A program made the position numbers and the translations under genes. Below the pieces are notes generated by a model, which was not told where the DNA came from, searched no databases, and saw only the letters and a program-made list of their open reading frames with translations. Below, piece by piece: positions 1 through 64,000 of a stretch of 64,000 nucleotides of DNA. The DNA comes from Amyelois transitella (taxonomy: Eukaryota; Arthropoda; Insecta; Lepidoptera; Pyralidae): positions 9,722,001 to 9,786,000 of the forward strand of contig NC_083512.1 in the NCBI RefSeq assembly GCF_032362555.1. Reading direction: 5' to 3'. Every line of letters begins with the position of its first letter. Within the stretch, counting starts at the first letter, position 1.

Positions 1-466
1 TTATGAGGTATTTTATTGACCGTTAGGATTCTGAAGAGATATAAGGCGTGCACGATATATCTTTTTGAAGTGGTGTCACGTTCTTGTAAATAATTGCTAT
101 CATTGTGGAAATTTAGTAGTTTTTTTTAGTCTTTGTACATGTATTTTTATTAGTAGGCCGTACCTTGACTTAGCGATAAGCCCTATACTAATATTCGTGA
201 ATCTATCAAGGATTACATTATAAAGTAAATATTGTCTCATCCATTATTCCACTGTAAAGATAAACATAATATTTAACGAGCGAGATTGTAACAGAAGCCA
301 ACTGATTATAATCGTTAATCTTATACTAACTGAAAACTATATCTCAAATATTACTTACAAACTTTGACTATATATTCGCTTTCAAAGTTTTATTGGGAAG
401 AAATCATCCTACTTGGCTAGTTTTTAGATAAGAAGGTAAGAATTGGCCTTTGACCAAAAAATCATT

Positions 467-708
467 CATACATATAATCACTTCTTTTCCCCTGGCGGGG
501 TAGACAGAGCTGACAGTCTAGAAAATACTGAAAGGCCACGTTGAGCTGTATGGCTTCATGATGGAATTGAGATTCGAATAGTGACAGGTTTCTTGCCCAT
601 CGCCTACAAGAGGAATCCCAAGTTTATTTTTTTCCCTTAGTCGCCTTTTACGAAATGCGTGGAAAAGATATGGAGTGGTTCAATTCTAATGTGCCGAAAA
701 CCACACGA
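467..708 (-). repeat. Family A repeat, near full length
   Basis: The copy starts with a CATA-type tail and ends with a diverged cap related to the family 5' end GTGCCGTGTGGTTCC. It is well below consensus, so an old insertion. Confidence 0.75.
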
Positions 709-944
709 ATATGTAAGATTAAGTTTGAAAGTTGCTGCTAACTAAGACGATTTCTTAAAAGTTTTTATTCGGCATGTATGATGTTGTGTATTTTACAAAT
801 ACATAAGTGATGCATATGTATGTTATATGTATATCATATTCATTATTGAAAGTAGCTAAAACAAATTACAAATAGAAGCTTTTCTATAGTCGTGTATGAT
901 GAGTAAAGAAGAGAGAAATCATTAGTTTTATACTCATTCACAAA

Positions 945-1165
945 TTTTTAATGTAGACAATGTGCATTCTTCCACCATTTAAGATTTAAGAGATCTCTAT
1001 TTGTTAATTGACGTCCGGTGAAAATGCTGCAGTGTAGTTTGTTACGCCACTTCTTTTACACATGCGCTTTGGAAGCGGTAGTAGACATAATTAAAGTTAT
1101 GAAACGTCAATAAGTGATACCTTGTATCCAATTTGGAAAATCTATTCTATTATTAAGACATTAGA
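945..1165 (+). repeat. Family E repeat (LINE-like 3' end)
   Basis: It carries the motif CTGCAGTGTAGTTTGTT followed by a CTTTGGAAGCGGTAGTAG segment and AAGTGATACCTTGTATCCA, ending in an A/T-rich tail. Three other copies lie at 27.5, 40.4 and 63.5 kb. The element class is not known to me. Confidence 0.6.
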
Positions 1166-1192
1166 AATCTTCTACATTAGGATGTGTTATCA

Positions 1193-1300
1193 TGATCCAA
1201 CATGGGTTAGGTCCCTTTGTTCATTGCATGGTTACGGAGGTTTGAAGGAAGTCGCTTCATGAAAAAATCTTACAACTCCAGGTTTATTTACTAACGTTGA
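1193..1300 (+). repeat. Family D SINE, internal fragment
   Basis: This fragment matches the body of the tRNA-headed family D (GATCCAACATGGGTTAGG, then GGAGGTTTGAAGGAAGTCGC) but lacks the tRNA-like head. Confidence 0.5.
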
Positions 1301-1401
1301 CCAAGCATGACTTATCTTTCCTCTCCCATTGATTTTGGAGATTAAAAAATAACTTACAAAATGATAAAAAGGGAGAATTTCTGTCAACGTTCGTGAATTC
1401 A

Positions 1402-1530
1402 TCCATACTAATATTATAAATGTGAAAATGTGTATGTTTGTGAACGACGTTCACGTCAAAACCACTAAACCGATCTCAGTGAAATTTTGCATACTTATAG
1501 TACGGAAAAGGACAGGCGAAAGACAGTTGA
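1402..1530 (-). repeat. Family F fragment
   Basis: It begins CATACTAATATTATAAATGTGAA and continues into the ACCACTAAACCGATCTCAGTGAAATTT segment, the typical 3' terminal portion of family F read in reverse. Confidence 0.5.
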
Positions 1531-2049
1531 CTTTAATTGATTGTGATTATGGTTATCTACCAGTAAGACTATCAGGACTACAGGCATGGGGGGGCAAAAC
1601 TTGACCTAATCCTCTCCCGACATAAGGACGCAATGGAGACTAAACTATCCACGATGAAGACTGCGACGTTAGAGAGAAATAGAGGAAGATAAAAATTTTG
1701 TGAGAGTGATAAAGATAGAAATAAAGAGCCAAAAAGAGATGGAGATAAGGTTTTAATGCTTCGTTGTACGATATTCGAATAATTTATAGACTTGAAGGCT
1801 ATGTACTTATGACGTCATGCATAGTTAAGTATTTGGCGCTATATTGGTTTAGGCCTTGACGTCATATGCACAAATGCTTGTCTAAGTTATCAAATACAAG
1901 TTGATAAAAAAAAATATATAAGTATAACGATTTTAGGATCAGTAAGAAAGGAATGGTTTGAGTGATTTTTGGAATACGTGTCAAGTTAGGTTTTTAAATG
2001 AAACAGTAACTTGGCGCTTTTTTATTGAATTATGTTGTTCCTTTATTGT

Positions 2050-2180
2050 TTGCCAGTTGACTGGAAGAGATCCCTTCATGGGATAAGTCCGCTATTGCAA
2101 GAGATTTATTTATTTTATTACTAATACTATTTCTTTTGACTGTGTTTTCTGTGCAATAATGTTACAAACAAACAAACAGC
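2050..2180 (+). repeat. Family G repeat tail
   Basis: It holds TTGACTGGAAGAGATCCCTTC, GGGATAAGTCCGC, then GTGCAATAATGTTACAAACAAACA. Similar tails at 26.06, 47.2 and 58.1 kb suggest the 3' end of an older LINE-like family. Confidence 0.5.
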
Positions 2181-2288
2181 ACTAATACTTTAGATGTTTT
2201 AGCTACGCAAATATACAAGGAGTATTATGTTAAGGAGTGAATAGTATAATGGGAACGCTGATGAGAAACGATTAGACGAACGTACCCT

Positions 2289-2685
2289 GGTCAATCAGGG
2301 ACGTCCTGGCGAGAGATCAGGTCAAGAGTACCCGACGAGTTTGCATGAATACATACATATGGTCACGTCTATATCCCTTGCGGGGTAGACAGAGCCAACA
2401 GTCATGAAAAGACTGAATGGCCATGTTCAGCTATTTAGCTTAATGATAAAATTGAGATTCAAATAGTTACAGGTTGCTAGCCCATCGCCTAAAAAAGAAT
2501 ACCAAGTTTGTAAGCTTATCCCTTAGTCGCCTTTTACGTCATCTATGGGAAAGAGATGTGGTCCTATTCTTTTTTGCATGAAAAGAATAATAAATTTAGC
2601 TGAAGATCTTATGCAAAGTTCGTGGCAAGTGGAAAGATGTAGTCTTTGTCTACCCTTCCGGAAAATAGGAGTGTTTTAATGAATG
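2289..2685 (+). repeat. Family B repeat split by a family A insertion
   Basis: Family B sequence runs 2289-2349 (GGACGTCCTGGCGAGAGATCAG...) and resumes at about 2583-2685 (TGGCAAGTGGAAAGATGTAG, then CCCTTCCGG). A family A copy sits between, so the A copy is younger. Confidence 0.65.
2350..2572 (-). repeat. Family A repeat, 5'-truncated, with 10-bp target duplication
   Basis: The copy is flanked by the direct repeat TTTGCATGAA at 2340-2349 and 2573-2582. It keeps the CATA tail but lacks the GTGCCG cap, so the truncation is at the 5' end, as expected for target-primed reverse transcription. Confidence 0.8.
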
Positions 2686-3648
2686 TATTAATGTTTAGTC
2701 TACATAAAGCAGTTGGTTTAGGAAATAATTTCTATAAATTGATAATGTGAAAGAAAATACGGGAGCACTCAAAAAGTTTTTTTTTTTTTAAATGGGAATG
2801 CTTTTGTTATTAAAAGACTGAAGAATAATTCTCGCTATGTACAGCACGTGCCAAAATTATATCCGTTGTAAGAATATTCAAATTCAACGGCTTTACTTTG
2901 GATTAAATGTTAATTATAACAAACCGCCTTTGAAATGTTTGAAGCACTGGTTCTAAATGTTTGTGTACTTTAGCAGCCTCTTACGACATTCGCAAGAAAA
3001 ACACAGCTGTCATAATCGGCTTATAAAATTGGGATTCTCTTTTAAGGCGTCCAGGCTTTCGTATCAACCTGTCAATATCCGAATCTCAAGTTCATCACTA
3101 AAACCTGCACTTGGCCTTCCAGTCTAGTGACTATAATGGCTCCGTCTTCCCTGTACGAGATAAAGACGTGATGTATATGAAGGGTACTTCGTGCAAAGCA
3201 TTTTGCTTCATCTTTGTCAAATTCTAGTAAAAGAATGGTTTCGTCTGTGTAAACTGTATGATAAAGTCAGTCACCTTTTTACAAAAAAGTTCCTTAACAT
3301 TACATATATGTCAGCACCAACCCACCTTTTCATCTTTTTAAGACCAAAATAGATAGTAGGATGGGCTTTAACGGAAGGAAGGTACGTTGAAATATTTTTT
3401 TTTACCAGTTGACACTTCATTACTTGACTTTGAGAAGAATCAGGACAAACGGCAAACGGAAAGTATGATGATGACTTTATCATCAGACGTAAGGTTCCCT
3501 TCGGTTTTATGGGAAATCAATTGCCAATCTGTCACTGTCAAGTCAGAACTGAAAATGCAATTCGGTTGAAGGTATCCACGAATTTTTGCGCTGATCCACT
3601 GTAACTTTTACCTCCGATTCTAGTAGAAAATATAAGCAGTAGACTTAC

Positions 3649-3963
3649 CAGTATTCGTCCGGTGGTAGTCTGGCCGGAGATGAGTTCGCCGGCCCAATCC
3701 TTGGCCTCTGTCATAAAGGTCCCCTCGAACTCCTGTTTGCTTTGACGGGCCGCCTTCTGTTCCTTCTGCTTCGGGTCGTTCGGGGCCAGCTCCGGCTCCT
3801 TGCGGCAGCAGACGAACGCGCAAGCGCGCCATACCACCACCACCAACAGGCCCGCGAGGAACGTGAAGATCGAAGACAGGAGAAAGCACCACCATTTTCG
3901 GACACTGAGGCAGTCATCTTCAGGGATCGACGCGGTTGTCGCCTCTTCCTCTGACGAAGCCAT
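3649..3963 (-). CDS. slo: Slowpoke BK potassium channel alpha subunit, first coding exon
   Basis: The 105 codons encode the N-terminus of the large-conductance calcium- and voltage-activated potassium channel, a plasma-membrane channel that shapes action potentials in nerve and muscle. After a variable acidic N-terminus (residues 1-17) comes CLSVRKWWCFLLSSIFTFLA, the extra S0 membrane segment (about residues 24-45), then the cysteine-rich CCRKEP stretch and the cytosolic segment PNDPKQKEQKA through EAKDWAGELISGQTTTGRIL. From memory of insect slo proteins this is nearly invariant. The exon ends in phase 0 at a good donor (GTAAGT on the minus strand at 3648-3643), and sequence past it in the same frame is intron. 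The start is the first in-frame Met after a stop. The rest of the gene lies off the left edge. Confidence 0.95.
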
Positions 3964-4180
3964 TCCCCGAGGGCGCGAGGCATCCAGTCAAGCGCGCCAT
4001 GCACGTGCAAGGGACGCGCGCACGCACGCAGTTCCCGCGCGCGACTGAGCTCGCCGCGGCCTGCGCCCCGCCCCGCGTGGTCGATGCTGCCCAATCGATC
4101 CGCGCACGCGCAAAGCGCTCGCCCTGTACCACTACCGACCCGATACGCTCATACTGCTACCTTCTCTTCTTTATATCCTC
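3964..4180 (-). promoter_or_regulatory. slo: GC-rich 5' leader and probable promoter region of slowpoke
   Basis: Unlike its AT-rich surroundings, this stretch upstream of the slo start is GC- and CpG-rich, with repeated GCGCGC runs and no obvious TATA box. A dispersed-type promoter or 5' untranslated exon is the simplest reading. The exact start site cannot be read from sequence. Confidence 0.45.
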
Positions 4181-4282
4181 GTCACTGCTGTAACATCTCT
4201 TCATAAATCTTCAGTTTTCCCAAAGCCATTTCAGCACCGATAAACTTGATGTTGGTTACGGAGGTCAACGAATTGGGCCCTG

Positions 4283-4711
4283 AATTTCGTAGCGCTACGA
4301 CGGCCGACTGCGTCACAGCTACGCTCGTAGACGTCTACGGCCCGCTACGATTGGTCGGTCCAAATTGCGAGCGAAGTTACCGACAGTTTCCTTGTAAAGT
4401 GCTCATTTCTCTTTCCTTTGTTAGTGTTGCGTTTTTCTTGGAGCAGTTGAACCTTGAGGGTATTATAAAAAGAGATTACTTTTACTCGTACAAAGTACGG
4501 TTTTTGTATCTACAGTAAAGCAAATCTAGTCATCAAATATTTTCGCTTTAATTAATGGCATATAAATATCACGACTTAATTTATATCAATGAGTAAGATA
4601 AAAATCGCACAATCCTGTTATGTAACAGGTTTCGTAGCACTGGCTACGACGCCTACGAGGCTCAGCTACGATGCTACGAGATTGCTATCCGTTTCGTAGC
4701 ACGAGCTACGA
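4283..4711. mobile_element. GCTACGA-rich inverted-repeat element (MITE-like)
   Basis: The left edge reads TTCGTAGCGCTACGACGG and the right edge, reversed, TTCGTAGCTCGTGCTACGAAAC. Both end regions contain many CGTAGC/GCTACG units in both orientations, while the middle is plain AT-rich DNA. No transposase is present. Class unknown. Confidence 0.45.
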
Positions 4712-5019
4712 ACATAATATACTGATTGCTTTTAGCTTAGGGTTAAGTTTCTCAACTATAAACTTTAATCAGAATAAATGTGTAGGGGATCTTATCAGTT
4801 CAGACCGATTTCTTGAAAAATTTATTATACATTTATCGAAAGACGACGTGACACTTACTATTACTAAATTTTAATAAAGCGTTAATCCGACAGTTTCTAT
4901 TTCATTTTTGAAGAACATTTACCTTACTCCGAATTCACTAGTTCGGCAGACCGCCATTTCGACAAAATAGGTTTCTGTTGACGGTGTTTTTCGAGACACA
5001 TTCATAAAGAAGTATAGGT

Positions 5020-5195
5020 ACGCATGCAATCAATTCTTACGGGGTAGACTAGCACTCTCGAATAGGCTGAAGGGCCGCGTTTAGCTATATGGCTTAAGAG
5101 ATATAAAAACTGACAGGTTGGCAGCTCATCGACTTCAAGAAGAATCCCAAGTTTATAAATTTCTCATACCTAATGTAGTTTACTATATTTATGGG
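5020..5195 (-). repeat. Family A repeat, degraded
   Basis: Diverged copy: TTACGGGGTAGAC...AGGCTGAAGGGCCGCGTTTAGC...GACAGGTTGGCAGCTCATCG are recognisable. Confidence 0.55.
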
Positions 5196-5279
5196 AACAG
5201 AAACAGTTGACACACACTATGTATTTTACACCCACAAACTAGATTCTGTCCGATTTATGCTTTTCTTAGCAATGGGTTT

Positions 5280-5640
5280 CTTAGCGTCGGTGGTCGAATC
5301 GGTAAGGCGTTTGGCGCAAAAAGGCACAGGTTCGAATCCCACCTCGGCCATGTAACCAATGACTATTTTCGAAGTTATGTACATTAGTTTGAATACTAAC
5401 AGATGCTCTTACGGTGAGGGAAAACATCAAAATATCTGCACATTCAGGAAACTGGATGTGTAACACTGATTGATCAAATATGGGTTAGGTTCACCTGCAA
5501 AGGTTGCGGAGGTCAGACGGGAGTCGCTTCGTGTAAAAACCTGACTTACCCAATCCATGGTCAATGAACTAATCTCCAAAGTGGTGAGGATGCAACTGTG
5601 ACTAAAGCCGGGAGGAAGAAGAAGCAATGAGTGTCGTAAA
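5280..5640 (+). repeat. Family D tRNA-headed SINE, full length
   Basis: The head GGTCGAATCGGTAAGGCG...GGTTCGAATCCCACCTCGGCC has tRNA-like A and B boxes. The body (ATTCAGGAAACTGGATGTG, GGTTGCGGAGGTCAGACGGG, AAAACCTGAC) runs to a GAAGAAGAAGCA-rich end. It is a pol III-type SINE, not a tRNA gene: the extended body follows directly and multiple truncated copies exist in the window. Confidence 0.75.
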
Positions 5641-5949
5641 TAAATAATTAACTATCGATTTTCGAAAAAGACCGTGTGGACATGATTACATCGAAATTCA
5701 GAATAACAGTTCTCTTGTTGAATGGATTGAATATCATTGCTTCAAGTAACATCTTGCCTGATATACCCGTTGCATGATTTGGTATAGTTATAGGCCGATC
5801 CTGGCCAACTCTAACGGGGTATCAACAACATGAAAAAATTGTACATGCATAGATTTCTATTTCTTTATACTTACAGTTGACAATAAAATAAACAATTTAC
5901 ATAATTTCATTTTATTTAAAAACAATTACTTATTTTAATTAACAAATGC

Positions 5950-6050
5950 CTTTCTTAAAAACCCTCTTTCCAATATTTCAAACAGGAACAAAATCCGTCC
6001 ACACTGCCCTAAAGATTTGGGCATACTAACAAACAAAGAAAATAGGGGCT
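5950..6050. repeat. Short dispersed repeat
   Basis: The segment CCAATATTTCAAACAGGAACAAAATCCGTCC recurs near 54.1 kb and, diverged, at 37.4 kb. It looks like a piece of the family F type of element. Confidence 0.4.
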
Positions 6051-6133
6051 TAACTTTTTAATATGTATTGATATATATACCTATTTGAGTGACAAGAAAG
6101 TATATGAGATTTGCATCAATAGGAAAATCAAGA

Positions 6134-6166
6134 AATATTTTGCACTTGTTATAAGTGCAAAATATT
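6134..6166. other. 14-bp inverted repeat (hairpin)
   Basis: AATATTTTGCACTT and its exact complement are separated by five bases. It lies about 200 bp beyond the CutA stop codon, possibly in its 3' untranslated region. Confidence 0.6.
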
Positions 6167-6356
6167 GCACAAGTGATATTTTCCATAGTACTACCTTTAC
6201 TACCACCTTTGCCTACTAAGAAAGAAACATCTGTATTCCGCATTCTTATCTTCTTATGTTGCTTTAGAACTCAGGGTTGACAGAATGTTAGCTCCAAACA
6301 GAGTATTCAGATGTGAGTACAAAATAAAACAAATCCTAACCTTACGTAACTAAAGT

Positions 6357-7480
6357 TCAATTTTTATCATCACTCTCTGGCACATTTTCTCCGATCCACT
6401 TCAAGTATGGTGGGTTGCCGTTCTTTATTGGCAATGATATGACCTCACAAACTTCGTATGGATGGTTTGAACGGACAAACTCTGTCAGCTTGTTCACTTG
6501 GGTGGTTCTTGTTTTGATCATAAGTAGTAACTGAAACAATATAAATATAAAATATAATTCATACATACATATAATCCTTCCTAAACCCCTTGCAGGGCAG
6601 ACAGAGCCAACAGTCTTGAAAATGCTGATAGGCCACTTCAGCTGTCTGGCTTAATGATAGAAAATGAGATTCAAATAGTGACACTTTGCTAGCCCGTCGC
6701 CAAGTTTATATGAATACCAAATAAATCTTCCAATTCCAATATTTTAATAAATAAAATATAAATATTATAAAAATATTTACAAAAATAATTCATAACAGGC
6801 ATGTATTTATATAAGTTTTTACATGTAAAATCAATACTTGAAGTTGAGAATGTAAATCAGGAATAGACTTTGAGAATATTCCGTATATAGACACATTCAT
6901 GTCATGTTTGTCCCTTCTGGAGTAGACAATATTAATAGTGCCACTTGACATTACATATAAACTGAAAAACAAAAAAACAAATCCTGGGTCTTGTCTTAAC
7001 TTGTTCTGTTCATCTTCTTCTGTAAATATGTGCAGATATGTGACAATTTAATTACCTCACTATCTTCATTGATTTCATTCTTCCATTCATAAATAGAGGT
7101 GACTTGTGGTATGATGTTGACACACGCAGCTAACTTGTTCTTTACCAGGCCATGCCCTATAGTTTTGCCAACTTCCATGCTTGGCACGGTCACATATGCA
7201 ACAGAGTATTTGTCTGAAAAATATTAATTGTATCTACGTCAATATTAGAGACACGGTCAGATTCATCCTTAAATATGACTTGTATCAATACATTTCTCCA
7301 GACTCACCTCGTTTCTAACGTAAAGATAAAGGCTAAATATTATCTATGTATAATTATAATATTGCGGATTGGTTCCATTTTCTTATATAAAAGACCATGC
7401 ATTCTTTTCTTCTTCAATTTTATTAACCTATCGAACCACAAACGATGTTATTTACCTGCGTCAGCTACGCCGGAGGACAT
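6357..7480 (-). CDS. CutA divalent-cation tolerance protein homologue
   Basis: There are three exons on the minus strand: 7456-7480, 7056-7213 and 6357-6530, all with GT-AG junctions (phases 1 and 0), giving 118 residues. The start [10 protein letters not shown] is the only Met before the conserved core. The core holds the CutA1 signatures: [19 protein letters not shown] (residues 35-53), then EINEDSE, LLLMIKT, and [12 protein letters not shown] near the end. CutA proteins form small ferredoxin-like trimers; bacterial members are linked to copper tolerance and the mammalian one to acetylcholinesterase membrane anchoring. No signal peptide is visible, so this form is probably cytosolic. Intron 2 contains a family A fragment. 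Its neighbours, slowpoke and spatzle, are on the same strand but functionally unrelated. Confidence 0.92.
6559..6715 (-). repeat. Family A repeat, 5'-truncated
   Basis: It starts CATACATACATATAATCC and stops after TAGCCCGTCGCC. It sits in CutA intron 2. Confidence 0.65.
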
Positions 7481-8324
7481 ATTTGCTTGTGATAAAACAA
7501 AAAACGGTTTGATAATTGTAAGATAAATAGCAAAAACAGATTTTCTGTTTAATTTTATAAGCATTATTTCATTAAATATAAAAGAAACATATGAAAATAA
7601 GTTGTTTATTTCGTGTTTTATTTTTCCGATATGACATCAGTCAAGTCAATTGCAGATTGCAGTATTGCCAGATTATAATTTATTTTTCCCATTTACGGGA
7701 TTATTTTTGCTTTGCCATATTGCCATTCGTTCTAAAATTAGCAGCATCTGCATAATTTTTTAATTTTATTTATAGCATTATTATATATTTTCAATGTGAA
7801 ATATTACGCAGGTATATTTTTGTAAGGAGATACGATAAATATTTAAAGTAAAAATCAAACGTACGTCTGCATTTGTTTTGAAAACTAAAACGACTGTAGT
7901 ATTTTCTGGAAACTTAAAAATTATCAACTGGCAACTTTGATTGTTACATCTATTTTCCCGCCAAGACATTACTTTTTCTAAAGTAAGAACGGCACGGACG
8001 TAACGAAACAGTATTCCATATTATGTTTCAGAGGCTATTGTATTTTCTTCATTGTATAATAATATATGGTCTTTGTACTAAACTCCGTTATAACAAAATT
8101 AGAAATTCTTTGATATTATTATTTTCGATGCAAACTCTAGATATAATAAAAATGCATATTTTAAACCGTAAATATTCTATATATTTAATGTTACAAGGAT
8201 TTTCCTTGAAATAGGTACAGCCACCTTTAGAGAAACTAGATCCGTATGGTTTTGTTTTGTATACAGGGATCATGTTTCTCTTCAGGTGACTCTGCGTCAA
8301 AACTTCATCGGTGTCGTAACTGGG
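7481..8324. other. Spacer between CutA and spatzle
   Basis: No coding exon seen. On the minus strand it must contain the spatzle 3' untranslated region (ATTAAA at 8184-8189) and the CutA promoter. The sequence is AT-rich without recognisable repeats. Confidence 0.4.
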
Positions 8325-11300
8325 TCACTGGGTCACCGGGAAGACCGCGCAAGAGCAACAAGAAGGTATCTTGAACTCTTTCTCTGTGTGATTTCCGTCG
8401 TCATTTAGTACCACCATTTTTCGATATTGGTACTTTTGTACACATGTCTTGTTGTACGAGCTTGACATTACGTAGATGAGGTCGGAACAAGGCGCTGATG
8501 CGGGTCTGAAAAAAAATAAAAGTTGTCATACCTTTAGCCTTTACTAGGTAGATAAGCCAATAGGACAAGACTCAATGGTCCCTGGTATAATGAGGGAAGC
8601 TTATGTGAAGAATGGCATTCTTCAGTTTGATAGACTTCTGTGAAATACATTACCCGACCAAGATGGAAGCTATATTTAATAGATATGTATTATGTTTTAT
8701 GGTACTGCCTTAGATACGTATAACCAAAACTACTAAGCATCGAAGCTAAAATTTGACATACATACATACATTAAATCACGCCTCTTTCCCGGAGGGGTAG
8801 CCAGAGACTACCTCTTTCCACTTGCCACGATCTCTGCATATTTCCTTCGCTTCATCCACATTCATAACTCTCTTCATGCAAACTCGGCGGTTTCGGCTAA
8901 AATTTGATGTCTAGTATAAATATTCCTTAAGGATGTTGACTGATAGCCTTTTTTCCGTGCCTTTTCCTAACTCATTTGGCTCTGTCGCGTTTGAATTAAT
9001 GAGTAATTCTTTTTCTATTCGCCTCATAACCTAATCAAATCTCTCTAAAAGAAATTCCATGGGATATATTGCGTAATAACTTGGATACAAACACTTGTAC
9101 AAAATAAGTATTCTTTCTATATTAAATTAAAATAAATAATAATAATAAAATAAGAGCCTTTATTTTTCTCCAAAAGGTTGGTCAGTAAATATAGGTAAGT
9201 GTCAAACATACTTTGCCAGCTGAGGCGTAGGAAATTACATATAATTAAGTACCTATCCAAAAAAAAAGTGTTACGGTAACTTACTCGCAAATTTCCACTC
9301 GAAAACCCTGGAGCACCTGGTTCTTCTGGTTGACCACGACGTACCATTTGCTGTTGTCGTCCCGGACAGCTCTGGGGGCGACCACCTGCCAAATTGCATA
9401 CATACTATTGTAACGTAACATTGCGAGGTAGACAGAGGCAACATTCTTGAAAATACCGGTAGTCCACGTTCAGCTGTGTGACTTCATAACGGAATTACAT
9501 ACATATATACATATTATCACGTCTATATCCCTTGCAGGGTAGACAGCGCTATAAGTCTTGATAAGACCGAAAGGCCACGTTCAGCTGTTTGGTTTTATAA
9601 ACGAATTGAGGTTCAAATAGTGACTGGCTGCTAGACCATCGCTTACAAGAAGAACATTAATCAAGTTTATTAGCCTATCCCTTAGTAGCCTTTTACGACA
9701 TCCATGCGAAAGAGATGGAGTGCTCCAGCACTAAAATAAAATTAAAGATTAATGAAAAATAAAATTGAAAAAATTAAAGATGATTTTTATTGTTAGCTAC
9801 ATATGTAACTATGCAAGTAAAGAATGAAAATCAATAAGTATCTAGTACTTATTCGAATTAACTTAATGCGAAAAAATATTTTAATTAGGTTTATTCTTCA
9901 ATGTAACAAGATATAAATTTAGGTAACACTTACAGTTTCTTTTGATTTACATAACTCCATCATTTCGTCGTGGGGTCCTATTCTTTGTGCGATTTCTGGT
10001 GTCACCAGTCTGTCTACGTTGAAATTGTATTTCGATGATTCCAGCTGAAAACGGAAGGTAAACAATCATTAGGTGGGTGGGTCAAAAGCAAAAAGTCACA
10101 CCTATTCCACTCCCTGGAATTTGCAATGAGGTTGTAGCAGGGACTATGATTCTGCTCGACCGCCACCCAAAGGCTAGATCTTCCGCCAGGCTAGGTGTTA
10201 TGCCTGGGGAACCGCGGCTCCGACGATGTTGAGTCAGAGGTTGTATTTATGTTCCAATCCGTAAAATCTTTGTTTGCGCGATTTAGATATTTCGCTGCTA
10301 TTGGCTGAGCGCGTCGGTTTCTTCGCGATGATTGACAGTGGGTGGACATCATTAATATCACACACATTAGTGATGTCGCCACAATGTAACCTTTTTTTTG
10401 GGGGAAAATCCCAGGATTCGTCTGTCACCCACCACGATCTAGGGTATCACTAACATTTCTAAATTGGATTATCTTTTGCACTTTAGTCAGCTATGCCACG
10501 GATATGTGTACCTAGGCTGCCAGAGTCTCCGCGTAACACGCAGGATGTCATAAAAGGCGACTAAAGTAGCAGGTACAGTCATTTAGTGGAGCTTTAATAC
10601 ATACATATGGTCACGTCTATATCCCTTGCGAGGTAGACAGAGCCAACAGTCTTGGAAAGCCTGATAGACGTTCAGCTATTTAGCTTAATGATAGAATTGA
10701 GATTCAAATAGCGACTTGCTGTTGCAAACCCATCGCCTAAAAAAGAATCCCAAGTTTGTAAGCCTGTCCCTTAGTCGCCTTTTACGACATCCATGGGAAA
10801 GAGATGGAGTGGTCCTATTCTTTTTTGTATTGGTGCCGGGAACCACACGGCACTGGAGCTTTAATCATATTTAAACACGGTTTAGGTGTTGTCTCACCTT
10901 CGTTACGACCTCGTCCACCTTCTCCTGGGGATAATTGTCGACATGCTCGCAGATCCCAGTCTGCAGACACTCCTGGTCAGTGACCTGTGGTTCAAAGGAC
11001 GAGGTCCTGGACGTGGGTCCAGGGAACACCACCTCCCCAGTCGATTTTGTCGGGTCATGATGACCTGAAATTAGATAGGGAAATTGTCATTACTATGTAG
11101 TAGGTAATAGGAAAAAGACCACTCGCAAATACATACATACATATTATCACATCTATATCTTTTGCGGGGTAGATAGAGCGAACAGTCTTGAAAAGGCTGA
11201 TTGGCCACTTTCAGCTTTTTGGCTTGATGATAGAATTGAGATTGAAATAGTGACAGGTTGCTGGCCCTTCGTCTAAAAGCAGAATCCCAAGTTAATTAGC

Positions 11301-12411
11301 CTATTCAATTTAGTCGCTTTTTACTTTTTAAAGAAATGAATCTACGAGTAAAGCCGGAGTACCTAATAAATAAATATATACAAGACAAATTACAAAGATT
11401 GAGTTAGCCTCGAAGTAGGTAAGTTTGAGACTTGTGTTACGAGATATTAACGCAACGATACTATATTTTATAATAAATACTTGTATAAATAAACATCCAA
11501 GACCCAGGCCAATCAGAAAAAATATCTTTTCCCGGGTTCAAAGTCCTAGCCGGGATTTGAACCCGGGTCCTCCGGTGACACAGACAACGTAGGTTTACCG
11601 CTGCGCCACAGACGCCGTGAGAAATGAAAATGTATGCCATAGGAGGAATGGGTGATCATCACAAGATCTTCATGTCTCTTGAGTGGAATCCGAGGTCTGC
11701 CTGAGACCTTGGAATGGGTAAGTCAAGTTTTATAGGAATCAACATTAGGAATAGCCTTACATCCGCAACCCTGCAATTGACCTTAACTCATTTGGTTATG
11801 ACTTTAAATGGCACTTAGAGTTTTCAAAAGATGGATAAGGATCTAGTGAGTATCATGTTCACCTATAGGTAGTTTTAAAGCACATGAAGGACGTCAAATT
11901 AAGGACGTCCTGGTAAAGGGTCAGGTCAAAAGTACCCGAAACCGCCGAGCTTGCATGAAGAGAATTATGAATGTGGATGAAGCGAAGGAAGTATGCAGAG
12001 ATCGTGGCAAGTGGAAAGAGGTAGTCTCTGCCTACCCCTCCGGGAAAGAGGCATGATTTTATGTATGTATGTATGTAACTGGGAATATTTGGACTTACCA
12101 ATCACCCCTCTTCTCGTCAAAATTTGTACAGGCTTCGCAAAATTATTGATTATCTTCAACGTGGATTCGCCATTCCTTCTAGAATCTTCTATTGGTATTC
12201 TACTCGTGGCCTGCACTCTTTGTATATTGAAATCGAACAGTATAGATCTCTCGCTACCGGCTTGTCTATCGTCATTCTCAATTTGTCTGTTCTGTCTGTC
12301 ATAACCCGGCCGGTCTTGGGTACTGAGATCTGTTTTACGGTTCGTGGTATCTCGTCGTTGGAAGCTGTAGTCTTGATCGTAGTCCCTGTACCCGAAAGAT
12401 GGATTTAGCAT
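8325..12411 (-). CDS. spz: Spatzle, Toll-receptor ligand (cystine-knot cytokine precursor), exons 2-6
   Basis: Five minus-strand exons splice in frame: 12099-12411, 10898-11064, 9934-10044, 9285-9385 and 8325-8505 (phases 1, 0, 0, 2). The 104-residue first of these is a polar, probably disordered prodomain. The next carries VVFPGPT and the C-x4-C...NYPQEKV motif of Spatzle prodomains. PEIAQR then IGPHDE is a plausible serine-protease activation site; the 109 residues after it match the length of the active Spatzle C-terminal fragment. The knot domain has seven cysteines in the family pattern: LCKS, EIC, PC, TCVQKYQYRK, and IPSCCSC at the end. In insects cleaved Spatzle dimers bind Toll in immunity and development. 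The signal peptide must come from an upstream exon; the best candidate is at 24484-24546. Within the window this is the orthodox family member; the four genes to the right are diverged copies. Confidence 0.93.
8757..8897 (-). repeat. Family B repeat, 5'-truncated
   Basis: CATA-type tail, then AAATCACGCCTCTTTCCCGG and GCTTCATCCACATTCATAAC, in the last spatzle intron. Confidence 0.8.
9400..9493 (-). repeat. Family A repeat, fragment
   Basis: Tail half only (GCGAGGTAGACAGAGGCAAC...CCACGTTCAGCTG), cut by the next copy. Confidence 0.6.
9496..9731 (-). repeat. Family A repeat, near full length
   Basis: CATACATATATACATATTATCACG tail through AAGAGATGGAGTGCTCC; the terminal cap is degraded to CAGCACTA. 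Lies in a spatzle intron. Confidence 0.75.
10133..10383 (-). mobile_element. Solo-LTR-like element, copy 1
   Basis: This 251-bp block is the reverse complement of the block at 58997-59252 and starts TGT / ends ACA like an LTR. The shared core includes CGGAGCCGCGGTTCCCCAGG and GCCTGGCGGAAGATCT. Flanking tetramers AGGT and ATGT differ at one base, so a 4-bp target duplication is possible but imperfect. Confidence 0.55.
10599..10853 (-). repeat. Family A repeat, complete, with 12-bp target duplication
   Basis: This is the best-defined copy. TGGAGCTTTAAT occurs at 10587-10598 and again at 10854-10865, giving exact ends and a 255-bp element running from the cap GTGCCGTGTGGTTCCC to the TATG tail (read on the minus strand). 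Confidence 0.9.
11130..11330 (-). repeat. Family A repeat, 5'-truncated
   Basis: CATACATACATATTATCAC tail through TTTAGTCGCTTTTTAC, with the cap missing. Confidence 0.7.
11369..11618 (-). repeat. Family C tRNA-headed SINE, full length
   Basis: On the minus strand it begins with a tRNA-like head (GTGGCGCAGCGGTAAACC, then ACCCGGGTTCAAATCCCGG) followed by a body with CCAATCAGA-, TAGTATC- and TAACACAAGTCT-type segments and an A/T tail. It is a SINE, not a functional tRNA. Confidence 0.75.
11882..12078 (+). repeat. Family B repeat, full length
   Basis: Runs from AAGGACGTCCTGGTAAAGGG through CCCCTCCGGGAAAGAGGC to TTTATGTATGTATGTATG. It ends only about 20 bp from the splice donor of the spatzle 313-bp exon. 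Confidence 0.85.
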
Positions 12412-12694
12412 CTGAAAATTAAAGGTTTTAGTATTAGTTATCTTGCATAGTTCTTGAATACTTTCCCTATTTTAGAATATAAAAGGTAAAATTATTTTTT
12501 TACACGTTCGATTTCAAAATACCGTATAAGTACAGTTTTATGATTATTTTTTACGAAATAGATGAATATGTGGAGTTTACCATGTATTATTGTAATTATA
12601 TTTTATTTATTTCTTTCTCACTTTCCACATTTTTAAATTTTGGTTTTGTAGTTAAGCAGACACAATTGCTACTTCATTAAATTTTAAAAAACGT

Positions 12695-12795
12695 GTGTAT
12701 GAAAACATGATGAATTTAGATGAAGCAAAAAAATGCTGGGATCGTGGTAAGGCAAAAGATTCTCTCTGTCGACCCCTCCGAGAAAAGGGCATCAC
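12695..12795 (+). repeat. Family B repeat, degraded
   Basis: ATGAAAACATGATGAATTTAG, GATCGTGGTAAGGCAAAAG and ACCCCTCCGAGAAAAGGGC are recognisable remnants. Confidence 0.5.
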
Positions 12796-13325
12796 TATAA
12801 TAATTAAATCATAGTATTGGAGTTTTTTGTCATTTATATCATTTCCTTAGCAATTTTGACTCTTTGTCAAACGGAGGTGAGGCGTCGGGACGATAGATGC
12901 ACATTAGTAGGTACTAGTGCCGTGTGGTTTCCGGCACTTTAGAATAGAAGCACTCCATAGATTTCGTATAAGGCGACTTCGGTGGTTTTGATTGAATCAA
13001 ACAATACTTATCCAAGATGCTGTCGCCAAACAAAACTCGCAGGCCAGTGGGAATTCTGACACATTCAAGGTGAACGTAATCACATAATGACCGACAGACG
13101 ATGGCTAATTGACACACACACATAACGCAAACAACAAGTTTTGATTTGTTAAATATGTCAAGCAAAAAATATACTACTGAAATCACCGATTTGATGGTAC
13201 AGTAACTCTAATGAAACATGTCCCTCTGTTCATACAAATCTAATTCCATCGAGTTACTCTGTAGTCGACTGTACGTAATTACGTTGTTGAACACGATTTG
13301 TCCATTATTTGGCCTTTTGCCTTCC

Positions 13326-13375
13326 GCGGCACGGAATTATATTACATCCGTAAATGTAATAAAATTCCGTGCCGC
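13326..13375. other. Imperfect long hairpin
   Basis: GCGGCACGGAATT and AATTCCGTGCCGC are exact complements at the ends of a 50-bp block, and the inner arms TTACAT/ATGTAA also pair. It may be a tiny inverted-repeat element. Confidence 0.6.
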
Positions 13376-13385
13376 TTTGCGTGTG

Positions 13386-13430
13386 TCTCAAAAGGCAGGT
13401 TCGAATCCCGGCCAGGACATGATTAGAAAT
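13386..13430 (+). repeat. Family C SINE, head fragment
   Basis: AGGTTCGAATCCCGGCCAGGAC is the B-box half of the family C tRNA-like head; nothing of the body follows clearly. Confidence 0.4.
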
Positions 13431-14059
13431 AAATACTTTCTAATTAAATGTATTAATTAGATAATATTTATTAGTCTCCCATAAGAGTCTCGAGAAATTG
13501 AAACGTAGTATTAAGTAAGAGTCTCGAGTTTAATTTTGGTCTAGCTCAATCTAATTTGTCAAAAATAAATCCAATTTTACAGACAACATTTTAAATAAAT
13601 AATCACTTTGGTTTAAAAGTTTGACCCATAGAGTGGTATGATTATTTGTGGTATTCGATTACATTTTTTTTGGTGCAATGAAGTATAATGAAATATATTA
13701 TATATTTTTAAACAATGTTATCATTTATATATTAAGTATTATATTTAGAACAAGTTCACTTACGTAAAATTATACCTATGGATAAAGTGAATTGCATTAG
13801 TTACTCTGCACGATTTTTACACTTAACTTCCTACCTTGACATTAAACTGGTCATGTTCATTAGCATATCGACCAACATAACTATAATTATATCATCAATA
13901 TGGTTATCAATAAAATTAATATTTATCACTCTTAAGCGGAAACACTGATTGTTCAAGTCAAAGTATTAAAGATCAATTGTTTATCAAGAAGTAAGAAAAC
14001 TTATTAATTCACAAGTAAATTTTATGGAAGCGGTTATTTATGGTAAGCCATATTTCAAA

Positions 14060-14230
14060 TATATAAGTTCTTTGATACTTTTTGGTCTAAGAAAAATTAC
14101 TTACGTTAATTTACGTTCCTTTAGAAATTCTAGGACAACCCTTTTAGACCACATAAGGAACCTTCATGCCAAATTTCAAATATCTAGACCCAGTGTCAGT
14201 TCGGGCTGTGCGTTGATATTTAGTCTATCA
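14060..14230 (+). repeat. Family F related fragment
   Basis: CCACATAAGGAACCTTCATGCC, AATTTCAAATATCTAGACCC and GGGCTGTGCGTTGATA resemble internal family F sequence at 22.4-22.8 kb. Confidence 0.4.
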
Positions 14231-14967
14231 GTTAGCATATTTCTTTATAAATTGATAGCTTTTCGCCCAACCTGTCATTTTTTATGATGCCAAAAAAGCA
14301 AAGAACAAAAAATGCTTCAATTTAAATGACGATATGTTATCCAATACTAAGCTAATATTGATATGATCGCTGTTTTTGCTCAAATCAATAGATCGTGGCA
14401 ATCCCGCGGATTATTTTCAAAACATGTCTTTATGGGTTATTCCTTGTTTGGGTCTCTTTTTTCAAATATCGATCAATTCCACTCTATTAAAGCAACGTAT
14501 GCGCTGAAGATCATGACAAGATTTTTTTCGGTAGAAATGTGTTTATAGTTTGTGGCGCAGTAGCAAATAAAATTAAATGTTGAGTCGCGTTGCTACAAAA
14601 TAGTGAAGGATATTTGCTCATAAAGTTATTCTTACTTCTAAACTACAATGATTCTTAGTTATTACAACAAAAATTACGTCTCGAAAAATACTGTTAAGAC
14701 ACATTCTTAGGCTTTATGATGGAAATTATACAGTGAATATTAAAATTGTGCATATACATCGAATTCAATAAATTTACAAACGATGTTTATTAAATAAATA
14801 TACATATTTTCATCGACGTTTCAATTTCATTTTCCCTTCATGGCTGGTTCTTTTTAATTTCATAGACCATCACGAGCCCTGACCTTTGGTCCACTTGTCC
14901 GACATTTCTCTTTCCACTATTTGTTTAGTCTGCGTCTTTAGTTTTAGGATCATTGGCACACATTATA

Positions 14968-15208
14968 TTTAAATAAATATATACGGGACAAATTACACAG
15001 ATTGAGTTAGCCTCGAAGTAAGTTCGAAACTTGTGTTACGAGATACTAACTCAACGATACTATATTTTATAATAGATACTTATATAGATAAATATCCAAG
15101 ACCCAAGCCAATCAGAAAAAGTTCTTTTCTCATCATGCCCTGGCCGGGATTCGAACCCGGGAACTCCGGTGTCGCAGACTTTCTACCGCTGCGCCACAGA
15201 GGCCGTCT
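14968..15208 (-). repeat. Family C tRNA-headed SINE, full length
   Basis: The tRNA-like head (GGCCTCTGTGGCGCAGCGGT, TCCCGGGTTCGAATCCCGG on the minus strand) is better preserved than at 11.6 kb. Confidence 0.75.
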
Positions 15209-16610
15209 TTTGCGACGTCAAGCCAGGATTATTTCGGGTTATCACATATTGCAAAACTTAAAAAGGTACACATAAGTTATTGATAATGTTACCGGTGACT
15301 GTTTATCTTGTCGCAAAATGGCGTCATACAACTTTCATGGAATTGTGCATAGTTATGATACATAATGAACTGTTATGTATTTTTGAACTCGTGTATGTGT
15401 ATGTGATAGATAACTTCAATAACGGATATACTTCACTTCAAAATGAATAATTTGCGTTGTAAATTTGACTATGAAGTGCGCGATACAGGGCATACTTAGA
15501 ATTTTTTATATAAAAAAAGATGACAGCTGTTCATCAAATCTTGCTAAAGTGACTTCAAGCACATTTCTCCCAAAATCATCTTATTGCATTCTTGAAAAGA
15601 ATTAGAAGCTAAAATTGCCTTCTTGAAACTCCTAAAAGACATAAACAAACGTTTCTAAACAGTCGGATAAATTTCGTAAAATATTTTTCCAAGTATCTAC
15701 AGTCAGCTGCAAACAACAGCAACTGTAAGAAAGCGTAATGCACTACTTTGGTCGCCACCTACGACATTTTGTAGGAAGAAAAAAAATCCTTTTAACCTGC
15801 TGAAAACCGTATAGTTATTGATTGCGTGCGCTCTTTATGAATGATGTTGACTCTTAGTTCATAATTTATAAGCATGGGTTTTCTCCACAGAAGTTTTCTC
15901 AGACATTGCGACATTACACCTGTCATTGGAATTGTTTCCATGAGTCTGCTTTATTATCCTCTTGATTAATTACAAAGTTCTATTAATAAATATACTTATT
16001 AGTATTTTGTTTATTGTTAATTTGCGCTTGCCTCATCCTGGCGATAACTTGTGTTATCATTTTATTAAAGGTAAAGGTGTTATTGGAGCCAAGGTCTATT
16101 TTTAAATCAAGGACATTTTTTGAACACGAATAAGAAATCTGTTGAGTAGGTTAGGTTGTATATTTTTTTCCTAACACTTGTTTTTCACACTCGAGTCCTT
16201 GGGATTTTTTATACGTAACATAATTTAATATCATCTTCATTTAATAGGAGACCCAAAACCGTTATGGCTAAAAAGTAAAGAAAAGTCGGAAAGTTTAAAT
16301 TCAGAATACCCAATTTCAGAACGTGACATTCATTTAAACTAGTATACTTAACGGACAAACCCAAATCGAGACTCTGTTGAATGGCTATCAAAAGTAAAAA
16401 CCCTTATTCTATTATACTTAAGTTCCAATTGACCGCCATTGATAAAACTATGAATATTTACTTGGGGGAATACCTCTTAAAGTGTGACGTAGTGATGACG
16501 TTTTTTGTGATGTATACAGACTTGATAAATACACCTGACTGTCCATTCCGCGCTTGACATATAATTTCTGGTGTTCGAACTGGTTTTTTCGATGTGCTTG
16601 TTGCAGTAAG

Positions 16611-18951
16611 CATCCCAACAAACATTTAGGCGACGATTAGAGCTTATTTTGTTACTTAGTGAGCTAGAAAGGCATTACAGTAGCAGCACTTATGACTTTT
16701 GGCGATAAAGTGGTGTAAGCAAGTAACGTATATCACTTCTACTTATAATACAGAGTTACAAGCGCGACAATCAGGCGAGCTTAAAGGTTATGGATGTATT
16801 ATGGCAAATCTTAACACTGTTGTACATGCACAGCATTTTGTGTTATAGCTTTAAGTGAATCTTAGAACTCTAAGATCTAAATAAGAATAAGAATTAGTTA
16901 CTACCTCCAAAAGTGCTATGCAGGTGATATTAAACTCTTTACAAGAACCTAAAGTTGCACAATAGCGTTAATAAGCGCTACCAGCCATACAATGGTGTTT
17001 ATTTAATCTTATATAGAACCAAATGCTTGAAGTTATACAAAACTCTCTTGCATTACTTTAAGTCAAATAGGAGTATAATTTTTCGCTATAACAGATCCTC
17101 TAGCGACTATTGTTACTTTTTTGTGACTAAAGGTAAAGTAATAGCGCTTAAGGTCACTACTGTATTTCTTATATTGACTACTTGTTTTTGACAATGGCGT
17201 CGCAACCAAAGAAAAAAACTAAAATTGTTGTAAATACTTGGAAAAATGAATGTAGGACTGGTGGAAATACGCAGAAATTGATCAGAGAATATTATCGCAT
17301 TTTGAACTCCTTTATTCCTATTGAAAATACGTCCTCTATTCTTATGGAAAGCAGTGAAGCGCGAGTTTCCTGTGAGCTTGAAGGTTCCGTACATGCTTTT
17401 CAAAATGATGATTGTGCTATTACTACAAGTGATAATGAAGATTCCTATGGAAAGCAGTGAAGCGCAAGATCGCATCGCGCATCGACTCAATCAAAAGATA
17501 AATACTGTCTCACGAAAGATAATGATATTGTAGAAATAAAACAAAATTTAGTCATTGTCACCATTTAATATTATTCATATTCATGGCTATAAAATGAAGA
17601 ACAAGCTCGATATTTTTGTGCTTCCCATGAAGTCATCGTATCTAAATATGTATTTAGTTGAAGACAGTGCTGTTCTAGTTGATCGTGTTCAGCACTTCCG
17701 AAATGCTGCTGGTCTGCGCTGGAACTTGCCTCATTTTCAATATTGTTATTTTCTACTCTCTGTTCAACTGTTTTTTGTAAGTTTTATACGCTTTCGTCTT
17801 ATCTGTAAACAAACACGACATTTAATAGTCTTAAAGTCAGGTTTATAAACCTAATATTGTATTTAAATCATAATATTATATTAATTGTTAAAACAATATA
17901 ATAATTTATATCTAGCTACTTCTTTGTATTCTACTCGTCCAAAACAGTTAACAGGTGAATAATAAATAACATCAATACATGGTTTAAAGTTTTGAGCACT
18001 ACGGATCCCTAAATTCGTTTGCTCGCCATGTTGAGATAATGAAATATTAGATTATGGTTATAAAAACAAATATTTACAAGGTTTCCATGAAGTATTTTGC
18101 TCTAGTATGTATTTATATTACTAGTACAGTATTATAAGATCAATAAGGCAATATTTTAGAACTTTTTTACAAGAAAAATGTGTCACTCCATATTAGACAA
18201 AACATTTGTTTTCAGTAAAAAGACAACATACATCGGGCGCTCGAATTATTTGCCAATAAATATGTAACATATTCACAGTGTACTTACCTTCGCAGCAAAA
18301 ATACGCTTCCTTTTGCACCATAAAACAATTTCACTTTTTCTTGTTTAATATAAACATCATTAGGATTATTTTAGCCATTGAAAATAGTATTATATGTATA
18401 TTATTAGATCGCAAAATTAGAAACAATATTTTCCGGGTATCAAAACCTCGTGCGAGAAAGAACTTTATCCCCTTTGTGGATCTTGAATAGCGTTCAGACC
18501 GTTACAAAACACCTATTTACTTCCCTTTTAGCGCTTGAAAATATAATTAACGCCTTTGTATCTCTACTGTACCGCTTAAGGAGTCAGTTGACGCCTACCT
18601 GTAGCCCGCTTAGCACCCATGGAGGTAATATAAAACCATTTTTGCCATTTTACCGCTAATAGAGTTAATTTTCGCTTATTTACCACTCTTGTATCGCTAA
18701 GAGATCCTGTTACCGCTATCATAACTTTCTTATAGCATTGATTGTACCTCTTAGCCAATTTCCATAACTCTTGTATACCGTCATTATACAACCTTAAGTA
18801 ATATAAAATTGTGCCCAATTCGGGGGTAAAGTAGGGTTAGAGCGCGCTCTAACACTAATTTGAAACACCCATAAACCACTTTAGAATCTAGTTAGCGCTT
18901 TTATAGACTTATTATAAATCTTACTTTAGCGCCTAATTGTTACTTGGGATG
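16611..18951. mobile_element. 2.3-kb terminal-inverted-repeat DNA element of unknown class
   Basis: The left end reads CATCCCAACAAACATTTAGG and the right end, reversed, CATCCCAAGTAACAATTAGG. The inner flanks, especially 18480-18940, are dense in TAGCGCTT/TACCGCTA-like units in both orientations, a pattern of subterminal transposase-binding repeats. No recognised transposase motif is present and no target duplication is obvious, so class and autonomy are open. Confidence 0.5.
17194..17460 (+). CDS. Unrecognised 88-residue ORF inside the inverted-repeat element
   Basis: The ORF begins MASQPKKKTKIVVNTWKNE, has a basic N-terminus with a Trp and an acidic Ser/Asp-rich C-terminus, and stops at 17460. 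It could be the first exon of an element-encoded protein. A 20-bp word around GGAAAGCAGTGAAGCGC occurs twice within it (17347 and 17448). I do not recognise a family. It may be spurious. Confidence 0.2.
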   Translation: MASQPKKKTKIVVNTWKNECRTGGNTQKLIREYYRILNSFIPIENTSSILMESSEARVSCELEGSVHAFQNDDCAITTSDNEDSYGKQ

Positions 18952-19854
18952 CGCCTATTGACGTCATTCGTTCATATTTTGAATTGAACACAAGAGAGCG
19001 TGGTTTTTGTTTGGAGAAAGTTAACATTATTTGGATAAAAACATTGTTTTCTTTGTTGGTACAATATTTTATCGTGGTAAGCGAAAAGATTAAGTAGCCT
19101 ACTTGTTTCAGCTTAAAATATACCCGTATCCCTTTCCTTCTCCTACTTTCCCGCCAATTATCAAATGCTTTGCCATCTGCATGGAAACACAAGGAAAGAC
19201 TGTTTCGCACGGCGTCCCCTAGTTACGCTTCGGCGCCATTCGAGAAGATATTTTCTCTAACCGTCATGGCGCGCGCGTCATATTTAAATCAAGCGTGAAT
19301 ACTGCTATTAAACAAGTGTTACCCATTATCAATTAATGATCATTAACCTTTCGGTCCTTTTCCTTGTTCATTGGATTGCCGAAAAACCGCTGTCGAGAAA
19401 TTGTTTGCTCAAGCGCGGGGTAAACTTTTACACACTAATCTACTATGTATGTTAATACGAGTATATATATTGCTAGCCCATCGTGTGAACTAAGTTTATA
19501 GGCCTTGAATGACTTAATTTATCAACCTTGAACGGGAAGAGCTACAACAAGAGAAATAAATAAGAATGCACGTATAGTACTTTACACAGTCTGAAAAATG
19601 CGGGAAAAATTAACAAGAAAGTAAGCCTCTATTCTAAGCCTCGACAAAAAGTGAAACTTCTTGGAATCCTGTCGAAATAACGGGGTCTTATGTTACAATC
19701 AATTATCGCAATTAGAACTTAGTTGATAAGTGCAGTATTATCTTCAAATTTTTATATTCTTTTTTGATTATCGAGGCGAAAGGATTTTAGAAAACATATT
19801 CAAAAAGACTTGAAAGATTAGTTTAGAAATTAATTTCGTATAAAGAGAGAGCAA

Positions 19855-20046
19855 AATAATCCCATCACTTTCCCATTTATGTAGTAAAAGGCGGCTAAAG
19901 AATAAGCTCATAAACTTGGGACTTTTCATTTAGGCGATGGGCTAGCTATCGGTCACTATTTGAATGAACTGAACGTGGCCTTTCAGTCTTTTGAAGACTG
20001 CTGGCTCTGTCTACCCCGCAAGAGATAAAGACCTGATGATATGATT
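19855..20046 (+). repeat. Family A repeat, 5'-truncated
   Basis: Begins at CCCATCACTTTCCCATTTATG and ends GACCTGATGATATG. Confidence 0.7.
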
Positions 20047-20364
20047 GTAAATATGTACAATTTAAAAACAACCGAATGCAAAATTTTGCCTTACAAGGAC
20101 TTTTGACCTTATTTGTATAATACTTTTTAAGTTCATAATAATATACTTATAGTGCAATGACCTCTTAACTGGCAGTCACCAATATTTGAAGGTTTATCTT
20201 ACTAAGAAGTATTTTACCGTAGTGTTTTATGGATGTATTATAAGGTTAATGGTACTGTAAATAAATTGACAACCTGATTAAATTTTTATGTGCTTTTGGA
20301 GAATTCTGAATACTGTTATTTCTCTGCACAATTAAAGTTGATTTCAGTACGTATGTGATGGAAT

Positions 20365-20500
20365 ACATATTTGTATCACGGATGGTTTAAAGTAAGTTCA
20401 AGAGTTGTGTTAGCATCACCGGACCTGACCGGGGATCAAACCCGGGTCCTGTGGTTCATAGACGGGAACTTTATCACTGTGCCACACGGTCCACAAAATA
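20365..20500 (-). repeat. Family C-like SINE fragment
   Basis: Contains GACCGGGGATCAAACCCGGG and CACTGTGCCACACGGTC, a diverged tRNA-like head read in reverse, plus a short body remnant. Confidence 0.5.
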
Positions 20501-20559
20501 TGGAAGTGAGACTCCAAGGTATAATAATAAGGATAGATCAAAAAAAGGTTGATTAATAA

Positions 20560-20786
20560 AAAAAGAATATGAGCACTCCTTTTCTTTCCCATGGATGTCG
20601 TGTAAAAGGCGACTAAGGGATAGGCTTATAAACTTGGGATTCTTCTTTTAGGCGATGGGCTAGCAACCTGTCACTATTTGAATCTCAATTCATTCATCAA
20701 GTCAAAAAGTTGACAGAGAAAAAGTCAGATCAGTTGGCTCTGTTTACCCCGTAAGGGATAAAGACGTGATTATATGTATGTATGTA
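20560..20786 (+). repeat. Family A repeat, near full length
   Basis: Runs from the AAAAAGAATATGAGCACTCC segment to GTGATTATATGTATGTATG; the cap is lost. Confidence 0.75.
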
Positions 20787-21012
20787 GATTACTTTGAGAT
20801 TTCATGTACCTAGTTAGCTAGCGAGTGACCTTTATTAACATATTCACGATAACGTTTTATGTACTTAACTCATCAAAGAATTTTGTTCACGTCATCGGCT
20901 ATCGTAAAATATAGCGAAACAGGTCATGATGTTAATAATTTATGTTACTTACATACACATGTATAGGTATATTATTGTACAAAAATGATCGTACACAATT
21001 ATTATTATAATT

Positions 21013-21190
21013 ACATACATACATAAAATCACGCCTCTTTCCCGGAGGGGTAGGCAGAGACTACCTCTTTCCACTTGCCACGATCTCAGCATACTTCCTT
21101 CGCTTCATCCACATTCATAACTCTCTTCATGCAAGCTCGGCGGTTTCGGGTACTTTTGACCTGACCCCTTACCAGGACGTCCTTAATTTA
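21013..21190 (-). repeat. Family B repeat, full length
   Basis: From the CATACATACATAAAATCACG tail through CAAGCTCGGCGGTTTCGGG to ACCAGGACGTCCTTAATT. Confidence 0.85.
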
Positions 21191-21235
21191 AATAAATAAA
21201 TAATCTCCACATAACCATATAATTGTAAACTAATA

Positions 21236-21395
21236 TTTCGTAAAAGGCGAATAAGGAAGGCTTATTGAAACTTGGAGTTCTTCTTTTAGCCAACGGGTTA
21301 GCAACCTGTTATTATATGTATCTCAATTCTATCACTAAGCCAAACAGCTGAACGTGGCCTATCAGTCTTTTCAAGATGTGATTATATGTATGTAC
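21236..21395 (+). repeat. Family A repeat, truncated and internally deleted
   Basis: CGTAAAAGGCGAATAAGG through TCAGTCTTTTCAAGATGTG to the TATG tail; the GGCTCTGTCTACCCCGC segment is missing. Confidence 0.65.
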
Positions 21396-21402
21396 TAGCT
21401 TT

Positions 21403-22866
21403 CCGCCCGCGGCTTCGCCCACGTGTAATTCGGTTATATATAGCGTTTTTTAATGATCTCGACAGGGCTTTTTCTTCCACAGGCTGAAATCTTGTTACAA
21501 CTGGAATTAAATATAGCCTGTGTTACTCAGGGATGATGTAGCTTTCTAATGGTGAATGTTTGAAATCGATTGAGTAGTTACGCGCTATGGTTTCGTTACT
21601 CCGGTAACGAAACCATAGCGCGATCTATCTCGATGCCAACGCCATCTATCGAGCATCGAGACAACTCGTGATAGTTAATAGAAAATAAAATTCGGGTGTT
21701 TTATTTATGCATACCGATTACGCCGAGATTTATGGACCGATTTACGTGATTCTTTTTTTGTTCGGTAGAGTATACTTTCAAGTTGGTCCCGTTGTTACCT
21801 AGTCAGGATCTGATGATGGTATTCCAGGGAAATCAAGGGCAAACCTCAAATTTACAGGCAATTACGTTTTTGACAATTTCATAGATCTGTTTAAGTATTT
21901 GCGTCTGATAGTCATCATCCCATGTGAATGAGCTGATGATGGAAGGTACAACTCCTCAACGGTTAGGAGTTGAAAGAAAATTCTTACGAAGTTATACGTA
22001 CATGTGAGGCTATTAGGTTGACCTGATAATAAAAAGTAAATCTCATTAACGTTAAGAATTTAGATGAAAATGGATGCGGACAAATTTCGTCTCTTCACTT
22101 GTTTCCTTTTAGCTGTTTGTATGGGTAGTGTTAACACAAAATAGGGATTTAAAGGCGTGATGTTATTAATGTTATGCATGTATGTACATAATTATGTATG
22201 TTATTATGTATGTTAAAGAGACGACTGAAAGTTGTCATACAAAGTTTTTTTTTAAGGATGGGAAATCATCAAATGACCTCTCCCGCTCTGGGTGGAACGG
22301 AAGGGAGTGTCAGACTTTTACTGACTAAAACCCACCTCGTTCCTTCAGTTGCCCTTTGCGTTCCGGGGCCACGGTATTTCGTTAGAACTTTCCCGCAGCC
22401 CCGGCTCAGTTTATCCCGTTTCCCCCCCTTGGGGGTTGACATTTCAAAAATCCCTTCTTAGTGCTCACTTATGTTACTAAAGGAACCTCTATTCAAAATC
22501 TCAGACTCCTATACCGAGCGGTTTCGGCTGTGCGTTAATAAATCAGTCACCCAATCGCACCCCCTAAATCACGATTGGAGGGTAGTTTGAAAAAACTTAT
22601 AATGTCAAACATATTTACTTGCCTATGTACGTGTTCATGCCAAGTTTCAAGTTTATAAACCCAAGGAATAAGATTTTTCATAGAAACGTTTTTACCCCTT
22701 TTCCCCCCCTTGGGGGTTGAATTTCCAAAAATCCTTTCTTAGTGCTCCCCTACATACCCCAAGGAACCTACATTCCAAATTTCAGCTGTCTACGACCAGT
22801 AGTTTCGACTGTGCGTTGTCTGTCAGTCAGTCACTCAGTAACGGAAGAGTTTTATATATATAGATA
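21403..22866 (+). repeat. Family F LINE-like element, long copy
   Basis: It starts TAGCTTTCCGCCCGCGGCTT and ends in TATATATATAGAT, the start and end features of the shorter family F copies at 40.9 and 42.0 kb. The internal CCCCCCTTGGGGGTTGA unit occurs twice. A GC-rich block at about 22240-22420 (CTCTCCCGCTCTGGGTGGAA to CCGCAGCCCCGGCTCAG) looks like a separate insertion. No ORF of reverse-transcriptase type is seen. Confidence 0.55.
21581..21622. other. Perfect 19-bp inverted repeat with 4-base loop
   Basis: CGCGCTATGGTTTCGTTAC, loop TCCG, then the exact complement. It lies inside the family F copy and is the strongest hairpin I found. Confidence 0.9.
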
Positions 22867-23005
22867 GTTTCTCTCACCGTAAGAGCATAGAGTCTAAGAA
22901 GACTGATTGTAACTAACGATTTGATTTTATTTACACGATTGTAGAGGGTTATTTTTATATATTTTAGTAGGTTTTATTCTAAGTGCTGTGTTGTGCTGCT
23001 GTTCT

Positions 23006-23262
23006 GTGCCGTGTGGTTCACGGCACTAATAAAAAAAAAGAATAGGACCACTCCATCTCTTTCCCATGGATGTCGTAAAAGGCGACTAAGGGATAGGCTT
23101 ACAAACTTGGGATTCTTTTTTAGGCGATGGGCTAGCAACCTGTCAGTATTTGAATCTCAATTCTATCATTAAGCCAAATAGCTGTACGTACGTGGCCATT
23201 CAGTCTTTTCAAGGCTGTTGGCTCTGTCTACCCCGCAATGGATATAGACGTGACCATATGTA
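23006..23262 (+). repeat. Family A repeat, full length
   Basis: GTGCCGTGTGGTTCACGGCAC cap to GACGTGACCATATGTA; the cap differs from consensus by one base. Confidence 0.85.
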
Positions 23263-23697
23263 CTAGATTTAATTTCGTTAATTTCCTCAACAATGCTATT
23301 TACACGTATAATTATTATAATATTTATTAGCGTTCATTAATAATTCATTAACAATTGGTTAACCGTTACAAAAGGTAATTAAGGTTTGATGACATAATAT
23401 TACTTAATGCTTTGGTTTGTTTTGTAATTACGGCGAGAAGGCAAAAGTGAGGTTCATCCGGCATTATGTAGGTACATATGAATTTCATAAATTTAAGCAG
23501 TTATTTATTTACCAAAATACTTTACCTATACTTATTGTAATAAACACCTACTTGGGTCACCCAAGGAGGTATGAAACTGTAAACAAATTACGAAAAAGAC
23601 ACCGATGTCTTATCGTTTTTTGTAAACTGTTTCAAAAAACAAACTTATCGTAGCCTAGTAACCATTATATGTATAGATATGTATAAGGGAGAATGAG

Positions 23698-23940
23698 GGT
23701 CGTGTGGTTCCCGGCACCAATAAAAAAAAATAGGACCACTCCATCTCTTTCCCATGGATGTCGTAAAACGTGACTAATGGATAGGCTTATAAACTTGGGA
23801 TTCTTCTTTTAGGCGACGGGCTAGCAACCTGTCACTATTTGAACCTCAATTCTATCATCAAGCCAAACAGCTGAGTGTGGCAATTTTCCAGACTGTTGGC
23901 TCTGTCTACCCCGCAAGGGATAAAGACGTGATGACGTATG
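23698..23940 (+). repeat. Family A repeat, full length
   Basis: GGTCGTGTGGTTCCCGGCACC cap to AAAGACGTGATGACGTATG. Confidence 0.85.
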
Positions 23941-24483
23941 AGTTTCTAGAAAAATATGGGAAAAACTATTTTTTAGAGACGTGGGAGTGGGAGTGGGAGC
24001 CAGCAATTGTTTTGCCTCCGGGTGTTATATTTGTATTTCAATGAAATCACAAATATTTCTCGTTTTAAAGTAGGTATCAATAGTATACTATATTTGTTAT
24101 ATATACGTTAATTTTGTTTTTTTTTTTAAACAGTTAACAAAAGACGATAAGACATCGGTGTCATTATCGTGTTTTGTTTACTTAACATTCTGTCTTGGGT
24201 AGAATAAAAATTATTGTTAGCGATGTTGCTAAAAAAAAAGTCCTTAAATAACATTCAATTGTGAGAAATAGAAGACAGAAAATTGGTCTATACATTTATC
24301 AAGTGATCACCTAGAGTAACATTAAACATTGCTATTAAAAAGCGCAAGTCACAACTAACCAATAGGTATTTGACGCATTAATTAGCCACGCAACCTCAAA
24401 ATCGATACTCGGGTAGAAAGTGACAACTACTTTTACTTTCAACCGAGCGATTATTTATTCAATCGATTAAAAATAATACTCAC

Positions 24484-24546
24484 CAGACTGACCCACACGA
24501 GACATTGAAATATCCACACGTTCATTGTGTTTGAAACTGTATTCAT
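24484..24546 (-). CDS. spz: Candidate signal-peptide exon of spatzle
   Basis: On the minus strand, ATG at 24546 (or the in-frame ATG at 24525) opens MNTVSNTMNVWIFQCLVWVSL and ends at a strong phase-0 donor CTG|GTGAGT. The spatzle exon at 12411 begins in phase 0, so joining them gives a hydrophobic run followed by MLNPSFG, with small residues (Ser, Gly) at -3 and -1 of a possible signal cleavage before YRDYD. A TATA box lies about 45 bp upstream of the first ATG. The alternatives are a missed extra exon or an unrelated small gene; only transcript data can join a 12-kb gap. Confidence 0.5.
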
Positions 24547-24559
24547 ATTAAACTTCTAA

Positions 24560-24700
24560 ACTAACCACTAACTAAAGTCTAGCACGACACTTATATAAGG
24601 TAATAGTTTACATGACGAATTCATTCGATTTGTTTAATTAAGCCTATGACGTAGGTGAGATCGCGATTTTTATCGATAATTATTATCTCGTTATCGATAG
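24560..24700 (-). promoter_or_regulatory. TATA promoter upstream of the candidate spatzle exon 1
   Basis: TTATATAA lies at 24591-24598 on the minus strand, with an initiator-like TTTAGTTAG about 25 bp downstream. Two TATCGATA motifs (DRE/CGATA type) sit at 24671-24678 and 24692-24699, some 75-100 bp upstream of the TATA box. Confidence 0.55.
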
Positions 24701-25013
24701 AACGTCCACCCGTTTAAGCGGCTTTCTGACAACTGACCGACTGTGCGAAGTCGGTGGTAGATGCGACAGCTAGCCATTATATAAAGATCTCTGTATGTTA
24801 TTTTGTCTGGAAGATTATCTTGACAGTTGCTGTAGGGGGGAGGGTCGCGATAAACTGGTCAAGGACAGCTGTTCGATTTTTCGCGTCGCGTCGTCTGCAC
24901 CCATTCACTTTCCAAGTTTAAAGTTCAAGTCATGTCAGTTTTTTGATCGATATTGGCACAATGTCGCTGGTTTCTCTGCCAATTCAAAATGATTTGTTTT
25001 TCTTTAAAGGTAT

Positions 25014-25138
25014 TACATACATAAAATGACGCCGCTTTTCCGGAGGGGTAGGTAGAGACTACATCTTTCCACTTACCACGATCTCTGAATACTTCCTTCG
25101 CTTCATCGACATTCATAACTTTCTTCATGCAAGCTCGG
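25014..25138 (-). repeat. Family B repeat, 5'-truncated
   Basis: ACATACATAAAATGACGCCGC tail to CTTTCTTCATGCAAGCTCGGCG. Confidence 0.75.
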
Positions 25139-25429
25139 CGTATTATTTGCCAAGACGTATTATTTTAAATATTATTTATCGTATTATTGTAAAATACCTT
25201 TGTTTTTACACACATACCCATTCTCGACTTAACTTTAGTGAGTCTATTCAGAGGAACCAAACTAATCTGAAATCATGGTTATTATATATTTTTATATATC
25301 TGACATTAACTTTATAAAAATAAAATATTTTAATATTTGTTACGTGATGATCTTGGCCTTCGCATGGTCAACAACTGGTTGCGCATGAGATGCACTTAGC
25401 TAAGTACAGTCAGCAGCAGTTTTTATGGA

Positions 25430-25530
25430 CAGAGCAAGGATGTCGAACGGACGACATCGTGACTAAGTAGTAGAAAGATGTAGTCTCGGTCTATCTCTCT
25501 GAGAAAGAGGCGACATTTTATGTGCAAAAT
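25430..25530 (+). repeat. Family B repeat, degraded
   Basis: AGAAAGATGTAGTCTCGGTC and CTGAGAAAGAGGCGACATTTTATG are recognisable. Confidence 0.5.
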
Positions 25531-25734
25531 AAATATATATTTCCGTAGCACTTAGTTAAGTACAGTCAGCAACAATTTTTTCCTACGAAAGGCAAGGATG
25601 GCGGGCATGAAGCCGATGGAAAAATGATTTAGTTAGAATGATACATAAAAAATCATGAATAGTTAAAATATACATCAGTTTTCGATATAGGTACTTACCT
25701 TATAAAGTTATTTACTGTATCAAACAAAGGAATA

Positions 25735-25865
25735 CCTGGGGCTTCGCCCGCGTAAAACTAAAAACAAGATACATTTCTGTTCCCGTGGGAATTACGAGAA
25801 ATCGTCTCTTGGAGCACCATACGACCACATAGGAAACCTAGATACCACATTTCCAGTTTCTAGAT
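25735..25865 (+). repeat. Family F fragment
   Basis: GGGGCTTCGCCCGCGTAAAAC followed by ACATAGGAAACCTAGATACC and AGTTTCTAGATCCAGCGG. Confidence 0.5.
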
Positions 25866-26054
25866 CCAGCGGTTTGGTTACTAGATCGATGCCTGCGATT
25901 AATCTTAAACGCATTCAGCAATTTGTGGTGTGAGTTTTACGAAATATTTTGTTTATATTTTACTATACTTTATATATATCTTTTTTTTAATAAAATTTTT
26001 ACCCTTGAACCTAGCTGTGGCTACTATCCTTTACCTAGATATAATTCTTTCAGT

Positions 26055-26182
26055 TACCTGGATAACTGGAAGGAATCCCTCATAGGGATAAATCCGCCGT
26101 TGTGCATTTTTCAATGTCATAAGGATTATGTATTACCAATTTATTTTATGTAGAATAAAGTATTTACAAACAAACAAATTTC
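26055..26182 (+). repeat. Family G repeat tail
   Basis: TGGATAACTGGAAGGAATCCC, AATCCGCCGTTGTGCATTTT and a TTTACAAACAAACAAA end. Confidence 0.5.
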
Positions 26183-26584
26183 TTTTTTAAACACTATTTA
26201 TTTTAAGGTGCAATGGAAATAAATAAGATGTTAAAGATTAATATGTCGACTGTATTGTAAACATACACAGACCTTACGCATTTGTTTAATCACTTTGTTA
26301 GCAATAAATGAACAAATATGTACTTATTCCTCTTTTATTTTTCTGAGAATTGTTATAGGCTGTTGTAGATTCACCTTACAGTTAATTTGTCATATACAAA
26401 AAATATAAGTAAATTGGTAATAAAATGCACTGGTAAATAATATGCAATATGTTATTTTATTTTTGTGTCTTTTAATTCGTCTCACTGCTTTTTTGCCGTA
26501 CAGATAGAAAAAAAAAATGCAAAATATATGTACAAAATCAAACTTAAATCTTTTTCATTTCTAACAGTACTAACATGAGTACCA

Positions 26585-26760
26585 TACATTTCCCAGAGCA
26601 GTAAGCTAGCCATAGGACACTTCAGCTTGGCCCCGATCCCTGCATTCTTTCTGCATCTTTTGCTTCATCCACATTCATATCTTTATTTCTTCACGCGCGA
26701 CACTCAACTTGTGACCTGACCTTTTGCCAGGACGTCTCCGATTGGTTCAAGGTATGTTCA
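26585..26760 (-). repeat. Family B repeat, degraded
   Basis: CTGCATCTTTTGCTTCATCC, ACATTCATATCTTTATTTC and TGACCTGACCTTTTGCCAGG remain. Confidence 0.5.
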
Positions 26761-27534
26761 TCTGGGCATTCTCCTCCCACGGTTCCCATTCACATTTTCC
26801 TTCTATTTTTGCTTAGTCATTCTGCTTTTATTCATAAAATACCGCATGAACAAACTATCCAAGCATACCCTTTTCTATTTCTTATTTCTTTTTTTTTTCA
26901 TGTCAGCATTCCCTTATCACACATCCTTATTCTATCAATTATTTTACACAGATCAGATTCCTCAAAGCTCTAATTTTCACCGCGTTTTTTCTGCTTTCGT
27001 TCCCATTTTGCCACACCTAACTTTCACTCCATACTTTAGTTTTGGGACCAACATTTTTTTACTGCCAGACGAGTCTTTTTAGACAATCTATGACTATTTA
27101 TACGGGTATGCAACGCTCCATTCACCAAGTTTACTCTCCTTTCATAATAATTTCTATTTATTTTTTTTTTGCTATCTCTACTTAAGAAAATACAATGGAT
27201 AATGACAAGTTGGGGCAAATTTAGTTACACCCTTACATATTAGCTCATACAATATTTAAATTTGTAATAAGTGTAACGAATCAATTTTCAATGGTACAGT
27301 TTTAAGAATGTGACGAATTAACTGTGGGGCGAATCAAACTATTTTATTTATTTATAAACTTTTTTAGATTCTTATGCAGACAAGGAAAATAAAATATAAT
27401 ATGCGCATAATCTTTTAATTTCTGCGCATATTGTATCTAAAATATGTACAAAAACTTTCAACGTGTTTTTTGTCTATTTACCTACATTCGTCCAAGGATA
27501 AGATTTAAGATCTATTACATCTACTATCTATCGA

Positions 27535-27690
27535 TGTAAATTGACGTCCGTAGCAGATGCTGCAGTGTAGTTTGTTCCGCCGTTTCTTCTTCACTTGCGC
27601 TTTGAAGCGGTTCATTGTAGATTCAAATATACTAAAGAAGACGTCATTAAGTGATACTAAGTATACTATTTTGAAAAATAAAAAAAAAAC
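27535..27690 (+). repeat. Family E repeat
   Basis: TTGACGTCCGTAGCAGATGC, TGCAGTGTAGTTTGTTCCGC, then AAGTGATACTAAGTATACT and an A-rich end. Confidence 0.6.
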
Positions 27691-28689
27691 AGTTTTTCTA
27701 TAATGTTTTCAGTAGTGTGTCATGAGTCGGCTATGTCTAGCCGTGTAAGAATGCAGACGTGATAAATATATGTGTGTGTGCGTGTAAAGACGTCATGCGT
27801 ATTTCGTTTTACCTAGAAGTACGTACGCAATTAATTGTAACTAAGTAAATTCCATTTGACTCAGACCGAGGTATAACGCATGAATATTACACCAAAAGTA
27901 GTTCCAAATGGGGTTTCCCCAAGCGACCTGTGTGATTCAACAGTGAAAAAAATAGAACTGAAAATAATTTTCATTGTAATCGGAAAAATAAAATAGTATA
28001 TCAGAGTACATCCTCTAAATTGATTTGAAGCTTTAAAACAGTGAAGTTACACCGTTAAAAGTACTTTTAAACCGGCTTCAAATAAAATGGGAATTTTTTT
28101 TACAGATTTTTTTTTATAATTTTATATAGTTTTCAATTCCATCAGCTGTAACTTTTGAGTTTTGATTTTTTCTGCCCTACCTTGTAACATATTAGTATAT
28201 GTTCTCTGATACATACAAACGTTATAACCATACATAAACTATTTGTAAGCATTGGAACATATAAACTTAATAATCACTCATTATTAATCACTCTATTTAT
28301 TAAAAATAGTGCATTAAAATCCGTATCTAAGCATACATACATACAGACATAGGGCCCGACGCGGGGAGCGACTTTGTTATACTACGTAGTGATGATTACG
28401 ATTTGACCTCCTAACGATAATCTATCTAATAATAAGAGAAACATAGATTTATCGCTAAGACAGTAATGACTGCCTGACTGTACAGAGATTTGAAAGTTAG
28501 TACTTAGTCTCCTTATTTGGTTTAGATCTGTACTAACAAAGTATACTTGTAATTCCTGCGGGAACGGAAATTATCGATATTTTTAGTGTCACGCGGGCGT
28601 ACTTTCGTTGCCGAATTGAATTAATTTGATAGAAACGCGGCGTTTTTTAAAACCAGTGGATGTAAACCATTGTGCGCAGGCGCAAAGCC

Positions 28690-28774
28690 GGTATAAGCCA
28701 AGCGCGGCTCAATTCACACCAGTCTGGTAAGAATCAGTGAAGTGAACGAGTGTATTTGAAGTGACAACGCCATA
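28690..28774 (+). promoter_or_regulatory. Core promoter and 5' leader of SPL-A
   Basis: TATAAG at 28692-28697 precedes an initiator-like ATTCACACCAGTCT by about 25-30 bp. The same ATTCACACCAGTCT and a following AGTGAACGA occur upstream of SPL-B, so this leader was duplicated with the gene. Confidence 0.6.
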
Positions 28775-31700
28775 ATGTTTACGCGAATTGCCATTTTTAT
28801 TGTAAGTTTTTTTTTGGAATAATCTTCAAAGACTGTAATAATGAAAAATCTGAATTCTTTTCTCATCTATCATAATTGGACAGTAAATTTGCACGAGATC
28901 GCATAAAATAGATCATTAAATTATTTGTATGTAATACAAATCTTAAATCATAAAAATAAAAATCTCATTGAGTGAATTTTTAATTTCCTCTGATTCCACA
29001 CAGATCAATTGACTGTGTTGACCCGGCGTCTTATTTGCTTTGTTACTACTCGTAGTAAATGATACAATACTTTCATTTGTATGATAATTGGAACTACTAT
29101 TTCGATAACAATGTTCATTTATTATGAACCCTCGAAAGGTTGCAGACCTTTAGTATATTTACATTCAGTTATCTATCACGTCAATCACCCTTACAGAGAA
29201 AATGAAGCCAGCATTCATTCATTCATTCATATAATCACGTCTATATCCCTTGCGGGCAGCAAGCAGTCTTGTAAGTCTAACAGGCCACGTTCAGCTGTTA
29301 GGCTTAATGATAGAATTAAGATTCAAAAAGTGACAGGTTGCTAGCCCATCGCCTATAAGAAGAATCCCAAGTTTATAAGCCTATGCCTTAGTCGCCTTTT
29401 ACGATATCAGTGGAAAAGAGATGGAGTGGTTCTATTCTTTTTTATATTGGTGCCGGGCACCACACGGCATTCACTTAGCTGTAAAGGTAACTTTAACGAT
29501 CAATATTGGAAGTGAGATCCAATTCAGATAGTAACAGGACAGGTTACTAGCCCATCGCATAAGGACTTAACATTTTTTTTTTAATAAACGCACTGTTTTT
29601 TCTGTTTATCATCAAGAAGTTTTTTAACAAGAGGTTGAATTGAAGGATTATCGCTGTTTCTTAGTTATCTGTGACAAGAGGCGGTTAAATTTTTAAAGTT
29701 TAAATATTGACATGAAAAGTATGGAAGAAAAGTTAAAAGGAAACAATAACATTAAATTATTTTATTGTAAGAGCTGAATAAAACTATGTAATACCTGGGA
29801 ATTACCGTTGGTTTACCTACTTATTTATATTCTTACCGCGTAAAGAGCATAAATTGCATTGGATCACGTAAACTCGTATAAAATAAAGCACTAAAATTAA
29901 GGATGTTGGGAAGAAATAGTACCTCCATTTTCTTAATTCCGTAAGTCTGTGTTTTTGTAACATACATACATGAATACATATAATCACGTCTATATCCCTT
30001 GAGGGTAGCCAGAGCCAACAGTCTCGAAAATAAAGAATTAAATATATACGGGACAAATTACACAGATTGATTTAGCTTCGAAGTAAGTTCGAGACTTGTG
30101 TTACGAGATACTAACTCTATGGTACAATATTTTATAATAAATACTTATATAGATAAACATCTATGACCCAGGCCAATCAGAAAGAGTTAGGTTTTTACAC
30201 GAAGCGACTTCCATGTGACCTTCGCAACCTTTTCAGGTCTACACCTGAACCAGTATTTGATCGATCATGGTTACACATTCAGTTGCCTGAATGTGCAAGT
30301 TTCCTCACGATGTTTTCCCTCACCGTAAGAGCACCAATTAGTATTCAAACGAATGGTCATAACTTAGAATTAATAGTTATTGTTACATTGGCCGAGGCTG
30401 GATTTGAACCTGTGCCCTTCTGCGCATCAAGCATTTTAACCGGGCAACTTACCGATTCGACCACTGACGCTTTCTAACGGACGTCATAATAAGCATGTAT
30501 GTATAAGAAAATAAAAAAAGACGTGCTTTTCTCTACGGTTAGTTTTGTTAAAAAACAATACGGATATAGACAATTGTTTGCTTTTATTAACGACAAACTA
30601 CCGTGTGGTTCCCGGCACCAATAAAAAAAAGTATAGGACCACTCCATCTCTTTCCCATGGATGTCGTAAAACGACTAAGGGATAACTTACAAATTTGGGA
30701 TCCTTTTTTAGGCGATGGGCTAGCAACCTGTCACTATTTGAACCTCAATTCTATCATTAAGCCAAGTAGCTGAACGTGGCCATTCAGTCTTTTCAAGACT
30801 GTTGGCTCTGTCTACCCCGCAAGGGATATAGACGTGACTATATGTATGTATGTATATAAACAATTTAAGGTAATTAGGTCTGCATGTGGTCTTTATAACC
30901 CATATCAGTCACTGACCTTGCCATTTCATTGTCCACCCACTACGGCATTCACTTGTTTATGTCTGTATTTGCTCACGTTTTTGTATATTCACTCAGGTCT
31001 CCGTTTGCAGTTTCAATTCTGGAGATGGCGCTTATTCAAGATGTGAGTACAAAATTTGACATGCATACATATAATAGCGGGGTAGACAGAGGTAACAGTT
31101 TTGATAAGACTGATAAGCCACGTTCAGCAGTTTGGCTTAATGATAGAATTTAGCGTCAAACAGTGACAGGTTGCTAGCCCATCGGGTGAAAAAAGAAGAC
31201 ACATACAAATGGTCATGTCTATATCCCTTGCGGGGTAGACAGAGCCAACAGTCTTGTAAAGACTGAATGGCCACGTTCAGCTATTTGGCTTAATGATAGA
31301 ATTAAGATTCAAATAGTGACAGATTGCTAGCCCATCGCCTGTAAGAAAAATCCCAAATTTATGAGTCTATCCCTTAACCGCCTTTTACGCCATCCATGAC
31401 AAAGACAAGGGGTGCTTTTATTCTTCTTTTTTATCGGTGCCAGGAAATACACGGCACTTATTTCTTTCTAGAAACATACAATAAAACCAATCAAAACGTC
31501 ACACAGGCTGTAAAACTCACGGACATGAAACCGCCGGCAAAACCGGTCGTTAATAAAAGCAAACAAAGTTTTAATTACGCTATGACACATCGCAACAGTT
31601 AACTGTAGTAGCAAAGGTCATATGCTTGTGTTATTATAGCTTAATAAGGTATTATGATTGGTCGCACACTATAAATGATTATTTAAATCGTATTCCGTAT

Positions 31701-34700
31701 TGTCTGCTTTTGTGTCCACTTCGTAATAGTTATTGATGTGAATAAGATGTGCCGTGTGGTTCCCGGCACTAATAGAAAAATGAATAGGGCCACTCCATCT
31801 TTTTCCCATGAATGTCGTAAAAGGCGACTAAGGGATAGGCTTATAAACTTGGGATTCTTCTTTTAGGCGATGGGCTAGCAACCTATCACTATTTGAGTCT
31901 CAATTCTATCTTAAAGCCAAAAAGCTGAACGTGGCCTATCAGTCTTTTCAAGACTGTTGGCTCTGTCTACCCCGCAAGGGATATAGACGTGATTATGTAT
32001 TATGTATGAATAAGATTAGTATGTATGTATGAATATGATTATTAATTTTATAACTTCGACTACTACTTATACTACATATGTCGGTTCCAATTTTCTCCAT
32101 TTTGACAACGGCCTAAACACTGAGGCCTTCAAGATTGTTGGCTCTATCTACCTCGCAAGGGATATAGACGTGATTATATGTATGTATGAATGTTCTAAAA
32201 AGAAACACACCTGAACGTGTAAAAAATGAATGAATCCATGATGTGTCACTGTAAACAGCTATAGACCACCAAATATTTTGAAATTTTCCACTGAAACTAA
32301 AGATTTTATTCGGAACATAAATGAAGTCACATAGTATAATTGTGAACACCTTTTCAGTATAAACTTAAAAGGTGTTCACAATTTTAATACATGATAAACT
32401 TATAGACAAAAAGCCAATAGCTGAACGTGGTCTTTAAGTCTTTTAAGACTGCTCTATCTACCCCGTGTGGGATTAAGACGTGATTATATGTGCCCGCAGA
32501 GTGTACTTTATGGTCATATATGTCTTCTTAAACTAATAAAGAGCGAAATTAAACGATTCATAATTTTTCAGCTGACAAAATAGTGTACCCGGGACCTACA
32601 GTAAACAGCAGACAAGGCTATGAACCTCCTATTGTACCAGAGAGCTGCAAGAACCTCACTTATTGCTTTGAGCCGCCCTCTAATTATCCCCAGGAAAGGT
32701 ACAACAAGATGTTTGAAGGAAAGGCAAGTATTTAAACCTACAAACATACATATTCAAAATAAAAAAAAAAAAAATTTAAAAATTTCTTTATTTTCTCTAC
32801 AATCTTATAGTTAGTGTATAAACAAACCAATCACAGGTAAGGAATATAACAAAAGATTGCGAGAGACTGGTGTCTGAACTAAGCAGAGCCTGTATCTCAG
32901 TTCACCAGCCAATATGGTCACGTCTATTTCCCTTGCGGGTAGACAGAGCCAACAGTCTTGAAAAGACTGAATGGCCACGTTCAGCTATTTGGCTTAATGA
33001 TATAATTGAGATTCAAATAGTGACAGGTTGCTAACCCATCGCTTAAAAAAGAATCCCACGTTTGTAAGGCTATCCCTTAGTCGCCTCTGGTAGTCGGAAA
33101 GAGATGGAGTGGTCCTATTATTTTTTGTATTGCTGCCGGGAACCACACGGCACCTTAAACCTGTTAATATATTTTTGTATACACAAAAAATGTGGAGAAA
33201 ATTGTTAGTTAGTGCAACACAAAATAGCTGTGGAGAAAATTCTTAGTGTGCTTATTGATTCTATTCCTGTGGAGATTGTAAAAGTCGGTCAAGGGGGGAG
33301 TTCGTTTGGGATTATTCTTGAGGGCTAGGCATCTCTCAATGGATTTTAATTCCAGATAATTTTGACTTTAGAATCGTACGTAATTATTAGCTCGGTATGG
33401 AAAGGAGAAAGAGTTTATTCTCTTCTAAGATCGATAGATAAAACTCTTTATTGCACTATAACCAGGGGTGTATTTACCCTAGGGCCAGAAGGGCTATAGC
33501 CCGGGGCGGCAGGCCGCGAGGGGCGGCCCAGGGCTAGGGCTTTGGTTTGGAAGTTTGAAAAAATAAAAAAAATATTTTCAGACTTAAGCCTAGAACGCCC
33601 CTGAGCCACAATTTTACAAGGACGGGACTATTTCAAAGTGAATACTTTTTTGCCAATATGCGACCAATTGTTGGGCGAGTTAAGGAGGCGTAAAACATCC
33701 TATGACGCTGTAACCGCAAAATTTGCATTTCTATCCAATTTAAGTACACTATCTGAGGCGGAAATTAAATTGAACGCATTATCACTCCAAAAGTCTTATC
33801 CTACTGATCTTGCGGATGATTTAAAGGATGAATGCATACTACTCTGTCAAGAAAGTAGCAGGAAAAGATCAATAATACACAAACTGTTTGTTATTCATCC
33901 AAATTTATTTTATCACCTTCAAAATATTCTCCTTTAGAAACCATACACTTACGCCAACGAATAATCCAATCATCAAAACATTTTTTAAACGCTGTTTCCG
34001 GAATTGAGGTCAGTTCTCGCCGCGAATTCTCTTTTATGTCTTCTACCGATTGAAAACGGGTGCCACGAAGTGGTAATTTGAGTTTAGGAAAAAGAAAAAA
34101 GTCGGCTGGAGCCATATCTGGTGAATATGGTGGTTGCTCGATGGTATTTGTTGAGTGTTTGGTTAAAAATTCGTTCACAATGATGGCCTTGTGCGAAGGT
34201 GCATTATCATGGTGCAAAATCCAAGAATTTTCTTTCCACAAATCTGGCCTTTTTCGTCGGATTTGCTCTCTTAAACGCCGCATAACACTCAAATAATATT
34301 CCTTATTTACCGTTTGACCTTCCGGCAAGACTTCCGAGTGCACAACACCGCGATAGTCAAAGAAAACAGTCAACATGACTTTGACTTTTGAACGACTTTG
34401 GCGTGGTTTTTTCGGTTTCGGTTCAGTTGGAAGGCGCCACTCCGAAGCTTGTTGACTAGTTTGCATGTCAAACTCGTAAACCCACGTCTCGTCACCAGTA
34501 ACAATGCGTTTCATGAATGTTGGGTCGGAATTGACTCGTTCTAGCATGTCTTCAGCGACTCTCATGCGATTGAGTTTTTGAAAAAAATTCAGGTCTTTTG
34601 GGACTAGCCGAGCGGCAACATGTTTCATACCCAAATTATTAGTTAAAATGGTACGGATCGACTCGTGAGATACAGAAAGTTCGGTGGCTATCTCTCTCAA

Positions 34701-37700
34701 AGTTGAATGAGGATTTTCAGTCACTATTTCCTTCACTTTTGCGATGTTAACTTCAGTTGCAGACGTTGATGGCCTACCAGAGCGAGGCAAATCTTCCATC
34801 ACATCTCGACCGCTTTTGAACGCTTTGTACCACTCATAAGCACGAGTTTTTGATAAAGTCGATTCACCGTAAGCCTTCTGTAACATTTTCAGTGACTCCG
34901 AACACGATATTCCATTGGCAATGCAAAATTTAAGACAAACTCTTTGTTCGATGTTTTTATCCATTATGAAATTAGCAATACACACTAGATATGATATAAA
35001 TAAAAATAGCACTGTATTTAATGTAAACAACAGATGCAACTCAAACTCCGCGCCAAAATGGAAAACAGTTGTGCCAATCTAACAACAACAAAAAAAACAA
35101 AAATTTGAATTTGGAACCATAAATAAATAATCCATTCCCGATACTTTTCTGACTGAATGTACTATTAAAGAATTTTTTGCCGTCTCAGGGACAAGAAACT
35201 GAAACAAGTTTACGCGAACTAAACTTATTAATTAATAAAAAGGATCTGAAAGTGGCGTTTCCTTACATTGAAATTGCGTTGCGCATATTTCTTTGTACTG
35301 CAGTAACGAATTGTAGTGCAGAACGCTCATTTTCGTTACTCAAACGGTTAAAAAACTACTTAAGATCGCGTCTTATCGAAGAACGGCTTAATAATTTGGC
35401 AATTTTGAACATCGAAGCCGATTTAACAAATAAAATTGATTATGACGATGTAATAAACGAATTTGTCAAAAATTTTGTCCACAGAAAAAAAATGTAAAAT
35501 ATAAAATCGATAACTTTTTTTTTTGTTTTCTTTCATTCTTTGAGGGCGGAAAGCTGCAGGAGCCCGGAGCGCGCAATCTTAAAATACGCCCCTGACTATA
35601 ACAGTAAAACATACAAAACAGCACAAAGCAGATAGAGATGGCACAAAGGTGGACTTATCGCTAAAGAAATCTCTTCTAGTCAACCTAACATAATATAAAC
35701 ATAAACTAGATTGACAAAAGCACTATCAACTGAAGAATTCTCCATTAAATTTTGGCGAAAATCACGTAACTGACTGCTTTATGCTTGTTTGTACCTTAAA
35801 AAAGATCATACTCGTACTTAATTCTTTTTTGCAACTACCGGAAATCAAACCTGAGACCTAAGATTCATATCTTTGTCGGCCTCTGTGGCGCAACGGTAGT
35901 GCGCTTGTCTGTGTCACCGGAGGTTCCGGGTTCGAATCCCGGCCAGCGCATGACGAGAACTGAACTTTCTCCGATTGGCCTGGGTCTTGGATGTTTATCT
36001 ATATAAGTATTTTTTATATAATATAGTATCGTTGTGTTAGTATCTCGCAACACAAGTTTCGAACTTACTTCGAGGCTAACTCAATCTGTGTAATTTGTTG
36101 TGTATATATTTATTTATTTTTAATCTTTATCCTTATGATCTTCACGAGCTTCTACGTTTACAACACTCTTTGCTTTCCAGAAAGTAGCACCGCTTCCGTC
36201 AATAGTGGAGACGGAAGTGGTCAATCGTCTGGCTGACGATGATTACAACGATGACTGCAATGCTGAAGTTCGGGTAAGAGTCACTTAAAAATGATATTAA
36301 GGTCTTTATTGTATTTATTGTAATAGACTTTTTTTTTTAATATTTATTTATTTACTTACTTTCTTACCATTACAAACCAGAGCAGAGAATATGTGGAATT
36401 ATCACGAAAGATTTATGTTCGCGGTGTAGGCTTTTATTTTAATAAGACAAACACAAATCCTACTAATAAGATAAATGCGAAAGTTTGTGAGTATGTCAGT
36501 ATGGATGTTTGTTACTCTTTCACGCAAAAACAACTGAACCGATTACGATGAAATTTCATGGGTCTTCACCCAGAATAACATATAGGTTAATTTTTATCCC
36601 GGAGTTCCCGCGGGATTGATAGGGTTTCCATGCGGACGAAGTCGCGTATCTATACTCTATCTATATTATTATGCTAAGATAAATCTGACAATTTGAAATA
36701 GGTAACAAACATCTTAAATATTTGAAAATATTGCAAAGTTACGTAAATATGGTTCTGGGGAAACACATTGCCATTGAAATAACAATGGAACTCAAATTCG
36801 GCGAAATAATTAACATGTCATTGAATGCTTATTTGTTGTGAAAGAATATGCGTGCATTTTTCTTCCTTGAAGTTTAATTTTATAATAATTGATTTTAACT
36901 GGTGCGGTTTCCCGGCACCAATACAAAATAGAATAGGACTCCTCCTCTTAACCATGGATGTCGTAATAGGCGACTAAGGGATAGGCTTACAAACTTGGGA
37001 TTCTTTTTTAGGCGATGGGCTAGCAACCTGTCATTATTTGAATCTCAATTCTATCATTAAGCCAAATAGCTGAACGTGGCCATTCAGTCTTTTCAAGACG
37101 GTTGGCTCTGTCTACCCCGCAAGGGATATAGACGTGACCATTTGTAATTTAATGTGATGATTTTTAACTTTCGCCGTCCGAAATTAAATAAAGGTACGTT
37201 ACGTGCGCGTTTAATTGTATCCGTATTTTTTAAAAATAGTAAAATGCATCGTGAAAGTTTAAAATCAATTATTATAAAACAATACTTCAATACTAAAAGG
37301 CGCGTTACGTGCGCGTTTCATATGTATCTGTATTATTTATAAATTGTTTTTAAATATTAGCAACTAGCGACCGGTCCCGACTTCATTTGCCTCTATAGAT
37401 AGAAACCTTCCTCAAAAAACCCTCTTTTCAACATTTTAAACAATATCTTTACACAATTTTCTGAGATTAGGGCATACATACAGACAGAGAATATAAGGGA
37501 ACTTGTAGTGATGATAGTGATGAAGTGATGACGATGTAACAGCACACAGACAAATAGACTATTGACTTATCATCATTCTTTATAACTATGTACTTTCTAT
37601 TTTCTTGTTACTGTGTAAATTTCTATGCAATAAAGATATTACAAACAAAACTAACAAACATTCTTCTAGAGTTAGTCGTGGTTGCGTCCGCTTGTGACCA

Positions 37701-38523
37701 CGTTCTTGGACTGTGTGACTGACTGGAGGGAATGACAAAACTGACTGACCATTCTGTTTCAGAGCGACCGGCTGTACAGCATTAAGACTAAGGAGGGTGA
37801 CTGGCGGCACATTATCCAAGCGCCAACGGAAAACTTCCAACAAAGAGTTAGGATAGAAGTTTGCACGTGAGTGTCCCAACCCTATGAATAGGGAGAACCC
37901 TCCTTTTGTCGCAGTCGGGTAACAAAAAATAGGATAGTGATTTTTTTTGTTACGTGGAAGGAAAGGTCGGAGTGGGAAAGTTTAGACGAACGTAATAAGG
38001 ACTTCCTGGCGAAAGGTCAGAGCTGAGATATGAAGAGACTTATGAATGTGGATGAAGTGAAATAGGAAGTATGCAGAGATTTTGGCAAGTGGAAAGATGT
38101 AGTCTTTGCCTATACCTCCGGGAAAAAGGCGATGGGCTCGCCTCTAACTATATGAATCTCAATTCCATCATCAAGCCAGACAGTTGACCGTTTTATATCA
38201 GTTTTTTCAAGACTGTTGCCCTGTCTACCCCGCAAGCCAAAAGACTTGATTAAATGTATGTATAATCAAGTCTATAGGCTTGCGGGTATATTTAATGTAC
38301 GGTATATGTAACCAACAAATAATTAATGGCATTTTTTTGCATTTCCAGCGCATTAGAAACATCATGCTTCAAGGATTTCCCTAGTTTCGGTGGTATCACA
38401 ACGTTTTGCCGGCAGAAACAAGCCAAGTACGAGTTTGTGGTGGACGACGGGATGGGTGGGTCTGCGAAAATGGAAACCGAATTGCCCTCGTGTTGTGTTT
38501 GCCATTACAAAGCCCCTGTTTAA
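28775..38523 (+). CDS. Spatzle-like gene SPL-A (diverged paralogue)
   Basis: Exons found: 28775-28801 (MFTRIAIFI, start of a signal peptide), 32572-32723, 36181-36273, 37763-37866 and 38349-38523. One short exon (length 3n+1) between the first two is required by phase and was not firmly found. The 32.6-kb exon encodes DKIVYPGPT and CKNLTYCFEPPSNYPQERYN (prodomain motif, with an N-glycosylation sequon); its donor is AAG|GCAAGT. The next exon contains VVNR then LADDDYNDDC, a plausible cleavage site before the first knot cysteine; about 107 residues follow. Seven knot cysteines: DDC, EVC, TSC, TFC, and PSCCVC. A short tail ends ...YKAPV, with AATAAA at 38544-38549. Probably a small secreted ligand precursor; receptor unknown. 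The 32.7-36.2 kb intron holds the hAT/mariner nest. Confidence 0.85.
29215..29469 (-). repeat. Family A repeat, full length
   Basis: ATTCATTCATATAATCACG tail to GGTGCCGGGCACCACACGG; a GCATTCA word flanks both ends as a possible target duplication. Confidence 0.8.
29962..30027 (-). repeat. Family A repeat, 3' fragment
   Basis: Only the tail and about 45 adjacent bases (ATAATCACGTCTATATCCC...CAACAGTCTCG) remain. Confidence 0.6.
30033..30180 (-). repeat. Family C SINE, body only
   Basis: AAATATATACGGGACAAATT to CCAGGCCAATCAGA; the tRNA head is absent (5'-truncated). Confidence 0.7.
30192..30477 (-). repeat. Family D tRNA-headed SINE
   Basis: Head on the minus strand: AAGCGTCAGTGGTCGAATCG ... 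GGTTCAAATCCAGCCTCGGCC; body ends near AAAAACCTAACTC. The 5' half is well preserved. Confidence 0.7.
30599..30856 (+). repeat. Family A repeat, full length
   Basis: CTACCGTGTGGTTCCCGGCACC to GACGTGACTATATGTATGTATG. Confidence 0.85.
31061..31196 (-). repeat. Family A repeat, 5'-truncated
   Basis: CATGCATACATATAATAGCGGGG to GCCCATCGGGTG; abuts another copy. Confidence 0.65.
31199..31458 (-). repeat. Family A repeat, full length
   Basis: ACACATACAAATGGTCATG to GGTGCCAGGAAATACACGGCAC. Confidence 0.8.
31749..32006 (+). repeat. Family A repeat, complete, with 10-bp target duplication
   Basis: TGAATAAGAT at 31739-31748 and 32007-32016 flanks a 258-bp copy running from GTGCCGTGTGGTTCCCGG to TATTATGTA. 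Confidence 0.88.
32105..32190 (+). repeat. Family A repeat, 3' fragment
   Basis: TTCAAGATTGTTGGCTCTATC to GACGTGATTATATGTATGTATG. Confidence 0.65.
32338..32383. other. 17-bp inverted repeat
   Basis: AATTGTGAACACCTTTT and its exact complement flank a 12-base spacer. Confidence 0.75.
32403..32491 (+). repeat. Family A repeat, 3' fragment
   Basis: AAAAAGCCAATAGCTGAACG to AAGACGTGATTATATG; ends about 80 bp before an SPL-A exon. Confidence 0.6.
32911..33153 (-). repeat. Family A repeat, full length
   Basis: CAATATGGTCACGTCTATTTCC to GCCGGGAACCACACGGCAC. Confidence 0.8.
33638..33884 (+). pseudogene. hAT transposase remnant, upstream piece
   Basis: In frame: NTFLPICDQLLGELRRRK, then LNALSLQKSYPTDLADDLKD, typical of the region before the hAT dimerisation domain. 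The frame is broken by the mariner at about 33885. Confidence 0.6.
33885..35160 (-). mobile_element. mariner element (inserted in the hAT copy)
   Basis: The transposase ORF fills most of the element. The right end is placed at the TA at 35160-35161 (reverse reading CATTCAGTCAGAAAAGTATC). The matching left inverted repeat was not found: only a few bases separate the stop codon from hAT sequence, so the 3' end of the mariner seems truncated. Confidence 0.7.
33891..34964 (-). CDS. mariner transposase (DD34D), open reading frame
   Basis: From MDKNIEQR (the start usual for mariners; the ORF extends 25 codons further upstream) to the stop it is 357 residues without a frameshift. N-terminal helix-turn-helix region: RAYEWYKAFKSGRD, then DLPRSGRPSTS. 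Catalytic triad: TGDETWVY, HHDNAPSH, and YSPDMAPADFFLFPKLK, with exactly 34 residues between the second and third Asp (DD34D). The linker motif corresponding to WVPHEL reads LVPKDLN here. The protein would cut and paste its own element at TA sites. Because one terminal repeat appears lost, this copy is probably not mobile itself though it could act in trans if expressed. Confidence 0.93.
   Translation of the reverse strand: MDKNIEQRVCLKFCIANGISCSESLKMLQKAYGESTLSKTRAYEWYKAFKSGRDVMEDLPRSGRPSTSATEVNIAKVKEIVTENPHSTLREIATELSVSHESIRTILTNNLGMKHVAARLVPKDLNFFQKLNRMRVAEDMLERVNSDPTFMKRIVTGDETWVYEFDMQTSQQASEWRLPTEPKPKKPRQSRSKVKVMLTVFFDYRGVVHSEVLPEGQTVNKEYYLSVMRRLREQIRRKRPDLWKENSWILHHDNAPSHKAIIVNEFLTKHSTNTIEQPPYSPDMAPADFFLFPKLKLPLRGTRFQSVEDIKENSRRELTSIPETAFKKCFDDWIIRWRKCMVSKGEYFEGDKINLDE
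35162..35497 (+). pseudogene. hAT transposase C-terminal dimerisation domain remnant
   Basis: The frame reads KDLKVAFPYIEIALRIFLCT, NCSAERSFSLLKRLKNYLRS, RLIEERLNNLAILNIE, the classic hAT C-terminal dimerisation block (S-ERSFS-L...LR-RL...L--L-I). It ends at 35497. Disconnected from the rest of the transposase by internal deletion and the mariner. Confidence 0.8.
35876..36120 (+). repeat. Family C tRNA-headed SINE, full length
   Basis: CGGCCTCTGTGGCGCAACGG, then GGTTCCGGGTTCGAATCCCGG head; body to TATATATTTATTTATTTTT. Ends about 60 bp before an SPL-A exon. Confidence 0.78.
36455..36655 (-). repeat. Family F repeat
   Basis: CTACTAATAAGATAAATGCG, ACTGAACCGATTACGATGAA, and TTTCCATGCGGACGAAGTCGCG; nearly the same as 44.1 kb. 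Confidence 0.65.
36899..37146 (+). repeat. Family A repeat, full length
   Basis: ACTGGTGCGGTTTCCCGGCACC to GACGTGACCATTTGTA. Confidence 0.82.
37565..37665 (+). repeat. Family G-like tail
   Basis: TTCTATGCAATAAAGATATT, then ACAAACAAAACTAACAAAC. Confidence 0.4.
37975..38112 (+). repeat. Family B repeat, 3' part
   Basis: GGACTTCCTGGCGAAAGGTCAG to GGAAAGATGTAGTCTTTGCC. Confidence 0.7.
38124..38263 (+). repeat. Family A repeat, 5'-truncated
   Basis: Starts AAAGGCGATGGGCTCGCC, ends at TGTATGTATAAT; fused directly to the end of a family B copy, in the last SPL-A intron. Confidence 0.65.
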
Positions 38524-38782
38524 GATAATTTGATATGAATATTAATAAATTAAACGTTTTTGTGTGTATAACATTGCGTTATTTATTTTAAGTGTAGATT
38601 TACTAAATGGGTGTCGTGCGGTTTACAGCACTTTAGAATAGAACAACTAGATATCTTTACCATGGATGTGGTAAAAATCAAAAGATATGACAATTGTATT
38701 AAGTGATGTTTCAAAAGTCTCATAATAATGAACAAAAATTTTGAAATTTTAATTAAATGAATAACTAATGCTTACTAACATC

Positions 38783-38965
38783 GTGAGGAAACCTACACAT
38801 TCAATTGGAGGTACCATGATCGATCCGATACGGGTTAGGTTTACCTGATGGGAGTCGCCTCTTGAAAAATCTGACTCACCCAATCCAGAGTCCATAGTCA
38901 AAGGCATACCCCGGGCTCCTCATCATGGCGGGACTAAAGCCAGGTGGAAGAAGAGAAAAGAAGCA
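38783..38965 (+). repeat. Family D SINE, body fragment
   Basis: GTGAGGAAACCTACACATTC to GGCATACCCCGGGCTCC and AAGAAGAGAAAAGAAGCA. Confidence 0.6.
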
Positions 38966-39011
38966 ATACATAATTGTGTTAACATAAGAAGGAAAATCAA
39001 AGCTGTGTAAT

Positions 39012-39189
39012 AGTGCCGTGCGGTTCCTGGAACTAAAAGAAAAAGAATAGGTAGGACGGCTAACCCTATCAGTATTTGAATCTCAAATTAAAGCCAAACA
39101 GCTGAACGTGGCTTATCAGTACCTATTTTCAAGATTGTTTGTTTCGCCTACCCCGCTAGGGATATAGACGTGATTATATGTATGTATGT
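39012..39189 (+). repeat. Family A repeat, internally deleted
   Basis: GTGCCGTGCGGTTCCTGG cap present, the CATCTCTTTCCC to GGCGATGGG segment deleted, tail TTATATGTATGTATG. Confidence 0.75.
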
Positions 39190-39449
39190 CTAATAGTAAA
39201 ACAAGTCATGAGTCAAGCTGTCTGTTTAGATCATTAACTATTAATAAAGTCTTCCTTCATTTACATACTTGTTAGGTTACATAATTAAGATTGTGTCATT
39301 AATTATTGTATTTACATGAATAAAGAAATATGGCCATTTTTGATGGCATAATCTTTAACTGTGTTTTTTTTTCTGTTTTTCTTTTTCTTATGGTGCAATA
39401 AAGAGTCTATCTATCTATGTATCTAAAATCATTTGTCTTTGAATGATGT

Positions 39450-39645
39450 TTTTGTCTCGAAAATACTGAAAGGCCACGTTCAACTGTAGCAGGCTTTTAT
39501 CGGAATTGAGATTCAAACAGTGACAGGTTGCTAGCCCACCGCCTACTAAAGAATACCAAATATATTATATTGCCTTTCCCTTTATCGTATTTTACTACAA
39601 CATATATATTATACAGTTATAGTTTGGTCCTATTCTAAAGAAGAA
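39450..39645 (-). repeat. Family A repeat, degraded
   Basis: AAAATACTGAAAGGCCACG to TTTGGTCCTATTCTAAAG. Confidence 0.6.
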
Positions 39646-40079
39646 AGATGTACCTACAACTAATTAATCTGGCACTGTTAACGATATGGTTTGTAAATAA
39701 TTTAATGTACGTCAATCTTGTGATATGTGCTTTCAAATATCAAAATTCAGGTTTCAATTAAATTACATTAAGTACACATTATATTCAGGAACTCAAAATT
39801 GACTGATATTCTATTGATCTCGGTTTGGTGCAAAGGTTCGTCTGACAGAGAATGCAACCTAATGTAAATAAGTCCACCTGTTGTACATTTTACGTACATT
39901 AAGTGTTTTTAATAAATAAATAAATACATATTTATTTTTTATTTTTTAATAATTTAAAACTGTCATCATTATAGAAAATTAAATGTGAAATAAATAAAAT
40001 AAAAATAATAATAAGTGTAACGTAACATAAGTTAACACAGACAGACATATTTTTTTATAAGTGTAATATTTTCATATTA

Positions 40080-40148
40080 TGGAAAAATGTGGTCTCTGCC
40101 TAACCCTCCGGGAAAGAGGTGTGATTTATGTATGCATGTATGTATGTG
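40080..40148 (+). repeat. Family B repeat, 3' fragment
   Basis: GGAAAAATGTGGTCTCTGCC to GAAAGAGGTGTGATTTATG and a TATG-type tail. Confidence 0.65.
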
Positions 40149-40419
40149 AAATTATTTAATTTTTTTATGTAATAAAGGTCTTATTTTGTTTATTAAAACA
40201 TAATTACTTATTTGTAACTACATTGTACTTCATTAATTAAGTATTAATGTTGATAATGTTTCTTAGTACAATTATTATCTGATTGCAATAACGTGTTTTA
40301 TGGTTCATATGAGTAACTATAAAATGTGACATTAATAAATCATTTAATTTTATATTTTGTAATTTATTTAAAAAAAAAAATTATGTACCCAATAAAAAAA
40401 ATCCTTCGAATAGAATAGA

Positions 40420-40625
40420 ATATTGATTTATTTTCAAAATTTGATACAAGGTATCACCTATTGACGTCACATCACTTAAATCTAGTTAAAAATTATAACT
40501 ACTACAGCTTCCAAAGTGCATGTGTAGAAGAAGCGGCGGAACAAACTATACTGCAGCATTTTCATCGGACGTCAATTTACAAATATAGATCTCTTAAATC
40601 TTTATCATAGAAGAATGCACATTGT
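40420..40625 (-). repeat. Family E repeat
   Basis: Reverse of the 63.5-kb copy: TTTATTTTCAAAATTTGATAC, AAGGTATCACCTATTGACG, AACAAACTATACTGCAGCA. Confidence 0.65.
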
Positions 40626-40699
40626 TTACATTAAAATACATGAATGAATGCTGGTCTGCAGACTGTTGAGGTCAAATAAGAGAAAGGCAATAAAAAAAA

Positions 40700-40845
40700 T
40701 AGTTTTGAGGCTATTGACTAGCAACCAGTCACTATTTGAATTTAATTCCATCAAAAAGCTGACAGCTTAACATGGCATTTCAGTCTTTTCAAACTTTTGG
40801 CTCTGTAGAATGGACAGTAAGATAAACGCGTGATTGTATGTACAT
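40700..40845 (+). repeat. Family A repeat, degraded
   Basis: GAGGCTATTGACTAGCAACC to AAACGCGTGATTGTATG. Confidence 0.55.
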
Positions 40846-40863
40846 GTTCTGATTATATTTTAC

Positions 40864-41125
40864 TAGCTGTGCCCGCGACTTCGTCCGCGTAGAATAGTTA
40901 TTATGGGCATCATTGAAACCCTCGAGGATGAATTCTCCCCTTTTTTCACATTTGTCATTATTTCTTTTCTCCTTATAGTTGCAGCGTGATGTTATATAGC
41001 CTAAAGCCTTCCTCGATAAAAAGTCTATTCGACGCAAAAAGAATTTTTCAATTCGGGCCAGTAGTTCCGATGATTAGCGCGTTCAAGCAAACAAACTCTT
41101 CAGCTTTATAATATTAGTATAGATG
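40864..41125 (+). repeat. Family F repeat, compact copy
   Basis: TAGCTGTGCCCGCGACTTCG to TTATAATATTAGTATAGAT. Confidence 0.7.
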
Positions 41126-41616
41126 TACTTCAAATGTACTTACCAAAGCATAATATTCCCTCATTTGCTAATGACAAAATTAACTGTCGGTGAGTAATAT
41201 TTTTATTTTATAACCTTATTAAACACGTGTATTTACAGAATTTAACTATAAAACTCTCGACACACGGGGAAAATACCAGGACTTCCTTGGTTTGAGTCAG
41301 GTTGACTGAGTCCACTACGTCACTGAATTTGATAAAATTTTCCCATTTTGTATTTATGGAGGAATTATTATGTAAAATACAAAAAGAAAAGACTTTAGCG
41401 CCACGGTACTAAGAATACTGGTTTTTCTTTACAACTACGGGAACTCTATTTTTACCGTGATGATACCCTATATCCTTCTCCAGACTCGACTAAATTATAC
41501 CTATATACATTCAGTAGTTATCCCGTAAAAAGGTATCAAATAAACTCACTTTCTTTTTTATGTACCTATATTATTAATTGCCATTGGGATATTTATCTAT
41601 CACATATGACATTTAT

Positions 41617-41732
41617 CTATTTGAATCTCAATTCTATCATTAAGCCAAATAGCTGAACGAGGCCATTCAGTCCTTTCAAGACTGTTGGCTCTGTCTACCC
41701 CGCAAGGGATATAGACGTGACCATATGTATGT
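41617..41732 (+). repeat. Family A repeat, 3' half
   Basis: TTATCTATTTGAATCTCAATTC to GACGTGACCATATGTATG. Confidence 0.75.
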
Positions 41733-41936
41733 CAGCTGTGGGAAACAGAAAGTATCTATGAAACCTGTCTAGCAATCGGAAAGCTGTATTGAAGCTTTCC
41801 GGTACTAAAGCTCTTTTCATTTCCTTTCTTAATTAAACTAGGTATCATACTTAGATATATAAACATCATCAAGTCATTTATTAAGCTCAGATAATACACA
41901 TGCTGTGAAAATATTGGCCGGTAATCTGGTAATCTA

Positions 41937-42203
41937 TACTAATATTATAAAGCTGAAGAGTTTGTTTGTTTAAACACGCTACTCTCAGGAACTACTGGTT
42001 CGAATTGAAAAATCATTTTTGCATTGAATAGACCATTTATCGAGAAAGGCTTTAGGCTTTATAACATCACGCTGCAACTATAAGAAGCAAATATATAATG
42101 GAATATGTGAAAAAACGGGGAAAATTATTTAACTTTAAAGGGCTTTAATGATGCCCAAAACAACTATTCCACGCGGACGAAGTCGCGGGCACAGCTACTA
42201 GAA
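41937..42203 (-). repeat. Family F repeat, compact copy
   Basis: ATCTATACTAATATTATAAAG to GAAGTCGCGGGCACAGCTA, the inverse of the 40.9-kb copy about 0.8 kb away. Confidence 0.7.
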
Positions 42204-42719
42204 ATTATATCTACACAATTGTTATTGTGATTGTATTTAGTTATTTTCTATAGTAATAATGGATAGTCTTATTGGCCAGTCTCTCATATTCATATTCTTA
42301 CCTATTGCATTTAGGTACTACTTGATATTTGAGAGAAAATAAAAATATTTTTGATTTGATTTTTTGATAGTGTGGTCTCATTTTAGCCTGCTTATTGAGT
42401 CTCTGCTAAAGCTGACGAGGTCATTTCGTGTAAAAACTTCACTTCCCGCACTTAATTCGTCACATTTTGAAAATTCCATACATTGAAAATTTATTTATCA
42501 CATTCATTACAATGTTTTTAATTGTAAAACTAATAAAAATTATGTGTAGAATATGTACTGTGACAAATATTTTTTTGTATGACAAATTAACTTAAATAAT
42601 TAAGAATAATTATTGTAGAGTCCCCATTAAATTTAATAAGTCATAAAATTCAACAAATAGGTATGTATTAGTTTCGCAGTTAATTTAGTTGGAATTATTA
42701 CGAATTTCTAATTAATTCC

Positions 42720-42970
42720 TGCCGTGCGGTTTCCGGCACAAATAGAATAAAGCATACGACCACTCCATCTCTTTCCCATGGATGTCGTAAAAGTCGACTA
42801 AGGGATACGCTTATAAACTTGAGATTCTTCATTTAGGCGACGGGCTAGCAACGTGTCACTATATGAATTTCAATTCTATCATTAAGCTTAACACCTGAAC
42901 GTGGTCTTTTTAAGAATGTTGGCTCTGTCTACCCCGCAAGGGACGTGATTATGTCCTATGTATGTATGTT
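42720..42970 (+). repeat. Family A repeat, full length
   Basis: TGCCGTGCGGTTTCCGGCAC to TGATTATGTCCTATGTATGTATG. Confidence 0.82.
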
Positions 42971-43049
42971 CTAATTAACATGGATATTTTTAAAACGCAG
43001 CGTTTTTCCAGCCCTATGGACGAGGATTACTATAGTACTTAATGACTAC

Positions 43050-43165
43050 AGAATAAATATCACTTTAACTGCCTACATTCACACCAGTCTTGCGAAAATA
43101 CGCATAGTGAACGAACGTGTTCACTTAGTTTGGTTCGTTGATTTATTTTTGTTGTTTAAAAAAAA
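43050..43165 (+). promoter_or_regulatory. Core promoter and 5' leader of SPL-B
   Basis: AATAAATAT at 43052-43060 stands about 30 bp upstream of ATTCACACCAGTCT (43077-43090), the same initiator-region word found before SPL-A. The following AGTGAACGAACG also matches the SPL-A leader. Confidence 0.6.
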
Positions 43166-46100
43166 ATGTTTACACAGATTCTAGTCTTGTTTGTAAGTAT
43201 ACATTTGGTTTAGTTGATTTTATTTGTAGATAATCTATGTTAATGAATGTAATTAGTTTGTTTATTATAGACGATGTATTATTTAAAGTGCATGTTAGAA
43301 GTAATTTAGGACCCTAACTCCGTAAAGTCAGGGTGCAGTGACTTTATTTATTTCATTAATTAATCCAACTAAAACTAAAGATTCGATTTTATTGATAATT
43401 AGGTATTATATTTTATTATTAGATATTAAATTGCGCGGGAAATAATACGGAGCTGTTTTGCTATCTAACTACATAAGTAGGTACATTATTAAGTTTTTTT
43501 AATTTTTGTTAAAAAACAAAGTTAAATAAATATTAAGTGTTTTATTGGAGAAATGATAGTTCTACCATTTATAATCAACCATAATAACAGAAAGCAGTAC
43601 CTAGTATTTTATTAAAAGACAAAAAATATAAAAACTAGATAGAAAAAAATTTGAAAATTACAGAAATCTGACTTTTGTTAATTTTACTTATGTAAAAAAA
43701 CCGTTTGATAAAATATGTCTTTTTGGTAAATGTGTCCCTATTTAAATTGTGGTAATTAAAATTTAGCACTATGGAATTTGGAATAATTAAAATCAAACTA
43801 AATTATTGTATTTGAAACGAGAGGGATGATTTATCGTCGTCTTGAAACGCAAGTAGAGTTGTATAGTTGGCAAATAAAACTCAACATTGAGATGGTTATA
43901 CATTCAGATGTTTGAATGCAGATACAGCGGTTTCCTTACCCTAAGAGCATCGGTTAGTACACAAACTAATGTGCATAACTCAGAAAAGCGTCTGATACAT
44001 AGCCGTGGCAGGATTTGTACGTGTGCACACGCATTTTAGCCGGGCACCATACGAACGTAGGTGAAGAGTATGGAATAATATACCTTATGTCTTTAGTTAT
44101 CCTACTAATATTATGAATGTGAAAGTTTGTATGTCAGGATGTCAGTATGGATGTTTGTTACTCTTTCACGCAAAAACTACTGAACCGATTACGATGAAAT
44201 TTGGTATGTATGTAGCTGAAGACCCAGAATAACATATAGGCTACTTTTTATCCCAGAGTTCCTGCGGGATTGATAGGGTTTCCATGCGGACGAAGTCGCG
44301 GGCGGCCTCTAGTAGTGACATAAGCTTAAGGAGTCACAATTGCATGTGTAAACCTTGTCGCAATGTTATTTTAGTGCCTCGTTCTAAAGTCCCGCTAAGT
44401 AGGTAGATACAGTAACTATTGACTTATAAAGTAATGTTTTGAACAAGTACATTTATTGATAGACCATTTGATCGATATATAAATAAAACATATTATTATG
44501 TCGGTACAGTTATGTTGCTGTAACTACTTCCAGTTATCCGCGGCTTAGTTCGTGTAAATAATATAGTAGTAGATTGTCCTAAAATATTTTGTTAACAATA
44601 GTTTTAATTATTTTACAGGTTGCAGTCTACTATGTTAAGTTAGCAAATGGCGCCATTTCTAATAAACGTAAGTACTATAATTATTATTATAGTGCCGTGT
44701 GGTTCCCGGCACCTATACAAAAAAGAATAGGACCACTCCATCTCTTTCCCATGGATGTCGTAAAAGGCGACTAAGGGATAGGCTTATGAAATTGCGATCC
44801 TTTTTTAGGCGATGGGCTAGCAACCTGTCACTATTTGGATCTTAATTCCATTATTAAGCCGAGCAGCTGAACGTGGCCATTCAGTCTTTTCAAGACTATT
44901 GGCTCTGTCTACCCCGTAAGGGATATAGAAGTGACTATGTAAGTATGTATGTACTATAATTATTTCGAGTCTGTGTAAGTAGGTATATGAAAAAAGACGA
45001 TATATAATTATAGTGTATGCCGTGTGGTTTCTGCCACTTAAGAATAGAACAACTCCATATCTTTCCCATGTATGTCGTAAAAGGCGACTAAGGGCCTCAA
45101 CTTGGGATTTTTTTAGGTGTTGGGCTACCAATCTGCCACTATTTGAATCTCAATTTTATCATAAAGCCATACAGCTAAACAGAACGAGGAAATTCAGTCT
45201 TTTCAAGACTATTGGCTCAGTCTATCCCGCAAGGAATATAGGTGTGACTATAATGTATGATTGATGTATACATACATACATATGGTCACGTCTATATCCC
45301 TTGCGGGGTAGACAGAGCTAACAGTTTTGAAAAGACTGAATGGTCACGTTCAGTTATTTGGCTTACTGATAGAATTGAGATTCAAATAGTGACAGGTTGC
45401 TAGCCCATCGCCAAAAGGAAGAATCCCAAGCCTGTAAGCCTATCCCTTAGTCGCCTTTTACGACATCCATGGGAAAGAGACGGAGTGGTCCTATTCTTTT
45501 TTTCAATGGTGCCGGGAACCACACGGCTGATGATGGCATGATTGATGGTACATATGTATGATTACAATGTGTGTGATGTGAGCGTATTGAAATTGTACAT
45601 GTATAAAATGAATATGTTTAAAAAAAAGATACAATTTAATTTTTTCCAGCTCCCGACGCGATTGTATACCCAGGTCCCACACAAGAAGTCTTGCAGACGA
45701 GGTACGGGTCAGAAGATGATGTGCCCGAGGAGTGTCGCGGGCAGAACTACTGCTTCGTAAAACCGCCAAACTATCCTCAAGATAAATACAACAGAATGTT
45801 TGCTGATATGGTAAGCATATCAAATTAAGGACCTCCTGGTAAAGTGTCAGGTCAAAAGTACCCGAAACCGCCGAGCTTGCATGAAGTAGTTATGAATGTG
45901 GATGAAGCGAAAGAAGTGTGCAGAGATCGTGGCAAGTGGAAAGAGGTAGTCTCTGCCTACCCCTCCGGGAATGAGGCGTGATTTTATGTATGTATGTTTG
46001 TATGGTAAGCATACTTTCTCGGTGATTCTCCGTTTGATCTGTATGTATGCATGCATGCATATGTGAATGTCTGCATGTATGTCCTCGATTATCTAGCGCT

Positions 46101-48467
46101 TCGCTGAACAGATTTTGATGCGGTTTTCAGGAAAATGTTTATTACACTCAGGCGGAGGTTTAAGAAAATTAACTACTTCAAAAAAGGAGCATATCGATTG
46201 TAGGCGGATTTCTTTTTACAAAATTACATATAGCCTTCTGTGCCGTGTGGTTCCCGGCACCAATAAAAAAATAATAGACCATCTTCATCTCATTCCCATG
46301 GAAATCGTAAAAGGCGACTAAGGGATAGGCTTACAAACTTGGGATTCTTCTTTTAGGCGACGGGTTAGCAAACCTGTAACTTTATATTAATCTCAATTCT
46401 ATCAGTTAGCCTAACAGCTGAACGTGGTCTGTCAGTATTTTTAAGACTATTGGCTCTGTCTACCCCGCAAGTGATATTGTCGTGATTATATGTATGTACG
46501 AGTATATACACATCAGGCGCTGCCTGATTGTCATAGCCACACGGCATCTGTACCTACATAACTGACTGATACTGACTGATAAAACTGACTTGTATGCTTT
46601 GATACATTCCAGAAAGATGTGAAGCAGCCATCAGTCATCATCTCAGAACTGGACGACAGGACCGGCGACCCCGGTGAAAAGGACGGCTGCGATTCTGTTG
46701 TCACGGTAAATATATAAATAAATAAATATATAAACTGTTATAGTGCCGTGTGGTTCCCGGCATCAATTCAAAAAAGAATAGAACCACTCCATCTCATTCC
46801 CTTGGATGTCATAAAAGGCGACTAAAGGATAGGTTTATAAACTTGGGATTCATTTTTTAAGCGATGGGCTAGCAACCTGTCACTATTTCTCAATTCCATC
46901 TTAAGGCATACAGCTGAACGCCTGAAGCCAATGCAAGGGATATAGACGTGACCGTATGTATGTATGTACATATGTAAGACTGCCAAGATTATATTTTGTT
47001 ATACAAGAATTCCTTACCAAATACTTTAAGAGGTGTACTATTACCGTTGTATTATTGGCGTAAATATTGTAGTTTTTATGTATGTATATTATAATTTTAT
47101 TTTATATTTTGTGTAGGTATAAATATATTTATTTAGTTTGACCCCACATAAAGTTCTCTGTCAGACTCAAAAGTTGACTCGTAGATAATGCTTCCAGCAT
47201 TAAGTCCGCCAATTGTGCTATACATTTGTATTTTGTGCAATCACTCTTCTTTCAATATTATTTTTATTTATCTCTTTTTTAATATTATACATTTGTGCAA
47301 TGAAGTTTAAATAAAAAAATAAAAAAAATAAATAAATAAAGGGGTAATGTAACATTAAAATGTTATCATTTCAGTACGAGCCGCTGTACCAGGTGCAGGC
47401 AGGAGGTCGATGGCGGAAGGTAGTCCAAGCACCAGATGTCAACTACCTTCAACGAGTTAGATTGGAGAAATGCAAGTGAGTACATAAGTAAGTGCCGTGC
47501 GGTTCCCGGCACCAATACAAAAATAGTATAGGACCACTCCATCTCTTTCCCATGGATGTCGTAAATGGCGACTAAGGGATAGGCTTATAAAATTTAAGGC
47601 GATGGGCTAGCAAACTGTCACTATTTGGATCTCAATCAATCAAGATCTCAATTCCATCATTAAGCCGAGCAGCTGAACGTAGCCATTCAGTCTTTTCGGG
47701 ACTACTCTCCGAGGATTCAGGATAAAGAACAAGTTTCACACGTCATACACGTACATATAATCACGTATTTAACCCTTACGGGATAGTCAAAGCCAACATC
47801 AGTCTAGAAATACCAACATACAATTGTATGGCTTAATAATAGCATTGAGATTCAAATAGTGACAGGTTGCTAACGCATCGCCTAAAAGTAAAATCCTAAG
47901 TTTATCCTAAGTAAAAAAACAGAACTTATTTACATACATAGAATCACGTCTCTAACCCTTGCGAGGCAGACAGAGCCATCTCTATAAAACCGAAAGGCCA
48001 GGCTCAGCCGTACTTATTTACATACATACATACATATGATCACGTCTATATCCTTTACGGGGTAGACAGAGCCAACAGTCTTGAAAAGACTGATAGGCCA
48101 CGTTCAGCTGTTTGGCTCAATGATAGAATTGATATTCAAATAGTGACGGGTTGCTAGCCCGTCGTCTAAAAGGAAAATCCCAAGTTTATAAGCCTATCCC
48201 TTAGTCGTCTTTTACGACTTTTTTTTTTAATTCATTAAAAACGTAGATATATGTAATTAAACCATTTATTTTTTTATTTTCAGTGACAAAGTGCCAAGAT
48301 GTTTCTCTGACTACCCCCCAGTGCCGGGTATAACCACAATGTGTCGTCAAAAGACGGTGTCGTGGGAGTTTCTCGTAGACGACGAGAAAGGCGGCACCGA
48401 GCGGGTCACGGCGGAACTGCCTATTTGTTGTGCCTGCATGTACAAAATGGAAAATAAAAGGAAATAA
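43166..48467 (+). CDS. Spatzle-like gene SPL-B (diverged paralogue)
   Basis: Six exons join cleanly: 43166-43192, 44619-44667, 45650-45810, 46613-46705, 47375-47475, 48284-48467 (phases 0, 1, 0, 0, 2), giving 204 residues. The first two encode a signal peptide, MFTQILVLFVAVYYVKLANG. The third has AIVYPGPT and CRGQNYCFVKPPNYPQDKYN, aligned to SPL-A. In the fourth, ISELDDR then TGDPGEKDGC is a plausible activation site at the same exon position (residue 16 of 31) as in SPL-A, leaving a mature form of about 109 residues. Knot cysteines: GC, KC, RC, MC, and PICCAC: seven. The C-terminus is basic (MENKRK). AATAAA overlaps the stop and recurs at 48558-48563. Family A repeats have entered four of its introns. 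Secretion and Toll-type signalling are inferred from the family. Confidence 0.92.
43880..44060 (-). repeat. Family D SINE, diverged copy
   Basis: CATTCAGATGTTTGAATGCAG, CCCTAAGAGCATCGGTTAG, and a worn head GTGGCAGGATTTGTACGTG. Confidence 0.5.
44098..44312 (-). repeat. Family F repeat
   Basis: ATCCTACTAATATTATGAATG, ACTGAACCGATTACGATG, GCGGACGAAGTCGCGGGCGG. Confidence 0.68.
44686..44950 (+). repeat. Family A repeat, complete, with 14-bp target duplication
   Basis: GTACTATAATTATT at 44672-44685 and 44951-44964 flanks the copy. The insertion begins only 18 bp past the SPL-B exon 2 splice donor. Confidence 0.88.
45018..45260 (+). repeat. Family A repeat, full length, diverged
   Basis: ATGCCGTGTGGTTTCTGCC to AGGTGTGACTATAATGTATG. 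Confidence 0.75.
45269..45528 (-). repeat. Family A repeat, full length
   Basis: TACATACATACATATGGTCACG to GGTGCCGGGAACCACACGG, close to consensus and inverted relative to the copy before it. Confidence 0.85.
45826..45998 (+). repeat. Family B repeat, full length
   Basis: AAGGACCTCCTGGTAAAGTG to GATTTTATGTATGTATG; begins about 15 bp after an SPL-B exon. Confidence 0.82.
46240..46498 (+). repeat. Family A repeat, full length
   Basis: GTGCCGTGTGGTTCCCGGCACC to GTCGTGATTATATGTATG. Confidence 0.82.
46740..46972 (+). repeat. Family A repeat, with internal deletion
   Basis: TAGTGCCGTGTGGTTCCCGG cap; the TTTTCAAGACTGTTGGCTCTG part is deleted; GTGACCGTATGTATGTATG tail. Confidence 0.78.
47180..47320 (+). 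repeat. Family G-like tail
   Basis: TAAGTCCGCCAATTGTGC and TTTGTGCAATGAAGTTTAAAT. Confidence 0.4.
47491..47712 (+). repeat. Family A repeat, 3' end lost
   Basis: GTGCCGTGCGGTTCCCGGCACC to CATTCAGTCTTTTCGGGAC; starts 15 bp after an SPL-B exon. Confidence 0.78.
47750..47915 (-). repeat. Family A repeat, truncated
   Basis: CATATAATCACGTATTTAACC to TAACGCATCGCCTAAAAG. Confidence 0.65.
47935..48220 (-). repeat. Two adjacent family A repeats (fragment, then truncated copy)
   Basis: A short tail fragment (47935-48011) abuts a longer copy (48018-48220, CATACATACATACATATGATC to CGTCTTTTACGAC). The second lacks the cap and ends in a T run. Confidence 0.7.
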
Positions 48468-48583
48468 ATAGTTACATGAACATATCTTTTCAATATATAT
48501 ATATACTTAGGTATATTGATTCGTCAAAAGACAATGTTTTTTTTTTCGTCTGTGACAAATAAATTCAAAATAACTATAATGGA

Positions 48584-48826
48584 TACATATATACATTTAA
48601 TCATGTCTATATCCCTTGCGGGGTAGACACAGCCAACAGTATCATGAAGACTGGAAGGCCACGCTTAACAGCTGTACGGGTTTGAGATTCAAATAGTGAT
48701 AGGTTGCTACCCCAGCGCCTACAAGAAGTATCATTATTTTATTAGCTTATCCTTTAGTCGCCTTATACGTCATACATGGGAAATATATAGAGTGGTCCTT
48801 TTCTTCAGTGTCTGGAACCATACGGC
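48584..48826 (-). repeat. Family A repeat, near full length
   Basis: ATACATATATACATTTAATCATG to GTGTCTGGAACCATACGGC. Confidence 0.75.
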
Positions 48827-48963
48827 GTGGAAACCATTTGGAATTTGGCTCTTTGTCCATATCAAAGTTTAGGCCTTCAATATAGACATAAGCTTGTTTA
48901 TTGAGTGATATTCTTGTAGTACCAAATACCGAGCAAGGGTATTATAAATTATGGGATGCTCTC

Positions 48964-49055
48964 ATACATACACTAAAATCAAGTCTTTAATTCTTTACGG
49001 GGTAGATAGAATAGCTATCCTGAAAAGACTAAAAGTCCAGGTTCAACTGTTTTCA
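48964..49055 (-). repeat. Family A repeat, 3' fragment
   Basis: CATACATACACTAAAATCAAG to AAAAGTCCAGGTTCAACTG. Confidence 0.55.
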
Positions 49056-49339
49056 GTGTCATATTTATAAGATAGATATTTTTAACTAGATAAGTATTAT
49101 TTGATCGAATATTGAGTCTTAATATTATGAAAAATAAAACTAAAAGGGTAAATTGAATAAAATAGGTACTAGTTATTTAAAAAGTTCGCACGTAGGTTAC
49201 TTATGAAGTCTATTGACGCCACATTCCCACGTTTAATGAGATTAACGCAATTTTTCATTTAACGGAATTTTTATACCGCGAGGAGAGCCGCAGGCATAGT
49301 CTAGTCTATGAAAATGATAGATCTTAAATTTAGAACTAA

Positions 49340-49440
49340 CATACATACATATAGTCACGTCTTTATTCCTCGCGTGGTAGACAGAGCAAACAATCTTGAT
49401 AAGACTGATAGGTCACGTTCAGCTGTTCAGCTTTTTACTG
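49340..49440 (-). repeat. Family A repeat, 3' fragment
   Basis: CATACATACATATAGTCACG to CACGTTCAGCTGTTCAGC. Confidence 0.65.
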
Positions 49441-49599
49441 GTGAATCATAGTCATATGTGTAATGCGGATATTTTTTTTAAGGTTCCATATTAAATTGTT
49501 TTTTATAATAGCTTCAATTTACAATGGTTATTTAAAGGTTAAATGTACTCAAAAGTTTTGTTTTCTGATGTATATTGGCTTAAAAAATAACCAAGAAAA

Positions 49600-49770
49600 A
49601 TGTCACGTCTTTATCCGGGGCAGACAGAGTTTAGGTACAATCTGAAAGACTTAAGGCCACGTTCAGCTAATGACTGAATTAAGATTCAAAAAGTGACAAA
49701 TTGCTAGCCCATTGACTAAAAGAAGAATCCCAATTTCTTAAGCTTTAGCCTTGATTGACTTTAACAATCT
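49600..49770 (-). repeat. Family A repeat, degraded
   Basis: TGTCACGTCTTTATCCGGGG to GAATCCCAATTTCTTAAGC. Confidence 0.6.
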
Positions 49771-49959
49771 GCACGAGAAAAGAATATACAGTATTACATT
49801 TCGGTACTAGATCAGAATGACTATATGTAAGCTGACCTAGAAACAAAAAAGTTAAAACAATTACTTTTTCTTATCGTATTCTTTTGAGATCATTGCTGAA
49901 GTCGTCGTGATCAGGCGGTCTCCCTATTTATCTACCTTATTCGTGTGTGTGTGAATGGT

Positions 49960-50182
49960 TCGTTAGGGTGGGAAGTCCTAGAAGAACATATGTTGATCAA
50001 ATTGGACCAGTTTTGGCAAAAGATCGGTCAAGGGTTTCCGAAACCGACAAGCTTTGCATTAAGCGTTATGAATGTGGATTGTGGATAAAGCGAAAGAAGT
50101 ATGCAGGGATCGTTTCAAGTGGAAAGATAAAGTTTCTGCCTACTTCTTCGGGAACGAGGTGGGACGTATGTATGTATTTTTG
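49960..50182 (+). repeat. Family B repeat, degraded
   Basis: AAAAGATCGGTCAAGGGTTTC, TTATGAATGTGGATTGTGG, GCAGGGATCGTTTCAAGTGG, GACGTATGTATG. Confidence 0.6.
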
Positions 50183-50330
50183 CATGGTTATATTATTTCA
50201 GAGCCTGCAACTACAGAATTCTGAACCAAGTAGTGTACAATACAACCGTTTAAAATAAAACAAGAAAAAAATAGTAGAATGGTTTTTATTTCTTGGACAT
50301 CAGGCAAGTCCGAAGTTGTCTATCAAGAAT

Positions 50331-53300
50331 TCAAAACTTTATTATTTTACCCATAGGGTGTATTTCGCATCGGCAGCATATTGGAACACCTAGAGCCTTA
50401 ACGCTTTCGAATCCATTCCCGTCTTCTGCCAGCACCAAGAATCTGTAGTTAGAATATGATTCTACACAATACGCGCTGTAAGAGTCTTCTCTCAGTTTGT
50501 CAATCTTGAGATATTCGCCTTTATCTTCTGTTATTTCGCCTTTATTCCTGAAATAAAAACCTTCTTATACCAGTTGCAGAGACTACATCTTTCCACTAGC
50601 ACGATCCCTGCATACTTCTGTCGCTTCATTCACTTTAATAAATGTCTCTTATTCATTTATTTAGCCTTATAGCTATTCCAACCTTCAGAATCATAAATAT
50701 GTACGTAGGATATGGGAGCTATTGACTTTCTTGACGGGCTAGCAACCTGTCGCTATTTGAATCTCAATTCTATCATTAAGCCAAATAGCCCAAATGTGGC
50801 CTATCAGTCTTTTCAAGACTGTTGGCTCTGTCTACCCCGCAAGGGATATAGACGTGATTATATGTATGTGTATATATATAGTAATTATTACTAGTAACTT
50901 ATAAGTAGTTACGTTAAATTACCTGCACCATTCAACTTTGAGTATTTGTTGGAACCGAGTGGCTTGCACGACGTAACGCACTTTGTTGTTTATGTCTTTG
51001 ACTTGATAAATAGGCTCAAGCTGAAATTAAAACAACCTATAATATCATCATTCTCCTGGCGAAGTCACGGTTGCGTGATACGTCACTAGATGGGAGGAAT
51101 AAAACAGCACCACCCCAATCTTCGCGTAGGTATCGTAACAGTAGATTAAAGGATTAAGCGGGTCTTGGGCAGCAGCTTCTCCTATGCTAATATGACAACA
51201 TAGTCCAGAATAAATAGTCACTCCGGTCAAAAACCTGCCTGCCCAGAGTGGTGACTATGGTTAAAATCCCCCCATTTCTGTAGGAGTTAGTGCAATAGTG
51301 GACTTTTATGGGCTGTTAAGGTAACCATAAGAAGATCTTGGTATACAATTAGTTGCCCGAATGTACAGGTTTCCTAACGGTTTTCCTTTACCGTAAAAGC
51401 ATCGGTTTGCGATGACTTAAGTACTTACATAACTCAGAAAGACTTATAAGCGGGGTAGGGTTATAACCTGTGCTACCCTTTGCGTCACACTTCATATTCG
51501 GGCGCCTAACCCCTTCGATCATTGACTCTCTAAATTAATACATTATATTAATACATTTACATCAGATATAAAGGCTTGTTTCAGTAAAACTTCCCCAATG
51601 TGGTGATATGCAACCTCCAAGTAAGATTTGACATACATACATATGGTCACGTCTATATCCCTTGCGGGGTAGACAGAGCCAACAGTCTTGAAAAGACTGA
51701 ATGGCCACGTTCAGCTATTTGGCTAATTGATAGAATTGAGATTCAAATAGTGACAGGTTGCTAGCCCATCGCCCAAAAATAATCCCGAGTTTGTAAGCCT
51801 ATCCCATTGTCGCCTTTTACGACATCCATGGGAAAGAGATGGAGTTGTCCTATTCTTTTTTGTATTGGTGCCGGGAACCACACGGCAGATTAGATTTGAC
51901 ACCTTTTAATAAAAAGGGACATTTAATTTGTGTCACATGCTTAAGCCATATTTACTGAGAAATGGTCAGTTATTCTACAATTTATTCAATGATAATTATA
52001 CAGAATGACTTGAGCATGTGACACTAATTAAATGTCCCTTCTATGATAAAAGGTGTCAAAGTTAATGTAGAGGCTGCATATCACCACACCCAAGCTACTC
52101 GCTACATCTTACATATTATGAGAAAAAGAAGAATGCCGTGTGGTTCCCGGCACCAATACAAAAAAGAATAGGACCACTCCATCTCTTTCCCATGGATGTC
52201 GTAAAAGGCGACTAAGGTATAGGCTTACAGACTTGGGATTCTTTTTTAGGCGATGGGCTAGCAACCTATCACTATTTGAATCTGAATTCTATCATGAAGC
52301 CAAATTGCTGAACGTGGCCTATCAGTCTTTAAAAGACTGTTGGCTGTGTCTAACCCACAAGGGATATAGACGTGACCATATGTATAAATGAAGAATACTT
52401 ACAGAGTAATTAAGCTCACAAGGCGTTACTATAGAATGGTCGGTCGTCCCGCGTTGTTCAGTGGTCGCGCCATCAATTTTTATTACATCCTGGTAAATAA
52501 AATCAATAATAAATAAGGGTAGGCAGAGACTACCTCTTCCCACTTGCCACGATCTCTGCATACTTCCTTAGTGGCTATATATAATACTAATAAAAATGCC
52601 TACCCCTCCGGGAAAGAGGCGTGATTTTATGTACGTATGTATGTATAAAAAAGGGAAAATCAATCAAAAGAAAAGCCAATAAATTTGGGATTCTTTTTTG
52701 AGGTTATAGGCAAGCAACCTGTCACTGTTTGAATCTCACATCGTTAAGTTATAGAGTTGAACTTGGCCCTCCAGTTTTTTTGAGATCGTTGGCTCTGTCT
52801 GCCTCGTAAGGGAGACGTGATTACATGTTAAGAAGTGGACTGTAAAATTACATAGTTATCAATAAGACAATCACTAAAATCGACCCTGGTCGGCTGAGGG
52901 TCAGCAGCTAACTTCAGGGCCCTGAGTACGATTTCCAATATTTAAATCTCCACTATGATCAACTTTCGCATCCTCAGTTTTCAGACCATTGGAAAGTATT
53001 ATTATTATTCTACCTATCTTCTCATGAAATGACAAGATGAATGGAGTACTCTTTTTTTCTATCATAGAGCATCCATGAACAATATTTCAGAGTTGTTGCT
53101 TTCAAAGCCCCCCAAAGATGATTGACAACTTGTAAGGAATACATTTTATTTATCACGTCTAAAATCGACAATCACTAAAATCACAACTTACAGTTTTGTT
53201 GACTAGTTCTTCAATGAGAGCTGAGGGATAGTCGGCACCGCGTTCAAAGCAATATGTACTATTTCTGCAGTTCGGATGCATTTCAACTGAAAAAGAGAAT

Positions 53301-53662
53301 TTATATCAATTTTTGACATACAAGCAAAGTAAGAGACTCATATTCACCGCTTATTTAAAAAAATACAGGGTTATTTTACTTACCATTTTTGAAATTAAGC
53401 GGGGTGCCGTTTGATGACGTGATCAGTATGACCAACATCTGAAAGCAAAAAAGTATTTAAATTCTTAGGTAGTTAGGTACCTATTCGCAAAATAGAAAAA
53501 AAAAACACCAGTGGAATGTAAATAAAGCTCAGAAGTTAAAATTCTTGTTGGGAAGCCTGATACAAAAAAAAATTCTGTTCAATTCGAAATGAATGATTAT
53601 TTATTATTGTACTATTAGAAAAGAAAAATACTCACAATAAATAAAACAGCGTTCTGCGACAT
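50331..53662 (-). CDS. Spatzle-like gene SPL-C (diverged paralogue lacking one knot cysteine)
   Basis: Six minus-strand exons: 53636-53662, 53384-53438, 53192-53286, 52403-52489, 50923-51020, 50331-50547 (phases 0, 1, 0, 0, 2), 192 residues. Exons 1-2 encode a signal peptide, MSQNAVLFIMLVILITSSNG. Exon 3 has CRNSTYCFERGADYPSAL, the prodomain motif with a sequon between the cysteines. Exon 4 has TEQR then GTTDHSIVTPC, a plausible activation site; about 120 residues follow. The knot domain shows PC, EWC, YC and PICCRC, that is six cysteines: the third family cysteine, present in spatzle and SPL-A, -B, -D, has no counterpart in the stretch after EWCRNKGE. The C-terminus is longer (EIHPMGKIIKF). 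AATAAA on the minus strand at 50285-50290. Likely secreted; function unknown. Confidence 0.9.
50570..50645 (-). repeat. Family B repeat, fragment
   Basis: GAGACTACATCTTTCCAC to TCGCTTCATTCACTTTAAT; in the last SPL-C intron, very near its exon. Confidence 0.55.
50721..50868 (+). repeat. Family A repeat, 5'-truncated
   Basis: ATTGACTTTCTTGACGGGC to GACGTGATTATATGTATG. Confidence 0.75.
51345..51525 (-). repeat. Family D SINE, diverged copy
   Basis: GTTGCCCGAATGTACAGG, GTAAAAGCATCGGTTTGCG, then a worn head with GGGGTAGGGTTATAACCTGTGC. Confidence 0.55.
51594..52093. mobile_element. Fold-back element carrying a family A insertion
   Basis: The left arm (CAATGTGGTGATATGCAACC, then GACACCTTTTAATAAAAAGG, GGACATTTAATTTGTGTCAC) is mirrored at the right (reverse: GTGTGGTGATATGCAGCC, GACACCTTTTATCATAGAAG, GGACATTTAATTAGTGTCAC). 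Without the inserted repeat the element would be about 240 bp, nearly all arm. Confidence 0.75.
51633..51889 (-). repeat. Family A repeat, complete, inside the fold-back arm
   Basis: TAAGATTTGAC before and TTAGATTTGAC after are an 11-bp duplication with one change. Cap and tail are both present. Confidence 0.85.
52134..52386 (+). repeat. Family A repeat, full length
   Basis: ATGCCGTGTGGTTCCCGGCACC to GACGTGACCATATGTATA; GAAGAAT on both sides is a likely short target duplication. It ends 17 bp before an SPL-C exon boundary. Confidence 0.82.
52513..52646. repeat. Two opposed family B fragments
   Basis: A minus-strand piece (52513-52568, AGGGTAGGCAGAGACTACC) and a plus-strand 3' piece (52593-52646, GCCTACCCCTCCGGGAAAG with TATG tail) face each other. 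Confidence 0.6.
52672..52830 (+). repeat. Family A repeat, degraded
   Basis: AAGCCAATAAATTTGGGATTC to GTAAGGGAGACGTGATTACATG. Confidence 0.6.
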
Positions 53663-53830
53663 TTTTCTTTACAAGAAAAAAGTTTGGGAACTTTGTTTAT
53701 TTTTTATTTATAAAAATTAAATTAATTACTAAAATAGTAATATATAATTTAATTAGTATAAGCGGGACGCCCGCCTTAATAATACTGAACTTGACATTAT
53801 TCCTTGCAATTATATAAATATGGGATCGGT
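53663..53830 (-). promoter_or_regulatory. Core promoter and 5' leader of SPL-C
   Basis: On the minus strand, TATTTATATAATTG (53809-53822) is followed about 30 bp later by the initiator-like GTTCAGTATT (53781-53790). The leader to the ATG would be about 120 bp. Confidence 0.55.
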
Positions 53831-54164
53831 TAATTTCCGTGACGTAATTTATAATCAAGAAATACGTTAGAAATATGACAAAATAAGGATATGAAACAGG
53901 AATATCAGTTTATTGCAGAAGGTTAAACACATAATGAAATTACAGAAAATCTAATGACTAACAGTAATTGACGTCTTTATGAAAAACTAATGGTAGTATA
54001 ATGCGTATGCGCATGCACTGGGCTCCTTGGTTCCTAAGGGAAATTGAATACATATCACGTTTTTATTAATTACGGGTAACATTTATTGATATAAACCTTC
54101 CTCAGAAAGTCCTCCTTCCAACATTTCAAACAGGAACAAAATCCGTCCCCTACTTTCCACATAA

Positions 54165-54236
54165 TCGCGGTTTATCCATTACCAGGTAGACAGAGCCGAC
54201 AATCTTGAAAAGACAGCAAGGCCACGTTCAGCTGTA
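54165..54236 (-). repeat. Family A repeat, 3' fragment
   Basis: ATTACCAGGTAGACAGAGCC to GGCCACGTTCAGCTGTATG. Confidence 0.6.
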
Positions 54237-54324
54237 TGTATATATGTATGAAGGTTCTTTGAATAAATTCTTTTTACTTTTTTACTTTTAAAGGTTAATT
54301 ACTGTTCTTTTTTTCGAGACAAAC

Positions 54325-54600
54325 ACCAGGATGAAGTTATTCAAAGGTATTCAAAGTTATGTAAATTCGTTTCAATACTAACCGATACTCTTAGGGCGAG
54401 GTAAAACAGCGAGAGGAAACCTGCACATTCAGTTGACTGGATGTGTAACCATGTATCCAATATGGGTTAGGTTAACCTGCACAAGTTTCGGAGATTAGAT
54501 GAGAGTCGCTTCGTGTAAAAACCTGACTCACCAGGCATACCCTGGGCTCCTCTCCAGAGAGTATGCAACCGGGACTAAAGCCAGGAGGAGAAAGACCTAT
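54325..54600 (+). repeat. Family D SINE, headless
   Basis: AACCGATACTCTTAGGGCG, GAGGAAACCTGCACATTCAG, GTCGCTTCGTGTAAAAACC, AAGCCAGGAGGAGAAAGAC. Confidence 0.65.
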
Positions 54601-55489
54601 ATCCACTGCTCCGATTGCATGAATATTATTTAAGTAGGTATTTTCAAATCCCGTGGGACATGTTTTTACGACTTTTCCAAGAAGAATTGTATTCCAGGTA
54701 TTCCACAGGGAACCTCATGAATAAACTAATTAAATGTTTTTCTGGATTTCCTAAAAAAACAAACTTACCAGTGTTTAAGCTAAATGCTAATTAATTGATC
54801 GTTAATAATTGTTGAAGGCGTAGGAAGCACTCCATAAAAAGTAAAACTTGGTTATGTAAATAGACTGGGGATGATTTTAGGATAATGTAAAACTGCACTT
54901 GCGTTTAACTTGAAACATGCTAAAATAATTTGTATCAAATTTGTATGTACTAGATATAACATTACGAAAAGAATCCAAAAGAAACTTACAATTTTTTTTT
55001 CCTTTTTATAACTGGCCAGTTATGAACACAACAGAAAAGAGGTTGCATAGGTATTACTTATTATATTAACCATTAAGTCTGCTAACATCAATCTCAAATG
55101 TCAACAATTTGGTTTTAGAGGCTTACACAAAAAATGTCTTCGAGTCCATCAGTTCGTCATTTGGAGCCATTTTTCAACCCATTATTCAAAATCTAATTAT
55201 TTATAATAAATCTTATAGAAAAAAGTTTTAGGTTGTCTATTGAATCTGATATTAAACGAGTATTTTTGGTAAGTTACTGTTACCTGGAGTTCAAATGGTA
55301 TCCTCAGTTCCTGCCCGTACTTTGCTACTCATGTTAGCTATACATTAAGTGGTGGTTTTGAAAAAAATAATGGACAATCCTTGGATTAAGGAAATTTTGA
55401 AACCGTGCAAGCATAACATAGCTTCAGTACCTAACGGATTTAAGTATGTATAAATACAACATCCAATCCTTATCAAAACGAAGGTAAGT

Positions 55490-55550
55490 TTGTCTGTTAC
55501 CTCTTCCGAGTTAACCACTAAACCGATTCTAATGAAATTTCGCATAAGAA
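55490..55550 (-). repeat. Family F-like fragment
   Basis: TTGTCTGTTACCTCTTCCGAG, ACCACTAAACCGATTCTAATG, AAATTTCGCATAAG. Confidence 0.4.
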
Positions 55551-56014
55551 ATTGTTAAATAAAACATTTTATTGTTTTCACATTTTGAATTATTTAATAA
55601 CTATATATACATAGCAACGTTTACCATGGTGTAAATCACAAAGAGTAAGCATGACTACATCATGGAGTGCGTTACCTAAGAGTAAGTATATGACAGAAAT
55701 TAAAGGTATACTTTACGTGGGATGTTAAAATTTAAATAAAAACACAATTTGGATATTAAGATGTATTTTTTGAATAAAAATTTCGCGAAGCATTATTATA
55801 ACAATGGGATATATAAATCACAAATTTATTTTATGTATAAACAAACAAAAGTATTTACTGTCGTTACTTCTAAGACTGTTTTGTTTTGGTACAGTCAACC
55901 GCATATCAGTGACCCTGTATGGAACTGTATTACGCGGTAATAAACGCTAATTTGCTATAAAATGGGTATATTGATATTTCGATGACCATAATATAGTTGA
56001 TCGGAGATTTGCTC

Positions 56015-59000
56015 TTAATCTTTGGTCTTATCCCTGATGGTACACTTGCAACACGTACTGACTGGTACTGGCAAGAGTTTGACTTTTTCGGAGACCTCGT
56101 CGAAAACGTACACGTCTATTTCGCCAACTTGCGTCTCACATGTTGCTTGGAAGCGGTCTTCCTGTAGGAATATATTTCTCATGCACTGGCCTCCTTGGTT
56201 TCTAAAAAGTATTAGAATCTCAATATAAAACGAAACGCTTACAGAATTATTAACTGGTATATCAATCACGGCCCAAATCGCTAAGTTTAAGGTTTGAAAT
56301 TTAGAATGTAGATTGTAGGTTTTTTAATTACCAAAGCCTACAGCCATTACTCTTTGGTACACACATACATACACGTATATAATCATGTCTTTAATATCCT
56401 TTGCGGGACAGACAGAGCTCACAGTATTGAAATGACTGATAGGCCACGTTCAGCTGTTTGACCAAATAGAATGATCCAAATAGTGACAGGTTCCCCATCA
56501 CCCATCGCCTAAATGAAGAACCCTAAGTTAAGCTAAGTTTGTAAGCCTATTTCTTAGTCGCCTTTTACGACATCCATAAAAAAGGGATAAAGTGGTCCTA
56601 TTATTTTATTTATATTAGCTCCAATAAACAGTGGTTTTTACAGTAGATTTTTATTGCTCACTTAAAACATTTGAGAATAAATTAAGGCGATCGGTTCTTA
56701 CTTGCAAGTTACATGTCTGATTCTTTGCGTGAAGAACTTTGATTGGACAACAGGGTACCATCGATTATTTTCTCCTTTAACTGAAAAAGGTCTCAACATC
56801 TGAAAAAAATATGTTTAGGTAAGATAAACACTAAAAACAATACTTCTTTTTTTTCATGCAAAAGTCGGTCTGACTGAAACGCTTTCACGGTTATGTCATA
56901 GGCCGTATTTGATGAAATTTCGTGCGGAAATAGAAAAAAAATATAACAATAAAAAAAAATTAAGAGAATTGAATTGTTGTAAATTTGCATAGGTGCGAAT
57001 TCCCGATATATGTTAATTATGAATTGTATTCAGTAAAATGAAATTAGTGTCATTAAGAAAACACCTAAGTTGCACACAAAAAAAAACTTAGTCAGTGAAT
57101 TGCATGAGCATTTTATGGTACCAAACACTAAATGTTTTTCTGTTTAGTGAGTCGGTAAACTGGCAGAGAATTCCAAACGGCAGCCTTTTGTACATTTTAC
57201 TTTGTACAATAACGTTTTCAATGCCGTGTGGTTCCCGGCACCATTAGAAAAATGAATAGGAACACCCCATCTCTTTCCCATGGATGTCGTAAAAAGCGAC
57301 TAAGGGATAGGCTAATAAACTTGAGATTCTTCTTTTAGGCAACAGGCTAGCAACCTGTCACTACTTATTTGAATTTCAATTCTATCATTAAGCCAAACAG
57401 CTGAATGTGGCCTATCAGTCTTTTTAAGACTGTCGGCTCTGTGTACCCCGCAAGGGATATAGACGTGATAAGAATAATAGAAAAAATATGCATAGATACT
57501 TGAACTTCAGTACTGCAGTTTATTTCATCTTCTCTTTCATGATTTAACTTATCCATCTCATCTTCTTCAAAGTCCGGGCTGTTTGGCAAAGGGCTCTGTA
57601 AAATATTAAATAGGTGAAATATTTTTAAATTTTTTTTTGCTGAGCGGAGACCTTTTTGGTACATTTTTGGATGTAAATTGTCATATTTTTATTTGTATTT
57701 TGTATCAAATAAACATATTTTCTGTCTTTCTTTCTTTTTAGGTATATTTGCATGTCTCTTATAAAATCAAGAATTATTATATTATATCATTAGTCATTTA
57801 CTGAGATATATACTGAAGAAGAATGAGTGGTCCTTTACCATTATGTATAAAACCACTTAGCCGATAATGATAAAATACTAACATGTTTCAAGTATGCGTC
57901 GATAGCTTTCTGCGGATAATTCTCGTAGCTCGACGGATTTTCAAAACACATTGCTTTGTTGGCACAATTTCGAGGTACTATCAAATTATTATTTGCACCT
58001 GTAAGAATAAACAATATTAAGATAAATTAATGAAAAATAAGTCTATGCAGTTATAGAATGTGCAAAATGATAATCATAATGATTATGGATTTTCCTTTTT
58101 ATTTTGGTTGACTGGAAGAAATCCCGGTTGTGATAAGTCCGCCATTGTACATAGGTATTCTTCTATATCCAATGACTGTTCTATTTTTGTTACATTTGTT
58201 TATATGTGCAATAAAGAGTTTACAAACAAACAAACATAATAGAACTTATGTGTGTAAAATTTTAAAAAGAAACCAAATAGAAAATAAGAATTATTTCTTC
58301 AAAATAATTTGTTTAGTTTGCTTACCTTGTGTATTGTTCACTTGAAGAACAACAGTTCCTACCTGAAACAAAAACATTTGAATAAAAATTATCAGATCTT
58401 CGGACGTAAGGTGAATATTTAATATATTCACGTACATCTTAAAGGTGTGTCGCATTATCAATATTGTTATATCTTAGTTTTTTAATTAAGACAAAGAGCG
58501 TAGGTGGTTTAATTGGTAAGATGATAATACATATGCGTGATGCGCAAAAAGGCACGGGTTCGAATCCCACTTCGGCCATGTACCAATGACTTCTTTCGAA
58601 GATATGTACATTATTTTGAATATTAATCGATGCTCTCATGTTGAAGGAAAACATCGTGAGGAAACCTGCACAGGTAACTGGATGTGTAACCCTGATCGAT
58701 CCAATACGTCAGGTTTACCTGCAAAGGTTGCGGAGGTCAGATGGGAGTCGCTTCGTGTAAAAACCTGACTCATCCAAACCAGGATCTATGGTCTGAGGCA
58801 TACCCTGGGCTCCTCGCCAGAGTGTTGAGGATGTAACTGGAACTAGCCAAGAGGAAGAAGGATGTCAAGGTCCTAAAATAATATAGATAAAAAATAAATA
58901 CCTGTGACTATCAAGTTATCCAAGTTAACGTGAAAAAGCTTTATAGAGCTTGGATTTTAAAATATTTTGCATAGTTTGACTTCACTAGGTAGATATTGTG

Positions 59001-59325
59001 GCGTCATCTCTACGCCATTCGCCACAAACATCAAATCAAACAACTACTGTCAATCATCGCGAAGAAAATGACGCGCTCAACCAATAGCAGCGAAGAATCT
59101 GAGACGCGATTTCAAAGATTTCACGGATTGGAGCTATATATACAACCTCCGACACAACATCGTCGGAGCCGCGGTTCCCCAGGCATAACACCTAGCCTGG
59201 CGGAAGATCTTCCCTTTGGTGGCGGTCGAGCCGAATCATCGCTCCCGCTACAATATTATTGAACTTTTTAGAAAAATAGAAAATTTAATATTACATACCA
59301 ACAAACAGATCGATAAGGTCTTCAT
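56015..59325 (-). CDS. Spatzle-like gene SPL-D (diverged paralogue)
   Basis: Six minus-strand exons: 59299-59325, 58326-58362, 57883-57998, 57500-57595, 56702-56799, 56015-56201 (phases 0, 1, 0, 0, 2), 186 residues. MKTLSICLLVGTVVLQVN is the signal peptide. Exon 3 has CANKAMCFENPSSYENYPQK, the prodomain motif in a slightly longer form. Exon 4 is very acidic (DFEEDEMDK) with LNHER then EDEINC, a plausible cleavage point; about 105 residues would remain. Knot cysteines: INC, VTC, GQC, ATC and STCCKC, seven as in spatzle. Exon 5 starts MLRPFSVKGENNRWYPVVQS, whose RWYPVVQ corresponds to KWYVVVNQ of spatzle. Two unusual junctions: donor GTTAGT after exon 3, acceptor TTTTTAG before exon 6. TTTATT at 55825-55830 gives a minus-strand AATAAA. 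Probably secreted; function unknown. Confidence 0.9.
56364..56615 (-). repeat. Family A repeat, near full length, diverged
   Basis: CACATACATACACGTATATAATC to AAGTGGTCCTATTATTTTA. Confidence 0.7.
57221..57470 (+). repeat. Family A repeat, full length
   Basis: ATGCCGTGTGGTTCCCGGCACC to ATATAGACGTGATAAG; lies in an SPL-D intron about 30 bp from an exon. Confidence 0.82.
58105..58240 (+). repeat. Family G repeat tail
   Basis: TTGACTGGAAGAAATCCCGG, TAAGTCCGCCATTGTACAT, GTGCAATAAAGAGTTTACAA then ACAAACAAAC. Confidence 0.55.
58500..58865 (+). repeat. Family D tRNA-headed SINE, full length
   Basis: GTAGGTGGTTTAATTGGTAAG ... GGGTTCGAATCCCACTTCGGCC head; body GAGGAAACCTGCACAGGTAAC to GGAACTAGCCAAGAGGAAG. 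In SPL-D intron 1. Confidence 0.75.
58997..59252 (+). mobile_element. Solo-LTR-like element, copy 2, with 4-bp target duplication
   Basis: The 256-bp block starts TGTGGCG, ends CTACA, and is flanked by ATAT on both sides (58993-58996, 59253-59256). It contains GAGCTATATATACAACC, a TATA-like box. These are LTR hallmarks; no internal retroelement region is present. It lies between SPL-D exons 1 and 2. Confidence 0.62.
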
Positions 59326-59470
59326 TTTTACAATATCAATCTAGTATCTATTTTACGGAAAGATCTGAAACTTTGTATAATAACAAATATTATAACTCCA
59401 ATTAACAAAGTATTATACTCGAATGATATAATGTATACGATTGTGTATATTTATAGCTGTTGATTTTCCT
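59326..59470 (-). promoter_or_regulatory. Probable promoter region of SPL-D
   Basis: Reading the minus strand, TATA-like words occur at CTATAAATATAC and AGTTATAATATTTG; the second precedes TTTCAGATC, a possible initiator, by about 30 bp. Less clear than for the other genes. Confidence 0.35.
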
Positions 59471-59499
59471 TATTTATACCCACATGGAATGGAATTTAA

Positions 59500-59750
59500 T
59501 ACATACATACAATCACGTCTATATCCCTTGCGGGGCAGACAGAGCCTACAGTCTTGTAAAGACTGATAGGCCACGTTCAGCTATTTGGCTTTAAGATAGG
59601 ATTGAGATTCAAATAGTGACAGGTTGCTAGCCCATCGCCTAAAAGAAGAATCCCAAGTTTATAAGCCTACCCCTTAGTCGGCTTTTACGACATCCATGGG
59701 AAAGAGATGGAGTGGTACTATTCTTTTTTGTATTGGTGCCGGAAACCACA
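59500..59750 (-). repeat. Family A repeat, complete, with 11-bp target duplication
   Basis: ATGGAATTTAA at 59489-59499 and again at 59750-59760 (sharing one base with the element end) flanks a 251-bp copy. Confidence 0.87.
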
Positions 59751-59906
59751 TGGAATTTAAATAAATAAAAAATATGCTTGCAATATTTTACCGCGCAAAT
59801 TTAATTATAGACATTTTTAATTTATCTGGCATGGCAATATATTTTTTTTCAGTTAATTTATTTCCGAAGATTTAGCCTTACATACGAATAAATTAACAAA
59901 CATTAC

Positions 59907-60087
59907 CCCCAGTCTTAAAAGACTGATAGGCCTCGTTCAGCTGTTTGGCTTAATGAAAGAATTGAGATTTAAATAGTGACAAGTTGCTAGCCCATCGCCT
60001 AAATGAAGAATCCCAACTTTAAAAGCCTTCCCCTTAGTCGCCTTTTACGACATCCATGGGAAAGACATGGGGTGGTCCTATTCAATC
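59907..60087 (-). repeat. Family A repeat, both ends missing
   Basis: CCCAGTCTTAAAAGACTGATAGG to ATGGGGTGGTCCTATTC. Confidence 0.75.
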
Positions 60088-60539
60088 AGTTTAAACGCCT
60101 CACAAACATGCGATTTATGTAGGTATGTAGAAATAACTACTTTTGATGTTAACAGTGAACCAAATAAGGCCAACAATATGAATCTACCTCAATTTCGAAA
60201 TATATAAATGAACCTCATGAAAATAATCCTTAGTGTCTAAGTGCTATTACACACGGTAGAATTGACCATAATAATGGTCACCTAGTAGGCCATGTTAGGA
60301 AACAAATGCTTCATTGGCTAAATTATTGCACTGTTGTAATCATTTTATACTTTACTATGTTTCAGATAAAATTCTATTTACCTCAACGCTTAAACTAAAT
60401 ACAGTTTGGGCATTGAGGTACGAAGACGCGAGGTGGGAATTCTAAGTATTGGCGGGTGATAAAATTATTACAAACTTACCGAATTAAGATAGTAGTCACT
60501 TTGAACAAATTGTAAGTAAGTATAAACCTGTTCAGAAGA

Positions 60540-60700
60540 AGGGTTATATGACAGAAGAGTTAAGTTGGGCTAACAACCTATCTCTTTTCGAATCTAAATT
60601 TTATTATTAAGCCCATTAAGCTGAACATGACCTTTCAGTCTTTTCGAGACTGTCCGCTCTGTCTTACTCGTAAGGAATTACGAGAAAGTCGTGATTGTAA
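60540..60700 (+). repeat. Family A repeat, degraded
   Basis: GGGCTAACAACCTATCTCTTTTC to GAAAGTCGTGATTGTAA. Confidence 0.55.
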
Positions 60701-60778
60701 AAAATATGTAAAAATTGAACCATAATATGTGAAACAAACACGAAAATATGATCGCATTTTTAAGTTGAGATAAGAGAA

Positions 60779-61039
60779 CATACATATGGTCACGTCTATA
60801 TCCCTTGCGGGGTAGACAGAGCCAACAGTCTTGAAAAGACTGAATGGCCACGCTCATCTATTTGGTTTAAATGAGTTTGAATTGAGATTCAAATAGTGAC
60901 AGGTTGCTAGCCCATCGCCTAAAAAGAATCCCAAGTATGTAAGCCTATCCCTTAGTCGCCTTTTACATCTTTTGACATCCATGAGAAAGAGATGGAGTGG
61001 TCCTATTATTTTTGTATCGGTGCCGGGAACCACACGGCA
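60779..61039 (-). repeat. Family A repeat, full length
   Basis: ACATACATATGGTCACGTC to GTGCCGGGAACCACACGGCAC. Confidence 0.85.
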
Positions 61040-61585
61040 CAGATATGAGAACAAGGAACATAATGTGTCAAAATTAAGTTAATTGTAAAATTCTGCTTAA
61101 ATTGCACACTTGGTGTCACATTATATCATTATGGAGATAAAACTGTACAGTGACTAAATAATATCAACATTTTGTAACAATAAAGATCTTATTTACACGA
61201 ATTTGTGTTCTATTCGTTATTAATTACGAAACAGATTTGTATAACAAAATGTGGTATGTGACTGCACGCACTGTTTCCATGGCAAATTGTCACCATTAAA
61301 ATTTTTAAATTGTTTGTTTTGTCACAAACTTACGTACCCACTGTTTATTTACGGGGGGGTTACGCCAGAACCGAGATGGGGTGTGTAACATCATTAAAGA
61401 ACGATGTGACATGATTTTAACACAATTAACAGGTTAATTTAGTTTACAAGTATAATGTTATGAACATGTGTACATTTGCCCTTGCAAAAGGTTTTGTTAC
61501 AAATTATACTGGAGGTGCTGGGGAGCTTTTAATCCAATTGGTGTACCGTATCGGTATAGTCCAAGAAAACAGTAAACCCTGTTTA

Positions 61586-61832
61586 CGTACATACATATAC
61601 GAGTAGTCACGACTATATACATTGCGGGGTAGTCAGTATTGAAAAGTCTGATAGGCCACGCTCGGCTGTTTGGCTTAATGATAGAATTGAGATTCAAATA
61701 GTGACAGGTTGCTAGTCTGTCGCCTAAAAGAAGAAGTTTGTCTATCCCTTACTCGCTTTTGACGACATCCACGGGAAAGAATTGGAGTGGTGATATTCTT
61801 TCTTTTCTAATGGTGCCGGAAACCACACGGCA
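61586..61832 (-). repeat. Family A repeat, near full length
   Basis: TACATACATATACGAGTAGTC to GGTGCCGGAAACCACACGG; a short deletion near the CCAACAGTC segment. Confidence 0.8.
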
Positions 61833-62773
61833 GAAAAGTATGATTATCAGATTCATAATGAAATAAAATTTCACGTGCCAAATTGAATTTTAATACATGC
61901 ACTTACAATTATTTATTCAGTGCATTATCTACGTAATTAATACATTTTCCTCATCAATGTTCCTCGTGTGTTTTACCTGGTAACACGATTACCATTTCGT
62001 TGACGGACATACGGACGGACTCGGCGACTGGATGTAACAGATATAGAGGTTTTAAGGTCTGATTGAATTAAAAACGAATATTGTTGCAAAACGGTCGAGT
62101 TTATTAGATAGATAGATAAAAACGTTTATTCAGTTGCTACAGACACAAAATACAGAAAAAAACATAACATTATAAAAAACACAGTTGAGATTGTTATTGT
62201 TACTTTTAATGAATTTTTTGAAATAAATAATCTTACCACAATTTCACTTAAAAGTCATACTCATAGGTATCATTCTAACCAAATTTTGGTGGACGATTAA
62301 GAGTAAAATTTTACAGAATAAAGAATTATCCTAACTAGTTAAATTAAAGTATGCCGTGAAAATTTGCCAAAAAAAAATCGAACCTTCATACACATCTTCC
62401 GCATTTTTATTCACTGGTCTATCTATAATTGTTAGGTTGTCGATATAGCTATAAGATTCAAGAAGAAACATGTGTTATAAATTACTCAATTTAGATTAAG
62501 TTTCACAATTTACGTTCTGTTCAAACCAACCTTATATTATGTGATGTTTCTTCGAACAGATTAGTTGGGTAACCTCCGCCTTTACCTCTCTATGCCCTAA
62601 CTGAGTCACATCCATATTCCCGTCAATGAAGTCAATGAAGTCAATTTTACATGACTATCGAAATCTCTGGAAGGAAGGAAGTGATATTGGGATGTACTTT
62701 TCGATTCTCAATAAGATCATGGATGTCATTTTTTGGTATCATTGATGTCGTGCTCTTTTGACATATCGTCATT

Positions 62774-63028
62774 CGTTCATTCATTTGATCATGTCTATAT
62801 CTCTAGCGGGGAAGACAGAGACAGCAGTCTTGAAAGACTCATGGGCCACGTTCAGCTGACAGGCTTGATGATAGAATTTATATTCAAATAGTGACAGGTT
62901 GCTAGCCCATTGCCTAAAAGAGGAATCCAAAGTTTATAAGCCTATCCCTAAGTCGCCTTTTACGACATCCACGAAAAAGAGATGGAGTGGTATTCTTTTT
63001 TATATTGATGCCTGGAACTAGACGGCAC
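62774..63028 (-). repeat. Family A repeat, full length
   Basis: ATTCATTCATTTGATCATG to GATGCCTGGAACTAGACGGCAC. Confidence 0.8.
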
Positions 63029-63057
63029 CATCGGAACCACAAGGCATATCGTACCAT

Positions 63058-63110
63058 CAGTATATGAGAGTCCCGGGTTCGATCTCCGGTCAGGTTAAGA
63101 ATGAAAATAT
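63058..63110 (+). repeat. Family C SINE, head fragment
   Basis: GAGAGTCCCGGGTTCGATCTCCGG then GAATGAAAAT; B-box half only. Confidence 0.4.
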
Positions 63111-63117
63111 TCTTTAC

Positions 63118-63299
63118 GGATAGGCTTACAAACTTGGGATTCTTTTTTAGGCGATGGGCAAGCAACCTGTCTCTATTTGAATCTCAATTCTATCATTAAG
63201 CCAAATAGCTGAACGTGGCCGATCAGTCTTTTCAAGACTGTTGGCTGTGTCTACCCCACAAAGGATATAGACGTCACCATATGTATGTATGTATGTATT
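63118..63299 (+). repeat. Family A repeat, 5'-truncated
   Basis: CGGATAGGCTTACAAACTTGG to GACGTCACCATATGTATGTATG. Confidence 0.8.
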
Positions 63300-63523
63300 A
63301 CTTCGTAAACTTAAATTAATCATTCTTGGTTTCAACGCATGTTGGTTGGCACAAACATACTTTCTAACAGTTCCTTTTTGTTATTTCTAAATCTCATAAA
63401 TATTACTTACTTCTAATGTAGGTTATTATGTAATGTACACGTATGAAGATTTGTCTGTTTTTGACTTGACACATTTAATTGTTTTTTTTTTTTAATTATT
63501 TAATACATATTATATATTATATA

Positions 63524-63668
63524 TGCTGCACTGCAGTGTAGTTTGTTCCGCCGCTTCTTCTACACATGCGCTTTGGAAGCGGTAGTAGTTATAATTAGAT
63601 TTAAGTGATGTGACGTCAATAAGTGATACCTTGTATCCAGTTTTGAAAATAAATCTATTTTATTAATG
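63524..63668 (+). repeat. Family E repeat
   Basis: GCTGCACTGCAGTGTAGTTTG, GCGCTTTGGAAGCGGTAGTAG, ATACCTTGTATCCAGTTTTG, ending AATAAATCTATTTTATT. Confidence 0.68.
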
Positions 63669-63800
63669 ATCCAAGGTTCTCCTGCAAAATCAGGCACGAC
63701 TTGCTTCGATTAGACTGACTAACCTATATCAGGATTGTGGTGGTTCCTCTCAAGAGAGGTGAGGAGGTAAGCTGCTAACGCCGGAAGGATTATATAAGTA
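63665..63800 (+). repeat. Family D SINE, worn body fragment
   Basis: ATGATCCAAGGTTCTCCTGC, ATCAGGATTGTGGTGGTTCC and GTAAGCTGCTAACGCCGG-type words recall the family D 3' half. Confidence 0.4.
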
Positions 63801-64000
63801 TACCCTGAAGGTAAGTGTAACACATCACGAAGAGTTATCAATGTCATGAGGAGAGTCACAATTACTGTATGAAAATAATAAATTCTTTATGTATAGGATA
63901 GGAAGTATAATTTTTAAGATTTAGTTCTGAGTTCATCACAGATATTTTTTTTTAATTTCCAGTCTTATATAAATGCTTAAACATAAATAATAAAGACAAA

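Follow-up and report, generated by a model that had tools for sequence, protein, structure and literature searches.

The stretch of DNA analysed here, a 64-kb window of contig NC_083512.1 of Amyelois transitella, carries four six-exon genes, named SPL-A to SPL-D, which adjoin an ordinary, Spz1-like spätzle gene. Spätzle activates the immune receptor Toll. The cluster extends from position 8325, where the stop codon of spätzle ends, to 59325, the first base (A) of the SPL-D start codon, exactly the limits given in a preliminary description of this DNA. SPL-A and SPL-B are encoded on the + strand and spätzle, SPL-C and SPL-D on the - strand; the expansion, earlier called tandem, is thus a local cluster, of mixed orientation (two genes +, three -). 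The features identified are as follows (positions in the window):

8325..8505, - strand: spätzle exon 6, second knot half, ends CCxC, stop; PF16077 44.6 bits alone
9285..9385, - strand: spätzle exon 5, first knot half, Trp-loop
9934..10044, - strand: spätzle exon 4, expected activation site IAQR, first knot Cys
10898..11064, - strand: spätzle exon 3, prodomain with FPGPT, C-x5-C, NYPQ
28775..28801, + strand: SPL-A exon 1, MFTRIAIFI; upstream stretch in common with SPL-B
30997..31042, + strand: SPL-A exon 2, one of two candidates
32572..32723, + strand: SPL-A exon 3, prodomain C-x5-C, NYPQ, then GC donor
36181..36273, + strand: SPL-A exon 4, expected activation site VVNR
37763..37866, + strand: SPL-A exon 5, first knot half
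38349..38523, + strand: SPL-A exon 6, second knot half, stop
43166..43192, + strand: SPL-B exon 1, MFTQILVLF
44619..44667, + strand: SPL-B exon 2
45650..45810, + strand: SPL-B exon 3, prodomain
46613..46705, + strand: SPL-B exon 4, expected activation site LDDR
47375..47475, + strand: SPL-B exon 5, knot exon
48284..48467, + strand: SPL-B exon 6, knot exon, stop
50331..50547, - strand: SPL-C exon 6, without third knot Cys, longer loop, stop
50923..51020, - strand: SPL-C exon 5, Val at the Trp column
52403..52489, - strand: SPL-C exon 4, expected activation site TEQR
53192..53286, - strand: SPL-C exon 3, prodomain
53384..53438, - strand: SPL-C exon 2
53636..53662, - strand: SPL-C exon 1, MSQNAVLFI
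54012..54032, - strand: relic, SPL-D-like exon 6 start with TTAG acceptor, then decayed
56015..56201, - strand: SPL-D exon 6, knot exon, stop
56702..56799, - strand: SPL-D exon 5, knot exon
57500..57595, - strand: SPL-D exon 4, candidate activation site MDK or HER
57883..57998, - strand: SPL-D exon 3, prodomain
58326..58362, - strand: SPL-D exon 2
59299..59325, - strand: SPL-D exon 1, MKTLSICLL

The four SPL genes are open to the stop codon, encoding 198 (SPL-A), 204 (SPL-B), 192 (SPL-C) and 186 (SPL-D) aa. Their introns follow the phases 0-1-0-0-2 in 20/20 cases and have GT-AG borders in 19/20, the exception being SPL-A intron 3, which is GC-AG (donor AAG/GCAAGT). Exon 1 measures 27 nt in all four genes and the longest exon 217 nt, in line with the ceiling of around 220 bp initially proposed; the N-termini are hydrophobic and signal-peptide-like, as judged by eye, and those of SPL-A and SPL-B do share the Met-Phe-Thr start that had been noticed. 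In all five genes the knot is interrupted after knot cysteine 2 by a phase 2 intron, the last one, and intron-exon structure inside the knot is described as a characteristic of the Spätzle family in the accessible part of PMC8296651. With respect to spätzle, repeated scans of approximately 17 kb upstream gave no convincing candidate for exons 1 and 2, so that its signal peptide and its first two intron phases are unconfirmed. The best lone candidate for its exon 1 is located at 24484-24525. The preliminary description had attributed in-frame exon sets, common phases and a signal peptide to all five genes; this stands for SPL-A to SPL-D, while for spätzle only exons 3-6 were modelled and the N-terminus was not found.

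Regarding flanking signals, the first poly(A) signal appears 20-184 nt past the stop codon in the four SPLs, and kB-like sites were not clearly enriched, with 8 in the four 2-kb upstream regions (2.0 versus 1.7 per 2 kb window-wide). Upstream of the ATG, SPL-A and SPL-B have in common a stretch with ATTCACACCAGTCT, scoring 42 versus 38 for the best of 200 plain shuffles, in one of six pairs compared; among the other five pairs only SPL-B/SPL-D beats its shuffles, via a common repeat.

Membership of the Spätzle family, already proposed from the sequence, was upheld by a search against Pfam, where all five proteins scored above the curated PF16077 cut-off of 27 bits: spätzle with 86.6 bits, SPL-A with 45.5, SPL-D with 41.5, SPL-B with 41.3 and SPL-C with 38.2. 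Assignment to another cystine-knot family was discarded: 4/5 proteins had no match to any other Pfam family at E up to 10, and the one other match of SPL-B was to a coiled-coil family (E 0.63). When 3491 open segments in 104 kb were ranked with a knot profile built without the SPLs, ranks 1-10 corresponded to the knot exons of the five genes and the eleventh had E = 0.43; eight of these ten exons constitute an independent test, since spätzle itself was in the profile. A profile of the five proteins retrieved from the PDB fly Spätzle (3e07, E 7.5e-11, and 4bv4) and Aedes Spz1C (E 4.5e-6), and no further chains at E up to 1; SPL-D alone (phmmer) matched none of the Spätzle chains there. The Pfam scores and the profile scan refute a chance assembly of knot exons 5-6. 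It is extremely improbable that selection by eye, with a large choice of potential exons, produced the complete sets by chance, in view of the Pfam scores of the assembled proteins and the recovery of their knot exons by the SPL-free profile, although exons 1 and 2 (27-55 nt) carry little information alone and those of SPL-A were picked from short candidate lists. The original observation of a five-gene cluster is partly confirmed, holding in its main part.

The terminal cystine knot ascribed to all five proteins is complete (7/7 cysteines) in spätzle, SPL-A, SPL-B and SPL-D, and has 6/7 in SPL-C. Cysteines outside the signal region number nine in 4/5 proteins and eight in SPL-C. In the prodomain, the motif first read as C-x4-C is actually C-x5-C in 5/5 proteins, followed by YP(Q/S). 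One alignment column before the knot holds a basic residue in every case (Arg in SPL-A, SPL-B, SPL-C and spätzle, Lys in SPL-D), with 9-10 residues separating it from the first knot cysteine, and this would be the expected activation site. The second cysteine of the CC pair, kept in 5/5 proteins, is presumably the interchain cysteine of fly and mosquito Spätzle. The latter is common to both insects, according to the available part of PMC9427763.

Comparison with Drosophila Spätzle C-106 (PDB 3e07, 4lxr, 4bv4), which covered the knot only, supports knot homology, from which a cystine-knot fold is predicted, and the position of the interchain cysteine, with the seven cysteines and the Trp column present in SPL-A, SPL-B and SPL-D; SPL-C differs in having 6/7 cysteines and no Trp at the Trp column. 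The missing residue is knot cysteine 3, which pairs within the knot in fly Spätzle, and SPL-C is the likeliest of the copies to have an altered mode of action. Loss of the Trp-loop Trp was dropped as a strong sign of decay of SPL-C because a mosquito protein and two C16 genes are also devoid of it, Trp being present in just 8/12 aligned rows.

Synonymous sites are saturated among all five copies (pS 0.75-0.85 versus pN 0.37-0.56), and for 9/10 pairs the synonymous distance gives no finite estimate; the duplications, initially put down to a lineage-specific expansion in moths, are therefore old and the frames have been kept. Among 2000 simulated runs at 0.3 changes per site, a neutral frame of SPL length remained open in 0.6% at most, and G+C content is 0.42-0.54 at SPL third codon positions versus 0.34-0.37 in SPL introns. 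Identity to the spätzle of the window is 24-30%, and the highest value between copies is 44%. It is very unlikely that one or more SPLs are pseudogenes or assembly artefacts: the four frames and all splice sites are intact despite the saturation of synonymous sites, and a falsely duplicated assembly would be at odds with such low identities, even if SPL-A has one GC donor, SPL-C is short of a knot cysteine and the relic exon nearby indicates that copies in the cluster can die. This relic (54012-54032) matches the start of an SPL-D-like exon 6 at 20/21 nt (E 0.001 in 104 kb) and may be what is left of another copy, now dead, or of a duplication that was only partial.

No further copy was detected in the 327-Mb genome with SPL-B, SPL-C and SPL-D as queries (exon by exon, best candidates scored), a search that returned one chance-level match on C23 (E 0.57), and the 10 kb to the left and 30 kb to the right of the window gave just short matches (E 0.03 or worse). 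The idea that family members are mostly single genes at separate loci holds here as a general pattern, but another adjacent Spätzle pair exists on contig C6. Viral capture was discarded, as no relative was found among viral contigs (8 pattern matches, 0 confirmed). In the tree, a split at 81/86 separates the four SPLs from the other eight rows, among them spätzle, with no starred fork; because the SPLs stand apart from spätzle too, and on long branches, descent from Spz1 is not shown by the tree. Altogether, the moth Spätzle-1 gene has probably undergone an old expansion at this locus, in which SPL-A to SPL-D would be intact genes for small, secreted pro-cytokines that selection has retained.

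SPL-A to SPL-D are most likely Spätzle-1-type pro-cytokines and, by inference, Toll ligands. Each pro-protein would be secreted and cut at the basic residue before the knot by a trypsin-like protease with a clip domain, of the kind that processes Spätzle; the C-terminal knot would then dimerise via the second cysteine of CC, and the dimer would engage a Toll ectodomain. A comparable precedent, in the parts of PMC9427763 available, is the set of duplicated Spz1 proteins of Aedes aegypti (Spz1A, Spz1C and SpzX), with changed receptor specificity, though these belong to a mosquito. The gene numbers of Spz1C and SpzX, AAEL013433 and AAEL013434, are consecutive (PMC9427763), which suggests neighbouring genes. 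Structures of Aedes Spz1C are deposited as PDB 7b1b and 7b1c. According to the same partial source, Spz1 duplicates can lose or alter binding, since Aedes Spz1A bound neither Aedes Toll tried and Spz1C bound Toll5A, and not Toll1A or fly Toll (PMC9427763). These data, together with an interchain cysteine kept in 5/5 proteins within an otherwise variable knot, and with the lack of knot cysteine 3 in SPL-C, would fit true Spätzle paralogues that are no longer Toll agonists and that, SPL-C above all, act as decoys or hetero-dimer partners damping Spätzle-1. We consider this distinctly unlikely, given that 5/5 proteins keep a basic residue in the activation column, for which a passive decoy would have no need.

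Among moths, a close counterpart of these putative Toll ligands is OfSpz1B of Ostrinia furnacalis, described in the accessible part of PMC3895045 as a complete protein of 221 aa with a signal peptide, 33% identical to OfSpz1A. Like the SPLs (186-204 aa, 24-30% identical to the spätzle of the window), it is a second, diverged moth Spätzle-1; unlike them, it is one extra gene derived from a transcriptome, for which the accessible part gives no locus, as opposed to four mapped beside spätzle, the likeness being one of description. The claim that such genes are hidden from annotation was overstated, small exons being routine for eukaryotic annotation and OfSpz1B having come out of a transcriptome (PMC3895045). 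Helicoverpa armigera Spz1 has nine cysteines, the number found in spätzle, SPL-A, SPL-B and SPL-D, and a predicted Arg activation site (PMC4490664, in part). A different reading is that the SPLs could be Spätzle-type ligands with a role other than immunity, such as in the secretion of the male accessory glands or in development, where Spätzle genes have roles too. The accessible text of PMC9960318 includes two spaetzles in a list of putative secreted proteins of the accessory glands of Plutella xylostella, but they were undetected in the bursa of the mated female; and in Ostrinia, Beauveria induced Spz1A and the diverged Spz1B alike (PMC3895045, in part), so that we regard a non-immune function as unlikely. 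This reading overlaps with that of Toll ligands, as such a ligand may still act via Toll.

Within the preferred explanation, the loops that face the receptor in solved complexes are strongly diverged, which suggests that the copies may differ in receptor, tissue or potency. A more specific proposal, which we put forward tentatively, is that the cluster might serve as a bank of Toll ligands, ancient and private: every SPL would have an activation site and a receptor or tissue to itself, and SPL-C would work with an incomplete knot. If true, one protease cascade could address several Tolls, and the six-cysteine knot of SPL-C would be a form absent from the solved chains found in our PDB search. 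With at least 9 TIR-domain matches found in the genome, a matching expansion of receptors is not evident.

Catalogued Spätzle genes number six in Helicoverpa, three in Bombyx and five in Plutella (PMC4490664, PMC11447326, PMC4421797), and the parts of these catalogues that were covered mention no such cluster. Nor did the literature searched, with few subscription papers and accented words that may escape, yield a description of a moth Spätzle gene cluster. Table 1 of PMC8296651, also a partial source, credits Bombyx and Manduca with 16 Spätzle proteins each, and annotated counterparts of the SPLs may thus already exist.

SPL-A to SPL-D are a new set, extra Spätzle copies being already known in other insects, and the cluster brings no new mechanism. 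Its existence implies that the Toll ligands of moths, put at three to six genes in four catalogues as far as these were available, may be undercounted in some species. The cluster would also permit a comparison of receptor specificity, with five related ligands versus the Toll receptors of one species, and, in moths studied as pests or models, it would shift the credit for an immune response from one ligand to another.

The window's ordinary Spz1-like gene, spätzle, is accompanied by four diverged Spätzle-like genes, which we refer to as SPL-A, SPL-B, SPL-C and SPL-D. The window, whose DNA appears to be lepidopteran, occupies C8:9722001-9786000 of a genome of 327 Mb in 33 contigs. The region was mostly inspected by reading, with the portion between 12.0 and 29.5 kb covered by script alone, and every gene model was rebuilt by script.

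Features of the cluster (window positions)
3538-3963, minus strand: slo exon, matching fly slowpoke (E 4e-53)
11064-8325, minus strand: spätzle, exons 3-6 clear, phases in agreement with the SPL genes
28775-38523, plus strand: SPL-A, six exons, 198 aa, frame open to the stop
43166-48467, plus strand: SPL-B, six exons, 204 aa, frame open to the stop
53662-50331, minus strand: SPL-C, six exons, 192 aa, frame open to the stop
59325-56015, minus strand: SPL-D, six exons, 186 aa, frame open to the stop

Genes are arranged in the order slo, CutA, spätzle, SPL-A, SPL-B, SPL-C, SPL-D (strands -, -, -, +, +, -, -); the slo exon alone gave no match in Pfam. Exon 1 is 27 nt long in the four SPL genes, and their five introns show phases 0, 1, 0, 0 and 2. 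The preliminary description had extended this pattern to all five genes, which holds for SPL-A to SPL-D and, in the case of spätzle, for exons 3-6 only; repeated scans of the ~17 kb between spätzle exon 3 and SPL-A revealed no exons 1-2, and the first exon proposed for spätzle in that description stays a candidate. GT-AG borders are present at 19 of the 20 SPL introns, the exception being SPL-A intron 3 (from 32724, plus strand), with a GC-AG junction and an otherwise strong donor (AAG/GCAAGT). A mariner-type transposase ORF of 382 aa (33891-35039, minus strand; Transposase_1, E 1e-17) is located within this intron.

The proposed membership of the four SPL proteins in the family was borne out when the spliced sequences were compared with the Pfam Spaetzle profile (PF16077, curated cut-off 27 bits): scores were 45.5 for SPL-A, 41.5 for SPL-D, 41.3 for SPL-B and 38.2 for SPL-C, and 86.6 bits for spätzle, all five being above the cut-off. 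Searched against PDB chains, a profile of the five proteins gave matches to fly Spätzle and Aedes Spz1C and to nothing else up to E 1; SPL-D as lone query matched neither of them. As a control for the choice of exons by eye, a profile of the C-terminal cystine-knot domain (the knot, with its two halves in exons 5 and 6) was made by combining fly and mosquito sequences with the window's spätzle and five further Spätzle genes of the genome, and used to scan 3491 open segments of at least 20 aa in 104 kb. The first ten ranks went to the segments of exons 5 and 6 from spätzle and the four SPLs, followed by an eleventh at E 0.43; the eight SPL segments were absent from the profile, and the two of spätzle were part of it. 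A tree of family members did not resolve the order of duplication, nor did it join the SPLs to spätzle.

The Spätzle-1 of the Toll pathway leaves the cell as a pro-protein, is cleaved by a trypsin-like clip protease and binds Toll as a dimeric knot. Those elements of this plan that are visible in sequence are retained in the SPLs, minus one cysteine in SPL-C. The prodomain cysteine motif and YP described previously are present in all five proteins, with the spacing corrected from C-x4-C to C-x5-C and followed by YP(Q/S). A basic residue occupies the same alignment column in all of them, separated by 9-10 residues from the first knot cysteine (VVNR in SPL-A, LDDR in SPL-B, TEQR in SPL-C, MDK in SPL-D and IAQR in spätzle); SPL-D has a second candidate site, HER, closer to the knot. 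There are seven knot cysteines in spätzle, SPL-A, SPL-B and SPL-D and six in SPL-C, where the third is replaced by a longer loop. At a column with Trp in 8 of 12 aligned rows, SPL-C carries Val; this Trp is also missing in the mosquito protein and in two genes on contig C16 of the same genome. All five proteins have the second Cys of the CC pair, which we take to be the residue linking the chains of the fly Spätzle dimer. An interchain cysteine common to fly and mosquito Spätzle is described in the available part of a previous report (PMC9427763). The SPLs would be secreted as pro-proteins and cleaved by a trypsin-like clip protease, with a dimeric knot acting on Toll, and we infer that they are probably Spätzle-1-type ligands with altered receptor or tissue use. 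They could also conceivably act as decoys, or have a developmental or reproductive role; with respect to the latter, the putative secreted accessory-gland proteins of Plutella include two spaetzles, according to the accessible text of that study (PMC9960318).

SPL-A and SPL-B share 44% identity, and every other pair 24-32%. Synonymous sites are saturated in the ten pairs (pS 0.75-0.85, with a finite Ks, 3.95, for one pair alone), and non-synonymous differences are lower (0.37-0.56). In neutral simulations with frames of matching length, in a model leaving out indels and splice sites, no more than 0.6% of 2000 runs kept an open frame at 0.3 changes per site, and no more than 0.1% did so at 0.5. 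Taken together, these data indicate that the copies are old and their reading frames maintained. A 14-base stretch, ATTCACACCAGTCT, which includes CAGT, is common to SPL-A and SPL-B ~60-90 bases upstream of 28775 and 43166, the rest of their upstream sequence being mostly dissimilar. Among the six SPL pairs, shuffles were exceeded by SPL-A/SPL-B and, through a common repeat, SPL-B/SPL-D, and by no others. The stretch is compatible with a conserved transcription start, if CAGT is, as we assume, an initiator.

The flanks of the window (10 kb on its left, 30 kb on its right) yielded no additional copies, nor did the rest of the genome with SPL-B, SPL-C and SPL-D as queries. A 21-nt relic between SPL-D and SPL-C (54012-54032, minus strand), resembling the start of SPL-D exon 6 with its splice acceptor and followed by decayed sequence, is the trace of a dead copy or of a partial duplication. 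The genome-wide PF16077 search gave 11 exon matches in six loci: the window's spätzle, three on contig C6 (2.204, 2.211 and 12.55 Mb) and two on C16. The SPLs were missing from it, presumably because scoring was done exon by exon; with them, the genome has at least ten Spätzle genes. Two of the C6 loci (L009/L010, 2203662-2211445) form a second adjacent pair, with knot exons ~6.5 kb apart, one gene being Spz5-like (a name we assume to be right) and the other diverged with an open knot. TIR domains gave at least nine matches, six of them on contig C7 within 1.8 Mb (3435070-5200189), each in one open frame, 1255-1348 aa long. On C16, a Spätzle gene and a Toll-type gene lie ~15 kb apart (L012, L027; 9895916-9896639, 9911820-9914168), the latter as an open segment of 782 aa that has a TIR match and, judged by eye, leucine-rich repeats; predicted ligand and receptor genes are close neighbours there.

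Another moth, Ostrinia, likewise has an additional, diverged Spz1, OfSpz1B, of 221 aa and 33% identity to OfSpz1A, both being Beauveria-induced (PMC3895045, in part). Spz1A, Spz1C and SpzX are present in Aedes, with receptor binding differing between Spz1A and Spz1C (PMC9427763, in part). In the available sections of a 40-genome survey, 16 Spätzle proteins are listed in Bombyx and 16 in Manduca, and Spz1 is divided into taxon-specific groups (PMC8296651); in other catalogues the number per moth is three to six (PMC4421797, PMC4490664, PMC11447326, PMC3895045). In view of these precedents, the SPLs belong to an already known kind of gene, the duplicated, diverged Spätzle genes of insects, to which they add four further members. 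The mapped cluster with a common gene structure and the six-cysteine SPL-C, of which no description was found in the available portions of the literature searched, are possibly new here.
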